Shown here one piece after another: positions 1 to 64,000 of a stretch of DNA of 64,000 bases (position 1 is the stretch's first letter; each line of letters opens with the position of its first letter). A program made the position numbers and the translations under genes. The notes beneath the pieces were generated by a model that was given only the letters and a program-made list of their open reading frames with translations, was not told the origin of the DNA and did not search any database. The DNA comes from Arthrobacter citreus (GTDB lineage Bacteria; Actinomycetota; Actinomycetes; Actinomycetales; Micrococcaceae), in NCBI RefSeq assembly GCF_038405225.1, contig NZ_CP151657.1, positions 2,480,001-2,544,000 on the forward strand, given 5' to 3'.

Positions 1-196
1 GGACAACGCGCCCCAGCACCGAGCCGAAGGCAATCACAATTGCCTTGTCCATGGTGGACCAACTGGCTAGGGTACGCTGGCCCGCTATTCGAATGAGGAC
101 GAAGAAGGCTGCATATATGCCAATGGCCGACAGGACCACCGAGAGCGCTTCCAGCGGCGAGATTCCGAGGTTTTGCCACACGGCCATACTCCTCAT
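1..196 (-). CDS. DUF421 (YetF-like) membrane protein, N-terminal part, cut by window edge
   Basis: Reading the minus strand from a start at 196 (or 187, three codons later in the same frame) gives an open frame that runs off the left edge. It has a hydrophobic helix of about 20 residues, then R-I-A-G-Q-R-T-L and a stretch ending in GSVLGRVV. This order is characteristic of DUF421/YetF proteins, where a G(R/Q)RTL segment and a GS-x-LGR segment follow the first helices. The family is made of small membrane proteins, often with a cytoplasmic C-terminal domain, and its function is poorly known. Only about 65 residues are visible, so completeness cannot be judged. The 187 start has an AGGAG only one base upstream, which is too close, so the start choice is uncertain. 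The thioesterase gene lies upstream on the same strand. Confidence 0.72.
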   Translation of the reverse strand, partial: MRSMAVWQNLGISPLEALSVVLSAIGIYAAFFVLIRIAGQRTLASWSTMDKAIVIAFGSVLGRVV

Positions 197-366
197 GTTG
201 AACGGATGGAACCGTGTTCCCGGTTCCGGACGTTCAGCGGCAGGGGTGATGGCCGGGGATGTTGGGTGTGTTTCGGGGAGGCACCGGCAGCCACTGTGTC
301 CGATTAAAAGCTGTGTCCGACAGAAAAAGGCTAGCCGGGCTGCGATGCCGGCGACAGGGTCGGAAG

Positions 367-834
367 CTAGAAGACCGACGCGCCAAGATAGGGCAGCATG
401 AGGTCCTTCTGCTCGGGGGCAATCCGCAGGAGCCTGCCGGTACCGCCGTCGACGAAGGCAAGGGTGGTTTCCGCCTTGGCACACGTTTGTCCGGTTACCG
501 GGTCGCGGATGACATAGGCAATGGTGAGGCTGGCGCCCTTGAGCGCGCTGATCCATACGGCGATGTCGGCCGGAATGTTCCGATAGGTCAGTGGTGACAG
601 GTATTTCACCCGATGTTCAGCGACCAGGGCCTGCGTGCCGGCAGGCACGTTATTAAAGAGGGCAACCACCGGCTCCCGGCCCGGCCCTCCGGTGCCGCCG
701 GGCGGCCCGAAGGCATGGATGCGGGCTTCCTCCAGGATCCGGAGTATCTCCACGTTGTTCACGTGGCCGTAGGCATCCATGTCGCCCCAGCGCATGCCAA
801 CGGAGCATTGGATGACCTGCGGTGTCTCAATCAT
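367..834 (-). CDS. acyl-CoA thioesterase, hotdog fold (4HBT family)
   Basis: This 155-residue protein matches the small 4-hydroxybenzoyl-CoA thioesterase group in length and in its N-terminal signature, W-G-D-M-D-A-Y-G-H-V-N-N at about residues 16-27, where the Asp is the usual catalytic acid of the hotdog active site. Such enzymes hydrolyse acyl-CoA thioesters in the cytoplasm. The actual acyl substrate cannot be read from sequence. A later T-L-A-F-V-D segment fits the long beta strand of the fold. It starts with ATG at 834. The next gene upstream (LLM oxidoreductase) is on the same strand with a 75-base gap, so the two may be co-transcribed. The family call is solid and the physiological role open. 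Confidence 0.85.
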   Translation of the reverse strand: MIETPQVIQCSVGMRWGDMDAYGHVNNVEILRILEEARIHAFGPPGGTGGPGREPVVALFNNVPAGTQALVAEHRVKYLSPLTYRNIPADIAVWISALKGASLTIAYVIRDPVTGQTCAKAETTLAFVDGGTGRLLRIAPEQKDLMLPYLGASVF

Positions 835-909
835 GGTTCGATTCTGGCACAGGCCCGGATGCTCCGGTCCCGGGTGGCCGGCGTGCCACCCGGGACCTTG
901 GGCCGGGTT

Positions 910-1899
910 TTAGGCCTTCGCCAGCTGCGTCTCTGCGGCCAGCAGCTCGAACGAGTGCAGCCGTGATTCGAGGGTCGGCGTCTGGGTGGCAACAATCAGC
1001 TCGTCGGCGTCCGCGTGCGTGGTGAACCAGTCCAGGTACTCGCGGACCTCGGCGGGTGTGCCGACGGCGGAGTAACGGCCCATCTGCTTCACCTGCTGGC
1101 CGCCCGGGGATTCCAGGATGAGGTCGGCTTCCTCGGGAGTGAACGTCCGGTCCCGGCCAAAGAGCTGGGTGACCCGGCGGCGCTGTCCATCCTCGAACAT
1201 CTGCCGTGCTTCTTCCGTGGTGTCCGCGGCGATGACGTTGACTCCGGCAATCACATACGGCTCGGCCAGCTGCTCGGACGGGCGGAAGTCGCGGCGGTAG
1301 ATGGCCACGGCGTCCTGCAGCGCCTGCGGAGCAAAGTGCGAAGCAAAGGAGTACGGCAGCCCCAGCGCAGCAGCGAGCTTGGCTCCGAACAGCGACGATC
1401 CCAGGATGTACAGCGGCACGTTGGTGCCCTTGCCCGGGGTGGCTTCAATGCCGGGGATCAGGGTGTTGCCGGTGAGGTAGCCCTGCAGCTCCTGGACGTC
1501 CTGCGGGAAGCTGTCGGAGGACATGGGATCGCGTCGCAGCGCGCGCATCGTCTTCTGATCACTCCCGGGCGCCCGGCCGAGGCCCAGGTCAATCCGGCCG
1601 GGGAAGAGGGTTTCCAGCGTGCCGAACTGCTCGGCAATGGTCAGCGGCGCATGGTTGGGGAGCATGACTCCCCCGGCCCCCAGGCGGATGGTGGACGTGT
1701 TGGCGGCGATGTACCCCACCAGGACACTCGTGGCTGATGAAGCGATGGTGGGCATGTTGTGATGCTCGGCGTACCAAATGCGCGTGTAGCCCAGCTTTTC
1801 GGCGTGCTGGGCCAGGGCCAGGCTGGACGCGAAGGAATCGCGCGCGGTTTCGCCCTCGTCGATGATGGCCAGATCGAGGATCGAAAGCGGGACAGTCAT
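910..1899 (-). CDS. LLM class flavin-dependent oxidoreductase
   Basis: A 329-residue protein of the bacterial luciferase-like monooxygenase family, group 1 / MsnO8 type. Visible hallmarks are the W-Y-A-E-H-H-N-M-P motif near residue 43, the [12 protein letters not shown] segment near 75 and the [14 protein letters not shown] block near 100, which together shape the TIM-barrel flavin pocket. These proteins bind reduced flavin (FMNH2 or F420) and oxidise varied substrates. This branch has no assigned substrate. Length is normal for the family. The start ATG at 1899 has AAAGG about eight bases upstream. It lies upstream of the thioesterase on the same strand. Confidence 0.88.
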
Positions 1900-2046
1900 A
1901 AAAGTTGGAGCCTTTCGTTGCGCAGGTGTCCCAAGCCGTTTGCCCGGACACGTTAGTAAGGTGCAACCGCAAAGACCGCTGCCTTATTTCACGCCCGTCA
2001 GGTGAGAGGGCACACCGCGGACGACGACGGCGGCGGACTCTGCCGC

Positions 2047-2532
2047 TTATCCGCTGCGGTGCCGCGCAAGATAGCGTGACAGCCGGTCAAAAGAGGAGTT
2101 CCACCCCGCCTGGTGCCCTTCGATGTCCCGGCGGTCTGAGAAAGGGCCTTGCCGAAACGTCATGCGCGTCCCGTCGTCGTGCGCAGCCAAGTCAACGCTG
2201 ATCAGGGTTTCCGCGCTTGCCGCGCTTCCGTCCGCGGCCTGCCATTCCTGCGTCATGGCCAGGTGGTTTGGCGGATCGAGCTCCTGGAGGGTGCCTCCCC
2301 ACCACAGCTCGTCACCGGTGATGGTGTTGACCATGCACGCACGGTAGGTCCCGCCCACCCGCCCGTCGATGCTCACGCGGTCCGCCGGAACAATGAAGCC
2401 CTCGGGTCCCCACCAGTCGGTGGCGCGGGACAGGGTGGTCCAGGCTTCGTAAACATCCCGCTGGGAAACCGGGAAGTCCCGGACCATCAGCAGTTCATTG
2501 TCGGAGCCCTGCGGAGATACCGGATCGCCCAT
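2047..2532 (-). CDS. SRPBCC domain protein (AHSA1 / activator of Hsp90 ATPase-like)
   Basis: The 161-residue sequence has the compact START/Bet v1-like helix-grip layout of AHSA1-type proteins: an N-terminal R-D-F-P-V-S-x-x-D-V-Y-E-A-W strand and helix, the T-x-W-W-G-P-E-G-F turn, a G-G-T-Y-R strand, and a C-terminal G-H-x-x-G-W-N-S-S-F-D-R-L helix. Bacterial members are cytoplasmic ligand-binding proteins, often near stress genes, and mostly lack assigned ligands. The start at 2532 is supported by GAGAGGAAA about six bases upstream. It is divergent from the DUF3253 gene, with a 126-base shared upstream region. Confidence 0.85.
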   Translation of the reverse strand: MGDPVSPQGSDNELLMVRDFPVSQRDVYEAWTTLSRATDWWGPEGFIVPADRVSIDGRVGGTYRACMVNTITGDELWWGGTLQELDPPNHLAMTQEWQAADGSAASAETLISVDLAAHDDGTRMTFRQGPFSDRRDIEGHQAGWNSSFDRLSRYLARHRSG

Positions 2533-2658
2533 GGCGTTTCCTCTCGATCAGCGGAAGCCTCTTCTCCAGTGTGGCCCGCCGGGTCCGGTTCGGGGATCCC
2601 CTCCCCGGTTCTTCCTTTGACGGGAGGCAATGCCGGCCTGCCGGGGCAGAATGATGGG

Positions 2659-2916
2659 ATGGACAACCGGGACCGGCACTTGGAAGAGACCATCCTGGCA
2701 CTGCTGGCTGCCCGCGCGGAGACCTCCAGCATCTGCCCCTCCGATGCGGCCCGTGCGGTTGAACCCGACGATTGGCGGCCGCTGATGGAGCCGGCCCGGC
2801 AGGCGGCCGCCCGGCTCATGGAGCGCGGGGATGTGGAGATTACCCAGCGCGGCGAGGTGATCGACCCGGCAACTGCCAGGGGTCCGATCCGGATCCGGCT
2901 CCCCAGGAAGCTATGA
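2659..2916 (+). CDS. DUF3253 domain protein
   Basis: An 85-residue protein starting at the ATG at 2659. Longer in-frame upstream extension is open but overlaps the SRPBCC gene antisense and lacks a start context. The sequence fits DUF3253: an E-x-x-I-L-A-L-L-A-A-R helix, then S-I-C-P-S-D-A-A-R-A-V, W-R-P-L-M-x-x-x-R-x-A-A and a C-terminal I-T-Q-R-G-E-V-I-D then G-P-I-R-I-R. It looks like a small winged-helix-like domain (helices followed by a two-strand wing). This is a structural guess; the family has no established function. It is followed by the putP gene in the same direction after 167 bases. Confidence 0.82.
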   Translation: MDNRDRHLEETILALLAARAETSSICPSDAARAVEPDDWRPLMEPARQAAARLMERGDVEITQRGEVIDPATARGPIRIRLPRKL

Positions 2917-3083
2917 TGCCTCCGCGGAAGGGGTTCTGACGCCGGTCGGAGCACTCCGCAGCTTCCGTTGACCTCTGGCACGGTGAGCACTCGATTTCCC
3001 GGCCGGTGTGACCGTTGGCATACTTGGACGGGCCTTCGGGCCGGACCGCGATACGTAACCAGAGTGAACGGCTAAGAAAAACA

Positions 3084-4595
3084 ATGACTGACCAGACGTA
3101 CAAGCTGATCGCCATGGCGATCTACATGCTCGCCATGCTGGCGATTGGCTGGTGGGCCTACCGGCGCACCACCGACCTCGACGACTACATGCTGGCTGGA
3201 CGGGACCTCAAGCCGGGAGTGGCCGCGCTGAGTGCCGGCGCATCCGATATGTCCGGGTGGCTGCTGATGGGCCTGCCGGGTGCCATCTACGTCTCCGGTC
3301 TGGTGGAGGGCTGGATCGCCGTTGGCCTCACTGCCGGCGCGTGGCTGAACTGGAAGTTCGTTGCCCCGCGGCTTCGTTCCTACACTCTGGTGTCGAATAA
3401 CTCCATCACCGTTCCCAGCTTCCTGGAGAACCGGCTCAAGGACCGCTCCCGCGTGCTGCGCGTGGTCTCGGGCCTGATCATCCTGGTGTTCTTCACGTTC
3501 TACGTATCCTCCGGCATGGTGGCCGGTGGTGTCTTCTTCGAGAGCTCCTTCGGCTCCTCCTACCTGCTGGGCATGCTGATCGTGGCCGGCGTGACCATCG
3601 CTTACACCCTCTTCGGCGGCTTCCTCGCCGCCAGCTACACCGACGTCGTGCAGGGCCTGATGATGCTGGCCGCGTTGGTTCTCGTGCCGCTGGTGGGTCT
3701 GGGCCAAGTTGGCGGCTTGGGCGGCATGACCGATTCCCTGCGCGAAATCAACCCGGACATGCTGGATCCGATTGCCGGCGGCACCGCCGTCGGGATCATC
3801 TCCGCCCTGGCCTGGGGCCTGGGCTACTTCGGCCAGCCCCACATCATTGTCCGCTTCATGGCGCTGCGCTCCCCCGCCGATGCCAAAGCCGGACGCCGCA
3901 TTGGTGTTGGCTGGATGCTCCTGACCGTGCTTGGCGCGCTCATGACGGCGCTGATCGGTGCCGCGTACTTCCAGCAGAACAACCTTTCGATCTCTGATCC
4001 CGAGGCTGTGTTCCTGGAGCTGTCGCAGATCTTCTTCCACCCGCTGGTCGCCGGGTTTGTGCTGGCAGCAGTGCTGGCCGCGATTATGAGCACCATTTCC
4101 TCGCAGCTGATCGTGACGTCCTCGGCGCTCGTGGAGGACCTGTACAAGATCGCTTTGAAGCGCGACGCTTCTCCGAAGTCCATGGTCATGCTCGGACGCC
4201 TGGGGGTGCTGGTGGTCTCGGTCGTTTCGATCCTGATTGCCCTGGACCGCAACGCCTCGATCCTGGACCTGGTGGGCTTTGCCTGGGCCGGGTTCGGTGC
4301 GGCGTTCGGCCCCACTATCCTGCTGGCGCTCTACTGGCGCCGCCTCACCACCGCCGGTGCACTGGCCGGCATGATCGCCGGCGCGCTCGTTGCGTTCCTG
4401 TGGGGCACCTTCGAGATGCCGGGCGTCCTGGGCGATGTCTACGAGATCATCCCGGGCTTCCTGATCAACCTGCTGCTGACCGTGGTGGTCAGCAGGTTCA
4501 CCTACAAGCCGTCCGCTGAGATCGACGCCGAATTCGACGACGCCGTGCGAATTTCCAAGGACGGCGCCGTACCGGCAGAGCCCGCCCGCGCCTAG
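3084..4595 (+). CDS. putP: sodium/proline symporter (SSS family)
   Basis: A 503-residue integral membrane protein of the sodium:solute symporter family, the usual PutP length, with about 13 hydrophobic helices. The N-terminal Y-R-R-T-T-D-L-D-D-Y-M-L-A-G-R-D-L segment and the following G-A-S-D-M-S-G-W-L-L-M-G-L-P-G motif are typical of Na+/proline carriers and form part of the sodium and substrate sites around helices 1 to 3. It would import proline with Na+ across the cytoplasmic membrane. I chose ATG 3084 over an ATG 23 codons upstream because this start places the first helix at the family position. The ribosome site is weak. No proline dehydrogenase gene lies nearby, so osmoprotective or general uptake is as likely as catabolism. 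A strong hairpin follows. Confidence 0.88.
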   Translation: MTDQTYKLIAMAIYMLAMLAIGWWAYRRTTDLDDYMLAGRDLKPGVAALSAGASDMSGWLLMGLPGAIYVSGLVEGWIAVGLTAGAWLNWKFVAPRLRSYTLVSNNSITVPSFLENRLKDRSRVLRVVSGLIILVFFTFYVSSGMVAGGVFFESSFGSSYLLGMLIVAGVTIAYTLFGGFLAASYTDVVQGLMMLAALVLVPLVGLGQVGGLGGMTDSLREINPDMLDPIAGGTAVGIISALAWGLGYFGQPHIIVRFMALRSPADAKAGRRIGVGWMLLTVLGALMTALIGAAYFQQNNLSISDPEAVFLELSQIFFHPLVAGFVLAAVLAAIMSTISSQLIVTSSALVEDLYKIALKRDASPKSMVMLGRLGVLVVSVVSILIALDRNASILDLVGFAWAGFGAAFGPTILLALYWRRLTTAGALAGMIAGALVAFLWGTFEMPGVLGDVYEIIPGFLINLLLTVVVSRFTYKPSAEIDAEFDDAVRISKDGAVPAEPARA

Positions 4596-4661
4596 CTCCG
4601 CGCGCGCCTGACGGCGCATCCGCGCTGGAGGCTGCCGGCAGGACAGGCTGGACAAGCAGGC

Positions 4662-4708
4662 CACGACGGCGGGGAACTCCCGGATTCAGGGAGTTCCCCG
4701 CCGTCGTG
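4662..4708. terminator. bidirectional terminator hairpin between putP and ldh
   Basis: The arms 4662-4681 and 4689-4708 are perfectly complementary over 20 bp with a 7-base loop. The element lies between the convergent ends of putP (+) and the lactate dehydrogenase gene (-), so it can stop transcription from both sides. There is no long T tract on either side, as is common for high-GC actinobacterial hairpins. Confidence 0.8.
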
Positions 4709-4739
4709 CGCGTTAAGGCTCCTGCCCTCAGGACTCCGG

Positions 4740-5711
4740 TCACGGTCCCTCAACACCAAGTTGTGAAAGAGTGCCGTGCAGGGTCTCCGCGGAGTCCTGC
4801 AGCTTCTTGGTTTCGGTCTCATCCAGGGGCATCTCCAGCATTCCGTACACCCCGTTGATGCCGACAATCGAGGGCAGCGACAGCGCCACCCCGCTGATGC
4901 CGTACTCCCCCTGCAGCGTGGCCGAGACCGGCAGCACGGCATTTTGCGCCTGCATGACCGCCTCCACGATCCTCACCCCGGCCAAGCCGATGGCGTAGTT
5001 GGTGGCACCCTTGCCCTCGATGACCCGGTACGCCGCGTTGACGACGTCGTCAGTCACCGCATCCAGGTACTCCTGGGTGAAGACCTGCCGGCCGCTGATC
5101 TGCCAGTCCCGGATGGGGACCGGCCCGATCGAGGCGCTGGACCACACCGGAAATTCCGAGTCACCGTGCTCACCAATGATGGTGGCGTGCACGCTTGTCA
5201 TCAGCACGTGCGCTTCGCGGGCCAGCAGCAGCCGCAGGCGGGAGGTGTCCAGCACCGTCCCGGAGGAGAAGATCCGGTTCCGCGGCAGCCCGGAGACCTT
5301 TTGGGCGGCCACGGTCAGCACGTCGCAGGGGTTGGTCACCACAATGTAAACGGCGTCCGGAGCCTGCTCCATGAGCTGGACCATGAGCTTTGAAATGATG
5401 TCCACGTTCACCCCGGCCAGCTCAAGCCGTGTTTGCCCCGGCTTCTGCCGCGCTCCGGCGGTAATGACGATGACGTCCGAGCCGGCGAGCGCCTCAATGT
5501 TTCCGCCGCCGGTGACCGTGTTGGCGCCGGTGAACTGCGTGCCGTGCGCCAGGTCCAGGCCCTCAGCCTCCGCCCGGACGGCGTCGATGTCGTAGATGGC
5601 AATTTCCCGCGCGGCGTCGCGGATGATGGCGGCGTAGGCAAGGGACGTTCCCACGCTCCCCGCGCCGACAATTCCCAGCTTGGTAACCGGTCTGGTGGTG
5701 ATGTTGGCCAT
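4740..5711 (-). CDS. ldh: L-lactate dehydrogenase
   Basis: A 323-residue NAD-dependent L-lactate dehydrogenase that interconverts pyruvate and L-lactate in the cytosol. The Rossmann motif G-I-V-G-A-G-S-V-G lies at residues 13-21, the substrate loop with R-Q-K-P-G-Q-T-R-L near 90, V-T-N-P-C-D-V-L-T near 127 and the catalytic histidine in I-G-E-H-G-D-S-E near 185. These residues separate LDH from malate dehydrogenase in this superfamily. The longer open frame upstream to 6191 is rejected because it overlaps the divergent HTH gene. ATG 5711 has GAGG about eight bases upstream. It faces the coupled HTH/membrane pair divergently. The rest of the lactate genes (16.5 kb and 34-44 kb) are separate, and no LldR-type box precedes this one. 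Confidence 0.92.
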   Translation of the reverse strand: MANITTRPVTKLGIVGAGSVGTSLAYAAIIRDAAREIAIYDIDAVRAEAEGLDLAHGTQFTGANTVTGGGNIEALAGSDVIVITAGARQKPGQTRLELAGVNVDIISKLMVQLMEQAPDAVYIVVTNPCDVLTVAAQKVSGLPRNRIFSSGTVLDTSRLRLLLAREAHVLMTSVHATIIGEHGDSEFPVWSSASIGPVPIRDWQISGRQVFTQEYLDAVTDDVVNAAYRVIEGKGATNYAIGLAGVRIVEAVMQAQNAVLPVSATLQGEYGISGVALSLPSIVGINGVYGMLEMPLDETETKKLQDSAETLHGTLSQLGVEGP

Positions 5712-5896
5712 GGCTCGAGCCTCGCTCACGGTTGGAGGGATCCCCCTTCCTAGAAATGGTAGGCGTGGGCCACAGGCATGGGAACGGCACCGGCGCTGCG
5801 CCGACCGCCCGCCCCCGGAACCGCCGTAGCCACCGGTGCGAAAAAAATTGTCACCCAGGGGTTTACAGGACCCGCAGGGGCGCGCACACTCTAACC

Positions 5897-6349
5897 ATGA
5901 ACAGTCACCCCCGGGATGACAGCAGGGCATCCACTCCGGACGAAGCCTCGTGGGACAGCGCCTTATCCCACCGGCCGCAGGAGGAACGTGCCGCCGCCGC
6001 CGCCCGTTTCGAAGCCGCAGGATTGTCAGCGGCACACGTTCAATCAGTGCTGGCCGACGGCGGAGACCGCTTGTACGCGGCAGCCTCCGCCGGCGAACCG
6101 GGCTGGGCAACCCCCTTTGGGGGAACCCTCGCCGTGGCGCTGCTTGCCGCCGAAGTTGGAGCCCTGGCCGCGCAGCTCGGCCGCAGGGCATCCGGCATAC
6201 GGTCCGTCGCCGCCGCCGACCTGCTGGAGGACTTCAGCGCGGTCACGGTGGCTGAAGAGCTGGGTGTGTCCCGGCAGAAAATATACGAAATCGCCCGGGG
6301 TGGCCTGCGTGGCCCGCACCTGGACACTGTTCCCTGGAGGTCCCCGTGA
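5897..6349 (+). CDS. small protein with C-terminal helix-turn-helix, function unknown
   Basis: A 150-residue protein that I cannot assign to a named family. The N-terminal two thirds are Ala-rich and helical with charged residues. The C-terminus carries a clear helix-turn-helix: D-F-S-A-V-T-V-A-E-E-L-G-V-S-R-Q-K-I-Y-E-I-A-R-G at about residues 112-135, with the A-x-x-x-G-V-S pattern of homeodomain-like DNA-binding domains. It is probably a DNA-binding regulator. The ATG at 5897 lacks a recognisable Shine-Dalgarno sequence, so it could be leaderless. Its stop overlaps the start of the next gene in GTGA, implying translational coupling with the membrane protein. It is divergent from ldh with 185 bases between the starts. 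Confidence 0.7.
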   Translation: MNSHPRDDSRASTPDEASWDSALSHRPQEERAAAAARFEAAGLSAAHVQSVLADGGDRLYAAASAGEPGWATPFGGTLAVALLAAEVGALAAQLGRRASGIRSVAAADLLEDFSAVTVAEELGVSRQKIYEIARGGLRGPHLDTVPWRSP

Positions 6350-7053
6350 AATCGATCAATGAGCGCGTCTCACTGCCGGACGCGCAAACCCACTATCTGG
6401 TCCATCCGCTGGATGTTGAACCGGCCCGGCAGCCGTTCATCATTTCCTGGGTGCTCGGCATCCTGGGATCACCGCAGGTGTTTGCCGCCGCGGCAGCCCT
6501 GATGTGGGTCGTGACCAACAGTTTTGTCATTCCGTTCATCGCCGCCGGTTCGCTGCTGCTCTTCGCCAACCTTGCCTCGGCCTACTTCCGGCGGACGGCT
6601 TGGGGGTTCATCCCTGGCAAACGCAGGGACAGCGACCGCCAGCTGCGGGGGCTGAACCTCCTGGCGGCGGTCCTTGAGGCCCTGGCGCTGGCCGCATCCG
6701 TCATCCTGCTTATTCTGTGGTTTGCCAACCGTGATGTGTCCCCCGAGGTGGCGGCCTTCACCGCCGGAACCGTCTGCGCCGTGGCGGTGCTCATGGCCGC
6801 CGACGTGGTGGTGACCGCGGTCCGGACGCGCAGCGGAGCCGCCGTCCTGGCACCGCTCGTCAACCTGCTGGCCGTTGCCGCGGTGTCCTGGTGGGGCTTC
6901 CTGGTTATCGCCGGGCGGACCGGTCCGCTGAGCTGGTCCACCGCCATCGCCGGTGCCGCGGTGCTGCTGCTGGTCTGGGGCATCTGGCTGGCCTGGACCG
7001 TGTGGCAGCGCCGGCGGATTGCGCGCAGCGGCTCGGCTGCAGCCGCGGCCTAG
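6346..7053 (+). CDS. six-helix membrane protein, function unknown
   Basis: A 235-residue protein beginning at GTG 6346, which overlaps the previous stop by 4 bases. Hydrophobic segments near residues 30-50, 52-72, 100-125, 135-155, 165-188 and 195-220 suggest six membrane helices. The N-terminus (about 25 residues) and the Arg-rich C-terminal end are probably cytoplasmic. A polar loop with G-K-R-R-D-S-D-R-Q-L-R lies after helix 2. I do not recognise the family and see no transporter signature. Coupling to a helix-turn-helix protein suggests that one senses or controls the other. That is inference from gene order only. A hairpin follows and separates it from the convergent gntR. Confidence 0.68.
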   Translation: MKSINERVSLPDAQTHYLVHPLDVEPARQPFIISWVLGILGSPQVFAAAAALMWVVTNSFVIPFIAAGSLLLFANLASAYFRRTAWGFIPGKRRDSDRQLRGLNLLAAVLEALALAASVILLILWFANRDVSPEVAAFTAGTVCAVAVLMAADVVVTAVRTRSGAAVLAPLVNLLAVAAVSWWGFLVIAGRTGPLSWSTAIAGAAVLLLVWGIWLAWTVWQRRRIARSGSAAAAA

Positions 7054-7105
7054 CCGGGACTGGTCCTCCCCCGGACCGGATCCCGCCTTGGACCGATCCC
7101 GCAAG

Positions 7106-7155
7106 GATGGCGGAAACTGCTGTTCCGGACGCCCGGAGCAGCAGTTTCCGCCATC
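7106..7155. terminator. bidirectional hairpin, member of the GGCAGAAAGTGCT repeat family
   Basis: The arms 7106-7128 and 7133-7155 pair over 23 bp with one G-U pair. The element sits between the convergent ends of the membrane protein gene and gntR. The arm GGCGGAAACTGCT and the trailing CCATCTCGCG resemble hairpins at 44541, 51630 and 62693, so this looks like a dispersed structured repeat used as a terminator. Confidence 0.78.
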
Positions 7156-7171
7156 TCGCGTGTGGTGGCTC

Positions 7172-7879
7172 TTAGTCCTTGGGGGATGCCGGGGTGAACC
7201 TGCTCAGGTAGCCGGACCGGGACTGGGTGACGTGGGCAGCCATCAGCTCCTGCGCCCGCACGGCGTCGCCGGAATCGACGGCTGTCATGATGAGCCGGTG
7301 CTCGCTCCATGAATCCTTGCCGCGGTTATCAACGTCGGCCGCGTAAAGCCACTCGATCTTTCCTGCCAGCTGGCGCAGCAGCGCCGTCAGAGACCGGCTC
7401 TCCGCAAGCTCCGCCACCGCCAGATGGAACGCAACGTTGAGTTCGGGCAGTTTCTCCAGCGTCCCCTCGGCTACGGCCTGGTCTCCGGCCGCAAGGATCT
7501 CGGCGATCCGGCCCCGGAAAGTCCACCACTCGTCGTCGGGCGCTCCTGCTGACAGCTGCCGGGCGGCGCGTTCGGCAGCCCGGCGGGCGGTGGCCGTCTC
7601 GACAACCGTCCGCACGGCAAAGAGGTCATCCGCCTCCTCCAGCGGAATGTTGGACACGGTGGAACCCGCATACGGCCGGGACTCAACAAAACCCTCTGCT
7701 TCGAGCGTGCGCAGCGCTTCCCGGACCGGGACGCGCGAGCTGCCGTACTTCCGGGCCAGGGCGGCCTCGGTGATGCGCTTGCCCGGAGTCAGGACACCAA
7801 AAATGATGTCCCGCCGGATTTCGTCCTCGATCCGCTCTTTGGGAAGGGCACTGTCGCTGACTGCCGGTTCAGCGGGCAA
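7172..7879 (-). CDS. GntR family regulator with FCD ligand domain
   Basis: A transcription factor of the FadR subfamily. An N-terminal winged helix (about residues 8-75, with R-K-Y-G-S-S-R-V-P-V-R-E-A-L-R-T-L recognition region) is followed by an all-helical FCD domain to about residue 215 that normally binds a carboxylate ligand, often through a metal. I place the start at TTG 7879, giving 235 residues, because AGGAG lies six bases upstream and the longer frame to 7966 runs inside the ABC gene. This start overlaps the preceding ATPase gene by 11 bases, so it is the last gene of the dpp-ggt operon. The probable target is the dppA promoter region, where two dyads matching the VanR-like TTGTATACAA pattern occur at 14887 and 14918. 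Confidence 0.88.
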   Translation of the reverse strand: MPAEPAVSDSALPKERIEDEIRRDIIFGVLTPGKRITEAALARKYGSSRVPVREALRTLEAEGFVESRPYAGSTVSNIPLEEADDLFAVRTVVETATARRAAERAARQLSAGAPDDEWWTFRGRIAEILAAGDQAVAEGTLEKLPELNVAFHLAVAELAESRSLTALLRQLAGKIEWLYAADVDNRGKDSWSEHRLIMTAVDSGDAVRAQELMAAHVTQSRSGYLSRFTPASPKD

Positions 7880-9530
7880 ATGCCGCTCCTGGAATCGCGC
7901 TGAGCAGCTCGGAGGTGTAGTCCTGCTGCGGGGCCAGGAAAACCTGGTCCGCGGTACCGCTTTCAATGACTTTTCCGGTCTTCATGACTACTACATTATG
8001 TGCAATTTGCCGCACCACTGCGAGGTCATGGGTGATGAACAGATAGGTCAGGCCAAGTCTGTCCTGCAGGTCCGCCAGCAGGGACAGGATTTGGTCCTGG
8101 ACAAGCACATCCAGCGCGGACACCGCCTCGTCGCAGATGAGCAGTTCCGGTTCCGGTGCCAGGGCCCGGGCAATGGCCACCCGCTGGCGTTGACCGCCGG
8201 AGAGCTCGTTGGGGCGCCGCTGGGCAATTCCGCGCGGCAGGGCCACCTGGTCCAGCAGCTCGGCCACCCGGTTGCGGCGGCTGACCCGGTCGCCAATGCC
8301 GAAGATGCGCAGCGGTTCATCGATCAGCCGCTCAATGCTGTAGGTCGGGTCCAGGGATCCGTAGGGATCCTGGAACACGGGCTGCACCATGCGCCGCAGC
8401 TTCCGCCGTTCCGGTCCGCTGGCCGCCGAAATGGACTGCCCGCTCACCAGGGCCTCGCCGCTGGTGGGAGTCTCCAAACCCAGCAGGATACGGGCAACCG
8501 TTGTTTTGCCTGACCCTGATTCCCCAACGACGGCGGTGGTGGTTCCCTTCTGGACGCTGAAGGACACATCGTCCAGGGCTTTCACCATCGATCCACGCTG
8601 GCCGCGCAGCTTGAACTCCTTCACCAGGGACTGAACCTGGACCACGGGGCTTCCGCCCGGCTCCTCCGGTCCGGCCGCGGCGGAGGAGTCCTCAGGGGAC
8701 AGGGCTGCCGAGATGGACGGCGCCGCCTCCACCAGGGTCTTGGTATAGGCCTCCCGGGGATCCAGCAGGATTTGCCGCGGAGTTCCTTCCTCCACGATCC
8801 GCCCATCCGCCATAACGATGATGCGGTCGGTGCGGTCCGCCGCGAGTCCGAGGTCGTGGGTAATAAACAGCAGGGTGGTCCCCCGCGCCTCCACGAGCTT
8901 TTGCAGGTGGTTCAGGATCTGCCGCTGGACGGTGACGTCCAGGGCCGACGTCGGCTCGTCGGCAATCAGCAGTTCCGGATCACCGGCCAGGCTGATCGCG
9001 ATGAGCACGCGCTGGCGCATGCCGCCCGAAAATTCATGCGGGTACTGGCCGTAGCGGCGCTCGGCGTCGGGAATTCCCGCTTCGGCCATGAGCTCGACGG
9101 CGCGTGCCTTGACGCCGGCGGAACTCTTGTCGGAGACGCCGGGCAGCCCGTTGGCCACCAGGGCGTCGGCGATTTGTGCGCCCACTTTCATGGCCGGGTT
9201 CAGGTTGGACATGGGATCCTGCGGCACCAGTCCGATGCGCCGGCCGCGGATGCCGCGCATCAGCGATTCCGGGGCAGAGGCCAGGTCATCCCCTTCCAGC
9301 AGGATGGAACCGCCCGTGATCCGTCCGCCTCCGGGCAGCAGCCGCAGCACGGCCGCGATGGTGGTGGACTTGCCGGACCCGGACTGGCCCACGATGGCTA
9401 CCCGCTCGCCGCGGCGCAGGTCCAAACTGATGCCGTGCAGCACCGGGGTTCCGGAGAAGCTGACCTCGAGGTCACGGATGGCCAGCAGCGTTTCCTGCTG
9501 ATCCGGTGATGTCTTAGCGTCCTGCTGCAT
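7869..9530 (-). CDS. dipeptide/oligopeptide ABC transporter, fused double ATPase (DppD-DppF type)
   Basis: A 553-residue protein containing two complete ABC ATPase domains in tandem. Domain one has Walker A G-Q-S-G-S-G-K-S at 49-56 and signature F-S-G-G-M-R-Q-R-V near 167. Domain two has G-E-S-G-S-G-K-T-T near 340 and L-S-G-G-Q-R-Q-R-V near 443. Each is followed by an F-I-T-H-D-L block holding the switch histidine. It would energise the DppBC permease pair from the cytoplasmic side, replacing the separate DppD and DppF subunits. Such fusions are common in actinobacteria and in glutathione importers (GsiA). It overlaps the end of ggt by 17 bases and the start of gntR by 11. Confidence 0.93.
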   Translation of the reverse strand: MQQDAKTSPDQQETLLAIRDLEVSFSGTPVLHGISLDLRRGERVAIVGQSGSGKSTTIAAVLRLLPGGGRITGGSILLEGDDLASAPESLMRGIRGRRIGLVPQDPMSNLNPAMKVGAQIADALVANGLPGVSDKSSAGVKARAVELMAEAGIPDAERRYGQYPHEFSGGMRQRVLIAISLAGDPELLIADEPTSALDVTVQRQILNHLQKLVEARGTTLLFITHDLGLAADRTDRIIVMADGRIVEEGTPRQILLDPREAYTKTLVEAAPSISAALSPEDSSAAAGPEEPGGSPVVQVQSLVKEFKLRGQRGSMVKALDDVSFSVQKGTTTAVVGESGSGKTTVARILLGLETPTSGEALVSGQSISAASGPERRKLRRMVQPVFQDPYGSLDPTYSIERLIDEPLRIFGIGDRVSRRNRVAELLDQVALPRGIAQRRPNELSGGQRQRVAIARALAPEPELLICDEAVSALDVLVQDQILSLLADLQDRLGLTYLFITHDLAVVRQIAHNVVVMKTGKVIESGTADQVFLAPQQDYTSELLSAIPGAAFAR

Positions 9531-11322
9531 ATCCCTGCGCTCCTCGTGGGTTGGCGGCGGCCTTCAACAGGCCGGTTTCGGGGTCGCTGACCACCGAGGA
9601 CAGGCGTCCAAGCGCCCAGTCTCCGGCGCGTGTGACAACATGGCCGCGGCGTTCCAGCCCGTTAATGACGTCATCTCCCAGCCGGTCCTCCACCACCGCG
9701 CCGCCGGGCGTCCACGTGCGCGGATAGAAGGAACCGGGGATGGAGGTGGTGTGCAGGGCGGGCGCGTCCACAGCCTGCTGCGGCGAATAGCCGCCCACGA
9801 GCGTGCGGAGCAGATACAGCAGCTGCCACTGGTCCTGCTGGTCGCCGCCCGGGGACCCCAGGGCGGTCACAGGCTTGCCGTCCTTGAGCACCAAAGTGGG
9901 GGTCAGGGTGGTGCGCGGCCGTTTCCCGGCCGCGAGCGTTGACGGAGCGCCCTCTTCCAGCCAGGTCATTTGCAGGCGCGATCCCAGGCAGAACCCCAGT
10001 TCAGGGATGGTCGGCGAGGACTGCAGCCAGCCGCCCGACGGCGTTGCCGAGACCATGTTGCCCCACTGGTCCACGACGTCCACGTGGCAGGTGTCGCCCC
10101 GGGTTTCCCCCGTGGGCATCACCGTTGGTTCGCCCACACCGGCGAAGGCTCCCTGTCCGGCCAGGGCCGGCGCAAAGTACTCGGTGCGCAGCGGCGGAAG
10201 GAACGGTGTGTGGCCCGGAACCGCCCCGGGCCGGAATTCGTGCGATGCCTGATCGGTGATCAGTGCGCGGCGCTGTGCGGCGTATTCCTCGCTGAGCAGG
10301 TAGTCCATGGGCACGTCGGCGTCGCCGTAGTAGGCCTCGCGGTCCGCGATCGCCAGTTTCTGGGCTTCCAGGATGGTGTGGGCCCCCAGTTCGGTGGACG
10401 GGTCCAGATATTCGTCCTCGAAGCCGGCCAGGATCGCCAGCGTCTGCAGCAGTGCCGGTCCCTGTCCCCAGGGGCCGGTCTTGGCGATGGTGTGTCCCCG
10501 GAACTCGTAGGTGAGGGCCGGTTCATAGCTTGCGCTGCCGGCAGCGAAGTCCGCCAGGGTCATGATCCCGGCGTGGTCCGAGCCGGAGGAGTGCCGGTGC
10601 GGAACGGACAGGAACTCCACGGCGGCCTGCGCCACGAATCCCTCACGCCATTCACGGCGTGCCGCATCAATGCGCTCTTCACGGGTTGCTTCCGCAGATC
10701 CGGCTGCCGCCAGCCGGTCCAGCACGGCTGCGTAGGCCTCGTTGCGGATGACTTCCCCGTCCGCCGGAATCCGTCCGTCCGGCATCCACAGGGCGGCCGA
10801 TGTGGGCCAGTGCTCGGTAAAGAGGTCGGCCACGGAGGTGATGGTGGTTCCCACCCGGCCCGCCACGGGATGGCCGTTGCGGGCGTAGCCGACGGCGAAC
10901 GCGAGCACATCGGTCAGCTCCCAGGTGCCGTGGTCCCGCAGCAGCATCAGCCATGCGTCGACGGCGGCGGGCACGGCGGCTGCCAGGGCGCCGGCGCCGG
11001 GCACCAGTTCCAGGCCCTCCGAACGGTAGTGCTCAGGCGTTGCCGCCGCCGGCGCCACACCCTGGCCCATCAGGACCACCGGTTCAGATGGATTGTCGGC
11101 GGTCACGAAGACTCCGGTCATGTCCCCGCCCGGTCCGTTCAGGTGGGGTTCCACCACATGCAGGACAAAGGCGGCGGCCGCCGCGGCGTCGAAGGCGTTG
11201 CCGCCGCGCTCCAGGACGGCCTGCGCTGAGGCCGTCGCCAGCCAGTGCGTGGACGCGCTCATGCCGAAGGTGCCCTGCAGCGTGGGACGCGTGGTGAAGG
11301 AATCGGGTGCTGTGTAAGTCAC
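9514..11322 (-). CDS. ggt: gamma-glutamyltransferase family protein
   Basis: A member of the gamma-glutamyltranspeptidase family, about 602 residues, which cleaves the gamma-glutamyl bond of glutathione and related peptides by hydrolysis or transfer. The precursor autocleaves before a threonine that becomes the N-terminal nucleophile. Here G-D-T-C-H-V-D-V-V-D near residue 405 fits that site. The N-terminal G-G-N-A-F-D-A-A-A-A and E-P-H-L-N-G-P-G-G-D-M blocks and the C-terminal S-P-G-G-D-Q region are typical. No signal peptide is evident, so it may act in the cytoplasm on imported peptides, unlike periplasmic enterobacterial GGT. The start is uncertain: GTG 11322 avoids overlap with dppC, while ATG 11367 and GTG 11370 are also in frame. 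Position inside a peptide-transporter operon supports glutathione or gamma-glutamyl peptide use. Confidence 0.87.
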   Translation of the reverse strand: MTYTAPDSFTTRPTLQGTFGMSASTHWLATASAQAVLERGGNAFDAAAAAAFVLHVVEPHLNGPGGDMTGVFVTADNPSEPVVLMGQGVAPAAATPEHYRSEGLELVPGAGALAAAVPAAVDAWLMLLRDHGTWELTDVLAFAVGYARNGHPVAGRVGTTITSVADLFTEHWPTSAALWMPDGRIPADGEVIRNEAYAAVLDRLAAAGSAEATREERIDAARREWREGFVAQAAVEFLSVPHRHSSGSDHAGIMTLADFAAGSASYEPALTYEFRGHTIAKTGPWGQGPALLQTLAILAGFEDEYLDPSTELGAHTILEAQKLAIADREAYYGDADVPMDYLLSEEYAAQRRALITDQASHEFRPGAVPGHTPFLPPLRTEYFAPALAGQGAFAGVGEPTVMPTGETRGDTCHVDVVDQWGNMVSATPSGGWLQSSPTIPELGFCLGSRLQMTWLEEGAPSTLAAGKRPRTTLTPTLVLKDGKPVTALGSPGGDQQDQWQLLYLLRTLVGGYSPQQAVDAPALHTTSIPGSFYPRTWTPGGAVVEDRLGDDVINGLERRGHVVTRAGDWALGRLSSVVSDPETGLLKAAANPRGAQGYAAGR

Positions 11323-11332
11323 GGTGCGGGGG

Positions 11333-12235
11333 TCACTTTCGGCTCGAGTTGGTGGGGTCGAGGGCATCACGCAGGGCGTCCCCGAAGAGGTTGAACGAGA
11401 GACAGATGGCAGCGATGGCCAGCCCGGGGAAGATGGCTGCGGTGGGTGAACGGAAGATGTACTGCTGGGCGTCCGAGAGCATGATCCCCAGGCTGGGGGT
11501 GGGCGGCTGGATGCCCAGCCCCAGGAAGGACAGCAGGGCTTCCCCGATCACCGCCACCGGCATGATCACCGTGGCCTGCACGATGATGGCTGAGGCGGCG
11601 TTGGGAAGCACATGGGAGAAGATGATCCTCAGCCCGGACGCGTCCATGCTCTTGGCGCCGAGCACAAAGTCGCTTTCCTTGATCCTCAGCGTTTCGCCGC
11701 GCACCACCCGGATCATTGTCGGGACCTGGGCAATGCCCAGGGCGACGGCGGCGTTGGTGAGGCTGGGACCGCTGATGGCAGCGAGCCCGACGGCGATGAT
11801 GAGGAAGGGAAACGCCAGCGTCACGTCGGTCAGGCGCGAGATGATGCCGTCCAGCCACCGCCAGTAACCGGCCAGCAGCCCGAGCGGAGTGCCGATCACC
11901 ACGGCCAGGGCCACGGACAGCGCTCCCACTTGGAGGGATGCCCGGATGCCGAACAGCAGCCGGGACAGGATGTCGCGGCCCAGGTCATCGGTGCCCAGGA
12001 GGAACCCGATGGTGCCGGGCTTCTGGAAGGGTGTTTCGAAGTGCACCTGGGACGGACTGTATGGCGCCAGGACCGGAGCCAGCAGCCCGGCGGCGACGAC
12101 GAGCGCCAGCAGGATTCCACCGGTCAGGCCCAGGGGGTTGTGCAGCAGGGATTTCAGGACCCTTCCGCGTCCGGACCCCAGGCCCTGGTCGGCGCCCTGC
12201 GGGGTGGGGGGCAGGACAGTCTCGGTAACGGTCAT
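11333..12235 (-). CDS. dppC: peptide ABC transporter permease (DppC family)
   Basis: A 300-residue inner-membrane permease with about six helices. A cytoplasmic N-terminus precedes the first helix (H-N-P-L-G-L-T-G-G-I-L-L-A-L), and the family motif G-T-D-D-L-G-R-D-I-L-S-R-L-L-F-G-I-R lies near residue 80. The EAA-type coupling loop appears as A-K-S-M-D-A-S-G near 195. It pairs with DppB to form the channel for short peptides. Its ATG overlaps the dppB stop as TGATG, so translation is coupled. It precedes ggt with a short gap. Confidence 0.92.
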   Translation of the reverse strand: MTVTETVLPPTPQGADQGLGSGRGRVLKSLLHNPLGLTGGILLALVVAAGLLAPVLAPYSPSQVHFETPFQKPGTIGFLLGTDDLGRDILSRLLFGIRASLQVGALSVALAVVIGTPLGLLAGYWRWLDGIISRLTDVTLAFPFLIIAVGLAAISGPSLTNAAVALGIAQVPTMIRVVRGETLRIKESDFVLGAKSMDASGLRIIFSHVLPNAASAIIVQATVIMPVAVIGEALLSFLGLGIQPPTPSLGIMLSDAQQYIFRSPTAAIFPGLAIAAICLSFNLFGDALRDALDPTNSSRK

Positions 12236-13188
12236 CAGTTGCTTCCTCCGACTCGGATACGCGGATTGATCAGGGAGTACAGGATGTCCACCGCCAGGTT
12301 GATGACAATGTAGGCCACGGTGATGATCAGCACCACGGCCTGGATGACGGGATAGTCACGGGTGAACACCGCGTCCAGGGTGAGCTTGCCGAAGCCGGGC
12401 AAGGCGAAGATCCGCTCCGTCACCACAGCCCCGGAGATCAACCCGCCCAGCTGGAGTCCGACAATGGTCACCACCACGATCAGTGAGTTGCGCAGGCCGT
12501 ACCGCATCAGGACCCGGCCGCGGCTCAGGCCTTTGGCGCGGGCGGTCCGGACATAATCGGTGCTCATGGTCTCGATCATGGAAGCCCGGGTTTGACGCAT
12601 AATCACCGCCGCCAGCCCGGTCCCGAGGATCAGCGCCGGCAGGGTCAGGTAGTAGAACCCGCGCAGCGGATCTTCGGCAATGTCCACGTAACCGGATGCC
12701 GGGAACCAACCCAGGTTCACTGACAGGTAAAGGATGGCCAGGATCCCAAGCCAGAAGTTGGGAACGGACAGGCCAATAAGGGCGAAGCCGTTGGCACCCC
12801 ATTCCGGCCAGCGGCCCCGGTAGCGTTCGGCGATAACTCCGAAGAGGATGCCCACGATCACGGCCACGACGATGGCGTAGGCGGACAGCCACAGGGTGAC
12901 CGGCAGGGTGGTGGCGATCAGGTCCGTCACGGGTGTTCCGGTCCTGGTGGAGTTGCCGAAATCGCCGCGGAACATGTTCCCCACGAACTTCAGGTACTGG
13001 GTGATCATGGATTCGTTCAGGCCCAGCTGTTCACGGACGGCCTCCACCTGCTCGGGGGTTGCTTCCTCCCCCGCCATGGCCAGGGCCGGGTCCCCGGGCA
13101 GCTGCCGGACACCGAAAAAAATCACCAGGGACGCCAGGATCAGCGTCACCGCCGACTGCCACAGCCGGGTGCCAAGATAGCGGATCAC
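12235..13188 (-). CDS. dppB: peptide ABC transporter permease (DppB family)
   Basis: A 317-residue permease with the standard DppB layout: first helix at about residues 9-28 ending in V-R-Q-L-P-G-D-P-A, then a long periplasmic segment with E-Q-L-G-L-N and a core of five helices. The coupling motif R-T-A-R-A-K-G-L-S lies near 215, and the C-terminus has the usual D-P-R-I/N-P-R-I-R type ending. It starts with GTG at 13188, only three bases after the dppA stop. With DppC and the fused ATPase it completes an importer. Confidence 0.92.
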   Translation of the reverse strand: MIRYLGTRLWQSAVTLILASLVIFFGVRQLPGDPALAMAGEEATPEQVEAVREQLGLNESMITQYLKFVGNMFRGDFGNSTRTGTPVTDLIATTLPVTLWLSAYAIVVAVIVGILFGVIAERYRGRWPEWGANGFALIGLSVPNFWLGILAILYLSVNLGWFPASGYVDIAEDPLRGFYYLTLPALILGTGLAAVIMRQTRASMIETMSTDYVRTARAKGLSRGRVLMRYGLRNSLIVVVTIVGLQLGGLISGAVVTERIFALPGFGKLTLDAVFTRDYPVIQAVVLIITVAYIVINLAVDILYSLINPRIRVGGSN

Positions 13189-13191
13189 GGC

Positions 13192-14859
13192 CTAGCCCTC
13201 CTCTTCCACGAATGCAGCGCCGCCAAGCCGGACCACGCCGTCGGGATAGGTGGCGATGCCGGCGACGTTGTCGGTGTAACCGGTGAGGCTGCGCACCCGG
13301 TACAGATACAGAATGGGATTGTCCACGTGGACCTGTTTCACCACCTCGCCGTAAAGGCGGGTCCGGGTCTCCATGTCATTGGTCTGGGCGGCCTCAGTGA
13401 GCAGTCTGTCCACCTCCGGGTTGGAATACCCCGAGTAATTGTTGCCGCCGCCGGTTTTGAGGAAGTTGGACATGTTGCCGTGCGGATCGATGCGGCCGGA
13501 CCATCCCAGCTGCAGTGAGTCGAAGTCTCCCCGGGTCTGCACATCCAGGAGGGTGGAGTACTCCACCGGCTGGATGGTCAGCTCAAATCCACCCTCGGCC
13601 ACCGCGGCCTGCAGCGCCTGTGCGTAGCGCAGCGTGTCCGGCGAGTTGGTCACCTGCAGGGTGATTGGATACGGCAGCTGGACTCCGGTTTCCTCCAGCA
13701 GCCGGCGCGCCCCTTCCGGATCAAACTCAACACAGTCCCCGCTCATGGCCGAGGCGTAGGGACTGTCCGGGGAAATGGGCGAGCATGCCGGCTCGTACCA
13801 GCTGTTGAACACAGTGTTGACCAGGGCCTCGCGGTCGATCGACATGGACAGTGCCGTCCGGACAGCCGGATCCATGGCCAGCGGCGTGTCGATGGTTCCC
13901 GGCGGCTCGCCGGTGCCGTCCACGTTGCCGATGTTCACCGTAAGCGCCTGGTACCCCAGCGAACCGATTTGCAGCACGCCCAGCCCTTTCTCCTTCACGA
14001 GGGCATCCACGTCCTGGGGAGAAATGGTGTCCGCCACCTGTACGTCCCCGGAGCGGAGGTTTGCGGCGCGGATGTTGGCGTCGGTCATGATGCGGTAGTC
14101 AATGCTGTCCAGATGAACGCTCTCTGCGTCGTAATACAGCGGATCACGCTCGACGCTGATGCTGGTCTGCGGGACGCGTTCCTTGAACTTGAAGGGTCCA
14201 ACACAAACCGGGTGGTCGCCGAAGGCATCACCGGCCTGCTCCAGCGCGGCAGGCGACAGCATCATGCCGGCTCTGTCCGCCAGTGCTGCGGTCAGCGGCG
14301 CAAACGGCTTTTCGTAGCTGATCCGGAGCACGTTGTCTTCGACCGCGGCGATGTTGCTGATCGGACCGAGCTCGCCCTTACGGGTGGAGCCCTCCAGGTT
14401 CAGGTGACGGTCGAGAGTAATGCGGGCGGCTTCAGCGTTGAATGGCGTGCCGTCCGCAAAGACAGCGTCGGAGCGCAGCGGGATGCTGACGGTGAGTCCA
14501 TCGGGGGAAATATCCGGCAGCGAAGTTGCCAGCTGCGGAACAAGGGTGCCTTCGGCGTCGATGTCGTAGAGCTTTTGGCACATGGTCTGCATGACATAGC
14601 GCGTATAGAGGGAAGATGACGTGGTGGGGTCAAGCCTGTCCGGTTCAGCGGACAGCGCCATCACCAGGTTTCCGCCGTCGACAACGGTCTTTCCTTCAAG
14701 CTCGACGGACGGAACGTTTTCACGTTCCGGTGCGGGCTCCAGCGCCTGGATGGGCGCGCAAGCCGTCAGGCCGAGCGCGAGAACTGCGGCCGCGGCAGCT
14801 GGCAGCGAGCGGCCGCCAGGCCTGCCCTTCGATGGGCTCGGGGAGAAAATGGGTGCCAT
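13192..14859 (-). CDS. dppA: peptide ABC transporter substrate-binding lipoprotein (DppA/SBP_bac_5 family)
   Basis: A 555-residue extracytoplasmic binding protein of solute-binding family 5. The N-terminus is a lipoprotein signal: positively charged region, Ala-rich core and lipobox L-T-A-C with the lipidated Cys at residue 34. The mature protein shows the family features D-P-T-T-S-S near 70, the L-S-M-S-I-D-R-E-A-L-V helix near 340 and the C-terminal G-W-S-G-R-I-D-P region. I chose ATG 14859 over GTG 14871 because GAGG lies seven bases upstream of it. It is the first gene of the operon and probably decides substrate. The ggt gene downstream points to gamma-glutamyl peptides, which is not proven. 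Confidence 0.92.
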   Translation of the reverse strand: MAPIFSPSPSKGRPGGRSLPAAAAAVLALGLTACAPIQALEPAPERENVPSVELEGKTVVDGGNLVMALSAEPDRLDPTTSSSLYTRYVMQTMCQKLYDIDAEGTLVPQLATSLPDISPDGLTVSIPLRSDAVFADGTPFNAEAARITLDRHLNLEGSTRKGELGPISNIAAVEDNVLRISYEKPFAPLTAALADRAGMMLSPAALEQAGDAFGDHPVCVGPFKFKERVPQTSISVERDPLYYDAESVHLDSIDYRIMTDANIRAANLRSGDVQVADTISPQDVDALVKEKGLGVLQIGSLGYQALTVNIGNVDGTGEPPGTIDTPLAMDPAVRTALSMSIDREALVNTVFNSWYEPACSPISPDSPYASAMSGDCVEFDPEGARRLLEETGVQLPYPITLQVTNSPDTLRYAQALQAAVAEGGFELTIQPVEYSTLLDVQTRGDFDSLQLGWSGRIDPHGNMSNFLKTGGGNNYSGYSNPEVDRLLTEAAQTNDMETRTRLYGEVVKQVHVDNPILYLYRVRSLTGYTDNVAGIATYPDGVVRLGGAAFVEEEG

Positions 14860-14886
14860 GGCAATCCTCACATTGGAGCAGGCCGG

Positions 14887-14926
14887 TTGAATACAATCGA
14901 AGCTACACCTATTGATTCGTATACAG
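14887..14926. promoter_or_regulatory. candidate paired operators for the FCD regulator of the dpp-ggt operon
   Basis: TTGAATACAA at 14887-14896 and CGTATACAG at 14918-14926 both approximate the TTGTATACAA dyad bound by VanR-type FCD regulators. Their centres are 30 bp apart, about three helical turns. They lie in the AT-richer gap between dppA and the divergent yoaK-like gene. The assignment to the operon's own gntR is inferred. Confidence 0.5.
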
Positions 14927-14982
14927 TTACCAATTCACGCTTTATTAACTGCGCCGAAATAAATACTCAGAGGAGACTGCCC

Positions 14983-15708
14983 GTGAAGCGATTGAATGCG
15001 GTGCCCACCGACCGCGTCCACCTGTGGCTGATGCTGGCACTGACGTTCTCCACCGGAGTTGTTGACGCCGTGGGCTATCTCGGCCTTGACCGGGTCTTCA
15101 CCGGAAACATGACGGGAAACGTCGTCCTCCTGGGCATGGCCTTTGCCGGCGGGTCGGACCTGCCAATCCTGCGGCCCGCCCTGGCACTGGTCTTCTTCAT
15201 GCTCGGCGCGGCACTGGCCGGACGCATGCTGCGCAAGGGACCGGAGGGCTGGTCCGGGCGGACCTCCATCGCCTTGACCGTGGTGGCCGGCGGACTGACC
15301 GCGCTGGCAATCTTCGTGGCCGTGGCCGACGTCCAGGGCAACGAAATCCTCGGCAGCATCACCACATCCACCATGGCAGCGGTCATGGGTGTTCAGGCAG
15401 CCACCGCCAAACGGCTGAAGGTAGCCGAGATAACCACCGTGGTGGTCACCTCCACCATCACCGGCCTGGCTTCCGATTCCAGGCTCGCCGGCGGCCAGAG
15501 CAAGTTCTGGCAGCGGCGTGCACTGGCCATTGGGCTGATCCTGGCCGGAGCCCTCGCCGGGGCTGCCGCGCTGAAGGTCGACCTGTGGCTGGGGCTGGCC
15601 ATCTCGGCCGCGCTGTCCATCGCTGTGGCAGTGGCAGGCTACGTGCGGCACCACCGCGAGCGCGGAGCGGACGTAACCACAGGTGCCGCCGGGGCCGAGG
15701 CAGGATAG
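14983..15708 (+). CDS. YoaK/DUF1275 family membrane protein
   Basis: A 241-residue membrane protein of the DUF1275 family. The diagnostic start is a first helix with S-T-G-V-V-D-A-V-G-Y-L-G-L followed by V-F-T-G-N-M-T-G-N-V-V-L-L-G, where the F-T-x-N-M-T-G-N block is nearly invariant. About six helices are visible. The family is uncharacterised and often annotated as a small transporter-like protein. I use GTG 14983 because AGAGGAG is placed seven bases upstream; the longer frame back to 14887 lacks such a site and covers the probable operators. It is divergent from dppA. Confidence 0.87.
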   Translation: MKRLNAVPTDRVHLWLMLALTFSTGVVDAVGYLGLDRVFTGNMTGNVVLLGMAFAGGSDLPILRPALALVFFMLGAALAGRMLRKGPEGWSGRTSIALTVVAGGLTALAIFVAVADVQGNEILGSITTSTMAAVMGVQAATAKRLKVAEITTVVVTSTITGLASDSRLAGGQSKFWQRRALAIGLILAGALAGAAALKVDLWLGLAISAALSIAVAVAGYVRHHRERGADVTTGAAGAEAG

Positions 15709-15755
15709 GCCCCGGTTTAGTTCACCCGACGCCGTTCCTGCCTTAAAGTTGACCC

Positions 15756-16334
15756 ATGCCATCACAGGACGTTGCCAACTGGACGCCGGTCCACACCGAC
15801 CGGCTGATCCTGCGGCGGCCGGAGGGATCCGACGAAGCCGCCGCCCTGGACCTGCATACGGACCCCCGGACCAATATTCATCACCCGGCCCCGCGCACCG
15901 TGACCCGGGCGTCCTCGGCGAGGATCTTCCATGAGATTGGGCTGCACTGGTACCGCCACGGCTTCGGTGTGTGGGCCGTTTCCACGCGCGATGACCCGCA
16001 GTCGCTCATTGGTTTCACCGGGCTGTCGCACCGGCTTGTCCAGTCCCGCCCGGCCCTGAACTTGTACTACCGCTACGTCCCGGAGGTATGGGGTCAGGGG
16101 TACGCAACGGAAGGCGCCAGGGAAGCGGTCCGGCTTGCGGAAAAGCTGCTTCCGGGACTGCCGGTCATCGCGTACACCACCGCGGACAACATTGGCTCCC
16201 AGCACACGGCGCTGGCCGCCGGGCTGACCCGCCGCGAGGACCTCGACGTGGACCGCGGCTCCTACCGGGACATTTACCTGGCCCGCGGCTGGTACACCGA
16301 CCCGCTCCAGCCCTCGCCGCCGTCAGCTATTTAG
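15756..16334 (+). CDS. GNAT family N-acetyltransferase (RimJ/RimL-like)
   Basis: A 192-residue protein of the Acetyltransf_3 group. It opens with T-D-R-L-I-L-R-R-P-E, the usual first strand, and carries G-F-T-G-L-S then Y-R-Y-V-P-E-V-W-G-Q-G-Y-A-T-E-G-A-R-E-A, in which Q/G-x-G-x-A forms the acetyl-CoA pyrophosphate loop near residues 113-118. The N-terminal amine or small-molecule substrate is unknown. It stands alone between the yoaK-like gene and the lactate permease, with no operon evidence. Confidence 0.88.
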   Translation: MPSQDVANWTPVHTDRLILRRPEGSDEAAALDLHTDPRTNIHHPAPRTVTRASSARIFHEIGLHWYRHGFGVWAVSTRDDPQSLIGFTGLSHRLVQSRPALNLYYRYVPEVWGQGYATEGAREAVRLAEKLLPGLPVIAYTTADNIGSQHTALAAGLTRREDLDVDRGSYRDIYLARGWYTDPLQPSPPSAI

Positions 16335-16490
16335 GCATCAGCGCCAGCTGTTTCGCCGGCAGCCCTCAACGGGGGCACCGGACCGGCCTACGCTTTTGAG
16401 TGGACGAGCCTGCCGCTTTTGCGAGCTCCGGCGCCCGGCCAGGCCGTGTTTTCCCTTGGCGCCGCGAATCCGGCGCGACCGGAGGTATCC

Positions 16491-18227
16491 ATGGAGAGCT
16501 TCACTCCTTCCACCGACGCGGTAGCCGGCAGCATCACGCTGTCCGCACTGCTGGCCCTCGTCCCCCTGCTCGTGTTTTTCCTGCTGCTGGCACTGGCCAA
16601 AGCCAAGGCCTATGTGGCCGGGGCATGGGCGCTGCTGTCCGCTCTGCTCATCGCGGTCCTTGGTTTCGGCATGCCGGCTGGGCTGGTGCTGCTGTCGGCC
16701 ACGCAGGGCGCTGCCTTCGGCCTCTTTCCGGTTGTCTGGATCATTGTCATGGCCGTGTGGCTGTATCAGGTCACCGTGCTCAGCGGACGGTTCGAGGATC
16801 TGCGCCGGGTGTTCGACGCCGTGGGTGGCGGAGACCTGCGCGTCCAGGCCATCCTGGTGGCCTTTTGCTTCGGCGGCCTGTTGGAGGCCCTGGCCGGTTT
16901 CGGCGCACCGGTGGCCATCACGGTGACCATGCTGCTGGCGCTGGGGATTGCCCCTGTCCGGGCGGCAACCGCGGTGCTGGTGGCCAACACCGCACCGGTC
17001 GCGTTCGGCGCGCTGGCCATTCCCATCACCACCGCCGCCAACCTCACCAACTACACCGGGGAGGAAATCGCTTCCGTAGTGGGACGACAGACACCGCTGC
17101 TGGCCTTCTTCATTCCGCTGGTGCTGCTGTTCATCCTGGACGGGGCCCGGGGGCTGCGGGACTGCTGGCCGGTAGCCCTGGTCACCGGCGTCGTCTTCTC
17201 CATCACCCAGTTCCTGTGCTCAAACTATTTCTCCTACGAGCTCACGGACATCGTGGCGTCGCTCATCGCCATGGTTGTGGCGGTGGGCTTCCTGCGCCTC
17301 TGGCACCCCCGCAACGGGGAGGAAGCCGGCGCCCGAATGAAAACCGAACTCGCGGCGGCCCGGGCCTCGGGCTGGACGCCGTCGGGGTCCGGCTCCTCCA
17401 GTATCGGCACCGCGGAAAGCGACACGGCTGCGGACCGGCTCACGCCCGGCCGCGCCTGGATGGCCCTCTTTCCCTATGTGACGGTGATTGTCATCTTTGG
17501 CGTGGTGAACCTGTGGCGGTGGGGCGTGGACATCCCCGAAGCCCTGGCCCGGACCAACATCAAGATTCCCTGGCCGGTGCTTCACGATGCCCTGCTGGAC
17601 AGCAGCGGACAGCGGCAGTCCTCCACCATCTACAACTTCGAATGGCTGATCAGTCCGGGCACCCTGCTGCTGATCAGCGGCCTGATTGTGGCACTGGTGT
17701 ACTCGCGGTTCACTGACGGAGGACGGTATCCGCTGGCCATGGGAACCGCCGTCGCGGAAATTGGCCGCACCGCGGTCCGGATGAGCTCGGCCGCCATGAC
17801 CATCCTTGCGGTGCTGGCACTGGCCTACGTCATGAACTTCTCCGGACAAACGGTTTCCATCGGCACCTGGCTTGCCGGCACCGGCGCCTTCTTCGCGTTC
17901 CTCTCCCCCGTTCTGGGTTGGATCGGCACCGCCGTCACCGGCTCGGATACCTCCGCCAACGCCCTTTTCGCCAAGCTGCAGGAAACGGCCGGCGCTCAGG
18001 CCGGCATTGATCCCAAGCTGATGGTGGCAGCAAACACCGGCGGCGGGGTGATGGGCAAGCTGATCAGCCCGCAGAACCTGGCCATCGGTGCAGCGGCCGT
18101 GAACATGAGCGGGCAGGAGTCCGTCCTGTTCCGCAAAGTCCTGGGCTGGAGCGTTGGCCTGCTGCTGATCCTGTGTGTGATCGTCTTCCTGCAGTCCACA
18201 CCGGTGCTGGGCTGGATGCTTCCGTAG
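16491..18227 (+). CDS. lctP: L-lactate permease family transporter (first copy)
   Basis: A 578-residue lactate permease (LctP/LldP family), about 12-14 helices, importing L-lactate and probably related 2-hydroxy acids with protons. The conserved block F-G-G-L-L-E-A-L-A-G-F-G-A-P-V-A-I-T near residue 127 and the C-terminal G-S-D-T-S-A-N-A-L-F and I-S-P-Q-N-L-A-I motifs are family hallmarks. It begins at ATG 16491 after GGAGGT. It is a close paralogue of the permease at 37707, but no TGGTCTGACCA box precedes it, so it is probably regulated differently. An esterase gene follows 26 bases later. The upstream 155 bases show no clear promoter or operator. Confidence 0.92.
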   Translation: MESFTPSTDAVAGSITLSALLALVPLLVFFLLLALAKAKAYVAGAWALLSALLIAVLGFGMPAGLVLLSATQGAAFGLFPVVWIIVMAVWLYQVTVLSGRFEDLRRVFDAVGGGDLRVQAILVAFCFGGLLEALAGFGAPVAITVTMLLALGIAPVRAATAVLVANTAPVAFGALAIPITTAANLTNYTGEEIASVVGRQTPLLAFFIPLVLLFILDGARGLRDCWPVALVTGVVFSITQFLCSNYFSYELTDIVASLIAMVVAVGFLRLWHPRNGEEAGARMKTELAAARASGWTPSGSGSSSIGTAESDTAADRLTPGRAWMALFPYVTVIVIFGVVNLWRWGVDIPEALARTNIKIPWPVLHDALLDSSGQRQSSTIYNFEWLISPGTLLLISGLIVALVYSRFTDGGRYPLAMGTAVAEIGRTAVRMSSAAMTILAVLALAYVMNFSGQTVSIGTWLAGTGAFFAFLSPVLGWIGTAVTGSDTSANALFAKLQETAGAQAGIDPKLMVAANTGGGVMGKLISPQNLAIGAAAVNMSGQESVLFRKVLGWSVGLLLILCVIVFLQSTPVLGWMLP

Positions 18228-18253
18228 GAGCCGCCGCACTTTAGGGTTATGGC

Positions 18254-19291
18254 ATGCGCCGTCTCCCCCTCCTTGCCGCAGCCGCGGCCGCGGCCGCTGC
18301 CGCCGCCGGATTCCGGCTCAGCCCCTGGCCCGCTGCCCTGATGATCCGCGGCGTGTTCTACCGCGGCGCCCGGCAAACCGCGGCACTCATGCGCCCCCAT
18401 GTGCCGGCGGACGGGGTAAGTGAGCACCGCGGGCTGCGGTGCCCCGACGGCAGCGGCGGCTCCAAGCGGCTGGACCTGTTTGTCCCGGCGGACGCCAAAA
18501 CGCCGGTGCCGCTGGTGGTGTGGATCCCCGGTGGAGCTTGGCTGTCCGGCAGCCGGCACGACGTCGAGCCCTACCTGCGGATCCTGGCCTCCCGCGGCTT
18601 TGCCGCTGCCGGTGTGGACTACACCGTCTCGCCGCGCGGCACCTATCCCTCGGCGGTCCGGGAAGTGGCGGCAGCCGTCGCGTTCCTCCGGGCCCGGGCC
18701 GCGGACTTTGGCGTGGACCCGCACCGTATTGTTTTCGCGGGTGACTCGGCCGGTGCCCAGCTGGCCACCCAGCTGGCCGTGCTGGCCACCAATCCGGACT
18801 ACGCCCGGAGCACCCGGCTGCCCCGGCCGCTGGATTCCGCTGACCTTCGCGGCGTGATCCTGCACTGCGGAGTGTATGACCTGCAGGCACTGGCCGAACT
18901 GCGCGGGCTGCTCGGCTGGGGCTTCAAAACCGCGCTGTGGGCCTACAGCGGCAGCCGCAACTGGTCCCACACACCGGCCGGCGAGCAGATCTCGGTGCTC
19001 GGCCACCTCACCGCCGCCTTTCCGCCTGCCTTTGTCACCGGCGGCAACGGGGACAGCCTAACCGCGTCCCAGTCCGTTCCGCTGGCAGCCCGCCTGTCCG
19101 CCCTGGGCACCGGAGTCCGCACCAGGTTTTGGCCCGCAGACCACCGGCCCGCACTGCCCCACGAGTATCAATTCCATTTGAACCGGGAGGAGGCACACCA
19201 GACCCTGGCCGAAACGCTGGACTTCCTGCAGGACGTCACACAGAAAGACCTGCAGGCCGGCGGGCTGCACGCGGCTGAGGATCCGCGCTAG
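18254..19291 (+). CDS. alpha/beta hydrolase (esterase), first copy
   Basis: A 345-residue alpha/beta hydrolase fold protein of the hormone-sensitive-lipase-like group. The nucleophile elbow is G-D-S-A-G near residue 163, the acid probably G-N-G-D-S-L near 263 and the base His in L-P-H-E-Y-Q-F near 297. The oxyanion motif, normally H-G-G, reads W-I-P-G-G-A-W near 91, with Pro in place of His. An Ala-rich hydrophobic N-terminus (residues 5-30) may anchor or export it. It resembles the protein at 33466 along its length, and both lie near an lctP gene. The ester substrate is unknown. Confidence 0.85.
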   Translation: MRRLPLLAAAAAAAAAAAGFRLSPWPAALMIRGVFYRGARQTAALMRPHVPADGVSEHRGLRCPDGSGGSKRLDLFVPADAKTPVPLVVWIPGGAWLSGSRHDVEPYLRILASRGFAAAGVDYTVSPRGTYPSAVREVAAAVAFLRARAADFGVDPHRIVFAGDSAGAQLATQLAVLATNPDYARSTRLPRPLDSADLRGVILHCGVYDLQALAELRGLLGWGFKTALWAYSGSRNWSHTPAGEQISVLGHLTAAFPPAFVTGGNGDSLTASQSVPLAARLSALGTGVRTRFWPADHRPALPHEYQFHLNREEAHQTLAETLDFLQDVTQKDLQAGGLHAAEDPR

Positions 19292-19327
19292 GCTCGTCGG
19301 TAAATCCACAACCGACACGGGGGAACC

Positions 19328-20791
19328 ATGCGCCGGGCACTGACCGCTTTACTGCTAAGCCTGATAACACTGACGGGCGGTGCCGCGGCCGCAGCCGCTG
19401 TGACTCCCGACGAGGTGATCGTGGAGGACACATCCGGAGTGCTGGATACCGCCACCCTGATTCCCGCCGTGGAGGACATCGAGTTTCGGGAACCGACAAC
19501 GGTAGCCATCTATACCTACAACGGCCCCGCAAACAATGAGGATGGCCAGGTCATCAATGCCGAAGTGCTGCGGTTTGCCCGGGACCAGCATCCGGAATGG
19601 CTGAGCGAAGACGGCCAGAAATGGGCCGACGGGATGTTCATTTTCGCCTTGGACCCGGTGGGACGCTGGACCGCCACCTATTACGGCGAGGACCGGAAGA
19701 TCTCCCTGGACCAGCAGGAGGACATCCGGACCCAGACCAACGGGCTTTTTGCGGAGGCGAACTGGACCGAAGGCACCATCGCCGCCGTCGAGGAGGCCGC
19801 CAAGCTGATCAACCGGCCGTGGTATCTGTCCCCCGCGACCATCGTCGTCGCCGTCGTGGCGGTGCTCGGCTTCCTGGGTTCAGTGATCGGCTATGTGGCA
19901 GTGCGCCGGAACCGGCTGGCCAAAAACCGGAAACTGCTGACGGACGCCGACGCCAGCTATTCCAGCGTGACCCGTGACCTGGACGCCACCGAGGTCAATG
20001 CCAACACCATTCCCGCCGATTCTCCCTATGGCGCCCGGGTGCTGGAGGAATACCGGACCTTTATGACGCGGTACAACCAGGCCACCGAACTCAACAACGC
20101 TGCGCATGCGCTCTCCGACAAGGACCTGAAAAACAAGGCCGGCACCGCAGCGGTGGAAAAGTACGCTGACGCCGCCATGGAACTGGACGGCCTGGACGAT
20201 GTCATTGCGGACACCAATGCCCTGCTCAACAAGGCTCCGGGCTGGGAGCGTGCCTGGGACCGTCAAGCCGCGCCCCTCCGCGAGGATTTGGACCGGCTCG
20301 ACGACCAGCTGGTGGGCAAGGACGCCGCCGAGAAGGACTCCGCCACGGCCCACGCGCTGCGCGCCTTCCGGCAGCAGGCCCGGGAGCAGCTCGCTGACGC
20401 CTCCACGGCACTTTCCGAGAACCGGATCACCCCCGAGCAGGCGCTGGACCTCATCAAGGCCAGGCGCGCCGAGCTGTCAGACCGGCTCAAGGACCACGCA
20501 AAGACCGTGATCAACGCGCAAACCAAGTCCAAGGAAGAGCGTGAGCTCATGCAGGAGGAGCTGGACAAGGCTGCGCAGCCCGGGCGGCGGTACCGGGACG
20601 GCTACCGGCCTGGCATCGTGGACACCGCCTTCCCGGCGTACTTCTACTACACCGTGGGCAGCTTCAACACCGGCATCCAGCACGGCACCAGCAGCGTGGA
20701 ATCGGCCCGATCCTCGGCGCAGAGCTCTTCGACCGGCTACGGCAGCTCAGGCGGCAGCTTTTCGGGAGCGGGCAGCTCGGGCAGGTTCTGA
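19328..20791 (+). CDS. DUF5129 family secreted/membrane protein
   Basis: A 487-residue protein with a signal peptide (residues 1-24, ending in an Ala run), an extracytoplasmic TPM-like domain (about 25-165, including W-A-D-G-M-F-I-F-A-L-D and Y-Y-G-E-D-R-K-I-S), one membrane helix at about 178-200 and a long cytoplasmic part rich in charged helices that probably forms coiled coil. The C-terminus is a Ser/Gly-rich tail after a Y-F-Y-Y-T-V-G motif. This order fits DUF5129 proteins of Micrococcaceae, whose function is unknown. RBS GGGGGAA precedes ATG 19328. Confidence 0.8.
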   Translation: MRRALTALLLSLITLTGGAAAAAAVTPDEVIVEDTSGVLDTATLIPAVEDIEFREPTTVAIYTYNGPANNEDGQVINAEVLRFARDQHPEWLSEDGQKWADGMFIFALDPVGRWTATYYGEDRKISLDQQEDIRTQTNGLFAEANWTEGTIAAVEEAAKLINRPWYLSPATIVVAVVAVLGFLGSVIGYVAVRRNRLAKNRKLLTDADASYSSVTRDLDATEVNANTIPADSPYGARVLEEYRTFMTRYNQATELNNAAHALSDKDLKNKAGTAAVEKYADAAMELDGLDDVIADTNALLNKAPGWERAWDRQAAPLREDLDRLDDQLVGKDAAEKDSATAHALRAFRQQAREQLADASTALSENRITPEQALDLIKARRAELSDRLKDHAKTVINAQTKSKEERELMQEELDKAAQPGRRYRDGYRPGIVDTAFPAYFYYTVGSFNTGIQHGTSSVESARSSAQSSSTGYGSSGGSFSGAGSSGRF

Positions 20792-20851
20792 GGACCCCTG
20801 TCTGCTCCTCCGGCTACCGGGGCGGGCCTTCCCTTTCGGGGACGTTTCAAC

Positions 20852-20888
20852 AACTTGTAGAACAAGTTATGCAACTTGTACTATAAGT
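20852..20888. promoter_or_regulatory. double operator overlapping a promoter of the galactarate dehydratase gene
   Basis: AACTTGTAGAACAAGTT at 20852-20868 is a perfect 7-bp dyad, and ACTTGTACTATAAGT at 20874-20888 is the same dyad with one mismatch; centres are 21 bp apart. Both fit the TNGTNNNACNA pattern of FadR/LldR-type regulators. A candidate promoter, TTGTAG (20855-20860) and TACTAT (20879-20884) with 18-bp spacing, lies inside them. The adjacent FCD regulator at 22072 is the likely repressor. Confidence 0.65.
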
Positions 20889-20916
20889 GAACTCCGTCAC
20901 TCAGATAAGGAACGCG

Positions 20917-22050
20917 ATGCCCTACACCGCTGATGCCATCCGCCATGTGAAACTCTCCACGGCAACACTTCCGCTTACGACGCCCATATCGGATGCGAAG
21001 GTCTTCACCGGCCGGCAAAAGCCGATGACCGAGGTGGTTTTCCTCTTCGCGGAGATCACCACGGAGCAGGGCCACCAGGGCCTGGGCTTCAGCTACTCCA
21101 AGCGCGCCGGCGGTCCCGCCCAGTACGCCCATGCCAGGGAAGTGGCCGAGGGCATGCTCGGCGAGGATCCCAATGACATCGGGCGGATCTACACCAAGCT
21201 GCTGTGGGCGGGTGCCTCGGTGGGCCGCTCCGGCGTCGCCACGCAGGCCCTTGCCGCCCTGGATATCGCCCTGTATGACCTCAAGGCCAAGCGCGCCAAC
21301 CTGCCCCTGGCCAAGCTGCTGGGATCCCACCGCGATTCGGTGCGCACCTACAACACCTCCGGCGGCTTCCTCAACGCATCCCTCGAGGAGGTCAAGGACC
21401 GCGCCAGCCAGTCCCTCGAAGAGGGCATCGGCGGCATCAAGATCAAAGTCGGCCTGCCGGACTCCGCGGAGGACCTGCGCCGCGTGGCCGGCGTCCGCGA
21501 GCACATCGGCCCCGACGTCCCGCTCATGGTGGATGCCAACCAGCAGTGGGACCGCAGCACGGCCCTGCGGATGGGCCGCCGGCTGGAGGTCTTCGACCTG
21601 ACCTGGATCGAAGAGCCGCTGGACGCGTACGACGCCGAAGGCCACGCCGAGCTGGCCCGTGCACTGGACACTCCCATCGCCACCGGTGAAATGCTGGCCT
21701 CGGTTGCCGAGCATGAACGCCTGATCGCGCTGGGCTCCTGCGACATCATCCAGCCTGACGCGCCCCGGGTTGGCGGCATCACCCAGTTCCTGCGGCTGGC
21801 CACGCTGGCCGATCAGAAGGGCCTGGACCTGGCGCCGCACTTCGCCATGGAAATCCACCTGCACCTGGCCGCCGCCTATCCGCGCGAGGCCTGGGTGGAG
21901 CACTTCGACTGGCTGGACCCGCTGTTCAACGAACGCCTGGAAACCAAGAACGGGCGGATGCTGGTGCCGGACCGCCCCGGGCTCGGCGTCAGCCTCAGCG
22001 AGCAGGCCCGTGCCTGGACCACTGACAGTGTGCAGTTCGGGCTTGCCTGA
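20917..22050 (+). CDS. L-talarate/galactarate dehydratase (enolase superfamily)
   Basis: A 377-residue enolase-superfamily enzyme of the mandelate racemase group. I recognise it from a close match in memory to Salmonella talarate/galactarate dehydratase, including S-D-A-K-V-F-T-G-R-Q-K-P-M-T-E-V near residue 25 and R-A-G-G-P-A-Q-Y-A-H-A-R-E. Catalytic features are the K-I-K-V-G base near 184, metal ligands in V-D-A-N-Q-Q-W-D, I-E-E-P-L-D and A-T-G-E-M, and the His base near A-P-H-F-A-M-E-I-H. It dehydrates galactarate or talarate to 5-keto-4-deoxy-glucarate, the same product as glucarate dehydratase at 30125. ATG 20917 has AAGGAA upstream. It is followed by its probable regulator. Confidence 0.88.
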   Translation: MPYTADAIRHVKLSTATLPLTTPISDAKVFTGRQKPMTEVVFLFAEITTEQGHQGLGFSYSKRAGGPAQYAHAREVAEGMLGEDPNDIGRIYTKLLWAGASVGRSGVATQALAALDIALYDLKAKRANLPLAKLLGSHRDSVRTYNTSGGFLNASLEEVKDRASQSLEEGIGGIKIKVGLPDSAEDLRRVAGVREHIGPDVPLMVDANQQWDRSTALRMGRRLEVFDLTWIEEPLDAYDAEGHAELARALDTPIATGEMLASVAEHERLIALGSCDIIQPDAPRVGGITQFLRLATLADQKGLDLAPHFAMEIHLHLAAAYPREAWVEHFDWLDPLFNERLETKNGRMLVPDRPGLGVSLSEQARAWTTDSVQFGLA

Positions 22051-22071
22051 GCCGCATGCGACGATAAGTGG

Positions 22072-22764
22072 ATGAGCCCCCACCTGACCTCCGATCTCGT
22101 TGGCGCGCTGCGGGCGGACATCGTCGAAGGACGGATCTCCCCCGGCGACCGGCTTCCGAGCGAGAGCACGCTGACTGCCCGGCACGGTGTCTCACGGACC
22201 GTGGTCCGGGAGGCGGTTGCACGCCTGCAGGCGGAGGGGCTCATCCACACCCGCCGCGGCAGCGGCAGCTTTGTGCTGGTTCCGCCAACCCCGGATCCCT
22301 CCGGCACCCACCGCCCCGCGCGCACCTTGCAGGAGCGGGTGGAACTGCTGGAATTCCGCACGGCCATTGAGTGCGAAGCGGCAGCCCTGGCCGCCTCCCG
22401 GCGCACCCCTGCCCAGCTGGCCGCACTGGAGGCGGCGCTGGATAACTTTGAAGCCGCCGGCGGCAATCCCGGCGCGGCCCTGGGGTTTGACTACGCCTTC
22501 CACCATGCGGTGGCGGAGGCCTCAGGAAACACCTACCTTGCCGATGCCCTGCAGAACCTGGGTCCGGCCATGATCTCCATGCCCAGAGAGCGCCTGCAGG
22601 CGTCAACGGCGTCCGCAACAGGAATTGGCCCGGTGTCCGCTGAACACCGGGCCGTTCTTGATGCCGTCACTGCAGGGGATGCCTTGGCCGCCGCGGCCGC
22701 CATGCGCATCCATCTGGCCGGATCCCGGCGCCGGCTCGAGGCCGGCGCCGGGCAAAAAGCCTAG
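22072..22764 (+). CDS. FadR/GntR family regulator with FCD domain, probable galactarate repressor
   Basis: A 230-residue regulator. The winged helix (1-75) contains P-S-E-S-T-L-T-A-R-H-G-V-S-R-T-V-V-R-E-A-V, typical of the FadR/LldR branch, and the FCD domain spans about 85-215 with the metal-binding His/Asp positions in F-D-Y-A-F-H-H-A-V and S-A-E-H. It lies 21 bases after the galactarate dehydratase gene, whose promoter carries two matching dyads, so autoregulatory control of this two-gene unit is likely. Its ligand may be an aldarate or a pathway intermediate. Confidence 0.88.
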   Translation: MSPHLTSDLVGALRADIVEGRISPGDRLPSESTLTARHGVSRTVVREAVARLQAEGLIHTRRGSGSFVLVPPTPDPSGTHRPARTLQERVELLEFRTAIECEAAALAASRRTPAQLAALEAALDNFEAAGGNPGAALGFDYAFHHAVAEASGNTYLADALQNLGPAMISMPRERLQASTASATGIGPVSAEHRAVLDAVTAGDALAAAAAMRIHLAGSRRRLEAGAGQKA

Positions 22765-22776
22765 CCGGGCAAACCC

Positions 22777-23178
22777 CTAGCCGGCCTGCGCCGGCTTGAC
22801 CGCAAGCACCGGCCGGTCAGCCTGCAGCAGGATGCGCTGCGCCGATGACCCCATGATGAACTTGCCCACCTGGGAACGCTGCCGCAGCCCAATCACGATG
22901 AGGGAAACATCGTGCGCGCGGGCCAGGTCAAGGATTTCCTCGGCCAGGTCGTCAGTGTGGCTGGGCTGCAGCACGGTGGCGCGGACCCCTGCGGCAGTGC
23001 TGGCTTCCGCCAGGCGCTTGAGATCGGCCGGGGATGCCACCATCTTTTCCACCAGCGCGCCCTTACGGCTGGAGTTCACGATCAGCAGCTCCTCCCCGCG
23101 CAGCTTGGCTTCCGCGATGGCTGCCTCGGCTGCTGCCTCGCCTACCGGGCTGGGGACGTATCCGACAAGGATGCTCAT
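22777..23178 (-). CDS. universal stress protein (UspA domain)
   Basis: A 133-residue single Usp domain: N-terminal V-G-Y-V-P-S-P-V-G strand, an I-V-N-S-S-R-K-G loop, and the C-terminal I-V-I-G-L-R then K-F-I-M-G-S-S-A-Q-R-I-L segment that corresponds to the G-2x-G-9x-G(S/T) ATP-binding motif, with Gln replacing the second Gly. It overlaps the tctA stop by four bases (ATGA), so it is co-translated with the tripartite transporter. A Usp coupled to a TTT transporter may modulate uptake or respond to energy state; this is inference. Confidence 0.88.
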   Translation of the reverse strand: MSILVGYVPSPVGEAAAEAAIAEAKLRGEELLIVNSSRKGALVEKMVASPADLKRLAEASTAAGVRATVLQPSHTDDLAEEILDLARAHDVSLIVIGLRQRSQVGKFIMGSSAQRILLQADRPVLAVKPAQAG

Positions 23179-24698
23179 ACTGTTTCCTTAGGTAGTTCCA
23201 GCGCCTGCGCGGCGGCCTTGCGGCGCCGGAGAGCGGACTGGATGAGGGGAAGGACCGCGACGAAAACGAAGACGACCAGCAGTGACGCCGAGATCGGCCG
23301 GCTGAAGAAGCCCATGACGTCGCCGTCGAGGACCAGGAGCGAACGCCGCAGCGAGGATTCCAGCAGCGAACCGAGGACGAAGGCCAGGACCAGGGGCCCG
23401 GGTTCGAAGCCAAACTTCTTCATCAGGTAGCCCACGGCCCCGAAGAAGACCACCAGCAGCACGTCGAACATGGAGTTGTTGATGGTGTAGGCGCCGAGCA
23501 TGGTGATCAGTGCGGTCACCGGCGCCAGGATGGCGGCCCGGACGCGCAGGATGCGGATGAAGATCCCGACCAGCGGGATGGACATCATCAGGAGCAGGAT
23601 GTTGCCGATGTACATGGAGTTGATGACGCCCCAGAAGAGCTCCGGATCATTTTCCACCAGCTGCGGCCCCGGGGTAACACCCTGGATGAGCAGCGCGCCG
23701 AACATCAGGGCCATGGTGGCGTTGGCCGGGATGCCCAGCGTCAGCAGCGGAATGAAGGAACTGGTGGCGGCGGCGTTGTTGGCCGTTTCCGGTCCTGCCA
23801 CGCCTTCCACGGCGCCGCGGCCGAAACGTTCGGGGTTCTTGGCGCGCTTCTTTTCCACCGCGTACGCCGCCATGGACGCGATCGTGGCACCGCCGCCGGG
23901 CAGGATGCCCAGGAAGAAGCCGAGGACCGAGCCGCGGCCGATAGCACCGGAGGATTGTTTCAGGTCCTTGCGGGATGGCCACACGTTGCCCACCTTGGCC
24001 GGAACCGAAGCGGCGCGGTGGCGTTCTTCGAGGCTGTGCAGGATTTCTCCCAGCCCGAACAGGCCCATGGCCACGGGAACAAAATCGATGCCGTCGGCGA
24101 GGTTGAGGTTGCCGAAGGTGAACCGCTCGGCCCCGGTGAAGGAGTCGCGGCCCACGGTGGCCAGCAGCAGGCCGATGCCGGCAGCAATGAGTGCCTTGAG
24201 CTTGCTGCCGTTGCTGATGGTCGCCACCAGCAGGATGCCCAGGAGCGCCAGGGCCGTGTATTCCGGCGGTCCGAAGTCGAGGGCAAACCCCGCCACCAGC
24301 GGCGCCAGGAAAGTAAGGCCGATAATGGCCACCGTGCCGCCGATGAAGGAGCCGATGGCGGCGATTCCCAGGGCGGTTCCGGCACGTCCCTGTTTGGCCA
24401 TCATGTAGCCGTCGAAGACCGTGACCACCGAACTGGCTTCGCCGGGCAGGCGCAGCAGGACCGAGGTGATCGTGCCGCCGTACTGCGCGCCGTAGAAGAT
24501 GCCCGAGAGCATGATGATGGCGGTGACGGGTTCAATGCCGTAGGTCAGGGGCAGCAGGATGGCAATGGTCGCGGCCGGGCCGAGGCCGGGCAGCACACCG
24601 ATGAGCATGCCGATAACAACGCCGATGAGGCAGTAGAGCAGGTTGGTGGGGTCCAGGACAACGGTGAAACCGTTCAGGACCGGCTGAAGGAAATCCAT
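23175..24698 (-). CDS. tctA: tripartite tricarboxylate transporter large permease (TctA family), aldaric-acid cluster
   Basis: A 507-residue permease of the TTT family, about 12 helices. The family signature G-V-L-P-G-L-G-P-A-A-T-I-A near residue 33 and its inverted-repeat partner G-I-L-P-G-G-G-A-T-I-A-S near 262 are present, along with N-A-A-A-T-S-S-F-I-P-L-L-T-L-G-I-P near 308. It forms the transport channel with TctB, fed by TctC. Given the neighbours, the cargo is probably glucarate/galactarate or another C6 diacid rather than citrate. It is 21 bases downstream of tctB. Confidence 0.92.
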   Translation of the reverse strand: MDFLQPVLNGFTVVLDPTNLLYCLIGVVIGMLIGVLPGLGPAATIAILLPLTYGIEPVTAIIMLSGIFYGAQYGGTITSVLLRLPGEASSVVTVFDGYMMAKQGRAGTALGIAAIGSFIGGTVAIIGLTFLAPLVAGFALDFGPPEYTALALLGILLVATISNGSKLKALIAAGIGLLLATVGRDSFTGAERFTFGNLNLADGIDFVPVAMGLFGLGEILHSLEERHRAASVPAKVGNVWPSRKDLKQSSGAIGRGSVLGFFLGILPGGGATIASMAAYAVEKKRAKNPERFGRGAVEGVAGPETANNAAATSSFIPLLTLGIPANATMALMFGALLIQGVTPGPQLVENDPELFWGVINSMYIGNILLLMMSIPLVGIFIRILRVRAAILAPVTALITMLGAYTINNSMFDVLLVVFFGAVGYLMKKFGFEPGPLVLAFVLGSLLESSLRRSLLVLDGDVMGFFSRPISASLLVVFVFVAVLPLIQSALRRRKAAAQALELPKETV

Positions 24699-24719
24699 GT
24701 GAACTCTTGCTCGTTTCCG

Positions 24720-25286
24720 TTAAAACAGGTGGGGAATGGAAGTCCCCAGGCCCAGGACAAAAATGCCGTAGAACGCCGCAACAACGAGCAACGAATAGAG
24801 GACGGCCGAACGCCAGGTTTCTCCCCCCAGGAACTTCATCCAGACGAGGCTCAGCAGCAGCGATGGGATTTCGAAGCCAATGACCGGCATCAGGAAGGCC
24901 AGCCCCAGCAGGGTCAGGAAGCCGAACAAAGTCGACAGTGAGAACCGTGAGAACTTTTCGCCGTCACCGCCGTTCCGGCCAACCGCCACCTGGGCCAGCG
25001 CCAGGACGAGCACGACGAGGCTGACAATGAACGGCCACATTCCCGGTTCGGGCTGCGACGGCGCACCCAGGCCGAGGTTGAGCGAGATGACCACTCCGCC
25101 GGCACCAAGGGCCGCTGCCACAAGCGCCGACACCGTATTGGCGAGTCCACCGGCCGGCGGAGGCGCGTCGGCCTCCCAGCGGGCGGCGAGTTCATCGGGG
25201 GTCAGCGCGTCGTCGGTGAGGAGCGGATCGGCTACTGCGGATTCGCGGGCGGGGAGAGGCCCGGTTGTGTCTGGGTCTTGCTTCAT
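24720..25286 (-). CDS. tctB: tripartite tricarboxylate transporter small subunit (TctB family)
   Basis: A 188-residue protein with an acidic N-terminal tail of about 45 residues followed by four membrane helices (roughly 48-70, 80-102, 118-150, 160-180), the pattern of DUF1468/TctB. It pairs with TctA to form the membrane part of the TTT importer. ATG 25286 is preceded by GGAG with suitable spacing; the longer frame to 25448 enters the end of tctC and is rejected. The soluble N-terminal tail is longer than usual for the family. Confidence 0.85.
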   Translation of the reverse strand: MKQDPDTTGPLPARESAVADPLLTDDALTPDELAARWEADAPPPAGGLANTVSALVAAALGAGGVVISLNLGLGAPSQPEPGMWPFIVSLVVLVLALAQVAVGRNGGDGEKFSRFSLSTLFGFLTLLGLAFLMPVIGFEIPSLLLSLVWMKFLGGETWRSAVLYSLLVVAAFYGIFVLGLGTSIPHLF

Positions 25287-25378
25287 GGGGCTCCTGTGGG
25301 AACTGGACTGCGTGTGTGGAACTGAAACGGCAGCCGCCGGCTGCAGGAGGGGCGCAGCCGGCGGGTGCCGGAAGTGGA

Positions 25379-26374
25379 TCAGTTTCCGGAAAGGGAGATG
25401 TCCAGCTCTTCGGTCAGTGAGCGGTATTTTTCGCCCAGGGCCGTCCATTCAGTGACAACTTCCTCGCCCGAAATAACCTTGGGGGTCAGCAGGCTCTTCT
25501 CGTTGAAGTCCACGTACTGCTGCTCTTCAACGGCGGCTTCGATTCCTTCGACCAGCCGTGCCTTGACGTCTTCGGGCAGGCCCTTGGGTGCCGCGACAGC
25601 GCGGTACTGCGCCACGGGAACGTCATAGCCCTCTTCGACGGCGGTGGGAACATCGGGGAGGTAGGTATTGCGCTCCGAGGAGAAGACCACCACCGGAACA
25701 ACCTTTCCGGCGTCGATCTGCGGCTTGGCCTCGCCCAGCTGGATGGTGGCGAGCTGGACCTGGTTGCCGAGCACCGCGGTCAGCGCGGGGTTGCCGGAGT
25801 CGAAGGGAACCTCGGTGCCGGTAATGCCGGCCTGCTTGAACAGCACGCTCTGCGCGAGCTGGGATCCGGTACCCACTCCGGCGGTGCCGTAGGTGAAGTC
25901 AACCGGGCTGTTGATGATGTCATCAAGCGTCTTGACGCCGGCGGCGGGGCTGGCCACCAGCACGTAGTCGTCCTGGGAAAGCCCCATCAGCACATCAAGG
26001 TCAGCGATGTCCACGGCTTCGTTTTCGGACACGGCCAGCGGAGTGATGGTGATCAGTGATGCATTGAGCATGACCAGGTTGTAACCGTCGGCGTTCTTGC
26101 CGCTGACTTCCTGGGTGGCCAGGGCGCCGTTGGCGCCGGGCTTGTTCACCACGGGAACTGCGACGCCGAGGTCTTTGCCCAGGCCGTCGGCAACCGAACG
26201 GGCCACCAGGTCGCTGGATCCGCCGGCCGCCTGGCCCACGGTCAGGGTGACGGGACCGGACGGGAATTCCTTGGAGGAATCTCCGGAGCCGACGTTGCCG
26301 CCGCAGGCGGTCAGGGCCAGAAGCATCGAAGCGGCGGCAGTGCCGATTACGGTGCGCGTGGACAGGCGTTTCAT
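25379..26374 (-). CDS. tctC: TTT transporter substrate-binding lipoprotein (TctC/Bug family)
   Basis: A 331-residue binding protein with a lipoprotein signal (lipobox L-T-A-C, Cys 24) and the Bug-family domain: F-P-S-G-P-V-T-L-T-V-G near 40, a G-G-S-S-D-L-V-A-R-S-V pocket, V-N-K-P-G-A-N-G-A near 85, and Y-G-T-A-G-V-G-T-G-S-Q near 160. These are the conserved substrate-carboxylate-binding turns. It captures an organic acid outside the cell and delivers it to TctAB. It is divergent from a LysR gene, which probably regulates this tctCBA-usp operon. Confidence 0.92.
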   Translation of the reverse strand: MKRLSTRTVIGTAAASMLLALTACGGNVGSGDSSKEFPSGPVTLTVGQAAGGSSDLVARSVADGLGKDLGVAVPVVNKPGANGALATQEVSGKNADGYNLVMLNASLITITPLAVSENEAVDIADLDVLMGLSQDDYVLVASPAAGVKTLDDIINSPVDFTYGTAGVGTGSQLAQSVLFKQAGITGTEVPFDSGNPALTAVLGNQVQLATIQLGEAKPQIDAGKVVPVVVFSSERNTYLPDVPTAVEEGYDVPVAQYRAVAAPKGLPEDVKARLVEGIEAAVEEQQYVDFNEKSLLTPKVISGEEVVTEWTALGEKYRSLTEELDISLSGN

Positions 26375-26514
26375 GGGGTCTCCCAGGTGAGGTAACGAAA
26401 GAATGTTCAGGCCGGGAAAAGAGTAAGCAGTGTGGCCTCGATCACTGAGTCTAAAAAACCACTATGATGCATGTCCAAGCCCAATACAGCATCGAGTAAT
26501 ACCCGGAAGGCATC

Positions 26515-27399
26515 ATGTTCACTTTGGATCAGGCGCGCAGCTTCATAGCAGTGGCTGAGGAGCTGCACTTCGGGCGGGCTGCCCTCCGGCTCAACATGAC
26601 CCAGCCCCCGCTCAGCCGGCAGATCCAAAAACTGGAACGGGAAGTCCGCGTGGACCTGCTGGAGCGGGACAAGCGCAAAGTGGTGCTGACCGCCGGCGGA
26701 CGCGCCTTCCTGGAGGAGGCACGGAAACTCGTGGCGGCAGCCGACCGGGCGCCGAACACCGCCAGGCGGATGGCCGAGGGCAGTGCCGGCATCATTCGAC
26801 TGGGGTTCACCGCTGCCTCCGGATACAGCCTCCTGGGGCCGATCCTGCGAGAGATCGCCGAGGCGCTGCCCGGAGTGGACGTGGAGCTGCAGGAACTCGT
26901 GACGAGTGAACAGGTCCAGGCACTCTCCCACGGCGACTTGGACCTCGGCCTCGCCCGGCCGCCCTTTGACACCGACCGCTTTCAGTCCCACCTGCTGTTT
27001 TCAGAGGATCTGAGGCTCGCCGTCCCGTCCGGACATCCCCTCGATGCCCTGCGGCGGCCGGTCACGGCTGCCGACCTCCGTGACACACCGCTGATCATGC
27101 ACTCCCCCACCAAGGCCAGGTACTTCTATGATCTTGCGGTCCGCCTGATGCCGATCGAGCATCACAATGTCGTTCACACGGTCAGCCAGATTCTGACGAT
27201 GGTCGCACTGGTGGCCGCCGGCCGCGGCGTCGCCATAGTTCCCGAGTCGGCCCGGACCCTCCACCTTGAGGGTGTGTCCTATCTGCAGCTGGAGGGCGTG
27301 GCGTCCGATGCGGTGCAGCTGCACGCCATTTGGAACCGGGAGTCCACCAACCCGGCGCTGGCCCGCGTGCTGGATCTGCTGGGAGTATCCGGCGCCTAG
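26515..27399 (+). CDS. LysR family transcriptional regulator
   Basis: A 294-residue LysR regulator. The winged helix occupies residues 1-60 (F-T-L-D-Q-A-R-S-F-I-A-V-A-E-E-L-H-F-G-R-A-A, Q-P-P-L-S-R-Q-I-Q-K-L-E) and the substrate-binding domain follows from about 90 to 290. The A-A-R-L-N-M-T-Q-P-P-L-S-R pattern resembles aromatic/carboxylate regulators of the CatM/BenM branch. ATG 26515 has GGAAGG upstream. It sits back to back with tctC and ahead of kdgD, so it could activate both the transporter and the catabolic genes. A GATGC...GCATC inverted repeat at 26466-26493 lies in the 140-base divergent region. Confidence 0.9.
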   Translation: MFTLDQARSFIAVAEELHFGRAALRLNMTQPPLSRQIQKLEREVRVDLLERDKRKVVLTAGGRAFLEEARKLVAAADRAPNTARRMAEGSAGIIRLGFTAASGYSLLGPILREIAEALPGVDVELQELVTSEQVQALSHGDLDLGLARPPFDTDRFQSHLLFSEDLRLAVPSGHPLDALRRPVTAADLRDTPLIMHSPTKARYFYDLAVRLMPIEHHNVVHTVSQILTMVALVAAGRGVAIVPESARTLHLEGVSYLQLEGVASDAVQLHAIWNRESTNPALARVLDLLGVSGA

Positions 27400-27547
27400 G
27401 CAGTGATCCGCCGGCAACCTGTGCACTCAATACCTTTTGGGCATCGGTTCATATAAAAGAGGGCTTGGACAGGCATCACAAGGCTTCCTAGGCTGGGGTC
27501 ACTCCCGTATCTGCCACAACGGCACCTCTGCTAAGGAACGATGCACC

Positions 27548-28498
27548 ATGGCGCAGTACACGCCCTCCGAACTAGCCACCACCCTCAAAGACGGTCTTCT
27601 CTCCTTCCCGGTGACACCGTTCGACGCCGACCTTGCGCTGGACGAGGCAAAGTACCGCGAGCATCTGGCGTGGCAGGCCAGCTTCGGCGTTGCCGGCCTG
27701 TTTGCCGCCGGCGGCACCGGGGAAGGCTTCAGCCTGACCCAGCCCGAACTGGAGCGCACCGTTGCCATCGCCGTTGAGGAAGCCGGGTCCATTGTTCCGG
27801 TACTGGCGTCCGTGGGCGGTTCCACGGCCCAGGCGGTGGCCTCGGCCCGCGCCGCTGAGGCCGCCGGAGCAGAGGGCCTGCTGCTGCTGCCGCCGTACCT
27901 GACCGAATGCGACCAGGCCGGACTGGCGGCCCACGTGGACGCCGTCACCAGCGCCGTGGGCATCGGCGTCATCGTTTACAACCGGGCCAACGCCCGCTAC
28001 GCCGCACAGACCGTTGCCGGACTGGCTGAGCGCCACGGAAACTTCATTGGCTTCAAGGACGGGGTGGGCGACATCGAACACCTCACCAAGGTTTACGCGG
28101 CCAACGGTGACCGGCTCTTCTACCTCGGCGGCCTGCCCACGGCCGAGACCTTCGCACTGCCGCTGCTGCAGCTGGGCATGAGCACCTACTCCTCCGCGAT
28201 GTACAACTTCGTTCCCGAATTCGCCCTCGAGTTCTACCGCGACGTCCGTAACCAGGACCGGGACGCCGTCACGGAAAAACTGAACCGCTTTGTCCTGCCC
28301 TACATTGATATCCGTGACCGGATCAAGGGCTACGGAGTGTCCATTGTTAAGGGCGGGCTGAAAGCCGTGGGCCGTGACGTTGGCTCAGTGCGCCCGCCGC
28401 TGCAGGACCTCTCGGAGCAGGACCTCGCCGACCTGGCGGACCTCATCTCCCGGGCCGGCGTCAGCCCCAACGTATCCGCTGCCGCTGCCCGCGCCTGA
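27548..28498 (+). CDS. kdgD: 5-dehydro-4-deoxyglucarate dehydratase
   Basis: A 316-residue member of the N-acetylneuraminate lyase/DHDPS superfamily. It shows A-G-G-T-G-E-G-F-S-L, the superfamily's G-x-x-G-E loop, near residue 57, the active-site Tyr in V-I-V-Y-N-R at 144 and the Schiff-base Lys in F-I-G-F-K-D-G at 170. KdgD converts 5-dehydro-4-deoxy-D-glucarate to 2,5-dioxopentanoate, losing CO2 and water. Start at ATG 27548 gives the family length. It is followed 25 bases later by the semialdehyde dehydrogenase and then glucarate dehydratase, exactly the pathway order needed. Confidence 0.92.
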   Translation: MAQYTPSELATTLKDGLLSFPVTPFDADLALDEAKYREHLAWQASFGVAGLFAAGGTGEGFSLTQPELERTVAIAVEEAGSIVPVLASVGGSTAQAVASARAAEAAGAEGLLLLPPYLTECDQAGLAAHVDAVTSAVGIGVIVYNRANARYAAQTVAGLAERHGNFIGFKDGVGDIEHLTKVYAANGDRLFYLGGLPTAETFALPLLQLGMSTYSSAMYNFVPEFALEFYRDVRNQDRDAVTEKLNRFVLPYIDIRDRIKGYGVSIVKGGLKAVGRDVGSVRPPLQDLSEQDLADLADLISRAGVSPNVSAAAARA

Positions 28499-28523
28499 CC
28501 AGAACTAACGACAAGGAGCATCC

Positions 28524-30128
28524 ATGCCTGCTGACCAGATCCTCACCGGCCATTCCATCATCGCCGGGAAGACCGTAACCGGCCGCGGCGGCGCCGCCTC
28601 CGGCGTCAACCCCGCCACGGGCGGGAAGCTCGAGCCGGAATACTCCCTCCTCGACACCGAACAGCTTGCCGCCGCCACTGCGGCGGCGGAGGAAGCCTAC
28701 GCATCCTTCAGCACCCTGGACCCGGAAACGCACGCCGCATTCCTGGAGCGCATTGCCGACAACATCGAAGCTGCCGGTCCCGCGCTGATTGAGCGCGCGA
28801 TGGCGGAAACCGGACTCCCCGAGGCCCGGATCACCGGAGAACGCGCCCGCACCACCGGCCAGCTGCGGCTTTTCGCCGCCGTTGTCCGGCAGGGGGATTT
28901 CCGCGGCGTCCGGGTGGACCCGGCAATGCCCGAGCGCACCCCCATGCCCCGGGCCGACATCCGCCAGCGCAGGATCCCGCTGGGTCCGGTGGCTGTCTTC
29001 GGCGCGAGCAACTTCCCGCTGGCCTTCTCCACTGCGGGCGGAGACACCGCATCCGCGCTGGCCGCCGGCTGCCCGGTCATAGTCAAGGCCCACAACGCAC
29101 ACCCCGGCACCGGCGAGATCACCGGCCGGGCGATCTCCGACGCCGTCAGCTCCCTGGGCCTTCATCCGGGCGTCTTCTCCCTGGTCTACGGCCCCGGCGC
29201 CGTGATTGGCCAGGCGCTGGCAACCGATCCGGCCATCAAGGCCGTGGGCTTCACCGGCTCCAGGTCCGGCGGCATGGCCCTGGTCAACGCTGCGGCCAAC
29301 CGCCCCGAGCCCATTCCCGTGTACGCGGAAATGAGTTCGATCAACCCCATCTTTGTCCTCGAGGGCGCGCTGGCCGACGACGCCGAGGCCCTGGGCAGTG
29401 CCTACGTCACCTCAGTGACCGGCTCCTCCGGGCAGCTGTGCACGGCTCCCGGCCTGCTCTTTGCCCCCACCGGTGAAGCGGGAGACTGCTTTGTCTCCGC
29501 CGTCGCGCAGGCAGTAAAAGCTGCCTCCGGCCAGACCATGCTGACCCAGGGCATTGCCTCGTCCTGGCAGGACGGCGTCACCGCCCTGGCCGGCCAGCCC
29601 GGCGTCGAACTGCTGGCAGCCGGCAGTGAGGGAGACACCCTCAACGCCCCGGCGCCGTCCATCTACTCCACGGATGCGGCTACCTTCCTGTCCAATGATG
29701 CGCTGCAGGCGGAGATCTTCGGTGCTGCGTCGCTGGTCATCCGCTACTCGTCAGTTGACGAACTGGCCGACGCCGTCCAGGCGCTGGAGGGCCAGCTCAC
29801 GGCCACCCTGCACCTGGCCGAGCCGGACTACCCGGCCGCCCGCACCCTGCTGCCGCTCCTCGAGCGCCGCGCCGGACGCATCCTCGTGAACGGCTGGCCC
29901 ACAGGGGTGGAAGTTGGCCACGCCATGGTGCACGGCGGGCCTTTCCCCGCCACGTCCGACAGCCGCACCACCTCCGTGGGCACCCTGGCCATCGACCGGT
30001 TCCTCCGCCCGGTTGCGTACCAGAACATCCCGGACGCACTCCTGCCCGCTCCCCTGCAGCAGGAAAACCCGTGGAAGCTTAACCGGCTGCTGGACGGCAG
30101 CATGGAGTCCGCCGGAGGCAACGCATGA
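28524..30128 (+). CDS. 2,5-dioxopentanoate (alpha-ketoglutaric semialdehyde) dehydrogenase
   Basis: A 534-residue aldehyde dehydrogenase, NAD(P)-dependent, long type. The Rossmann region has [11 protein letters not shown] near residue 160 and F-T-G-S-R-S-G-G near 245; the general-base Glu lies in Y-A-E-M-S-S-I-N-P near 271 and the nucleophilic Cys in S-G-Q-L-C-T-A-P-G at 306. This variant of the active site is typical of the KGSADH group that oxidises 2,5-dioxopentanoate to 2-oxoglutarate. It begins at ATG 28524 with AAGGAG upstream and ends in ATGA overlapping the glucarate dehydratase start, so the three enzymes form one operon. Confidence 0.9.
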
Positions 30129-31453
30129 CCACACAGCCGTCCATCACCGCGGTGGAAGTGGTTCCGGTAGCCGGACATGACTCCATGCTGTTGAACCTCT
30201 CCGGTGCCCACGGCCCCTTTTTCACCCGCAACATTGTCATCGTGACAGATTCCGACGGCCGGACCGGGCTGGGAGAGGTGCCCGGCGGAGAGAGCATCCG
30301 CCGGACCATCGAAGAAGCCGGCGCCCTGATCACGGGCCGGCCGGTGGCCCGTTTCCGCAGCCTGCTCCGGGAAATCGCGGTGAGGTTCTCCGACCGCGAC
30401 GCCGGCGGGCGGGGTTTACAGACCTTCGACCTGCGCACCACGGTCCACGCGGTAACCGGAATTGAATCAGCGCTGCTGGACCTGCACGGCCAGTTCCTGG
30501 GCGTCCCCGTTGCCGAGCTCCTGGGTGACGGCCAGCAGCGCAGCGCGGTGCCCATGCTGGGGTACCTCTTTTTCATCGGCAATCCGGATGCCACCGATCT
30601 TCAGTACCTGCGGGAACCGGAGGGCACCGACAACTGGGAACGGCTGCGGCGCGAGGAGGCCATGACGCCCAAGGCGGTGGTGGCACTGGCTGAGGCCGCC
30701 GCCGAGAAGTACGGCTTCGCCGACTTCAAGCTCAAGGGCGGCGTGCTCGACGGCGATGCCGAGGTGGACGCGGTCATCGCACTCAAGGAGCGTTTCCCGG
30801 CAGCCCGGATCACGCTGGATCCCAACGGCGGCTGGCCCCTCGAGGACGCCATCCGCCTGGGCCGGCGAATGGAGGGCGTTGTTGCCTACGCCGAGGATCC
30901 CTGCGGGGCCGAGGGCCGCTACTCCGGCCGGGAGGTCATGGCGGAGTTCCGCCGGGCCACCGGCCTGCGCACCGCCACCAACATGATCGCCACCGACTGG
31001 CGGGAAATGTCCCATGCGGTGCGCACCAACGCCGTCGACATTCCGCTGGCCGATCCGCACTTCTGGACCATGGCCGGCTCCGTCCGGGTGGCCCAGCTGT
31101 GCTCAGAGTTTGGCCTGACCTGGGGATCACACTCGAACAACCACTTCGACATTTCACTGGCGATGTTCACGCAGGTGGGCGCCGCGGCTCCCGGGGAGAT
31201 CACCGCCCTGGACACGCATTGGATCTGGCAGGACGGCCAGGGACTGACCCAGGAACCGCTGGAAATCCGGGGCGGCGAAATCCAGGTGCCGTCCGCGCCG
31301 GGGCTGGGTGTTCAGCTGAACCGCGGCAGGCTGGCCGAAGCCCATGAGCTCTATCTCGAGCATGGACTGGGCAGCCGGGATGATGCCGCCGCCATGCAGT
31401 ACCTGGTGCCGGACTGGTCTTTCGACCCGAAGCGTCCGTGCCTGGTCCGCTGA
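30125..31453 (+). CDS. gudD: glucarate dehydratase
   Basis: A 442-residue enolase-superfamily enzyme closely resembling E. coli GudD. Active-site features are visible: K-L-K-G-G with Lys 202/204, metal ligands in T-L-D-P-N-G-G and A-E-D-P-C-G, A-T-N-M and the catalytic His in S-N-N-H-F-D-I-S near 340. It dehydrates D-glucarate (or L-idarate) to 5-dehydro-4-deoxyglucarate, the KdgD substrate. Its start overlaps the preceding stop by four bases. It and the galactarate dehydratase 9 kb upstream give two entrances to the same intermediate. Confidence 0.93.
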
Positions 31454-31483
31454 CCGGTTAGCCGGATGCCTCCAGGCAGCTAG

Positions 31484-31522
31484 GGAACGGCCGCCGGCGG
31501 ACACTCCGCCGGCGGCCGTTCC
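31484..31522. terminator. perfect hairpin after gudD
   Basis: Arms 31484-31501 and 31505-31522 form a perfect 18-bp GC-rich stem with a 3-base loop. It ends the kdgD-KGSADH-gudD operon 30 bases after gudD and 42 bases before the AEC transporter start. No T tract follows, so some read-through is possible. Confidence 0.72.
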
Positions 31523-31564
31523 ATCCCGACAATCCGAAGACCCTCGGAAATTGGAGTTTCCCCA

Positions 31565-32542
31565 GTGCTGGGCGTTATTGAAGGCTTTGCCGTTGTCCTG
31601 ATCATCGCGGCAGTCGGCTACGCCTTTGCGGCCATCCGCCGGGACCGGGGGCCCGATCCCAAAGCAGCCCTGACCTCGGTCATTTACTACGTCACCAACC
31701 CGGCACTGATGTTCATTCTCCTGGCGGAAGCGCCGGTGGAAGAAGTGCTGCGGACCTTTGCTCCGGCCGCACTGCTCATTGCGGTGGCCTCCGGAGCGGT
31801 CTATGCGGGCTTATCCTTTCTCTTTTTCCGGCGCAGCGCCGCAGACACCGCAGTGGGTGCCATGAGCGCGTCCTATGCCAACGCCGGCAACATCGGCCTG
31901 CCCATCGCGCTGTACGCGGTGGGCAGCTCCACGCCCGTGGTCTCGGTGCTGATGGCCCAACTGCTGGTCCTGGCCCCGGCCTATCTTGCGGTCTTCAGCT
32001 TTACCCAGCGGCGGCGGGCGGCATCGGGTCCGGGGGCGCTGGCCGCCGGCAACCGGGCCCGGGTCCGCCCGCTGGCGGTGCTGGCCGCCGTCGTGCGCCC
32101 CTTTGCCAATCCCGTCACGCTGGCCACCCTGGCCGGCCTGGCTCTCGCCCTCACCGGACTCCGTCTGCCGGCAGTGCTGTGGGAACCGGTGTCACTGCTG
32201 GGCCATGCCTCGGTTCCGCTGCTCCTGCTCACGTTCGGCATGAGCCTGTACGGACAGAACCTGCTGGGGACGGCAGCGGTCCGAACCGATGTCCTGGTAT
32301 CCACCGCAGTGAAGCTGCTCGCCGCTCCCCTGCTGGGTTACGCGGTGGGACGCTGGATTTTTGGTTTGGACGGCGTGGACCTGTTCGGTGTGGTGGTCAT
32401 GAGCGCGCTTCCCACGGCACAGAACGTGTACCTCTTTTCCCATCAGTTCGGGATGAAATCGGTGATCGCCCGCGACGTCGTTTTCCTGACGTCGATCCTG
32501 TCCTTTCCCGTCATCCTGCTTGCCGCTGTCCTGCTCGCGTAA
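31565..32542 (+). CDS. AEC family transporter
   Basis: A 325-residue membrane protein of the auxin efflux carrier family, about ten helices in two halves. Visible family marks are the T-N-P-A-L-M-F motif near residue 48 (typically a conserved N-P), A-S-Y-A-N-A-G-N-I-G-L-P near 105 and the C-terminal A-L-P-T-A-Q-N-V-Y-L-F near 283. Bacterial members carry dicarboxylates such as malate or malonate. Location after gudD suggests movement of an aldarate or dicarboxylate, but a strong hairpin separates them. It starts at GTG 31565. Its last 32 bases overlap the end of the convergent gene below. Confidence 0.85.
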   Translation: MLGVIEGFAVVLIIAAVGYAFAAIRRDRGPDPKAALTSVIYYVTNPALMFILLAEAPVEEVLRTFAPAALLIAVASGAVYAGLSFLFFRRSAADTAVGAMSASYANAGNIGLPIALYAVGSSTPVVSVLMAQLLVLAPAYLAVFSFTQRRRAASGPGALAAGNRARVRPLAVLAAVVRPFANPVTLATLAGLALALTGLRLPAVLWEPVSLLGHASVPLLLLTFGMSLYGQNLLGTAAVRTDVLVSTAVKLLAAPLLGYAVGRWIFGLDGVDLFGVVVMSALPTAQNVYLFSHQFGMKSVIARDVVFLTSILSFPVILLAAVLLA

Positions 32543-33140
32543 GGCGGGAATGCGGGGCAACCCTCCCGAGCCTTCCATGGCTCGAGCCGGACGGGTTCCG
32601 GACGGGAGCTCCACCGGCGCGCCACGCCTTGGCATCCTCCCGCCGCCCTCCGCTCCGGGCAGGTGCCTGCGCCGCGAGCGTTTCCTTTCGCGTCGCGGCG
32701 CGCTGTCCCGGCGCCAGATACTGCACGTGGCGGCCGCTGCTCAGGCGGCGGGCACTTTGATTGAGGACCGGGCGCAGCTCCCGCAGGCGCGCCTCGAAGT
32801 TCCGGCCGTTGCCCTCGGTTTCCCGAAGATAGGCATCACAGGCCCGGTGCATTTCCAGCAGGGCCGACACCTGAGAGGCCGAACCCGGCCGAAGCTCACT
32901 GAGCGTTTCACGCACCTGCTGCCGAATATCCGCCACTGTGGACCGGCACCGCGCTGCATCAAGGTCCGCAGACACGGCCCCCGGACCGTCTTCCGCCAAG
33001 GCACGTTTCAAGTGCACCTGGGTGATCAGGGCCTGCAGCGCCCGCTTCTCGCGTGCCCTCTGCAGCCACCGCACCACTAGGCCAGCCGCCAGCACACCGA
33101 AGACTGTGCCGGCCAGGCCCCCCGCCAGAAAAAGCATCAT
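32511..33140 (-). CDS. hypothetical membrane-anchored protein
   Basis: A 209-residue frame from ATG 33140 (GAAGGGG upstream). The first 20 residues form one hydrophobic helix (M-L-F-L-A-G-G-L-A-G-T-V-F-G), followed by a charged helical part to about residue 130 with probable coiled coil, and a low-complexity Arg/Ala/Ser tail. I recognise no family. The layout resembles small bitopic proteins with a cytoplasmic helical bundle. The tail overlaps the AEC gene by 32 bases in opposite orientation, so the true C-terminus could be shorter or frameshifted. The 5' part has the better coding character. Confidence 0.5.
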   Translation of the reverse strand: MMLFLAGGLAGTVFGVLAAGLVVRWLQRAREKRALQALITQVHLKRALAEDGPGAVSADLDAARCRSTVADIRQQVRETLSELRPGSASQVSALLEMHRACDAYLRETEGNGRNFEARLRELRPVLNQSARRLSSGRHVQYLAPGQRAATRKETLAAQAPARSGGRREDAKAWRAGGAPVRNPSGSSHGRLGRVAPHSRLTRAGQRQAG

Positions 33141-33465
33141 AGTAAAACCCCTTCCCCCATGAGTCCCCCATCCGTTCCCGACGCTGTCCCGCGCCGGGCG
33201 GCGGCCCACTGCCCGCCGCGAAAAGGAAGACTACGAACCTGCCGGCGGAAGCACCAGAGAAATCCGCCGGCTCGGGGAAAGTACCTGTTTCAGGCACGCG
33301 GCCCGGTCACGGGTGTGTTCCAGTGCCCCGGGACACAGCGGCGAAGAGAGTTCCGTGCCCCGGGACACCAGCGGCCATGAGATTCCTCGCAGTCCCGGCC
33401 CCGGATCCGCTCCAGGGCGGCAAACCCGGCGGAAGCCGCTCAGTTGCGGGTCCTAGCTTGGAAAT
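33141..33465. other. non-coding gap with paired GTGCCCCGGGACAC palindromes
   Basis: I see no convincing gene here. The gap separates two divergent genes. It contains GTGCCCCGGGACAC at 33323-33336 and again at 33355-33368, each followed by a GCGGC stretch, 32 bp apart. Each is a near-palindrome. They lie 98-143 bases before the second esterase gene and may be operators, but no known regulator is suggested by the sequence. Confidence 0.4.
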
Positions 33466-34560
33466 ATGAAGCTCTCTTCGCTTACTGCGGCGGGGCTCCT
33501 CACCGGGGTGGCCGCCGCCGGAATCGCAGCCGCCGCCGCCCTGCGGCATCACCCACTGCCATCCGCTCTGCTCATCCGAGGAGTTTTCGCCGGGGCGGGC
33601 AAGGTCCCGGTGAAGGAGGTCCTCCCCCATATCCCCCGGTTCACGGTCACCCGGCACCGCGGCCTGCCGTACCTGGGGTCCGACAACAAGCCGTCCCTGG
33701 ATTTGTTCCTGCCCAACGACCCCTCCCGGAGACCCCTGCCAGTGGTGATGTGGATCCACGGCGGGGCCTGGATCTCCGGGTCCAAAGAGGATGTTGCCCC
33801 CTACTTAAAGGTCCTGGCCGGATACGGGTATGCCGTCATTGGGGTCGGCTACTCGGTTTCACCTGCGGCTGTGTACCCGGCCGCCGTGAAGGAGCTGAAC
33901 TCCGCCCTGGGCTTTGTCCGTGAGAATGCGGACCGCTACGGTCTGGACCCTAACCGGATTGTCCTGGCCGGCGACTCCGCCGGCGCCCAGCTGGCAGCGC
34001 AGCTGGCCCTGGCGATAACCCAGCCGGAGTACGCCCGCGATACCGGGGTTGTCCCCGCCGCAGCTCCCGAACAGCTGTGCGGCATTGTGCTGAACTGCGG
34101 CGTTTTTGACCTTGCCTCCGTGGCCCGTCTGCCGGGCCCGATGGGCTGGGGTCTACGGAAGGCGCTGTGGTCCTACACCGGTTCCAAGGACTGGGCCGCC
34201 ACTGCAGCCGCCGCCCATATGTCCATCCTGGAACATGTGGACCACCGTTTTCCGCCCACCTACATCTCCAGTGGAAACGGCGATGACCTGACCCGCACGC
34301 AGTCACTGCCCCTGGCGGACCGGCTTTCGGAACTGGGCGTACCCCTGGTCCGCCGGTTCTGGCCGCAGGACTACAAGCCGGCGCTGGGTCACGAATACCA
34401 GTTCCAGCTGCACCGCCCGGAGGCCATGGAGTCCCTGCACGAGACCGCCGCCTTCCTCGAGGAGGTGACGGGTGTGTCAGCGCTGCCGCGGAACCCGCTC
34501 GAGGAGCGTGCACCGCTTCGGGATTTCGACGCCAGCCCGGACGTCCGCCTCAGCGCCTAA
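33466..34560 (+). CDS. alpha/beta hydrolase (esterase), second copy
   Basis: A 364-residue paralogue of the esterase at 18254. It has a full H-G-G oxyanion motif in W-I-H-G-G-A-W near residue 99, the nucleophile elbow G-D-S-A-G-A-Q near 170, acid in S-G-N-G-D-D-L near 271 and His in L-G-H-E-Y-Q-F near 305. The N-terminus (5-30) is hydrophobic and Ala-rich, possibly a membrane anchor or uncleaved signal. It is convergent with lutC and lies in the lactate island, as the first copy lies beside lctP. The substrate is unknown. Confidence 0.86.
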   Translation: MKLSSLTAAGLLTGVAAAGIAAAAALRHHPLPSALLIRGVFAGAGKVPVKEVLPHIPRFTVTRHRGLPYLGSDNKPSLDLFLPNDPSRRPLPVVMWIHGGAWISGSKEDVAPYLKVLAGYGYAVIGVGYSVSPAAVYPAAVKELNSALGFVRENADRYGLDPNRIVLAGDSAGAQLAAQLALAITQPEYARDTGVVPAAAPEQLCGIVLNCGVFDLASVARLPGPMGWGLRKALWSYTGSKDWAATAAAAHMSILEHVDHRFPPTYISSGNGDDLTRTQSLPLADRLSELGVPLVRRFWPQDYKPALGHEYQFQLHRPEAMESLHETAAFLEEVTGVSALPRNPLEERAPLRDFDASPDVRLSA

Positions 34561-34586
34561 TCGACCCTGCCGCTGGAAGAGCCGCT

Positions 34587-35225
34587 TCAGGACCGGACGA
34601 TGATGACGTCCAGGTTCCGCGGGCCGTGCACGCCTTCCACGCGTTCGAGCTCAATGTCGGAGGTGGCGCTCGGGCCGCTGATCCAGGTCAGCGGCCGGGT
34701 GCCGTCCAGCCGGCGCAGGGCCTCGGGCAGTATTCCGGCGACGTCGCCGGCACCCACCACGCAGATGTGGTGATCCGGCACCAGCGTGATGGCGCGGCGC
34801 CCCTGGTTGGGGCTGCCATCCAGGATGATGGTCCCGGTTTCCGCCACTGAGACGGCGCTGCCCGTGACCACCGCGTCCACGGCGTCCAGTTCCGGCACGC
34901 TCAGCGGCGACTGCGCGGAGTCGGTGCGCCGGCGCCCCGGCGCCGCGGCTTCGGCGGCAGCAAGCCATTCGCCGTCGATGCCCTCCGGAACCACGTAGCT
35001 GGCGGCACCGTTGAGCAGCTCCGCGATCCGGGGCGCAACTCCGCTGCTGTCCACCACGGTGACTCCGGCTTTATAGTCCACCAGCCGGTCCACCAACATC
35101 TCGATACGCTCCTCGGCGCTCATCCCGGACGCTTCACGGTAGGTCCGCGGAATTTCCGGAACGGCCGGACTGTCCCGCAGCGCTGAGCGGAGCCGTTCCA
35201 TGATGTCTTCGCGTGCGCTGCTCAT
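34587..35225 (-). CDS. lutC: L-lactate utilisation protein C (LUD domain)
   Basis: A 212-residue LUD-domain protein, the third subunit of the LutABC (LldEFG) L-lactate oxidising complex. The conserved core includes V-T-G-S-A-V-S-V-A-E-T-G-T-I near residue 122, D-G-S-P-N-Q-G-R-R-A and V-P-D-H-H-I-C-V-V near 150, and a C-terminal S-A-T-S-D-I-E-L-x-R-V-x-G-V-H-G-P motif that is nearly invariant in the family. Start ATG 35225 overlaps the lutB stop by four bases, so it is translationally coupled. It is the last gene of the operon. Confidence 0.92.
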   Translation of the reverse strand: MSSAREDIMERLRSALRDSPAVPEIPRTYREASGMSAEERIEMLVDRLVDYKAGVTVVDSSGVAPRIAELLNGAASYVVPEGIDGEWLAAAEAAAPGRRRTDSAQSPLSVPELDAVDAVVTGSAVSVAETGTIILDGSPNQGRRAITLVPDHHICVVGAGDVAGILPEALRRLDGTRPLTWISGPSATSDIELERVEGVHGPRNLDVIIVRS

Positions 35226-36721
35226 GCGCTCTCTCCTGAATCGGTGTGCTGATGTTCCTTGGCCCACCAGTCGCGGAAGGACTCCGACGGCGGTGCGGGG
35301 ATGTCCCGGCTCTGCGTCCAGCCCGCGGCGATACCCGGCAGTTTGGTGATTTTCTTTTTCCGCCCCGCGGCGATGCGGCCCAGCGGCAGGCCCTTTTCCA
35401 GCAGGCCCAGGTGCTTGCCGGAGGAGAAGGCCCAGGAGGCACCCTTCATCATCAGGTCCATCTGGGTGGGCAGCTTCTTCTTGCCGCGCTTGCTGTCCAC
35501 ATCCTCCGCGCGCAGGTGCACGAGGATGTCCGGAATGTTGATTTTCACGGGACAGGCGTCGTAGCAGGCGCCGCACAGCGATGAGGCATACGGCAGCGAA
35601 TTGTTCTCCTCGGAAACAATGCCCGTCATCAGCGGCGAAAGGATCGCGCCGATGGGTCCCGGATAGGTGGATCCGTAGGCGTGGCCGCCGGTGCGTTCAT
35701 ACACCGGGCAGACGTTCATGCAGGCCGAGCAGCGGATGCAATGCAGCGCGGACCGTCCCATTTCGTCGGCAAGCGCGGCGCTGCGGCCGTTGTCCAGCAG
35801 CACCAGGTGCACGTTCTGCGGCCCGTCGCCTTCAGTGACGCCGGTCCATAGCGAGGTGTACGGGTTCATCCGCTCGCCGGTGGAGGAGCGCGGCAGCAGC
35901 TGCATGAACACTTCAAGGTCCTGCCAGGTGGGGAGCAGTTTTTCCACTCCCATCACGGTGATCAGGGTTTCGGGCAGCGTCAGGCACATCCGCCCGTTGC
36001 CCTCGGATTCGACGACGGCGAGGGTGCCGGCGTCCGCAATGGCGAAGTTGGCCCCGGAGATGGCCACCTTGGCGGAGAGGAATTTGCGGCGCAGGTGCGC
36101 GCGTGCCGCCTCCGCCAGCTTCGCCGGGTTGTCGGTGAGTTCCGGGTCGACACCGGGCATTTCGCGCAGGAAGATGTCGCGGACCTGGGTGCGGTTTTTG
36201 TGGATGGCCGGCACCAGGATATGGCTGGGCTTGTCGTGGTCCAGCTGGACGATCAACTCGGCGAGGTCCGTTTCGAACGCTGCGATGCCCTGCTCTTCCA
36301 GGTATTCGTTCAGGCCGATTTCCTGGGTGGCCATGGACTTGACCTTGACCACCTCGTCCACGCCCTGCTCACGGATCAGGTCCCGGACAATCTCGTTGGC
36401 TTCCCCGGCGTCACGGGCCCAGTGGATGATGCCGCCGCGTGCGGTGAAATTCCGTTCGAACTCCTCCAGCAGCTCGGGCAGGCGCGCCATGACCGCTTCC
36501 TTGGTGGCGCTGCCGGCATTGCGCAGGTCCTCCCAGTCCGGCAGCTCCCCGACCACGCGCAGCCGCTTGTCGCGGATGGTGGAGGTGGCGTGGCCCAGGT
36601 TGGCGCGCAGTTGGGCGTTGCCGAGCTCGCGTTTGGCCGCGGAGGGGAAGGATTCAACGGCATTGAGGTTGCCCTGGCCGAAGACCGGCAGGGTGGGCAT
36701 GCCCAGGTAGGTGGTGCTCAT
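35222..36721 (-). CDS. lutB: L-lactate utilisation iron-sulfur protein B
   Basis: A 499-residue LutB. An N-terminal LUD domain (about 70-290, with A-E-T-D-type E-I-G-L-N-E and I-S-G-A-N-F-A-I-A-D-A-G-T segments) is followed by a ferredoxin-like region with C-I-R-C-S-A-C-M-N-V-C-P near residue 320 and C-G-A-C-Y-D-A-C-P near 370, each ending in the C-P pattern for [4Fe-4S] clusters. It transfers electrons from lactate oxidation. ATG 36721 overlaps the lutA stop by four bases. Frames further upstream belong to lutA read out of frame. Confidence 0.93.
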   Translation of the reverse strand: MSTTYLGMPTLPVFGQGNLNAVESFPSAAKRELGNAQLRANLGHATSTIRDKRLRVVGELPDWEDLRNAGSATKEAVMARLPELLEEFERNFTARGGIIHWARDAGEANEIVRDLIREQGVDEVVKVKSMATQEIGLNEYLEEQGIAAFETDLAELIVQLDHDKPSHILVPAIHKNRTQVRDIFLREMPGVDPELTDNPAKLAEAARAHLRRKFLSAKVAISGANFAIADAGTLAVVESEGNGRMCLTLPETLITVMGVEKLLPTWQDLEVFMQLLPRSSTGERMNPYTSLWTGVTEGDGPQNVHLVLLDNGRSAALADEMGRSALHCIRCSACMNVCPVYERTGGHAYGSTYPGPIGAILSPLMTGIVSEENNSLPYASSLCGACYDACPVKINIPDILVHLRAEDVDSKRGKKKLPTQMDLMMKGASWAFSSGKHLGLLEKGLPLGRIAAGRKKKITKLPGIAAGWTQSRDIPAPPSESFRDWWAKEHQHTDSGESA

Positions 36722-37518
36722 CGCGAAGCCTTTCCGCTGACCAGGACGTCTCCGGTGACGGATACCGGGTTCTCCCTGGTGCTCGCGAGGATTTCGGCAA
36801 AGTGAAGGGTGGACACACTGCTGCCCTGCCGGGACAGCCCGCCGCCGATGTGCATCAGGCAGGAGGCATCGCCGCCGGAACACAGGTCCGCGCCGGTGGC
36901 CGTAATGTTGGCCGTCTTGTCCTCCAGCATGGCAGTGGAGACGTCGGCATTCTTCATGGAGAACGTTCCGCCGAACCCACAGCACTGGTCAGCCTGCGGC
37001 AATTCCGCCACGGAGATGCCCTCCACGCTTTGGAGCAGGTTCAGCTGCCGGTCGCCAAGGCGCAGCAGGCGCATGCCGTGGCAGCTGGGGTGGTAGGTGA
37101 CGTTGTGCGGGAACCAGGATCCAAGCTGGGCGGCAGCATCGGTCACACCCAGAACGTCGGTGAGCAGGGCGGACAGCTCATAGGTCTTGGCGCCCACGGC
37201 TTCGGCGCGCGCTTCCAGGCCGGCGTCGCCACAGGAGCGCGCCACCATGGGGTGCTGATGCTTCACCGAGGCGACGCAGGAACCGGAGGGTGCGACGGCG
37301 ACGTCATACTCCTGTGATTCGAAGGCCTGGACGTGGTTGCGGACCACGGGCACGGCTTCAGGCAGGTAGCCGGAATTCACGTGCATCTGCCCGCAGCAGG
37401 CCTGTCCGGCGGGGAACACGACCTCGTGGCCCAACCGCTCCAGGATGGCCACCGTTGCCCGGGCGGTGCGCGGATACATCGCATCCACGATGCAGGTGGC
37501 GAATAGAGCAATTCTCAT
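36718..37518 (-). CDS. lutA: L-lactate utilisation protein A (CCG-domain subunit)
   Basis: A 266-residue protein with two cysteine-rich CCG domains: A-C-C-G-Q-M near residue 42 with an upstream A-T-C-I-V-D, and H-P-S-C-H-G-M-R near 147 with Q-C-C-G-F-G-G-T-F near 187. In the heterodisulfide-reductase-like family these Cys hold an Fe-S centre. LutA with LutB and LutC oxidises L-lactate to pyruvate. It heads the lutABC operon. An LldR-type box TGGTCTGACCA lies 35 bp upstream of its ATG, beside a TACTAT sequence that may be the -10 element. Confidence 0.93.
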   Translation of the reverse strand: MRIALFATCIVDAMYPRTARATVAILERLGHEVVFPAGQACCGQMHVNSGYLPEAVPVVRNHVQAFESQEYDVAVAPSGSCVASVKHQHPMVARSCGDAGLEARAEAVGAKTYELSALLTDVLGVTDAAAQLGSWFPHNVTYHPSCHGMRLLRLGDRQLNLLQSVEGISVAELPQADQCCGFGGTFSMKNADVSTAMLEDKTANITATGADLCSGGDASCLMHIGGGLSRQGSSVSTLHFAEILASTRENPVSVTGDVLVSGKASR

Positions 37519-37552
37519 GGCTGCCTTTCAGCGGGGAAACGCCCCGTATGTG

Positions 37553-37563
37553 TGGTCTGACCA
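37553..37563. promoter_or_regulatory. LldR-type operator upstream of lutA
   Basis: TGGTCTGACCA is a perfect TGGT-N3-ACCA dyad, the pattern bound by LldR-type GntR regulators. It lies 35 bp before the lutA start and overlaps a minus-strand TACTAT at 37563-37568 that could be the -10 element, a position suited to repression. Confidence 0.7.
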
Positions 37564-37653
37564 TAGTAGAACACGTTGGGCACGTCACATCCAAGCCCTC
37601 CGGCGCTCGTGACTACCATCACAGAGATCCGTGACTTGCGCTAGACTCTCCTG

Positions 37654-37678
37654 TGGTCTGACCACTGTGGCCTGACCA
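37654..37678. promoter_or_regulatory. tandem LldR-type operators upstream of lctP
   Basis: TGGTCTGACCA at 37654-37664 is identical to the lutA-side box, and TGGCCTGACCA at 37668-37678 differs at one base. They are 14 bp apart centre to centre. TAGACT at 37642-37647 may be the -10 element, which would put the first box at the transcription start. Confidence 0.68.
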
Positions 37679-37706
37679 ACACACCCAGTTCTATGCGGAG
37701 GATCCC

Positions 37707-39446
37707 GTGGAGTCGTTCATCCCCAGCACCGATCCAGTGCTCAACAGCGTTGCCATTTCGGCACTGGTGGCACTGGTGCCGCTGCTGACCTTTTTTGTGC
37801 TGCTTGCCTACGTCCGGCTCAAGGCCCACGTGGCCGGTGGCATCGCCCTGCTGGTGGCCCTCGCCGTCGCGGTCTTCGCCTATCAGATGCCGGCCGGCCT
37901 GGCATTGCTCTCCGCCAGCCAGGGTGCGGTTTTCGGCGCCTTCCCCGTGCTGTGGATCGTCATCATGGCCATTTGGCTGTACCAGATCACCGTGCTCAGC
38001 GGGCGGTTCGAGGATCTGCGCCGGGTCTTTGACGTGATCGGCGGCGGCGACGTCCGCGTGCAGGCGATCCTCGTGGCGTTCTGCTTCGGCGGCCTGCTGG
38101 AAGCTCTCGCCGGCTTCGGCGCACCGGTGGCCATTACCGCCACCATGCTGGTGGCCCTGGGCATCAAACCGCTTAAGGCAGCGGCCGCTGTCCTGGTGGC
38201 CAACACGGCTCCGGTGGCCTTCGGTGCGATGGCGATTCCGATTACCACCGCGGCATCCCTCACCGGCCTGGACGCCGGGCACATCGGCATGGTCGTGGGC
38301 CGCCAGGCACCGCTGCTGGCCGTCTTCGTACCGCTGATCCTGGTGTTCATCCTGGACGGCCGCAAAGGTGTCCGGGACACGTGGCCCGCCGCCGCCGTGA
38401 CCGGTGTGGCCTTCGCGGTTGCGCAGGTGCTGTGCTCCACCTACTTCTCCTACGAACTCACTGACATCGTGGCAGCACTGGCCGGCCTGGGTGCCGCCGT
38501 CGTCTTCCTGAAGTTCTGGCAGCCCCGCGGCCTGGAAGCCGCCCGCGAGCGCATGGGCCTGCCGGCCATGACCGCCTCCGTTACCGGCACCGGTCCGGAC
38601 GGAACAGGTGCTGCAGGCCGCGGCGCTTCGGCGGCAGCGGTGAAGGATGACAACTCGCTGACCCGCTCCCGCACGCTGCTGGCACTGTTCCCGTACTTCC
38701 TGGTGATCCTCATCTTCGGCGTTGCCAAGCTGTGGAAGTGGGGCGCGGACATTCCCGCTTTCCTGGCCTCCACCGACATCAAGGTGCCGTGGCCCTGGCT
38801 GCACGACCGCCTGCTGAACGAGGCCGGCGAGCCCGTCTCCTCCACGATCTACACCTTTAACTGGCTTTCCAGCCCCGGCACCCTGCTGCTGATCACCGGC
38901 CTGATTGTCTGCGCGGTTTACGCCAAGTACGACGACGGCGGCCGGTACGCCATGACGGTGGGCAACGGCGTGGCTGATATTTTCCGGACTATCTGGAACA
39001 TGCGCTGGGCCGGACTGACCATTCTTTCCGTCCTGTCCCTGGCCTACGTCATGAACTTCTCCGGTCAGACGGTCGCCATTGGCACCTGGCTGGCCGGCAC
39101 CGGCGCGTTCTTCGCCTTCCTCTCCCCCGTGCTGGGCTGGGTTGGCACCGCCGTCACCGGCTCGGACACCTCGGCCAACGCGCTCTTTGCACGGCTGCAG
39201 CAGACCGCCGGCATCGAGGCCGGCATCGATCCGAACCTGCTCGTTGCCGCCAACACGTCCGGAGGTGTCGTGGGCAAGCTGATCAGCCCGCAGAACCTCG
39301 CCATTGCCGTGACCGCGGTAAAGCTTGACGGGCAGGAATCGGTGCTCCTGCGCAAGGTGGTGGGCTGGAGCGTTGGCCTGCTGCTGGTGCTGTGCACGCT
39401 CGTTTACCTGCAGTCCACCCCGATCCTGGGCTGGATGCTGCCCTAG
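37707..39446 (+). CDS. lctP: L-lactate permease (second copy, lactate island)
   Basis: A 579-residue lactate permease starting at GTG 37707 with GCGGAGGA upstream. The family blocks F-G-G-L-L-E-A-L-A-G-F-G-A-P-V-A near residue 127, G-S-D-T-S-A-N-A-L-F-A near 480 and S-P-Q-N-L-A-I near 528 are present, with about 12-14 helices. It imports lactate for LutABC, from which it is divergent with LldR-type boxes between. It is strongly similar to the copy at 16491; a variable loop near residues 285-310 is where they differ most. Confidence 0.93.
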   Translation: MESFIPSTDPVLNSVAISALVALVPLLTFFVLLAYVRLKAHVAGGIALLVALAVAVFAYQMPAGLALLSASQGAVFGAFPVLWIVIMAIWLYQITVLSGRFEDLRRVFDVIGGGDVRVQAILVAFCFGGLLEALAGFGAPVAITATMLVALGIKPLKAAAAVLVANTAPVAFGAMAIPITTAASLTGLDAGHIGMVVGRQAPLLAVFVPLILVFILDGRKGVRDTWPAAAVTGVAFAVAQVLCSTYFSYELTDIVAALAGLGAAVVFLKFWQPRGLEAARERMGLPAMTASVTGTGPDGTGAAGRGASAAAVKDDNSLTRSRTLLALFPYFLVILIFGVAKLWKWGADIPAFLASTDIKVPWPWLHDRLLNEAGEPVSSTIYTFNWLSSPGTLLLITGLIVCAVYAKYDDGGRYAMTVGNGVADIFRTIWNMRWAGLTILSVLSLAYVMNFSGQTVAIGTWLAGTGAFFAFLSPVLGWVGTAVTGSDTSANALFARLQQTAGIEAGIDPNLLVAANTSGGVVGKLISPQNLAIAVTAVKLDGQESVLLRKVVGWSVGLLLVLCTLVYLQSTPILGWMLP

Positions 39447-39459
39447 GGATCTTTCCGTC

Positions 39460-39504
39460 GGCCGCCGTTTTTTCCGGAGGATATCTTCCGTAAAGACGGC
39501 GGCC
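39460..39504. terminator. terminator-like hairpin after lctP
   Basis: GGCCGCCG at 39460 pairs with CGGCGGCC ending at 39504, enclosing a T run and a second smaller dyad (CGGAGGATATCTTCCG, one G-U pair). It sits 13 bases after the lctP stop and 21 bases before the lldR start, so it probably attenuates read-through into the regulator. Confidence 0.6.
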
Positions 39505-39525
39505 ATCACATGGCAGGATGATCAG

Positions 39526-40275
39526 GTGACTGAGCAACCGCGCCGCAGCTATGACCTGCTGCTGGAAAACATCGAAGCCGACCTGCGTTCCGGCGCCATC
39601 TCGCTGGGCGACCAGCTGCCCGGAGAACGGACGCTGGCCGAAACCTACGGCATTTCGCGTGCCTCCGTCCGCGAAGGCATCCGCATCCTCGATGCCATGG
39701 GAGTCCTGCGGTCATCCTCGGGTTCGGGACCGAAATCCGGCGCCATCATCGTTTCCGAGCCCTCGGCCGGGCTTTCCTCCGCACTGCGCCTGCACATGGC
39801 CAGCAGCCGGCTTCCGGTGGCGGACATTGTCCAAACCCGGGTGCTGCTGGAAACATGGGCGGCCGCCACCGCCGCCGGTCTCCCGCCGTCGGATGCGAAG
39901 GATGCGGCGCTGGCCAGGGCCGCAGCACTGCTGGAGGCGATGGACGCCCCGGGCATTGAGCGCGAGGCCTTCCACCTGCTGGACGCTGCGTTCCATGTTG
40001 AACTGACGTCGCTGGCCGGCAACGCGGTGATTGAAACCATGATGGCGTCCATGAGCGGAGCCATCAGCGGATACGTCAAGAACGCGGTGGACGGGATGGA
40101 GGACTGGACCGAGGTCATGCTGGAGCTGCAGGCCCAGCACCACGGCATTTACGAGGCAGTGGCGGCGGGCAGGGGCGACGACGCCGCCCGGCTGCTGCGC
40201 GAGCATATCGAATGGTTTTACGCCCGCATTCCGGCAGGCACGGCCGATGGTGCGTCCGAGGCATCCGAGGCATAA
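39526..40275 (+). CDS. lldR: LldR-like GntR/FCD regulator of lactate genes
   Basis: A 249-residue FadR-subfamily regulator. Residues 5-75 form the winged helix (L-L-E-N-I-E-A-D-L-R-S-G-A, E-R-T-L-A-E-T-Y-G-I-S-R-A-S-V-R-E-G-I), and the FCD domain covers about 90-235, with metal/ligand residues in L-D-A-A-F-H-V-E-L and Q-H-H-G-I-Y. It starts at GTG 39526; no better ATG is in frame. Position behind lctP and the three matching boxes in the lutA/lctP region support a role as the lactate-responsive repressor. The C-terminus ends in an acidic E-A-S-E-A tail. Confidence 0.87.
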   Translation: MTEQPRRSYDLLLENIEADLRSGAISLGDQLPGERTLAETYGISRASVREGIRILDAMGVLRSSSGSGPKSGAIIVSEPSAGLSSALRLHMASSRLPVADIVQTRVLLETWAAATAAGLPPSDAKDAALARAAALLEAMDAPGIEREAFHLLDAAFHVELTSLAGNAVIETMMASMSGAISGYVKNAVDGMEDWTEVMLELQAQHHGIYEAVAAGRGDDAARLLREHIEWFYARIPAGTADGASEASEA

Positions 40276-40355
40276 AGCCCGGCACCACTGGAGGTGATAG
40301 TAAGCAGCCTGATAAAATGCCGTTCCACCCAGAGACTGACGAACAGGAGAGTTCA

Positions 40356-40886
40356 TTGTCAATTTCCAGCCAGGACGCCGCATCCACAAAAACCGCTGAA
40401 CGGATTGCCGAACGCATCCAGGACACCGGCGTGAGCATCGGAGTGTCCGAGTCCCTGACCAGCGGACTGCTGGCCTCCTTCCTGGGTGCCGCGCCGTCGT
40501 CGTCGGACTGGTTCCTCGGCGGACTCACCGCCTACGCAACCTCGGTGAAGCGATCCGTCCTGGGCGTGACGGCCGAGGCCGTGGTGTCCGCCGAGTCCGC
40601 AGCCCAGATGGCCGACGGCACTGCCAAACTGCTGGGCGCTGACCTGGCCCTTGCCATCACCGGCTCCGGCGGACCGGAACCGCAGGACGGACAAGAGCCG
40701 GGCACCGTTTTTATCGGCATCGCCACCGCCGGGCAGGACACCCCGGAGGTTACCGAACGGTTCTTTGACGGGGAGCCTGAGGAGGTCATCCATTCCACGG
40801 TGGCGGCCGCCCTCGAGCTGCTGGACGAGCGGCTGCAAAAGCTGCTGGCGGAGCACGGCAAGGGATCCGCCACGCTGCCCGGATAA
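40356..40886 (+). CDS. CinA C-terminal domain protein (nicotinamide-nucleotide amidohydrolase family)
   Basis: A 176-residue stand-alone CinA C-terminal (PncC-type) domain. Family blocks visible: S-I-G-V-S-E-S-L-T-S-G-L-L-A near residue 30, F-L-G-G-L-T-A-Y-A-T-S-V-K near 57, and A-I-T-G-S-G-G-P near 108. PncC deamidates nicotinamide mononucleotide to NaMN in NAD recycling. I prefer TTG 40356 because AGGAGA is six bases upstream; ATG 40317 gives 13 more residues but lacks a proper site. The family normally reads G-P-D/G-G in the third block, so activity is likely but untested. Confidence 0.82.
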   Translation: MSISSQDAASTKTAERIAERIQDTGVSIGVSESLTSGLLASFLGAAPSSSDWFLGGLTAYATSVKRSVLGVTAEAVVSAESAAQMADGTAKLLGADLALAITGSGGPEPQDGQEPGTVFIGIATAGQDTPEVTERFFDGEPEEVIHSTVAAALELLDERLQKLLAEHGKGSATLPG

Positions 40887-40928
40887 GGCTCCCCCGGCTC
40901 ACACCCGCGGCGCCTCCCCGGCCCACTG

Positions 40929-40939
40929 TGGTCTGACCA
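40929..40939. promoter_or_regulatory. LldR-type operator before the D-lactate-type dehydrogenase
   Basis: TGGTCTGACCA, identical to the boxes at 37553 and 37654, lies 76 bp upstream of the dehydrogenase ATG. Flanking TG and AAC also match the lctP side (TG...AC). This links the large FAD/Fe-S enzyme to the lactate regulon. Confidence 0.72.
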
Positions 40940-41014
40940 ACTTTTCCCGGCGCTTGAAGAGGCCTACATTTAGAGGCGGAGCACCGCAGCTCCCTGGAAC
41001 GGTTGGATCGGAAA

Positions 41015-43834
41015 ATGAGCCTTCACACGGAAGCCCCCGCCCCCTCGACGGGGTCCATCGCTGATCTCGGCACGGAGAACATCAGCACCCGGGAAATCGA
41101 CCGGCGCAAAATGGCGCACGATGCTTCCCACTACCTGATGATTCCCGAGGCGGTGGCCACCCCGCGCACCGCCGAGGAAGTGGCCGCCCTGCTGCGCCGG
41201 AGCCGCGAGTTGGGCATCCCGGCCACCTTCCGCTCCGGGGGAACGTCCCTCTCCGGCCAGAGCCAGAGCGACAGCCTCCTGATCGACACCCGCCAGCATT
41301 TCCGCGGCATCGAGGTGCTCGACGGCGGTGCCAGGGTCCGGGTGCAGCCCGGCGCCACGGTGCGGGCCGTGAATTCCAGGCTGGCGGCCCACGGCTACAA
41401 GCTCGGCCCGGACCCGGCATCGGAAATCGCCTGCACCATCGGCGGGGTCGTGGCCAACAATTCCTCCGGCATGGCCTGCGGCACTGAATTCAACACCTAC
41501 CGAACCCTCGAATCCATGGTCCTCGTCCTGGCCTCCGGCACCGTGATCGACACCGCCGCATCCGACGCCGAGGCCAAGCTGCGCACGCTGGAACCGGAAC
41601 TCTTCGAGGGGCTGCTGCGGCTGCGCGGCAGGATCGTCGCCAACCCCCACTCCGTGTCCACCATTGAGCGGCTGTTCTCCATGAAGAACACCATGGGGTA
41701 CGGCCTAAACTCCTTCCTGGACTACGAGAATCCGGTGGACATCCTGACCCACCTGATGATCGGCAGCGAAGGGACCCTGGGGTTTGTCGCCGAGGCCACG
41801 TTCCGCACGGTTCCGGCGCTGCCCAAAGTGGCCACCGGGCTGATGTTTTTCGACTCGCTGGACCGGGCCGCCAGCGCGCTGCCGGAGCTGGTGGCCTCGG
41901 GGCTGGCAACCATTGAACTGATGGATGCCACCTCGCTGCGCGTGGCCGCCGCCGACCCCACCGCCCCTCCCGAACTGCGCGGGCTGGAGATCGCCAACCA
42001 TGCGGCCCTGCTGGTGGAGCATCAGGCCCGCACCGCTGAGGAACTGGCCGAGAAGCGTGACAGCTCACGGGGCCTGTTCGAATCCCTGCCCCTGGCCGCC
42101 CCGTTCGCCATGACCGCCGTCGCCAAGGACCGCGCCGCCATGTGGCACCTGCGCAAGGGCCTCTACACCACGGTTGCCGGCGCCCGCCCCTCCGGAACCA
42201 ACGCGCTGCTGGAGGACATTGTGGTTCCGGTCCCCTCACTGGCCTCCACCTGCGGGGAACTGTCCCGGCTCTTCACCGAGCACCACTACCGGGACTCGGT
42301 GATCTTCGGCCATGCCAAGGACGGCAACGTCCACTTCATGCTCAACGAACGCTTTGATGACCCGGCGGAACTGGCGCGCTACCAGGCCTTCACCGAGGAC
42401 ATGGTGGACCTGGTCCTGGGCAACGGCGGCTCCCTGAAGGCCGAACACGGCACCGGCCGGATCATGGCTGCCTTTGTCCGCCGCCAGTACGGCGACGAGC
42501 TGTACGGCGTGATGTGCGAGCTGAAGGCCCTGATCGATCCGCCGAATCTGCTCAACCCGGGCGTGCTGATCAACGACGACCCGCTGTCCTACATCGCTGA
42601 CCTCAAGGTGGCTCCCACCGTTGAGGTAGAGGTGGACCGCTGCGTGGAATGCGGGTACTGCGAACCGGTGTGCCCCAGCAAGGACCTGACCACCACCCCG
42701 CGGCAGCGGATTGTGCTGCGCCGGGAAATCGCCGCCGCCGAAGCCCGCGGCGATGCCGCGCTGGCCAAGGAACTGCGCAAGGACTATGACTACGACGGCG
42801 TCCAGACCTGCGCGGCCGACGGCATGTGCGTCACGGCCTGCCCGGTGCTGATTAACACCGGCGACCTCGTCCGCCGGCTGCGGAAAGAGAACGCCAACCC
42901 CGTCGCCGATCTGGGCTGGAAGAGCGCGGCCGAGCACTGGTCCACCGTGACCGTGGCCGGCGGCAAGGCGCTGAGCCTGGCCAAGGCGATGCCGGCGCTG
43001 CTGCCCAAGGCTGCCACCGCCGCCGCGCGCGCCGTGGCCGGCAGCGAAACCGTTCCGGCCTACGAAACCGTTCTTCCGGCCGGCGGCTCCAAACGGAAGC
43101 CGCTGGAGAGCCCGGCTGCGGTTGCCGTCTATTTCCCGGCCTGCATCGGCACCATGTTTGGTCCGGCCGGAAACGGCGGGGGCGTCTCCGCGGCGTTCCT
43201 CGAACTGTGCGGGCGCGCCGGGGTGGATGTGCGGATTCCCTCCGGCATTGGTGACCTGTGCTGCGGCACGCCCTGGAAGTCCAAGGGTTTTGCCAAGGGG
43301 TACTCGGTGATGACCGAGCGGGTGCTGGCCAATCTGTGGGAAGCCACGGGCGGCGGGGCGCTTCCCGTGGTCTGCGATGCTGCCTCGTGCACCGAGGGAC
43401 TGGACACGATGAAACGCCTGGCCGGGGAAAGTCCGGAATATCCCGGCCTTGAGTTCGTGGATTCGGTGGAGTTCGTGCGGGACACCGTGCTGCCGCAGCT
43501 GGAGGTGACCCGCAGGCTGCCGTCGATGGCACTGCACCCCACCTGCTCCTCCACCCAGCTGGGCGCCAACGAGGCGCTGCATACCCTTGCCGATGCCGTC
43601 GCTGACGAGGTCTTTGTGCCGCCAAGCTGGGGCTGCTGCGCGTTTGCCGGCGACCGCGGGCTGCTGCACCCCGAACTGACGGAATCGGCCACCGACAAGC
43701 AGGCGGCGGAAATCAACGAGCGCGAGTTCGCCGCCTACGCGTCAGTGAACCGGACCTGCGAGATCGGCATGTCCAAAGCCACCGGCCACACCTACCGCCA
43801 CGTGCTGGAGTATTTGGCCGAGGCCACGCGGTAG
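41015..43834 (+). CDS. FAD-binding and Fe-S-binding oxidoreductase, D-lactate dehydrogenase type
   Basis: A 939-residue three-module enzyme. First, a FAD_binding_4 domain (about 35-250: R-S-G-G-T-S-L-S-G-Q, G-G-V-V-A-N-N-S-S-G-M) with a FAD-oxidase C-terminal domain to about 520 (H-A-K-D-G-N-V-H-F, E-H-G-T-G-R). Second, two 4Fe-4S motifs, C-V-E-C-G-Y-C-E-P-V-C-P near 548 and C-A-A-D-G-M-C-V-T-A-C-P near 602. Third, a CCG-type cysteine-rich region with L-C-C-G-T-P near 750 and W-G-C-C-A-F-A-G-D-R-G near 873. It probably oxidises D-lactate or a similar 2-hydroxy acid and passes electrons to the membrane. TTG 41003 is an alternative start. An LldR-type box precedes it. Confidence 0.88.
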   Translation: MSLHTEAPAPSTGSIADLGTENISTREIDRRKMAHDASHYLMIPEAVATPRTAEEVAALLRRSRELGIPATFRSGGTSLSGQSQSDSLLIDTRQHFRGIEVLDGGARVRVQPGATVRAVNSRLAAHGYKLGPDPASEIACTIGGVVANNSSGMACGTEFNTYRTLESMVLVLASGTVIDTAASDAEAKLRTLEPELFEGLLRLRGRIVANPHSVSTIERLFSMKNTMGYGLNSFLDYENPVDILTHLMIGSEGTLGFVAEATFRTVPALPKVATGLMFFDSLDRAASALPELVASGLATIELMDATSLRVAAADPTAPPELRGLEIANHAALLVEHQARTAEELAEKRDSSRGLFESLPLAAPFAMTAVAKDRAAMWHLRKGLYTTVAGARPSGTNALLEDIVVPVPSLASTCGELSRLFTEHHYRDSVIFGHAKDGNVHFMLNERFDDPAELARYQAFTEDMVDLVLGNGGSLKAEHGTGRIMAAFVRRQYGDELYGVMCELKALIDPPNLLNPGVLINDDPLSYIADLKVAPTVEVEVDRCVECGYCEPVCPSKDLTTTPRQRIVLRREIAAAEARGDAALAKELRKDYDYDGVQTCAADGMCVTACPVLINTGDLVRRLRKENANPVADLGWKSAAEHWSTVTVAGGKALSLAKAMPALLPKAATAAARAVAGSETVPAYETVLPAGGSKRKPLESPAAVAVYFPACIGTMFGPAGNGGGVSAAFLELCGRAGVDVRIPSGIGDLCCGTPWKSKGFAKGYSVMTERVLANLWEATGGGALPVVCDAASCTEGLDTMKRLAGESPEYPGLEFVDSVEFVRDTVLPQLEVTRRLPSMALHPTCSSTQLGANEALHTLADAVADEVFVPPSWGCCAFAGDRGLLHPELTESATDKQAAEINEREFAAYASVNRTCEIGMSKATGHTYRHVLEYLAEATR

Positions 43835-44059
43835 GAGGGTGCTGCTCCTCTCCCGCACGCATTCCCACTCTTTGATCAGTCCCGTGGCCAACGTGACCCC
43901 ATCTGACACACCAGCCCCAGAGGGTGGGAACGTGTGCAGGCGAACGCTAATTCCGGCCGGAACCGGAACCTAAGCGCTACAGGAACGGGATAACTGACGA
44001 GCACCAACGAGACGGCCGAGACGTCCAAGCAGCCGCTTGTTTCGCCCGACGGCGGTCCG

Positions 44060-44452
44060 TCAGGAAGTCTCGGACGGCAGTGTCGGCGGAATCTCCGGGA
44101 GTTCCTGCAGTGACCACTGGTTGCCGTCCGGGTCGCTGAAGTACACAAAGGTCCCCCAATCCAGCGGCGTGATGTCACTCGTTACAACGCCATGATCCAC
44201 CAGGTGCTGCCGGGCGTCAGCGGCGCTGGGCACCACCACCTGGATCCGCTGGCTCCCGGGCTCCATGTCCGTGGTGCCAGGGCCGATCACCACCGAACAC
44301 GCCGAACCCGGCGGGGTCAGCTGCACAAACCGCAGCTCCGGATTAACGCGTTCATCGAAGTCCGCGTTGAATCCCACTTGGTCCACGTAGAACGCCTTTG
44401 AGGCGTCCACATCGGACACGGGTACAGGTACGAGTTCAATTTTCCAGTCCAT
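44060..44452 (-). CDS. VOC family (glyoxalase-like) protein
   Basis: A 130-residue vicinal-oxygen-chelate fold protein. It shows the paired beta-alpha-beta-beta-beta pattern: V-S-D-V-D-A-S-K-A-F-Y-V-D-Q-V-G-F near residues 13-29 and a second module ending in T-F-V-Y-F-S-D-P-D-G-N-Q-W-S-L-Q-E, the typical C-terminal signature. Members include glyoxalase, bleomycin-resistance proteins and dioxygenases. Metal ligands cannot be assigned with confidence and the substrate is unknown. ATG 44452 is chosen because it precedes the first strand; the frame to 44893 runs through a non-coding region with repeats. Confidence 0.85.
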   Translation of the reverse strand: MDWKIELVPVPVSDVDASKAFYVDQVGFNADFDERVNPELRFVQLTPPGSACSVVIGPGTTDMEPGSQRIQVVVPSAADARQHLVDHGVVTSDITPLDWGTFVYFSDPDGNQWSLQELPEIPPTLPSETS

Positions 44453-44540
44453 GCGTTTGAGGGTAAATCGGCCGGCGACCCTGCGGAACTGCCCAGAGGT
44501 CAGCTCCTGTCCGCAACCTGATCCTTCTTCCCCATCGAAC

Positions 44541-44586
44541 TGGCAGTAAGTGCTCTTCCCGGCGCTGGGAACAGCACTTACTGCCA
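44541..44586. repeat. hairpin of the GGCAGAAAGTGCT family in a divergent gap
   Basis: The arms 44541-44554 and 44573-44586 pair perfectly over 14 bp, with an inner TTCCC/GGGAA pairing. The arm GGCAGTAAGTGCT and tail CCATATCGCGG match the hairpins at 7106, 51630 and 62693. Unlike those, it sits between two divergent gene starts, so it is not an obvious terminator here. Confidence 0.65.
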
Positions 44587-44640
44587 TATCGCGGAGGAGA
44601 GGGGAGCCATCTCGCGGAGGAGAGAGGGCGTCTCGCGGCG
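44584..44640. repeat. short tandem repeat of the hairpin tail
   Basis: CCATATCGCGGAGGAGAG at 44584 is followed by CCATCTCGCGGAGGAGAG at 44607 and a partial GTCTCGCGG at about 44629, so the unit repeats with a period of roughly 23 bp. The repeated unit is the tail that follows the other hairpins of this family. It lies 66 bp before the aldo/keto reductase start. Confidence 0.55.
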
Positions 44641-44705
44641 GGAAGCCGGGGACAAACCTCAGTCTGCTGAGGAATAAGCCCGGGAGGCCCCTTGTTGCCG
44701 CCTGT

Positions 44706-45584
44706 ATGACAGAGCAGAACGTATCCCCCGTCCCTCCGACCATTGATCTCAAGGACCTGGGCACGGTACGCCGTCTTGGCTTCGGCGCCATGCGCATTGT
44801 CGGCCCCGGCGTGTGGGGCGAGCCCGAAAGCCGCGGCACCGCCGTCGACGTCGTCCGCCGCGCCGTTGAGCTCGGCGTCGACTTCATTGACACCGCCGAC
44901 TCCTACGGCCCCACCATCAGCGAAGAAATCATCGCCGAGGCGCTGTACCCCTACCCGGACGGTGTCCGCATTGCCACCAAGGCCGGCTTTGTGCGCACCG
45001 GACCCGATGTCTGGGTGCCGCTGGGCCGCCCGGAGTACCTGCGCCAGCAGGTCGAGCTGAGCCTGCGCCGCCTGAAGGTGGATTCCCTGGACCTGTTCCA
45101 GCTGCACCGCATCGATGCCACCGTTCCCGCCGAAGAGCAGTTCGCCGTGATGCGCGACCTGCAGCAGGAGGGCAAGGTCAAGGCCCTGGGCCTGTCCCAG
45201 GTCTCGGTCGATGAGTTGAAGGCAGCCGGCAAGTACTTCACGGTCTCCACCGTGCAGAACCGCTACAACCTCACCGACCGTTCCTCCGAGGACGTACTGC
45301 AGTACGCCGAGGACAACGGCATCGGCTTCATCCCGTGGGCGCCGATTTCCGCAGGCGAGCTGGCCCAGCCCGGTGGCCCCGTGGCCGAGGCCGCCCAGCG
45401 CCTGAACGCCACCGATTCCCAGGTGGCCCTGGCCTGGCTGCTGCGCCGCTCCCCCGTCATGATGCCGATCCCGGGCACCGGTTCCATCAAGCACCTCGAG
45501 GAAAACCTCGCGGCGGCTGACCTGGTGCTCGACGACGCCACCTACGCAGAGCTCGACGCCGCCAGCAAGACCGCCGGCAAGTAG
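44706..45584 (+). CDS. aldo/keto reductase
   Basis: A 292-residue NAD(P)H-dependent aldo/keto reductase, a TIM barrel reducing aldehydes or ketones. The signature [13 protein letters not shown] near residue 58 carries the catalytic Asp and Tyr, Lys is in I-A-T-K-A-G-F near 92 and His in L-F-Q-L-H-R-I near 135, completing the tetrad. The C-terminal [14 protein letters not shown] block near 260 binds NADPH. It starts at ATG 44706 and is followed by a DJ-1 family gene, a pairing consistent with carbonyl detoxification. Confidence 0.91.
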
Positions 45585-45663
45585 GCGGCGCGCCACCTGC
45601 AGCACAACCGCCGGGTCCTGCCCGGCAGGCACCACCATTTCCCCACCGAAGGAGCACACCCCC

Positions 45664-46365
45664 ATGGCTAATATCCTCATGGTCGTTTCAGCAGCAGATT
45701 CCCTCACGATGAAGGACGGCAGCGAGCACCCCACCGGCTACTGGGCCGAGGAACTCGTGGAATCGCACCGCGTCCTGCGCGAAGCCGGCCACACCGTGCG
45801 CATCGCCACCCCCAACGGCGTCAAGCCCACCGTGGACCAGGTCAGCCTGGATCCGGCGTCCGCCGGCAGCCCGGAAAAGGCCGCGGCCTTCACCCAGTAC
45901 ATTTCCTTCATCGACGCCGAGCTGTCCTCGCCGCTGGTACTCGCTGACGCGGATCCCGCAGAGTACGACGCCGTCGTCATGCCGGGCGGGCACGGCCCCA
46001 TGGCGGACCTGGCCTTCGACAAGGACCTGGGCCGGATTCTGATTGCAGCCGACAACGACGGAAAGATCATCGCTCCGTTCTGTCACGGCCCGGCAGGTTT
46101 GCTGAGTGCCGAGACCGGGAACGGCGACTTCGTTTTTGCCGGCCGCAAAATGACCGTGTTCACGGATGAGGAAGAGCTCAACGGCGGCACCGGGGAAAAC
46201 ACCCCCTGGTTTGTCGAGGACGTGCTGCGCAACAAGGGCGCCGAAGTGGAAACCGGTCCCGCCTGGTCCAGCTTTGTGGTCCGGGACCGGAACCTGATTT
46301 CCGGCCAGAACCCGCAGTCCAGCGAGGACGTGGCCAAGGCCGTGCTCGCGGCGCTGGCTGAGTAG
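45664..46365 (+). CDS. DJ-1/PfpI family protein (Hsp31-like type 1 glutamine amidotransferase)
   Basis: A 233-residue DJ-1/PfpI superfamily protein of the larger Hsp31/YajL-like branch. The nucleophile elbow is F-C-H-G-P-A-G near residue 140, containing the reactive Cys and His; the acidic partner is probably Glu in the first helix region (T-G-Y-W-A-E-E-L near 26). Such proteins act as glyoxalase III or protein deglycases or chaperones. The segment V-M-P-G-G-H-G-P-M-A-D near 103 is a conserved turn. It follows the aldo/keto reductase in the same direction, with GAAGGAG upstream. Confidence 0.88.
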   Translation: MANILMVVSAADSLTMKDGSEHPTGYWAEELVESHRVLREAGHTVRIATPNGVKPTVDQVSLDPASAGSPEKAAAFTQYISFIDAELSSPLVLADADPAEYDAVVMPGGHGPMADLAFDKDLGRILIAADNDGKIIAPFCHGPAGLLSAETGNGDFVFAGRKMTVFTDEEELNGGTGENTPWFVEDVLRNKGAEVETGPAWSSFVVRDRNLISGQNPQSSEDVAKAVLAALAE

Positions 46366-46374
46366 GACTGCACT

Positions 46375-47223
46375 GTGACTGTCCTGATTGCCGGCTGCGG
46401 CGATTTGGGCACGGAAGCCGGCCTGCGGTTCGCCGCGGCCGGCTTTTCCGTGCTCGGATGGCGCCGGTCCCCGGAGAAAATCCCCGCCCCGATTACCGGC
46501 GCGGCCGCCGACCTGACCGCTGCGGAACTGCCGCCCGTCCCTGCCGATACCGACGTCGTCGTCATTGCCGTGGCCGCGGGCAGCCGCAGCGTTGACGCCT
46601 ACCGGGCTGCGTACGTCGACGGCACCGCCAATGTCCTGGATGCGCTGGAGCGCGACGGCGTGCATCCGCGCCGGATCCTGTTTGTCTCCTCCACCGCTGT
46701 GTACGGCGATGCCGGCGGGAACTGGGTGGATGAGCAGACGCCGGCCGCGCCGGCCTCGGACACCGGTGCCGTCATCCTTGAAGCCGAGCAGCTGCTGCAC
46801 GCACGCCGGCCGGATGCCGTGGTGCTGCGGCTCTCCGGCATTTACGGGCCGGGGCGCACCCGCCTGATCGATTCCGTGAACGCCGGCGCCGCCGTCGTGC
46901 CCGCCTCCCCGCAGCTGACTAACCGGATCCACCGCGACGACGCCGCCGCCGCCATCGTGCACCTCACCACGGCGATTACTGATCCCGCACCGCTGTATGT
47001 GGGCGTGGACAACGAGCCGGTGGATCTGGCCGAGGTGCTGCGGTTCCTGGCCGCTGAGCTGGGCCGGGAGCTGCCGGAGCCTTCGGACAAGGAATCCAGC
47101 CGGGGCGGAGACCGCAGACTCTCCAATGCCCGGCTGCGCGGCACCGGCTTTTCGTTTGCCTATCCCACCTTCCGGGAAGGCTACCCGGCGGTGCTGGCCG
47201 GGCAGGGAGTCCGCCACCCCTAG
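46375..47223 (+). CDS. NAD-dependent epimerase/dehydratase family protein (extended SDR)
   Basis: A 282-residue SDR-fold protein. The nucleotide-binding loop reads A-G-C-G-D-L-G-T near residues 6-13, V-S-S-T-A-V-Y-G near 104 supplies Ser and Tyr positions, and L-R-L-S-G-I-Y-G-P-G-R near 154 is typical of YeeZ/NAD-epimerase-like proteins. The Y-x-x-x-K triad lysine is not evident, so catalysis may differ from classical epimerases. It starts at GTG 46375, ten bases after the DJ-1 gene. Its stop TAG shares a CTAG with the stop of the convergent phosphodiesterase gene. Confidence 0.85.
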   Translation: MTVLIAGCGDLGTEAGLRFAAAGFSVLGWRRSPEKIPAPITGAAADLTAAELPPVPADTDVVVIAVAAGSRSVDAYRAAYVDGTANVLDALERDGVHPRRILFVSSTAVYGDAGGNWVDEQTPAAPASDTGAVILEAEQLLHARRPDAVVLRLSGIYGPGRTRLIDSVNAGAAVVPASPQLTNRIHRDDAAAAIVHLTTAITDPAPLYVGVDNEPVDLAEVLRFLAAELGRELPEPSDKESSRGGDRRLSNARLRGTGFSFAYPTFREGYPAVLAGQGVRHP

Positions 47224-48011
47224 CCGGTGGCAGTGCTGCCCAGCAGGTCCACGAGCTTGGCCGGGTAATCCGTGATGATGGCGTCCACGCCGAGATCGAG
47301 CATCCGCGACATCTCGGCACGCTCGTTGACCGTGTACACCCACAGCCCCAGCCCTGCGGCCCGCACAGCGTCAGCACCGGAGGCGTCCAGGGAGTGGTGG
47401 TCCGCCACCACTCCCTGGACGCCGCGGGCGGCGCCTTCGGACAGCAGCGCCGGATCCGGAACCGATTCGACCAGCTGCCACACGGGAATGCCCGGCGCCG
47501 CACGGGCAAAAGCGCGCACGGTCGCCGGGTCAAAGGAGCTGACCGCAACGGGGTGGTGCCGGAGCAGCCGCGTCCAGTCGGGTCCCCTCAGCGCTTCGGC
47601 GATGGCTTCCTCCACACCGGGTGAGTCCTGCGGCGCCTTGATTTCCAGGTTGATGCCCAGGCCAAAGTCCACGGCGGCGGGCAGCTCGGACAGGAACAGA
47701 ATCCTTTCCCCGGCAAACTGCCCGCCGAACCAGGCCCCGGCATCGAGCCGGCGCAGTTCTGCTGCGGTAAAGGAGGTAATCGGAGCTTCGGCACGGTCCG
47801 GAAAAACCTCTGCCACGTTGGTCGTTCGGGCGCCGGTGCCGTCATGAAAGAGGAACAATTCACCGTCCGCGGTGAGGCGGACGTCAGTCTCGATCATGTC
47901 GGCGCCGGCGGCCCGGGCCTGCGCCAAGGCTACGGCAGTGTTTTCCGGGGCCAGCCCGCTGTTGCCGCGGTGTCCCACGACCATGGTGCGGTTTTCGTCC
48001 GGGGATGCCAT
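47220..48011 (-). CDS. glycerophosphodiester phosphodiesterase
   Basis: A 263-residue GDPD-family enzyme that splits glycerophosphodiesters into sn-glycerol-3-phosphate and an alcohol. Catalytic features are G-H-R-G-N-S-G-L-A-P-E-N-T near residues 13-25 (His and acidic residues), I-E-T-D-V-R-L-T near 40 and F-L-F-H-D-G near 53, giving the two catalytic His and the metal ligands. There is no signal peptide, so it is cytosolic (UgpQ-like). It is last in the ugpAEB operon, 32 bases after ugpB, which explains its role on imported substrates. Confidence 0.92.
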   Translation of the reverse strand: MASPDENRTMVVGHRGNSGLAPENTAVALAQARAAGADMIETDVRLTADGELFLFHDGTGARTTNVAEVFPDRAEAPITSFTAAELRRLDAGAWFGGQFAGERILFLSELPAAVDFGLGINLEIKAPQDSPGVEEAIAEALRGPDWTRLLRHHPVAVSSFDPATVRAFARAAPGIPVWQLVESVPDPALLSEGAARGVQGVVADHHSLDASGADAVRAAGLGLWVYTVNERAEMSRMLDLGVDAIITDYPAKLVDLLGSTATG

Positions 48012-48043
48012 AACCTTGCTGCCCTTCGTTCGCTGATCCGGTG

Positions 48044-49435
48044 CTACTGCACGGAGTTGTTGTAATTATCCACTTCGCGCTTGAGCTCGGTGACGGCCTC
48101 GGTAAGTTCAGTCTGAGTGTCTCCGCCCAGCAGCGCGCCTTCCAGCGCGTCCTCAGCGGCCTTGCGGGCCTGCGGCATGGATCCGGCGGAGCAGCCCTGG
48201 GTTGCCGGAGTCAGCTTTGTCGCGGCCAGCTGCTGGACAGCCACGTCAAACTGCGGGTACTGCTCGCGCCAGGCCACGTCCTTCGGCTCGTCAAGGGCAC
48301 CGCGGGAGATCGGGAAATACCCGGTGCCGGTGTGCCAGGTCGCTTGAGTGTCCGGCTGAGCCAGGAACTGCATGAACTGCCAGGACGCTTCCATCTCTTC
48401 GTCCGAGTGACCCTCATCGGAAATCCACAATGATGCACCGCCAATGATGGGGCCGGAGTCGTTGTCCTCAATCCGCGGATAGAAGCCGACGCCCAGCTCG
48501 AAGCCCTGCTCATCAGCGGCCTGCTGCATGCCCCGCAGCGCCCCGGTGGATTCCAGCGTCATCCCGATCGTTCCGGTCTTGAACGCGTTCTGCGCATCGG
48601 CGGTGGCCCGGCCGGTGTTGCCGGCAACTCCGGTGGCGACCAGGTCCTTCCACCAGTCGACGAAGGTGACGGCGTCGTCGTCATCGAACGAATACTCAGC
48701 TGCACGCTCACCGGCGCGGCCATTCTCGGGTCCGCAGTAGAGCCCGCCGTTGGCGGCGATTTCCTGTTCCAGGAACCAGCCGTAAATGGCCGCGTTGAAG
48801 CCGAACTCCGCCGGCCCGCCGTTGACCTTGGATAAGGTTTCAGCCGCTGCCCCTACTTCCTCCAGGGTCAGGGGCGGGGCCTCGGCATCCAGGCCGGCGG
48901 CGTCAAAGAGGGTCTTGTTGTAGTAGAGCACCGGCATGGAGGTATTGAAGGGCATGGACCACAGTTCGTCGTCGATGGAGTAGTAGCCGGCGATATTGGG
49001 CTGCAGGTCCGAGACGTCATACTCGTCCCGGTCAATGAAGGCCTGGGTTGGCACCACGGCGCCGGAGTCGATCATGAACTGGGTGCCGATGTCGTAGATC
49101 TGCACCATGGTGGGTGTGCTGTCGGACTGGACCGCTGCCTTGTACTTGGTGATGGTGGTGTCGTAGTCGCCCTGGTAGACGCCCTTGACTTCGATTTCGC
49201 CCTCGTTAGCCGCATTGAACTCCGTAATGAGTGCGTCGAGGGTCTCGCCGTTGGTGCCGTCCATGGAATGCCAGAAGTTGACCTCGGTGGCGCCGTCGGC
49301 CTTCTCGAGCACATCGGCGGCCGGAGCACCGGTGACCCCGGCGCCTCCCCCGCCGCCGCACGCGGACAGCGCCAGTGCCAGGGCAGCCGCGCCGGCTGCC
49401 AGCGGCAGGAATCGGGCCTGTGGTGTGAATCGCAT
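48044..49435 (-). CDS. ugpB: sn-glycerol-3-phosphate/glycerophosphodiester ABC transporter binding lipoprotein (UgpB type)
   Basis: A 463-residue family 1 solute-binding protein. The N-terminus is a lipoprotein signal with lipobox L-S-A-C, Cys 26. The F-W-H-S-M-D-G-T-N-G-E segment near residue 54 and G-V-Y-Q-G-D-Y-D-T near 86 match UgpB-like proteins, and P-F-N-T-S-M-P-V-L-Y-Y-N is the conserved hinge motif near 148. It captures G3P or glycerophosphodiesters outside the membrane. ATG 49435 begins the signal sequence; the frame to 49900 runs into ugpE in another frame and is rejected. Confidence 0.9.
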   Translation of the reverse strand: MRFTPQARFLPLAAGAAALALALSACGGGGGAGVTGAPAADVLEKADGATEVNFWHSMDGTNGETLDALITEFNAANEGEIEVKGVYQGDYDTTITKYKAAVQSDSTPTMVQIYDIGTQFMIDSGAVVPTQAFIDRDEYDVSDLQPNIAGYYSIDDELWSMPFNTSMPVLYYNKTLFDAAGLDAEAPPLTLEEVGAAAETLSKVNGGPAEFGFNAAIYGWFLEQEIAANGGLYCGPENGRAGERAAEYSFDDDDAVTFVDWWKDLVATGVAGNTGRATADAQNAFKTGTIGMTLESTGALRGMQQAADEQGFELGVGFYPRIEDNDSGPIIGGASLWISDEGHSDEEMEASWQFMQFLAQPDTQATWHTGTGYFPISRGALDEPKDVAWREQYPQFDVAVQQLAATKLTPATQGCSAGSMPQARKAAEDALEGALLGGDTQTELTEAVTELKREVDNYNNSVQ

Positions 49436-49526
49436 GAAAATGGTCCCCTTTGTGGATTGCCCGAAGCTGGTCGCCCCGGATACTGCTGGAGTGGTGGATG
49501 AGAGGGTGGTGGCTGCAGCCGCAGGG

Positions 49527-50486
49527 TTACTTGATGGAACCTGCGGTGAGGCCGCGGACAATAAAGCGCTGGCCGAAAACCACCAGCAGGAGTGTGGGAA
49601 TGATGGCCAGGACGGTGCCTGCCAGGACCAGCCCGGCGTTGAAGTTGTCCGCCGAGCGCAGCTGGGTGATGCCGATCTGGATGGTTTGCATCTCAGGTGT
49701 CTGGGTGACCAGCAGCGGCCAAAAGTACATGTTCCAGGCCGAGAGGAAGGACCAGATGCCCAGTGCTGCCAGCGTGGGCTTGGACAGCGGCACCAGCACC
49801 GAAAAGAGGAACCTGAAGTGTCCGGCGCCGTCGATCCGCGCCGCTTCCCACAGCTCCATCGGGAAGGACATAAAGGCCTGCCGGAGCAGGAAGATCCCAA
49901 AACCGTGGGCCAGGAACGGCAGCACCAGGGCCGGAATGGTGTTGATCAGTCCCGTGGAGCTCATGGTCAGGTAGTTCGGAATGATGATGGCCTCGGAGGG
50001 CACCATCATGCTGCACAGGAACAGCGCAAACCAGAACGCCCGCCAGCGCACCTTCAGGAACACCAGCGCATAGGCTGCCAGCAGCGACGTGAGCAGCTGT
50101 CCCAGCGTGATCAGCCCCGCCATCACCACGGAGTTTCCGTACTGCCGGACCAGCGGAATGCTGTCCAGGGCGCCGGTGAAGTTCTCCAGCCGGAAACCGT
50201 CGAGCGGCCACAGGGACGCCGGATAGGAGTTGATGTCCCCGGGGCCCATGAATGATCCGACAAAACCGAAATAGACCGGGAAGAGGACGACGGCGGCACC
50301 GGCGGAAAGGCCAAGATACGTCAGGACACGGCCGAGGGTCAGCGGCCGGCGCTGCCGCCGGGGTGCTGCCGGAGGTTTCCGCCCGACCGGCGCTTTGGTG
50401 CCTGCTGCTCGGATGTCTGCTGTTCGGGTGCCTGCTGCCCGGGTAACGGGTGCGGGAGCTGGTGTGGGAGCTGTTGTGCGGCTCAT
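49527..50486 (-). CDS. ugpE: ABC transporter permease (UgpE/MalG family)
   Basis: A 319-residue permease with six helices from about residue 55. The coupling loop E-A-A-R-I-D-G-A-G-H near 219 is the EAA motif. The first 50 residues are a Pro/Ala/Arg-rich cytoplasmic extension containing an imperfect R-A-A-G-T-(R/K) repeat, unusual for the family. It pairs with UgpA. Its start overlaps the ugpA stop by four bases. No ATPase gene follows, so the importer must borrow a UgpC/MsmK-like ATPase from elsewhere. Confidence 0.91.
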   Translation of the reverse strand: MSRTTAPTPAPAPVTRAAGTRTADIRAAGTKAPVGRKPPAAPRRQRRPLTLGRVLTYLGLSAGAAVVLFPVYFGFVGSFMGPGDINSYPASLWPLDGFRLENFTGALDSIPLVRQYGNSVVMAGLITLGQLLTSLLAAYALVFLKVRWRAFWFALFLCSMMVPSEAIIIPNYLTMSSTGLINTIPALVLPFLAHGFGIFLLRQAFMSFPMELWEAARIDGAGHFRFLFSVLVPLSKPTLAALGIWSFLSAWNMYFWPLLVTQTPEMQTIQIGITQLRSADNFNAGLVLAGTVLAIIPTLLLVVFGQRFIVRGLTAGSIK

Positions 50487-51403
50487 CGGTAGAACACCTT
50501 TCGCTCCAGGAGGCCGAATTGGACCGCGGACACCGCTACCACGATGATCAGCAGCACAACGGCCTGGGCGGACGCATAGCCGAAGTTGGAGTTGTTGTTG
50601 GCGAAGGCCTGTTGATAGATCGAGTAGACCAGGGTGGTGGTGCTGTCCTGTGGGCCGCCCTTCGTGAGGATGTGGATCTGGCCGAAGCTTTGCAGTGCGT
50701 GGATGGTGCCGGTGACCAGCAGGAAAAACAGCTGCGGCGTCAGCAGCGGCATGATGATCGAGCGCTGCATGCGCCAGCCGTGAGCTCCATCCAGTCGGGC
50801 TGCCTCGACGACGTCTTCGGACACTGCCCCAAGGCCTGCGGAGAGAACCAGGAGGTTGTAACCCAGCTGCATCCAGATTGTCGCGATGGACACCGAGAGC
50901 AGGGCGATGCCGGGATCAGTCAGCCAGCCCACCCGGTCCAGCCCGAAGAAGGCCAGCATGCCGTTCAGCACGCCCGTGGCCTGGTTGAACATCACTCCGA
51001 AGATCACGGATGCCGTGGCCACCGAATAGGCAAAGGGCAGCGCAAACGCCGTCCGAAAAAACCGTACGGCCTTGATTTTTTGGTGCAGCAGAAGGGCCAG
51101 GGCAAGTGCGATCAGAATCGACGGTGCCACGGTCAGCACCGTGAATCCCAGCGTTACCCACATGACCGATTGAAAACCGGAGTCCGTGAACAACCGCAAA
51201 TAATGGTCCAGTCCGACAAATCCGGAGGGCCGGCCGAAAAGGTCGCTGCCCTGGAAGGACAGGAACACCGAGCGTCCCAGCGGATAGAAAAGGAATGCTG
51301 CAAATATCAGCAGCGCCGGCAGCAAATACCACCAGGCCTTGATGCCGGCCCGATCAGCGGGGCTTTTTTCGCTCCTGGCCGCCGGATTGGCGGCGACGCT
51401 CAT
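50483..51403 (-). CDS. ugpA: ABC transporter permease (UgpA/MalF family)
   Basis: A 306-residue permease, six helices, with the MalF/UgpA-type coupling loop V-V-E-A-A-R-L-D-G-A-H-G-W near residue 200. After an initial cytoplasmic part, the first helix begins near residue 25 (W-W-Y-L-L-P-A-L-L-I-F). P-S-G-F-V-G-L-D-H-Y-L-R near 57 is typical of the periplasmic entry loop. It heads the ugpA-ugpE-ugpB-GDPD operon. The 285-base gap upstream holds a hairpin belonging to the DUF3817 gene and no obvious operator. Confidence 0.91.
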   Translation of the reverse strand: MSVAANPAARSEKSPADRAGIKAWWYLLPALLIFAAFLFYPLGRSVFLSFQGSDLFGRPSGFVGLDHYLRLFTDSGFQSVMWVTLGFTVLTVAPSILIALALALLLHQKIKAVRFFRTAFALPFAYSVATASVIFGVMFNQATGVLNGMLAFFGLDRVGWLTDPGIALLSVSIATIWMQLGYNLLVLSAGLGAVSEDVVEAARLDGAHGWRMQRSIIMPLLTPQLFFLLVTGTIHALQSFGQIHILTKGGPQDSTTTLVYSIYQQAFANNNSNFGYASAQAVVLLIIVVAVSAVQFGLLERKVFYR

Positions 51404-51629
51404 GCTCCGGTCCCGGGGAGTGGCGCCCCGGCCTGGTTTGCAGCACTAAGACAGTGGACGGGGCCATCCTGCCACTGCAAACCGGTGAAGAAAATGCTCA
51501 TTGCGTTCTTTTCCGTCCATAGTTCCGAGGCGCACTATTGCATTGTTTTGTGCGCCGCTCGCCACGGTATCCACGGGGTTGAAACGAAAAGAAAACGGAA
51601 GGTGAACATTCGGGACGCCTGCCCCGAGA

Positions 51630-51675
51630 TAGCAGAAGGTGCACTTCCCGGAGCTGGGAAGTGCACCTTCTGCTA
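51630..51675. terminator. hairpin of the GGCAGAAAGTGCT family after the DUF3817 gene
   Basis: The stem 51630-51649 with 51656-51675 pairs perfectly over 20 bp with a 6-base loop. It lies 14 bases past the stop of the minus-strand DUF3817 gene, where it would end its transcript, and upstream of ugpA. The arm AGCAGAAGGTGCA is a diverged member of the family. Confidence 0.75.
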
Positions 51676-51688
51676 GTTCGGCGGTGGG

Positions 51689-52144
51689 TTAGGAAAGGGA
51701 AACGGGCGGGCCCAGGACCAGGAGCACATAGAAGACGACGGCGACGGCCGCCAGCAGCACGATCACGGAGACTGCCGGACGGCGAAGCACCACTGCTTGG
51801 GCCTTCTCGGGGAAGCTGCCGGGCGTTTCGCCGCCCGGAGCAAGCCGCCACCCGCCGTCGAGCTTTCCCCCGCGGTCCATCGTGCGCTCGAAGGGAATGG
51901 TGGCATACGGGACCACCGCCGTCACGAGGCCCAGAAAGATCGTGGCCGGTGACCACTTCTGGTTAATGCCGACAAATACCGTGCTCACGGCGTAGGAGAG
52001 GAACACAAAGCCGTGCAGGCCGCCGGCAATCGGCGTGAATGCCTCGTTGTCCAAAACGTACTTGGCGAACATGCCGGCCAGGAGCAGGGTCCAGGTGACG
52101 GCCTCGGCGAAGGCCAGGGTGCGGAACAAGGTGCGGGGTGTCAT
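51689..52144 (-). CDS. DUF3817 domain membrane protein
   Basis: A 151-residue protein with four hydrophobic helices. The first, with L-F-R-T-L-A-F-A-E-A-V-T-W-T-L-L-L-A-G-M, and the following P-I-A-G-G-L-H-G-F-V-F-L-S-Y-A near residues 37-51 match DUF3817, a small actinobacterial membrane domain of unknown function. A cytoplasmic-looking loop with charged residues (about 85-115) precedes the last helix. ATG 52144 matches the domain start; the longer frame to 52273 adds an unlikely 43 residues. It stands alone. Confidence 0.86.
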   Translation of the reverse strand: MTPRTLFRTLAFAEAVTWTLLLAGMFAKYVLDNEAFTPIAGGLHGFVFLSYAVSTVFVGINQKWSPATIFLGLVTAVVPYATIPFERTMDRGGKLDGGWRLAPGGETPGSFPEKAQAVVLRRPAVSVIVLLAAVAVVFYVLLVLGPPVSLS

Positions 52145-52308
52145 CGAGCTCTCTCGGTCGGGAGGTTTCTGCTGTGATGCCGCCGGGCGGTTGCTTACCA
52201 ACGGGTTGTCAGTATCGTATCGCGGCGTGTGCCGCCCGGCCCCACAGAAACCTGCCGGTGCGAGCAAGATCAACCCTTTGATGGACCCGGCGGCACCCCT
52301 TGGCGGCC

Positions 52309-53853
52309 TTAGCTGCTGCTGCCGGCCAGCACCTCCCCACGGTCCGCCGCGGCGTCACGGCGGCGGTGGCGCAGATGCTGCAGTCCGCTGATAATCAGCG
52401 CGCCAGCCAGCACGGCGTACAGCGTAATGGTGATGGGACTGCCCACCAGAATGCCCAAATCCCCCTCGGAAACGGCCAGTGCGCGGCGCAGTTCCGTCTC
52501 CGCCATCGGGCCCAGGATCACGGCAATCAGCACCGGTGCCAGCGGAATGCTGTAGCGGCGCATGAGGAAGCCCAGCAGGCCAACTGCAATCAGCAGCCAC
52601 AGGTCGATGAGCGATGAGCTCACCGCGTACACGCCCAGCATGGAAAAAACGGTGATGCCGGCATAGAGGTAATGCCGGGGAATGGTCAGCAGCTTCGCCC
52701 ACACTGTAGCGAACGGCAGGTTGATGATCAGCAGAATGACCAGGCCGATGAACAGCGAGGCCAGCAGGGCCCAGACCAGGTCACCGCTTCGCTCAAAGAG
52801 CAGCGGCCCGGGCTGCATCCCGTACTGCTGGAAGGCTGCGAGCATAATGGCGGCGGTGGCCGATGTGGGCAGCCCGAGCGCCAGCAGCGCGCCCATGGCG
52901 GTTCCCGCCGTCGCGTTGGCTGCCGCTTCCGGCGCAGCCAGGCCCTTGATCGAGCCGGTGGTGCCGAACTCCGGATCCTTGCGGCGTTTGGCCAGCTGTT
53001 TTTCGGTGCCGTAGGCCAGGAAGGTGGGAACCTCGGCCCCGCCGGCTGGGATCAGCCCGAAAGGAGCGCCAAAGGCAGTTCCGCGCAGCCATGAGGGCAG
53101 GGCCTTGCGGAAATCCTTGAAGTTGATGCGGGCGTTTCCGCCGGCCTTGATGCGGGTTGCCACCGGATCCCGGTGGATGCGCGAGGCCACGTGGAACACC
53201 TCGCCCAGTGCAAGCAGGCCAACGGTAATGACAATGATGGAAATGCCGTCAAAAAGCTGGGGCAGCCCCAGCGTGAAGCGGGCGGTTCCGCTGGGTCCGT
53301 CGATTCCCACAAGGGCCAGGGCCAGGCCGATGCCCAGGGCGCCGACACCGCGGATGACGGATTCGGAGACCACTGCGGAGATGGCCAGGAAGGCGAAGAC
53401 TGCCAGGGCGAAATACTCCGCCGGACCGAATACGGTGGCCAGGCGCACCAGCGTGGGGGCGAAGAACACCACCAGCGTGGTGGCTATCAGGCCGCCAATG
53501 AACGCACCGATGGCCGCGGTGGCCAGGGCCTTGGCGGCCTGCCCGTTTTTGGCCATGCGATGGCCTTCAAAGGTTGAGGCAATTGCCGAGGAGTTGCCCG
53601 GGGTGTTCAGGAGGATCCCCGCGGTGGAGTCTCCAAAAAGTCCGCCGAAGTAGATGCCGGCGAACATGATGAAGGCCGCCGTGGGTTCCAGGGAAAAGGT
53701 GACCGGGAGCAGCAGGGCCACGGCCATTGCCGAGCCGAGTCCGGGAAGGACGCCGACGGCGGTGCCCAGGACGGCGCCGATCAGCACCCAGAGCAGGTTG
53801 ACGGGGGTCAGCGCGGCGGCGAACCCTTCCATAAGCAGTGCGAGCTGATCCAT
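52309..53853 (-). CDS. tctA: tripartite tricarboxylate transporter large permease (TctA family), tricarballylate cluster
   Basis: A 514-residue TctA-family permease, about 12 helices. G-V-L-P-G-L-G-S-A-M-A-V-A near residue 34 and the second-half motif G-L-I-P-A-G-G-A-E-V-P-T-F near 266 are the inverted-repeat signatures, with N-A-T-A-G-T-A-M-G-A-L near 313. In Salmonella the comparable transporter imports tricarballylate or citrate. Adjacent tcuA suggests tricarballylate here. Its ATG overlaps the tctB stop as TGATG. Confidence 0.92.
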   Translation of the reverse strand: MDQLALLMEGFAAALTPVNLLWVLIGAVLGTAVGVLPGLGSAMAVALLLPVTFSLEPTAAFIMFAGIYFGGLFGDSTAGILLNTPGNSSAIASTFEGHRMAKNGQAAKALATAAIGAFIGGLIATTLVVFFAPTLVRLATVFGPAEYFALAVFAFLAISAVVSESVIRGVGALGIGLALALVGIDGPSGTARFTLGLPQLFDGISIIVITVGLLALGEVFHVASRIHRDPVATRIKAGGNARINFKDFRKALPSWLRGTAFGAPFGLIPAGGAEVPTFLAYGTEKQLAKRRKDPEFGTTGSIKGLAAPEAAANATAGTAMGALLALGLPTSATAAIMLAAFQQYGMQPGPLLFERSGDLVWALLASLFIGLVILLIINLPFATVWAKLLTIPRHYLYAGITVFSMLGVYAVSSSLIDLWLLIAVGLLGFLMRRYSIPLAPVLIAVILGPMAETELRRALAVSEGDLGILVGSPITITLYAVLAGALIISGLQHLRHRRRDAAADRGEVLAGSSS

Positions 53854-54479
53854 CAGAGCATTCCTCCCAGGAAGCCGGAGGGCAGGTTCAGGCCCAGTCC
53901 GGCGTTAAAGGCGAGCTGTACGGCGGAGGCAAACAGCAGCGAGACACCGACGTCGAAGAGCGGACGCTTGCTGCCCATCGCGTAGCAGATCACCCAGAAC
54001 AGGAACGCCGCACTGAGGATCCAGCCCACGATGTTGAGCATGACGGTGAAGGCCACCACGCCACCGACAACCATGCCCACGGTCCGCCAATCGGAGTAGG
54101 TCTTGTAGGTGGGATGGTCCCCCGTGTCGTCGTGCAGGGTTTCAAACTCACGTTCGCCGGAGAGGTCATCGAGCATGGCACCGGAGAAGTTCCCGCGTCC
54201 GGGATGGATGCGGGTGTCCGGAATGTTGGGGCGCCGGATCACCTGGATGGCCAGGGCCGTGGCCACCCCATAGAGGGCGATGCAGACCAGGACCGGGAAG
54301 AACTGCGGCCCCGGAGAAGCGGTGCCCTGCACGTTCATGGTGGCGGTGCCGATGGTCAGGAAGATCGCCACGGCGTAAAGCACGGCGACGACGATCAGTT
54401 CACTTCGGCCTTCCAGCGCCGGGCGGCGCGGCGCCGGTGACTGCCGGGCGGGTGCCGGCTTGTCCTGGGCGAGACTCAT
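53853..54479 (-). CDS. tctB: tripartite tricarboxylate transporter small subunit (TctB family)
   Basis: A 208-residue TctB-type membrane protein: a short basic cytoplasmic N-terminus, helix one near residues 27-45, a long polar loop (about 75-115) and three more helices near 125-205. The loop is longer than in the first cluster's TctB. It overlaps the tctC stop by four bases (ATGA), so the three subunits are co-translated. The frame to 54599 extends into tctC and is rejected. Confidence 0.86.
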   Translation of the reverse strand: MSLAQDKPAPARQSPAPRRPALEGRSELIVVAVLYAVAIFLTIGTATMNVQGTASPGPQFFPVLVCIALYGVATALAIQVIRRPNIPDTRIHPGRGNFSGAMLDDLSGEREFETLHDDTGDHPTYKTYSDWRTVGMVVGGVVAFTVMLNIVGWILSAAFLFWVICYAMGSKRPLFDVGVSLLFASAVQLAFNAGLGLNLPSGFLGGML

Positions 54480-55456
54480 AATCCGAGCTCCTTTACGATT
54501 CCTTGTGCCGTGGTGACTTCTCCGTCGATGAAGTCCTCGAATTCCTCGCCGGTGGCAAAGCTGTCCGTCCAGCTGTTGCGCTCGAGGGTGTCCCGCCATT
54601 CATCCGACTCCCGCATCTCGGTGATGATCGCAACGAATTCCGCTTTCGCTTCATCCGTGATGCCGGGGGCGGCCACTACGCCGCGCCAGTTGGACATGGA
54701 CACGTCCACGCCCTGCTCCCTGAAGGTGGGGACATCCACGCCGTCGAGCCGCTCCTCGGAGGAGATCGCCAGGGCGCGGAGGGTTCCGGCTTCAATCTGG
54801 TCCGCCACCTCGTTGTACCCGGACATGCCGGCGGCCGTGGTGTGGGACAGCAGTGACGTCAGGGCTTCGCCGCCGCCGGAATAGGCAACATAGTTCACCG
54901 TGCTCGGGTCCATGCCGATCTTCTGGGCGAGCAGGCCGCTGAGCAGATGGTCGATGGAACCGAGCGAACCGCCGCCGATGGAGTTGGCCCCGGGGTTCGC
55001 CTGCCATGCGGCCAGGAAGTCATCGAGCGTCTGGAATTCCGAGTCCGCCGGAACCACCAGCGCCGCATAGTCATCAGCGAGGCGGGCGATGGGAACGACG
55101 TCGGCCATGGACTCCGGGTTGTCGGCCAGTTCGATGGCGCCGATCATGACCCCGCCGGTGACCAGCAGCGCATCCTCGCGGCCGGGGGTCTGGACAAACT
55201 GGCTCAGTCCGATGGTGCCTCCGGCTCCGGGAACGTTCACCACCTGCGGATTATTGACGATGCCGTTGCTGCGCAGCGCCTGCTGGGATTCGCGCGCGAA
55301 TCCGTCCCAGCCTCCGCCGGGGGCTGCCGGAGCAATAAGTGTGAGTTTGCTGCGTGCGGTGGCCGTGCCTCCGGACGCAGCTGCATTAACGAACGCCAGG
55401 ATCGTGACCACGGCGACGACCAGGGCGAAAACCCCCGTGCGGATGGACTTTTTCAT
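54476..55456 (-). CDS. tctC: TTT transporter substrate-binding protein (TctC/Bug family)
   Basis: A 326-residue binding protein (331 with the ATG at 55471). It has a cleavable-type signal (V-F-A-L-V-V-A-V-V-T-I-L-A-F-V-N-A) with no lipobox cysteine, unlike the lipoprotein TctC at 25379. The Bug fold features are L-I-A-P-A-A-P-G-G-G-W-D near 42 and N-V-P-G-A-G-G-T-I-G near 70. It captures the organic acid for TctAB. It is divergent from tcuA; the gap contains the candidate operators described below. GGGAAG lies just before 55456, so this start is preferred, though not certain. Confidence 0.9.
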   Translation of the reverse strand: MKKSIRTGVFALVVAVVTILAFVNAAASGGTATARSKLTLIAPAAPGGGWDGFARESQQALRSNGIVNNPQVVNVPGAGGTIGLSQFVQTPGREDALLVTGGVMIGAIELADNPESMADVVPIARLADDYAALVVPADSEFQTLDDFLAAWQANPGANSIGGGSLGSIDHLLSGLLAQKIGMDPSTVNYVAYSGGGEALTSLLSHTTAAGMSGYNEVADQIEAGTLRALAISSEERLDGVDVPTFREQGVDVSMSNWRGVVAAPGITDEAKAEFVAIITEMRESDEWRDTLERNSWTDSFATGEEFEDFIDGEVTTAQGIVKELGL

Positions 55457-55513
55457 CTCTTCCCGTTCCATTACTTCGTTGTCGGACGGACGATCCTCGG
55501 TATGTGCGGATTG

Positions 55514-55523
55514 TTGTACACAA
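55514..55523. promoter_or_regulatory. candidate FCD-regulator operator on the tctC side
   Basis: TTGTACACAA is a near-perfect dyad of the TTGTATACAA type, 58 bp upstream of the tctC start. The regulator at 57293 has a VanR-like recognition helix (S-R-T-P-V-R-E-A-L), which fits this pattern. Confidence 0.55.
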
Positions 55524-55541
55524 TCACATACATACAGCCGG

Positions 55542-55555
55542 GTGACCTAAGTCAC
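55542..55555. promoter_or_regulatory. GTGAC-N4-GTCAC palindrome, unknown binder
   Basis: GTGACCTAAGTCAC is a 5-bp dyad in the tctC/tcuA divergent region. A related CGTGAGTCACG lies at 55612-55622 inside the candidate tcuA promoter spacer. I cannot assign a binding protein. Confidence 0.35.
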
Positions 55556-55607
55556 CACCCTAAAGGACTGTGAAGCAAGTAACAATTGTGACTGAAGGAC
55601 CTGTAAC

Positions 55608-55635
55608 TTGACGTGAGTCACGGTTCCCCTAGAAT
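55608..55635 (+). promoter_or_regulatory. predicted tcuA promoter
   Basis: TTGACG (55608-55613) and TAGAAT (55630-55635) with a 16-bp spacer form the best sigma70-like promoter I see in the window, about 60 bp before the tcuA start. A dyad TTGTATACAT at 55656-55665, likely an operator, lies just past the predicted start site. Confidence 0.62.
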
Positions 55636-55655
55636 CGTTTCCATTCACCGAGGCT

Positions 55656-55665
55656 TTGTATACAT
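55656..55665. promoter_or_regulatory. candidate FCD-regulator operator on the tcuA side
   Basis: TTGTATACAT, nine of ten bases of the TTGTATACAA dyad, lies 30 bp before the tcuA start and about 20 bp past the predicted -10. A roadblock position suits repression. Confidence 0.58.
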
Positions 55666-55694
55666 GGGTATGCAACCAACATCAGGAGCAGCAC

Positions 55695-57179
55695 ATGGCA
55701 GTAGCAGGCACTACCGGGTCCGTCAGTGCGGACGTCATTGTGGTGGGGGGCGGCAACGCGGGATTCACCGCGGCCCACGCTGCTGCCGAACGCGGACGTT
55801 CAGTGATCCTGCTGGAAAAGGGATCTGAAGAGCTCTCCGGCGGCAACAGCTTCTACACCGCCGGCGCCACCCGCATTACGCACGGGGGCCTGGCGGACCT
55901 GGCCGGCCTGATCGAGCATGATGACCGCCATGCCTCCACCGTGGTTCCGCCCTACTCCGCGCAGGAGTACGCAGCGGACCTGGCGAAGGTCACCGAAGGC
56001 CGGAACGATCCGGAGCTGACCGAGGTACTGATCTCCGAAAGCCAGTCCACGCTCCGGTGGCTGAACAGCCTGGGCCTGAAATACCGCTTGATGTACGAGC
56101 GCCAGGCCTACGAACGCCCGGACGGCAGCTACCTGTTCTGGGGCGGGCTGCATGTGGGCAACGTGGGCGGCGGGGAAGGCATGATGGCGGACCACACCCG
56201 CGTGGCCCGGGAACTCGGCGTCGAGATCCGCTACGCCAGCCCGGCCACCCGCCTGGTGCTCGACGGCGGCCGGGTCACCGGCGTCGTTGTTGCCGGTCCG
56301 GAGGGCGAGTATGTGCTGAACGCCGAATCCGTGATCCTCACCGCGGGCGGCTTTGAATCCGACCCTGCCCTGCGCCGCGAATTCCTCGGTGAGGGCTGGG
56401 AAAACGCCAAAGTGCGCGGCACCCCCTGCAACACCGGCGATATGCTGCTGGCCGCACTCGACATTGGCGCCGCCCGGGGCGGTGACTGGAACACCTGCCA
56501 CAGCGTGCAGTGGGACGCGTTCACCGAAAACAACGAAAGCAACCGCGAACTGACCAACCGCCTGACCCGGCAGAGCTATCCGCTGGGCATCATCGTCAAC
56601 CGCGACGGCGAGCGCTTCCTGGATGAAGGCGCCGACTTCCGCAACTACACCTACGCCAAGTACGGCAAGGAAATCCTGAAGCAGCCCGGCTCGGTGGCCT
56701 GGCAGCTTTTTGATGCCACGCTGCGGCCCATGCTCCGGGCGGAGGAGTACGACATGCCCGGTGTTTCCGTGGAAACCGCCGACACGATTGCCGAACTTGC
56801 AGCCAAAATCGGCATCAACCCGGAAGCGCTGGAGAAGACCGTGAGCGGCTTCAACTCCTCCATAGACCGCAGCATCGCCTTTGATCCGAACGTGCTGGAC
56901 GGCCGGGCTGCGCAGACCGAGCCGGTCAAGAGCAACTGGGCGGTGCCGCTGGAAACCGGACCGTTCTACGCATACGGCGTCACCTGCGGCATCACCTTCA
57001 CCTTCGGCGGCGTCAAGGGTGACACCTCAGGCCGGGTGCTGGATGCCGAGGGCAACCACATCCCGGGCTTGTTCGCCGCCGGTGAGATGCTTGGCGGATT
57101 GTTCAGCACCAACTACCCCGGCGGTTCCGGCCTTGCTGCCGGCTGCGTGTTCGGACGACGGGCCGGTTCCCTGGCCTGA
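55695..57179 (+). CDS. tcuA: FAD-dependent tricarballylate dehydrogenase
   Basis: A 494-residue flavoprotein of the fumarate reductase/succinate dehydrogenase flavoprotein fold. FAD-binding V-V-G-G-G-N-A-G at residues 16-23, L-E-K-G near 42 and the capping region with G-G-L-H-V-G-N-V-G-G-G-E-G near 155 are present, along with the C-terminal G-G-L-F-S-T-N-Y-P-G-G-S-G-L-A-A-G block. TcuA oxidises tricarballylate to cis-aconitate, which enters the citric acid cycle. RBS AGGAG supports ATG 55695. TctCBA lies divergent and an FCD regulator follows. No tcuB (the electron-transfer partner) is in the window. Confidence 0.87.
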   Translation: MAVAGTTGSVSADVIVVGGGNAGFTAAHAAAERGRSVILLEKGSEELSGGNSFYTAGATRITHGGLADLAGLIEHDDRHASTVVPPYSAQEYAADLAKVTEGRNDPELTEVLISESQSTLRWLNSLGLKYRLMYERQAYERPDGSYLFWGGLHVGNVGGGEGMMADHTRVARELGVEIRYASPATRLVLDGGRVTGVVVAGPEGEYVLNAESVILTAGGFESDPALRREFLGEGWENAKVRGTPCNTGDMLLAALDIGAARGGDWNTCHSVQWDAFTENNESNRELTNRLTRQSYPLGIIVNRDGERFLDEGADFRNYTYAKYGKEILKQPGSVAWQLFDATLRPMLRAEEYDMPGVSVETADTIAELAAKIGINPEALEKTVSGFNSSIDRSIAFDPNVLDGRAAQTEPVKSNWAVPLETGPFYAYGVTCGITFTFGGVKGDTSGRVLDAEGNHIPGLFAAGEMLGGLFSTNYPGGSGLAAGCVFGRRAGSLA

Positions 57180-57292
57180 TGATCCTCCGGGGACCTGCGG
57201 TGCAGGTCCCCGGGCAGGGCTCCCGTAAAGTTGGCTCCGTCGGTTTCGGTTTTACGCATGCCCTTTCCCCTCCGCACTTCCTAGGACGCCCC

Positions 57293-57973
57293 ATGGCCCA
57301 AGCAGCAGCACGCATTGACGGTGAGGCCATCTTCGCGACCCTGCGCAGCGAGATCCTCTCCGGCGTCCATCAGCCGGGCACCCCCATGCGGGAGATCTCC
57401 CTGGCGGAGCGCTTCGGTGTATCGCGCACCCCGGTCCGGGAAGCCCTCTCGCGCCTGCAGCAGGAGCGGCTGCTGGAACGGGTGGCCCGCGGGCTGCAGG
57501 TCCCCCAGGTGGAACCGGCACAGGTGATCCAGATCTATGACATGCGCATCCTGCTGGAGGAGGAGGCCGCCGGCCAGGCCGCCCGTGCCCGCCAGTTCAC
57601 CGATCTGATGCGCCTTGAAGCGCTGTTGGAACGGGACCGGCAGCTTCAGGCTCCCGATGACCGCACCAGGATCACCACCAACCTGGAGTTCCATGCAGCC
57701 GTGTGGAAGTGCGCGCACAACCCCATCCTGACGGACCTGCTGGAACGCCTGTCCACCCATTTGGTGCATGCTCCGCGCTCCACCCTTTCCGTGGACCAGC
57801 GCTGGGATGCCGCCCTCGATGAGCATGCCGCCCTGATCAGCGCCATCGACAGCCACGACGTGGACGGTGCCCGCGCCATTGCCCGCGCCCATATGGAAAC
57901 AGCCCGCAGCATCCGTCTGCAGCTTCTGCGCGAGCGCGCCCTCGAGCAGCCGCTGCCTCCCTACAGCCGGTAG
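57293..57973 (+). CDS. GntR family regulator with FCD domain, probable tcu/tct repressor
   Basis: A 226-residue regulator of the VanR-like branch. The winged helix is in 8-75 with A-E-R-F-G-V-S-R-T-P-V-R-E-A-L-S-R-L-Q, and the FCD domain follows to about 215, with the acidic/His residues in T-N-L-E-F-H-A-A-V and L-D-E-H-A-A-L. It lies 113 bases after tcuA in the same direction. Two TTGTATACAA-type dyads in the tctC/tcuA gap are likely targets. Tricarballylate or citrate-like acids are reasonable ligands. Confidence 0.87.
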   Translation: MAQAAARIDGEAIFATLRSEILSGVHQPGTPMREISLAERFGVSRTPVREALSRLQQERLLERVARGLQVPQVEPAQVIQIYDMRILLEEEAAGQAARARQFTDLMRLEALLERDRQLQAPDDRTRITTNLEFHAAVWKCAHNPILTDLLERLSTHLVHAPRSTLSVDQRWDAALDEHAALISAIDSHDVDGARAIARAHMETARSIRLQLLRERALEQPLPPYSR

Positions 57974-58036
57974 CCGCCGGTCCCGCCCCAAGGCGGGAAA
58001 CAGGTGGCGCGGACGCGCGGCAGCCCAGGGCGGAAA

Positions 58037-58945
58037 CTACTTCCGGTAGGTCAGCGGCTCGGTGATCCACTCCAGGTCCGTCCACCGGTCCAGCCGCTGC
58101 AGGATGGTGAAGCTGGAACGGCAGAACTCCCCCACCGCATGCTGCGGATCGGGATAGGACAAGGCGTCCTCCAGGCTGAACAGGAACTCACTCTCCGCGG
58201 CCAGGAAATATGCCTTCTCGGGCGACAGCAGCGTTCCGTAGCTGCCGATGCTGGCCACGAACGGATACGGCAGCGCATAGAAGGAGGGCTGGGGGTTTTT
58301 GTTGTCGCCGGGCCAGAACCCGAACTCGCAGAATTTTTCGTCAAAGCTGTTTTTGCCGATCTGGTCCGACCCCGAATACGGTGCCGGCTGCCCGCTGAAA
58401 ACATTGCCGGAAAGGTCCATGGTGCCAAACCAAAACGCCGGCATGTCCACCTTTCCGCGCATGGGAGCGAGGAATCCGCCCAGGGAACGGTAAGCGAACT
58501 GCAGGTTGGCCAGGAACAGTTCAACGGCATCCCGGTCATACGAGTGATGCTTGGTGTCCACATCAAACGGCGTGGGGTCGTAAAACTCCTGCGGGGCGGT
58601 GGTGATGGGCGTGGGCGTGCCGATGTAGTCGAGCGCCGTGATGAGTTGCCGGTGGAAGTCCGCGACAGCCAGCCCGTCGCCGAGAGGGATCCGGGTCCGG
58701 GTTCCCCGGCTGTTCTGCACATCGACATGATGCTGCGCCAGATTGAAGTAGATCTCGAAGTTGCAGTCCTCCGCCGGGATGATGCCGGTTCCAATGCCCT
58801 GAAGGCTCAGGTCCAGCCGCACATGCGCCCATTCGGGGCGTCTATAGCTGCGCGCCAGCTTCACCTTCCCCGCCATCTGCAGGAACATGTGCAGGGTGTC
58901 GGCAGTGTCCTGCCATTCCGGATAGTTCAGGAATCTCTTTTCCAT
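58037..58945 (-). CDS. DUF5996 family protein
   Basis: A 302-residue protein of the DUF5996 family. Recognisable pieces are W-Q-D-T-x-D-T-L-H-M-F-L-Q-M-A-G-K-V-K-L near residues 11-30, P-x-x-A-H-V-R-L-D-L-S near 40, a hydrophobic mid region and the closing Y-A-L-P-Y-P near 222. The family occurs in many phyla without an assigned function. No signal peptide or membrane segment is evident. ATG 58945 has GAGAGGTGAG upstream. It is convergent with the FCD regulator and divergent from the nucleoside hydrolase. Confidence 0.85.
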   Translation of the reverse strand: MEKRFLNYPEWQDTADTLHMFLQMAGKVKLARSYRRPEWAHVRLDLSLQGIGTGIIPAEDCNFEIYFNLAQHHVDVQNSRGTRTRIPLGDGLAVADFHRQLITALDYIGTPTPITTAPQEFYDPTPFDVDTKHHSYDRDAVELFLANLQFAYRSLGGFLAPMRGKVDMPAFWFGTMDLSGNVFSGQPAPYSGSDQIGKNSFDEKFCEFGFWPGDNKNPQPSFYALPYPFVASIGSYGTLLSPEKAYFLAAESEFLFSLEDALSYPDPQHAVGEFCRSSFTILQRLDRWTDLEWITEPLTYRK

Positions 58946-59095
58946 GGCGCTCACCTCTCGAAAGGCGGTGCTGCTCGGTCCCGTGCGGCAGAATACCGCA
59001 GCAGAGGTCCTTCCAGTCTGTGGTGCCCTCCGCGCCCGGTCAACGCGGGAACCCGCGCTGGTTACACTGAAACTCCAACCTCCGAAAGCCGCCGC

Positions 59096-60064
59096 ATGCA
59101 GACCTCTCCCCCTTCCCGCACCGCTGTCCTGGCCGACGTCGACACCGGCATGGACGATGCGCTGGCGCTGGTGTTCCTGGCCCGGGATCCCCGGATCAGC
59201 CTTTTGGCCGTGACCTGCGTGGCCGGCAACACCGATGTGGACCAAGTGGTGAGCAATACCCTGAATGTGCTTTATGCCGCCGGGTCCGGCGACGTTCCCG
59301 TCGCCCGCGGCGCCGAGCGGCCGCTGATCAATGACCCGCGGAACGCCCATGCCTTCCACGGCGCCAACGGGCTGGGCGGTCTGGAGCTGCCGCAAAGCCC
59401 GCATGCCCCCAGCGCCGTGGCCGCCGTCGAACTCATGCACCGCACCATCGACGTGGCCGCCGTTCCGGTCACGCTGCTGGCGCTGGGTCCGCTGACCAAC
59501 GTTGCCCTCTTCCTCCGGGCATATCCGCAGACGGCGCGAAAGCTGGAGCGGATCGTGTTCATGGGAGGTTCAGCCGGAATAGGCAACGCCACGTCGCATG
59601 CCGAATTCAACGCATGGCACGATCCCGAGGCCCTGGCCATCGTCATCCACAGCGGCATTCCCACCGTCATGTACGGGCTCGACGTTTTCCTCCAGGCCAC
59701 CCTGACGCCCGGACAGTACCTGCCGCTGGCGGAGGCCGACGACGACGGCGCCCGGCTGGTTGGCGCCATCCTCGCTGCGGGCGGGCGGCGCGGGCAGGCC
59801 GAACCCCAGCCGGTGACCATCGGCGACGCCGGCGCCGCCTGCCTCGTGGCCGTTCCGGAGACGGTGCAGCTGCAGCAGTATCCGGTGCGCGTGGAACTGA
59901 CCGGCCACAGCCGGGGGCAGACCCTGGTGGACCGCCGGCTGGAACCGGGCGAAAGCGAGCACCACGGCGACGCCGGTCCGGTGCCGCTCATCGACGTCGC
60001 CCTGGGTCTGGACCAGCCGCTGATGGCGCAGACGTTCCTCCACACCGTCCGAAGTGGCCGATAA
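59096..60064 (+). CDS. nucleoside hydrolase (IunH family)
   Basis: A 322-residue inosine/uridine-preferring nucleoside hydrolase that cleaves the N-glycosidic bond of ribonucleosides. The Ca2+-binding D-V-D-T-G-M-D-D-A-L-A-L near residues 14-25 is the family signature, with A-L-G-P-L-T-N-V-A near 130 and N-A-W-H-D-P-E-A near 178, where Asp and His of the catalytic site lie. Length is normal. ATG 59096 follows the region where the longer frame from 58004 overlaps DUF5996 and is rejected. Substrate preference cannot be told. Confidence 0.9.
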   Translation: MQTSPPSRTAVLADVDTGMDDALALVFLARDPRISLLAVTCVAGNTDVDQVVSNTLNVLYAAGSGDVPVARGAERPLINDPRNAHAFHGANGLGGLELPQSPHAPSAVAAVELMHRTIDVAAVPVTLLALGPLTNVALFLRAYPQTARKLERIVFMGGSAGIGNATSHAEFNAWHDPEALAIVIHSGIPTVMYGLDVFLQATLTPGQYLPLAEADDDGARLVGAILAAGGRRGQAEPQPVTIGDAGAACLVAVPETVQLQQYPVRVELTGHSRGQTLVDRRLEPGESEHHGDAGPVPLIDVALGLDQPLMAQTFLHTVRSGR

Positions 60065-60213
60065 CACTGCCGTTTCCTCTTGTTCAGGCGGGCTGTCCGA
60101 CCCTAGGCTGAAAACGGCTCCGTTTTGTTCTGCAGCCGAACAAACCGCGCCTCGCACCGTCGCCCCACCGCGACACCCCAGACACTCCACCCCCACCACA
60201 AGGAGCGCCCCTT

Positions 60214-61530
60214 TTGAGCAACCCCGCCAGGGCCCAGGGCACCCAGGCCTCGTACCGTCCGGGATTCAAGTACATCCTGATGCTTGGCGCGCTGGCGGCC
60301 CTTCCGGCCGTCACCACCGACATGTACCTGCCGTCGCTGCCCACCGTGGCCTCCGATCTGCAGACCAGCCAGGCGGCGGCCCAGTTCACTATGTCCGGAA
60401 CCCTGATCGGCGCCGCCGTCGGGCAGCTCGTCATCGGGCCGTTTTCGGACCGCTTCGGGCGGCGGCTCCCGCTGCTGATCGGCATCAGCCTGCATGTGAT
60501 TGTCTCCCTGCTGTGCGCCGTCGCTCCCGGCATCGGCACCCTGATTGGGCTGCGGGTCCTGCAGGGGTTCTTTAACGCCGCCGCCGGCGTGGTCGCCATC
60601 GCCGTCATCCGTGACCGCTTTGTGGGCTCCGACGCCGCGCGGCTGCTGTCCCGGCTAATGCTGATCATTGGCCTTGCCCCGCTGTTGGCCCCAACCATTG
60701 GCCAGGCCGTGGCGGGCATTTGGCAGTGGCGTGCGGTGTTCGTGGCACTGGCCCTGATCGGGGTGATCCTGGTGCTGATTGTCTGGCGGTTCATGCCGGA
60801 GACCCTGCCGGCCGAACGGCGCCGCACCAGCAGCGGACCGGGGGCGTTCCGCGGTTACCGGGTGCTGCTGCGGGACCGGCATTTCCTCGCACTGGCCTTC
60901 ATTCCCGGCCTCGGCATGGCCGTCATCATGAGCTACGTGGTGGGTTCCCCGTTCGTGTTCCAGGACGAGTACGGCCTGACGGCGGGGCAGTACGCCCTCG
61001 TGTTTGCGGTCAACGGCGCCGGCATGGTCCTTTCCGCACAGGCTAATGCCGCACTCGTGCAGCACGCATCGCCGATGAGCATCCTGCGCATTGCCGTTCC
61101 AATTCTGCTGGGACTGTCCCTGCTGCTGCCGGTCCTCATCATCACCAACCTCGGCGGCGTGTTCGGCCTGGCCGCAGGGTTGTGGCTGGTGCTGGGCATG
61201 CACGGGCTGATCGCGGCGAACGCCACCGTCATGGCCCTGGGCAACTACGGCCACATGGCCGGATCCGCCGCTGCGATGATCGGCGCGCTGCAGGTGGGCG
61301 TGGCCGGCGTCGTCAGCCCCCTGGTGGGAGTGTTCGGCGGAAAAGCGCTGGCCATGTCCGCTGTGATTATCGGCTGCTGCGTGCTGATGACGCTGATCCT
61401 CGCCACTGCGACCCCGGCGTACCGCCGCGGGGGCATGGCCAAGCTGGAGGCTTCCGGCAGCGCCGGAGCGGTGCCGGAACCCGACGCCGCAGCGGATACC
61501 TCACCGGAAACGACCACCGGCCAGGCCTAA
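60214..61530 (+). CDS. MFS multidrug efflux transporter, Bcr/CflA subfamily
   Basis: A 438-residue major facilitator with 12 helices. The Bcr/CflA signature T-D-M-Y-L-P-S-L-P near residue 34 and the MFS loop motif G-P-F-S-D-R-F-G-R-R near 76 are present. Drug:H+ antiporters of this group export bicyclomycin, chloramphenicol-like drugs and sometimes cysteine. It starts at TTG 60214 with AAGGAG upstream; no ATG is suitably placed. The C-terminal tail is acidic and probably cytoplasmic. The actual cargo is unknown. Confidence 0.88.
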   Translation: MSNPARAQGTQASYRPGFKYILMLGALAALPAVTTDMYLPSLPTVASDLQTSQAAAQFTMSGTLIGAAVGQLVIGPFSDRFGRRLPLLIGISLHVIVSLLCAVAPGIGTLIGLRVLQGFFNAAAGVVAIAVIRDRFVGSDAARLLSRLMLIIGLAPLLAPTIGQAVAGIWQWRAVFVALALIGVILVLIVWRFMPETLPAERRRTSSGPGAFRGYRVLLRDRHFLALAFIPGLGMAVIMSYVVGSPFVFQDEYGLTAGQYALVFAVNGAGMVLSAQANAALVQHASPMSILRIAVPILLGLSLLLPVLIITNLGGVFGLAAGLWLVLGMHGLIAANATVMALGNYGHMAGSAAAMIGALQVGVAGVVSPLVGVFGGKALAMSAVIIGCCVLMTLILATATPAYRRGGMAKLEASGSAGAVPEPDAAADTSPETTTGQA

Positions 61531-61603
61531 ACTCAGCGGAGCACTCTGCACGGCACGGAGCCATTTGAAATATGTTCCTCGTCACAACGATTAGGATTCG
61601 TTC

Positions 61604-62626
61604 ATGTACTTCGATCTGCCCGCCGACCAGCTCGCGGCCTACACCAGTTCCCAAATCCGCCCCGCCGACTTCGAGTCGTTCTGGGAGGAGACCCTCGCCG
61701 AGGCGCGGTCCCACCCGCTGAACCTCACCGTCACCGCCGAACCCACCGTTTTGGCCACCGTGGACGTCTACGATGTCCAGTTCAACGGCTGGAATGGCGA
61801 GCCGGTCCGCGCCTGGCTGCGTTTGCCGCACGGGACGTCCGAACCCCTGCCCTGCGTCGTGGAATTTGTCGGATACGGCGGCGGCCGGGGCGAACCGCAG
61901 GACAATCTGCTGCTGGCCAGTTCCGGCTTCGCGCACCTGCAGATGGACACCCGCGGGCAGGGCGCCGGCTGGAGCCGGGGCGCTACGGCGGACGGCGCCG
62001 GCAGCGGCGGCCCGCAGGTTCCCGGCCTGATGACCCGGGGCATCCTGGATCCGCACACCTACTACTACCGCCGGCTGTTCACCGACGCAGTCCGGGCGGT
62101 CCAGGCAGCACGCGAACTGGACTGGGTGGACCCGGACCGGGTCGCGCTCACGGGCATCAGCCAGGGCGGCGGCGTCGCGCTGGCCACCGCGGCACTGTGC
62201 CCTGATGTGCGCGCCGTCGTCGCACGGGTTCCCTTCCTCTGCGATTTTCCCCGTGCCCTGCAGATTACGGATGCCTATCCGTACCGGGAAATTGGTGCTT
62301 TTCTGTCCATCCACCGCACCGAAGCCGCACGGGCCCAGCAGACGCTGCAGTACTTCGACGGCGTCAATTTCGCTCAGCAGGCCACGGTTCCGGCGATGAT
62401 CACCGTGGGACTGATGGATGCCACCACTCCCCCGTCCACGGTGTACGCCGCTTACAACGCCTACGCCGGGCCGAAGCAGATCACCGCCTGGCCGTTCAAT
62501 GGTCACGAGGGCGGCGGACCCGAGGACGACGTCGCCGCGATTAGGTTCCTGCGGGACATGACGGCGCCGGATCCGTCAGCTGCGGCTGGGGAACCCGAAG
62601 TCGGGCAAACCGCAGCGGCCATGTAA
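61604..62626 (+). CDS. acetylxylan esterase / cephalosporin-C deacetylase family hydrolase
   Basis: A 340-residue AXE1-family alpha/beta hydrolase. Diagnostic features: P-A-D-F-E-S-F-W-E near residue 20, M-D-T-R-G-Q-G near 118, the H-T-Y-Y-Y-R-R-L-F-T-D-A-V-R-A-V block near 154, the nucleophile elbow G-I-S-Q-G-G near 184 and the His in F-N-G-H-E-G-G near 301. These enzymes deacetylate xylo-oligosaccharides or cephalosporin C and are cytosolic. It follows the efflux gene after 73 bases with AGGA upstream. Confidence 0.9.
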   Translation: MYFDLPADQLAAYTSSQIRPADFESFWEETLAEARSHPLNLTVTAEPTVLATVDVYDVQFNGWNGEPVRAWLRLPHGTSEPLPCVVEFVGYGGGRGEPQDNLLLASSGFAHLQMDTRGQGAGWSRGATADGAGSGGPQVPGLMTRGILDPHTYYYRRLFTDAVRAVQAARELDWVDPDRVALTGISQGGGVALATAALCPDVRAVVARVPFLCDFPRALQITDAYPYREIGAFLSIHRTEAARAQQTLQYFDGVNFAQQATVPAMITVGLMDATTPPSTVYAAYNAYAGPKQITAWPFNGHEGGGPEDDVAAIRFLRDMTAPDPSAAAGEPEVGQTAAAM

Positions 62627-62692
62627 CGCTCCCTCTCCCCCGCGAAGCCTTCCCCCGGAGAGGTCCTTCCGGGCAGATCCCGCCCGCACAAC

Positions 62693-62736
62693 GGCAGAAA
62701 GTGCTCCTCTGAATGCTGAGAGGAGCACTTTCTGCC
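62693..62736. terminator. hairpin of the GGCAGAAAGTGCT family, bidirectional
   Basis: Arms 62693-62710 and 62719-62736 pair perfectly over 18 bp with an 8-base loop. It lies between the convergent ends of the AXE1 gene and the small membrane protein gene. The arm GGCAGAAAGTGCT is the best consensus copy of the family, followed by CCATTTCGGCG. Confidence 0.8.
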
Positions 62737-62754
62737 ATTTCGGCGTGGGCGGAC

Positions 62755-63243
62755 CTAGCCGATGGCAAAGGAAAAGGCGACGACGGCGGCAAGGAACCCC
62801 GCGTGACCGGCCACCGCGGCTTTCCCCGGCTCCTTTTTCGGTTTTGTGGACGGTTTCTTCACCGTCTTAGTGCCGGCATTCCCGCTCCAGCGGTCCGGTG
62901 CGTCCTCACCTGCCGCGGCGTGCTCCGCTGCCGCGTCATCCGCAGCCAACCGCTCGGCGGAACGCGGCCGGGCAGTCAGCTCCGGCCAGCGAATGATGAC
63001 GCCGGCCGCGGCGGCGGCCAGAGCCACGGCGGCCACCACCCACAGCGCCACAGTCCCTGGGCTCCAAGGCACCACCAGGCGGAACAGTCCCGCCACGGCC
63101 GCCGTTTCCAGCAAGCCAACCAGCAGGGACATCCCGCTGCGCCGGGACCAACGGCCTTCCCGTTTCCACGCTGAGACGGCCAGGGAAAAGCAGGAGTACA
63201 CCAGTAACCCGGAGAGGATCCAGGGGATGACCGAGAGAAGCAT
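62755..63243 (-). CDS. small membrane protein, function unknown
   Basis: A 162-residue protein with three hydrophobic helices in the first half (about 3-22, 38-58, 65-88), a charged and Ala-rich region with a Lys-rich stretch (K-T-V-K-K-P-S-T-K-P-K-K), and a final hydrophobic helix near 145-160. I do not recognise the family. Its ATG at 63243 overlaps the serine hydrolase stop as TGATG, so it is translationally coupled to that gene. Confidence 0.72.
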   Translation of the reverse strand: MLLSVIPWILSGLLVYSCFSLAVSAWKREGRWSRRSGMSLLVGLLETAAVAGLFRLVVPWSPGTVALWVVAAVALAAAAAGVIIRWPELTARPRSAERLAADDAAAEHAAAGEDAPDRWSGNAGTKTVKKPSTKPKKEPGKAAVAGHAGFLAAVVAFSFAIG

Positions 63244-64000
63244 CAGAGGCCTTCCTTCAGCAGGGTCAGCGCCGCTTCTTCTTGGCCGGCGGCCACATTG
63301 GAAAAGATGAGCACTGCCTTGCCCACGCCGCGGTCCAGCGCCGCCATGGAGGCGAAACCGCCGGTTTGCCCGTTGTGCCACGTGACAACCCGTTCCGGTG
63401 ATTCCTTCGAAACCTGGGTGAACCAGGACAGGCCCACCCGTTCGCCGTCGTCCCCGGTTTCCCAGACAGGATCGAGAGCTTCGGCGCCGGGCGCGGTGCC
63501 GGCCAGCATTGCCTGCGCGTAGCGGGACATATCCGCGGCCGTGGAGCGGATTCCGCCGGCCGGGGCGCTGCCGTGCATGGTCCAGGCCGCCTGGCCCAGC
63601 CCGCCTGCGGAGCGGCCCTCCGGGGCATCGGGCCGCAGGTTGTCGGCCGTGATTGGTGCGTACGTGTCCTGCATGTCCAGCGGCTCCAGGATGCGCTGCT
63701 GCAGCAGCTCCTGGTAGTCCATCCCGGCTGCCTTCGCCAGCAGCTGGCCGAGGAAGGCATAACCCAGGTTGGAATAGCTCACGTCGCCGCGGCCGCCCAC
63801 CGGCGCAGAGCGGGCCTGCTCAATCACCTCGTCGGGTGAAGCGGAGTAGGGGTCGCGGTGCAGGATGCCCGCCATGAGCCCGGAGAAGATCGAGCCAGGG
63901 TCCGTGGCCAGGCGGGGTAGCCCGGATCGGTGGCTGGCCAGCTCGGCCAAAGTAACGGTGCCGATCTTCGCGTCCGGATCATTCAGGTCAGGGCCCAGGA
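63243..64000 (-). CDS. beta-lactamase-family serine hydrolase, C-terminal part, cut by window edge
   Basis: At least 252 residues of a class C beta-lactamase/penicillin-binding-protein-like serine hydrolase, open beyond the right edge. The visible part contains E-L-A-S-H-R-S-G-L-P (the usual T-H-T-S-G-L-P neighbourhood), the catalytic Y-S-N-L-G-Y motif and a C-terminal H-N-G-Q-T-G-G-F block in place of the K-T-G triad. The S-x-x-K nucleophile would lie upstream of this part, outside the window. These enzymes act on D-amino-acid peptides or esters. It shares a TGATG overlap with the following membrane-protein gene. Confidence 0.86.
   Translation of the reverse strand, partial: LGPDLNDPDAKIGTVTLAELASHRSGLPRLATDPGSIFSGLMAGILHRDPYSASPDEVIEQARSAPVGGRGDVSYSNLGYAFLGQLLAKAAGMDYQELLQQRILEPLDMQDTYAPITADNLRPDAPEGRSAGGLGQAAWTMHGSAPAGGIRSTAADMSRYAQAMLAGTAPGAEALDPVWETGDDGERVGLSWFTQVSKESPERVVTWHNGQTGGFASMAALDRGVGKAVLIFSNVAAGQEEAALTLLKEGL

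What the first reader, a model, noticed from the sequence alone, without database searches (positions are those of the whole stretch)
7106..62736. A dispersed family of near-perfect hairpins with a shared arm and tail
Four hairpins (7106-7155, 44541-44586, 51630-51675, 62693-62736) have arms GGCGGAAACTGCT, GGCAGTAAGTGCT, AGCAGAAGGTGCA and GGCAGAAAGTGCT. All are followed by C(C/T)A-N2-TCG and preceded by a C-rich CCCG/CCCC stretch, so the similarity goes beyond the stem. Base changes in the arms are compensated on the other side, which implies selection for pairing. Two sit between convergent genes and one after a lone gene, as terminators; one sits between divergent starts. This looks like a lineage-specific structured repeat that serves as a terminator.
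Basis: partly seen in the sequence, partly recalled or inferred. Interest (0 to 1): 0.7.

Follow-up and report, generated by a model that had tools for sequence, protein, structure and literature searches.

The report
Dispersed palindromes at gene ends
A short palindromic DNA repeat sits just behind many genes of this Arthrobacter, probably marking where transcripts from both sides end; related bacteria carry it in their own sequence "dialects", which suggests that gene-end signals can be copied around a genome and kept alike.

Summary
The four hairpins are copies of one palindrome: 64 bp, with a 56-bp core of 18-bp arm, 20-bp middle, 18-bp arm. The genome has about 29 copies; other Arthrobacter carry up to about 50. 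In four genomes, 73 of 87 copies lie within 48 nt of a called stop codon and 48 of 87 lie between convergent genes, against 15-17% of intergenic DNA. Arm changes are compensated beyond shuffles. In relatives the same gene junctions keep the element, carry a different hairpin, or lack one. Carrier clades A and B differ in consensus, and at shared junctions each clade carries its own, so orthologous copies are hardly more alike than unrelated ones: concerted evolution or repeated copying. Related near-fixed-length sets occur in Frigoribacterium (middle unpaired) and three other genera. No REP transposase domain was found in the 29 Arthrobacter genomes searched.

Best reading: a REP/MITE-like non-autonomous palindrome, old in the order, that in Arthrobacter serves as a two-way terminator. 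Termination is not shown. The papers searched gave no report of this family.

The parts
7099..7162 (+). Family element 1 (64-bp palindrome; hairpin 7106-7155) between the 6346-7053 (+) gene and a GntR/FCD-family gene 7172-7966 (-), convergent
   Evidence: G010 (90% identity at this locus) lacks the insert, and G003 and G021 have a tight junction
44532..44595 (+). Family element 2 (hairpin 44541-44586) between a glyoxalase-like gene (-) and an aldo/keto reductase gene (+), divergent: the exception
   Evidence: my gene caller missed the glyoxalase gene and called the place tandem
51621..51684 (+). Family element 3 (hairpin 51630-51675), 9 nt behind the stop of the DUF3817 gene (51689-52144/52273, -), upstream of an ABC permease gene (50483-51403, -)
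62683..62746 (+). Family element 4 (hairpin 62693-62736) between an acetyl xylan esterase gene (61604-62626, +) and a DUF6518-like ORF (62755-63381, -; just under the Pfam cut-off), convergent
44583..44638 (+). 2.5 tandem copies of a 23-nt unit holding the right outer arm (GCCATCTCGCGGAGGAGAG...) directly behind element 2

Best explanation
The hairpins are copies of a dispersed, non-autonomous palindromic repeat (REP/MITE-like, without a REP transposase) with an 18-20-18 bp plan. SHOWN by sequence: about 29 copies; placement behind stop codons, about half in convergent pairs; upkeep of arm pairing; other hairpins at the same junctions in relatives; a separate consensus in each clade; near-fixed length; related sets in other genera of the order. 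INFERRED: transcribed from either side, the element forms a strong hairpin followed by a short broken U-tract (UUUCUG) and stops both converging transcripts. INFERRED: copies spread or overwrite one another (insertion beside an existing terminator, then loss of the old one, or gene conversion), which gives lineage dialects. The copying machinery is unknown.
For: 29 copies. Covariation in 24 ungapped copies: 91.7% of cells paired, 14 of 25 pairs with changes on both sides, 57 doubly changed cells against 19.9 in shuffles, 0 of 500 shuffles as high on any of the five measures. Convergent context 14/26, 12/23, 11/20, 11/18 in four genomes against 15-17% of intergenic bp of the same loci, P 1e-5 to 1e-4 for each (the genomes share sites, so these are not independent). 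Arm-to-arm length, free between 44 and 74: 83 of 87 elements exactly 56, four 57 (which removes one double count). Arm-motif counts: 38 (own), 106, 101, 95, 63, 59 in five congeners, 0-8 in the 11 other congeners sampled, 0-5 in 228 genomes of other genera (reversed control 0-4). At one junction all 29 genomes of the genus searched have a hairpin within 45 nt of the stop, but only clades A and B and close kin carry the family there. In 400 kb sampled from G027, a non-carrier, 22 strong hairpins showed no shared family. 25 of 29 copies have no second strong hairpin within 200 nt. Shared A/B junctions: orthologs 0.438 identical in unselected columns, cross-clade non-orthologs 0.456, same-genome copies 0.66 and 0.61.
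Against: No transcript data. Four of 29 copies lie beside another hairpin, one window copy lies between divergent starts, and my caller puts 3 of 87 in divergent contexts (it counts that window copy as tandem), so not every copy can be a needed terminator. The U-tract is poor. No target-site duplication was established. The copy at 7106, apparently a recent gain, is among the furthest from the consensus (0.69), unlike a fresh insertion. Two sites (3329526, 3813143) are present in G000, G010 and clade B but not found in G004, G013 and G003, which needs losses or repeated gains.
Confidence: 0.52

Rival explanations
1. A DNA-level site: two 18-bp half-sites at fixed spacing bound by an unknown protein (nucleoid, gyrase-like, condensin or termination factor) acting where transcription converges. 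Dialects would follow changes in that protein.
For: Near-fixed 56-bp length with a changing middle; middle unpaired in the Frigoribacterium family (3-7 of 10 pairs, arms 14-18 of 18, all 9 measured elements exactly 56 bp); 56-59 bp in the G528, G059 and G106 sets; clade-wide dialects.
Against: Within one genome each copy has its own arm variant matched on the other side (pair 23-42 shows all four Watson-Crick types), which a shared binding specificity would not produce. In Arthrobacter the middle is 77-89% paired. Non-family hairpins of other lengths take the same junction in relatives.
Confidence: 0.2
2. A selfish small palindrome (MITE/REP) that collects behind stop codons only because insertion is harmless there; pairing is kept by hairpin-templated repair of the arms, not by selection.
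For: Family structure, high copy numbers confined to some congeners, lineage dialects, tight empty junctions in relatives, elements beside another hairpin at four sites.
Against: 25 of 29 copies have no other strong hairpin nearby, while relatives without the family often have one at the same junction; several junctions are kept across both clades; no Y1_Tnp domain in the 29 genomes searched; no duplication of target sites shown.
Confidence: 0.16
3. Ordinary intrinsic terminators whose likeness is convergent: selection for a good two-way hairpin gives similar sequences independently.
For: Position, two-way symmetry, compensated stems, canonical terminator-like hairpins at the same junctions in relatives; compensatory evolution of terminators is documented in Bacillus cereus (PMC5381666, passages seen).
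Against: Outer arms CGAGAT/ATCTCG and exact length are not needed for termination yet are strongly conserved; the arm motif is near background in 11 of 16 congeners sampled; 22 strong hairpins in 400 kb of the non-carrier G027 differ in sequence and length.
Confidence: 0.07

Closest known systems
REP sequences with RAYT transposases (Enterobacteria, Pseudomonas; recalled)
   Same: Short extragenic palindromes, tens of copies, behind genes, hairpin-forming, lineage-specific families
   Different: No Y1_Tnp/RAYT domain in the 29 genomes of the genus searched; no GTAG-type head (feature recalled); near-fixed total length; not asymmetric
DNA uptake sequence pairs forming terminators in Neisseriaceae, with species 'dialects' (PMC3630211, passages seen)
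   Same: Inverted pairs associated with terminators; sequence dialects that follow phylogeny
   Different: Uptake sequences number in the thousands and also lie in coding sequence; here 38 arm matches genome-wide, and in the window the only unpaired arm-like matches have 5 mismatches
Bidirectional intrinsic terminators (e.g. Bacillus cereus, PMC5381666, passages seen)
   Same: Hairpin between convergent genes, compensatory stem changes
   Different: Repeat family with near-fixed length, conserved outer arms and clade-wide likeness; weak U-tract
MITEs / Correia-type miniature elements (recalled)
   Same: Small inverted-repeat units without coding sequence, fixed size
   Different: No target-site duplication shown, no parent element known (not searched for as such)

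Membership tests
Intrinsic transcription terminator | Stable G+C-rich hairpin close behind a stop codon | tested here: met
   Fold z -7.4 to -11.1 for the four window copies; 73 of 87 elements in four genomes within 48 nt of a called stop
Intrinsic transcription terminator | U-tract directly behind the stem | tested here: inconclusive
   T frequencies behind the GC stem in G000: 0.73, 0.96, 0.71, 0.08, 0.73, then 0, 0: short, broken and itself paired
Intrinsic transcription terminator | Transcripts end there | not testable with these tools
   No RNA data
REP sequence (RAYT type) | Dispersed extragenic palindrome, many copies | tested here: met
   29 copies in G000
REP sequence (RAYT type) | REP-associated tyrosine transposase in genome or lineage | tested here: not met
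   PF01797: 0 of 29 genomes of the genus; rings in 5 of 14 control genomes
MITE | Terminal inverted repeats and fixed size | tested here: met
   18-bp arms; 56 bp in 83 of 87, 57 in four
MITE | Target-site duplication / clean empty site | tested here: inconclusive
   Tight empty junctions in relatives, CTAG-like repeats around the insert at 2487099 and 3247207, but overlapping stop codons explain these too
MITE | Autonomous parent element with the same ends | not tested
   Only indirect: the 16 arm matches listed for G000 (of 38 counted) all lie in known copies
DNA uptake sequence | Very many single copies, also inside genes | tested here: not met
   38 arm matches in 3.88 Mb; the two unpaired window matches have 5 mismatches
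Rfam family | Match at gathering score | tested here: not met
   0 in the window; only sub-threshold microRNA-type hairpins at one copy

The most novel reading that the evidence does not exclude
Gene-end hairpins across an actinobacterial order belong to one old class of spreading, sequence-homogenised elements. Each lineage holds its own dialect and overwrites inherited terminators with it. The 18-20-18 plan is read by an unknown trans-acting protein that drives copying and/or termination.
Probability: 0.25. Interest if true: 0.8.

Novelty: new variant of a known kind. Interest (0 to 1): 0.6.

Why it matters
Terminators are normally treated as single-site features that evolve by point changes. 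Here a shared sequence occupies dozens of gene ends, differs between clades at the very same junctions, and keeps a near-exact length. If confirmed, terminators can be a copied, concertedly evolving family without the known REP transposase. The A and B clades give matched junctions on which copying, homogenisation and termination can be tested directly. It would also help to annotate gene ends in high-GC actinobacteria, where U-tract searches do poorly (last point recalled).

Tried and rejected
Uptake-sequence idea: rejected, arms are few and paired. RAYT-driven REP: no Y1_Tnp in 29 genomes. Plasmid or phage origin: no match, one query against each collection. Rfam: nothing at the gathering score (one search covers one copy). 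A tree from strand-mixed loci was wrong and is replaced. Target-site duplications: CTAG-like repeats around the 7106 and 3247207 inserts looked suggestive, but the ancestral stops overlap as CTAG, so I do not claim them. A Rho-type C-rich leader: the 20 nt on both sides are C-rich and G-poor (C 0.41-0.55, G 0.09-0.23), noted but not tested. Third clade's GCAGGTGCC hairpin as another repeat family: an exact 18-base pattern finds it in 12 of 29 genomes, once each except three times in G002, and not always at the 12870 junction. That test is too strict to exclude a varied family, so I sampled 400 kb (20 x 20 kb) of G027: 22 hairpins of score 15 or more, of varied length and without a common arm (best likeness 12 of 14 bases, against 13 in the window). 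No family is evident, but about 3 copies at most would be expected in such a sample if it had 29. Single R2 matches in other genera mostly look like plain terminators. A helper import failed silently through a module-name clash; it was redone.

Known weaknesses: gene calls are from my own scorer, not Prodigal. Copies were gathered with models or motifs, so I re-measured identity on columns outside the motif, but length uniformity may be favoured by that gathering. Clade-B copies are a sample (23 in G022 and 20 in G016, against 95 and 59 arm matches). Ortholog pairs were assigned by projected position within 250 nt; one G004 copy is paired with two neighbouring G022 copies, and one pair (3210552, identity 0.42) is misregistered. 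In 'family' was counted with or without two-sided anchoring, and the site 2022307 in G010 counts as 'no hairpin' although one search shows a family copy with an indel there. Places 1980655, 1834578, 1380066, 2335688 and 3881526 were dropped as weak or non-family before the counts. R2 scored only 19 candidates per genome.
Full report
WHAT IS THERE. They align without gaps in one register. Consensus of 24 ungapped copies: CCCGCGAGATGGCAGAAAGTGCnCTTCCCAGCGCTGGGAAGnGCACTTTCTGCCATCTCGCGGG. The window is bases 2480001-2544000 of a single 3.88-Mb contig.

COPY NUMBER. A covariance model of the four (R1) finds 31 distinct places at E below 0.001. Two are ordinary A/T-flanked terminator-like hairpins, leaving 29 family copies. 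Six of the 29 lie within 81 kb around the window; 29 of 5000 random placements cluster as much. Of 59 genomes searched (the own genome included), 27 have R1 matches and 32 have none, so the model does not simply ring on any hairpin. Counting the arm motif in 245 genomes of the family gives 38 in the own genome and 106, 101, 95, 63 and 59 in five congeners. The 11 other sampled congeners have 0-8. Of the 228 sampled genomes of other genera, 82 have at least one match, 0-5 each (reversed-pattern control 0-4 each).

STRUCTURE. On 24 copies of one genome, 91.7% of cells pair, 14 of 25 pairs have changes on both sides and 57 cells are doubly changed, against 19.9 in shuffles; 0 of 500 shuffles reach any of the five measures, and sliding the partner by 1-3 columns drops pairing to 41-47%. 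Pair 23-42 shows all four Watson-Crick types. Between 13 orthologous copies of G000 and G004, 17 pairs changed on both sides and stayed paired, and 19 were kept through a one-sided change; 58 changed pairs involve an unpaired state, some of them from one misregistered copy. Pairing is thus kept but not perfect.

LENGTH. When the partner arm was sought freely at total lengths of 44-74, 24 of 24 G000 elements, 18 of 19 in G004, 22 of 24 in G022 and 19 of 20 in G016 were exactly 56, the rest 57 (one search had counted one G000 element twice). The loci had been chosen by model or motif, which may favour equal length, and a few G000 copies have small indels outside or inside this count (2022307, 2071040). 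Non-family hairpins at the 12870 junction vary in length.

PLACE. Of 87 elements in four genomes, 73 lie within 48 nt of a called stop codon. Contexts are convergent in 14 of 26 (G000), 12 of 23 (G022), 11 of 20 (G016) and 11 of 18 (G004), where convergent gaps make up 15-17% of intergenic bases of the same loci; divergent contexts are 0, 2, 0 and 1, and five elements lay too near a locus or gene-call edge to classify. Binomial P is 1e-5 to 1e-4 in each genome, not independent because sites are shared. In the window itself, strong hairpins (score 14 or more) lie in 3 of 5 convergent gaps (two are this family), 2 of 23 tandem and 1 of 8 divergent; 3 convergent and 17 tandem gaps under 30 nt were not scanned. 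Elements 1 and 4 are convergent, 3 is behind DUF3817 in a tandem pair, and 2 is between divergent genes.

THE SAME JUNCTIONS IN RELATIVES. For 29 G000 sites compared with four relatives, the classes family / other strong hairpin / none were: G004 14/2/6, G010 13/3/5, G013 3/7/10, G003 2/9/9. A further 2, 2, 7 and 6 junctions were anchored on one side only, and the remaining sites gave no usable alignment. One G010 'none' is really a family copy with an indel. At the 7106 junction, G010 (90% identity there), G003 and G021 have overlapping or nearly overlapping stops; G013 has a different hairpin there. This suggests a gain in the G000 line, but that copy is far from the consensus (0.69). At 1859128 and 2952587 the family element stands beside a hairpin that relatives also have. 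25 of 29 copies have no second hairpin of score 13 or more within 200 nt.

ONE JUNCTION IN 29 GENOMES. Downstream of the acetyl-CoA-synthetase-like gene (site 12870; name by my reading, not by a call) every one of the 29 genomes of the genus searched has a hairpin within 45 nt of the stop. Its sequence follows the tree: G000, G010, G004 and G003 have closely similar family elements; G005, G016, G022, G023 and G025 share another form (CGAGATAACAGAAACTGCCCGTATC...); others have other hairpins, for example with GCAGGTGCC or AAAAGGTGC arms. In the third clade I found no sign of a repeat family, but with limited power: the exact GCAGGTGCC pattern occurs once in 11 and three times in 1 of the 12 genomes that have it, and 22 strong hairpins in 400 kb of G027 share no common arm.

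DIALECTS AND CONCERTED CHANGE. Clade A (G000, G004, G010) and clade B (G005, G016, G022, G023, G025) have different consensus sequences over the 64 bp (consensus computed for G000, G004, G010, G022, G016). Eight G000 sites have an ortholog among the clade-B copies fetched. Using only columns outside the search motif in four genomes: same-genome copies 0.66 (A) and 0.61 (B) identical, within-clade orthologs 0.77 (16 pairs) and 0.91 (10), cross-clade copies at different sites 0.456 (1872), cross-clade orthologs 0.438 (20). Shuffling partners among those 20 pairs gives 0.419, and 54 of 2000 shuffles reach the observed value, so a slight site-specific trace may remain. The junctions are shared, but the sequences follow the clade. 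Either copies were homogenised, or both clades re-inserted at the same favoured junctions.

WIDER KIN. Two Frigoribacterium genomes carry TGAACCGGCAGGAAGTGC-N20-GCACTTCCTGCCGGTTCA. Nine elements checked are all 56 bp, with arms paired 14-18 of 18 but the middle only 3-7 of 10; of ten, six are in convergent contexts, three tandem and one inside a called ORF, and in four a gene's called end overlaps an arm end by 3 nt. The first two were found with a pattern that fixed the spacing; the others were found by single arms. A second model (R2) over 297 genomes of the order matches 30, from 18 of 94 genera, the own genus included. Three genera hold small sets of near-fixed length with CGA...TCG ends: G528 (7 places, 58-59 bp), G059 (4, 56-57 bp), G106 (4, 57 bp); one G528 place falls inside a called ORF. 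Their likeness to R2 is what found them, so common descent is likely but not proved. Many single matches look like plain terminators.

HOW IT PROBABLY WORKS. Each converging transcript would meet a hairpin of about 18-28 bp right behind the stop codon, followed by UUUCUG. Two-way termination fits the symmetry, the place and the exchange with other hairpins. It does not by itself explain the outer arms, the near-exact length or the clade-wide dialects; copying of the whole unit does. The copying agent is unknown: no Y1_Tnp domain in the 29 genomes of the genus searched, while the same search rings in 5 of 14 control genomes.

LITERATURE. Ten searches. Exact motif strings gave 31 papers, of which the 15 listed concern eukaryotes or their viruses by title. 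Passages were read in PMC12306157 (its abstract and outline), PMC5381666, PMC3630211 and PMC2267715. None of the listings or passages seen describes this family; subscription papers are not covered.

Noticed in passing
L353, L351, L359, L363, L350, L364, L358, L360, L362 (1501-1556 each): Frigoribacterium family of 56-bp spaced inverted repeats with an unpaired middle; in some cases the arm-end TGA or TCA overlaps a neighbouring gene's called end.
   Followed up: partly
L395-L401 (G528), L402-L405 (G059), L406-L409 (G106): Other genera of the order with small sets of similar palindromes of 56-59 bp with CGA...TCG ends, each set with its own wording.
   Followed up: partly
L410-L414 (G353), about 1465-1605: A separate repeat of 47 bp (CCGCGGCAAGTGCG...CGCACTTGCCGCGG) with a second pair of arms CGCACTTT/AAAGTGCG around it, in another family of the order.
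   Followed up: no
window 44583-44638: Tandem repeat of the element's right outer arm directly behind element 2, 2.5 copies of 23 nt.
   Followed up: no
window 4662-4708, 31484-31522 and 47382-47423: Three further near-perfect hairpins of unrelated sequence: one between convergent genes, one in a tandem gap, one not placed.
   Followed up: no
G000:C1:2487099-2567679 (window 7099 to beyond its right end): Six of 29 copies within 81 kb, a mild cluster (29 of 5000 random placements as dense).
   Followed up: partly
L157 (G013) 2150-2300 and L164 (G001) 1250-1560: Related AACTGCAGCTGC-type hairpins beside the left gene of the 7106 junction in two other congeners (in G001 the right neighbour differs); possibly another family.
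   Followed up: no
L093 3228-3291: Nesterenkonia sp. F has a palindrome with the same 44-nt core plan (the plan was part of the search pattern) near sequence homologous to the 2544898 locus.
   Followed up: partly
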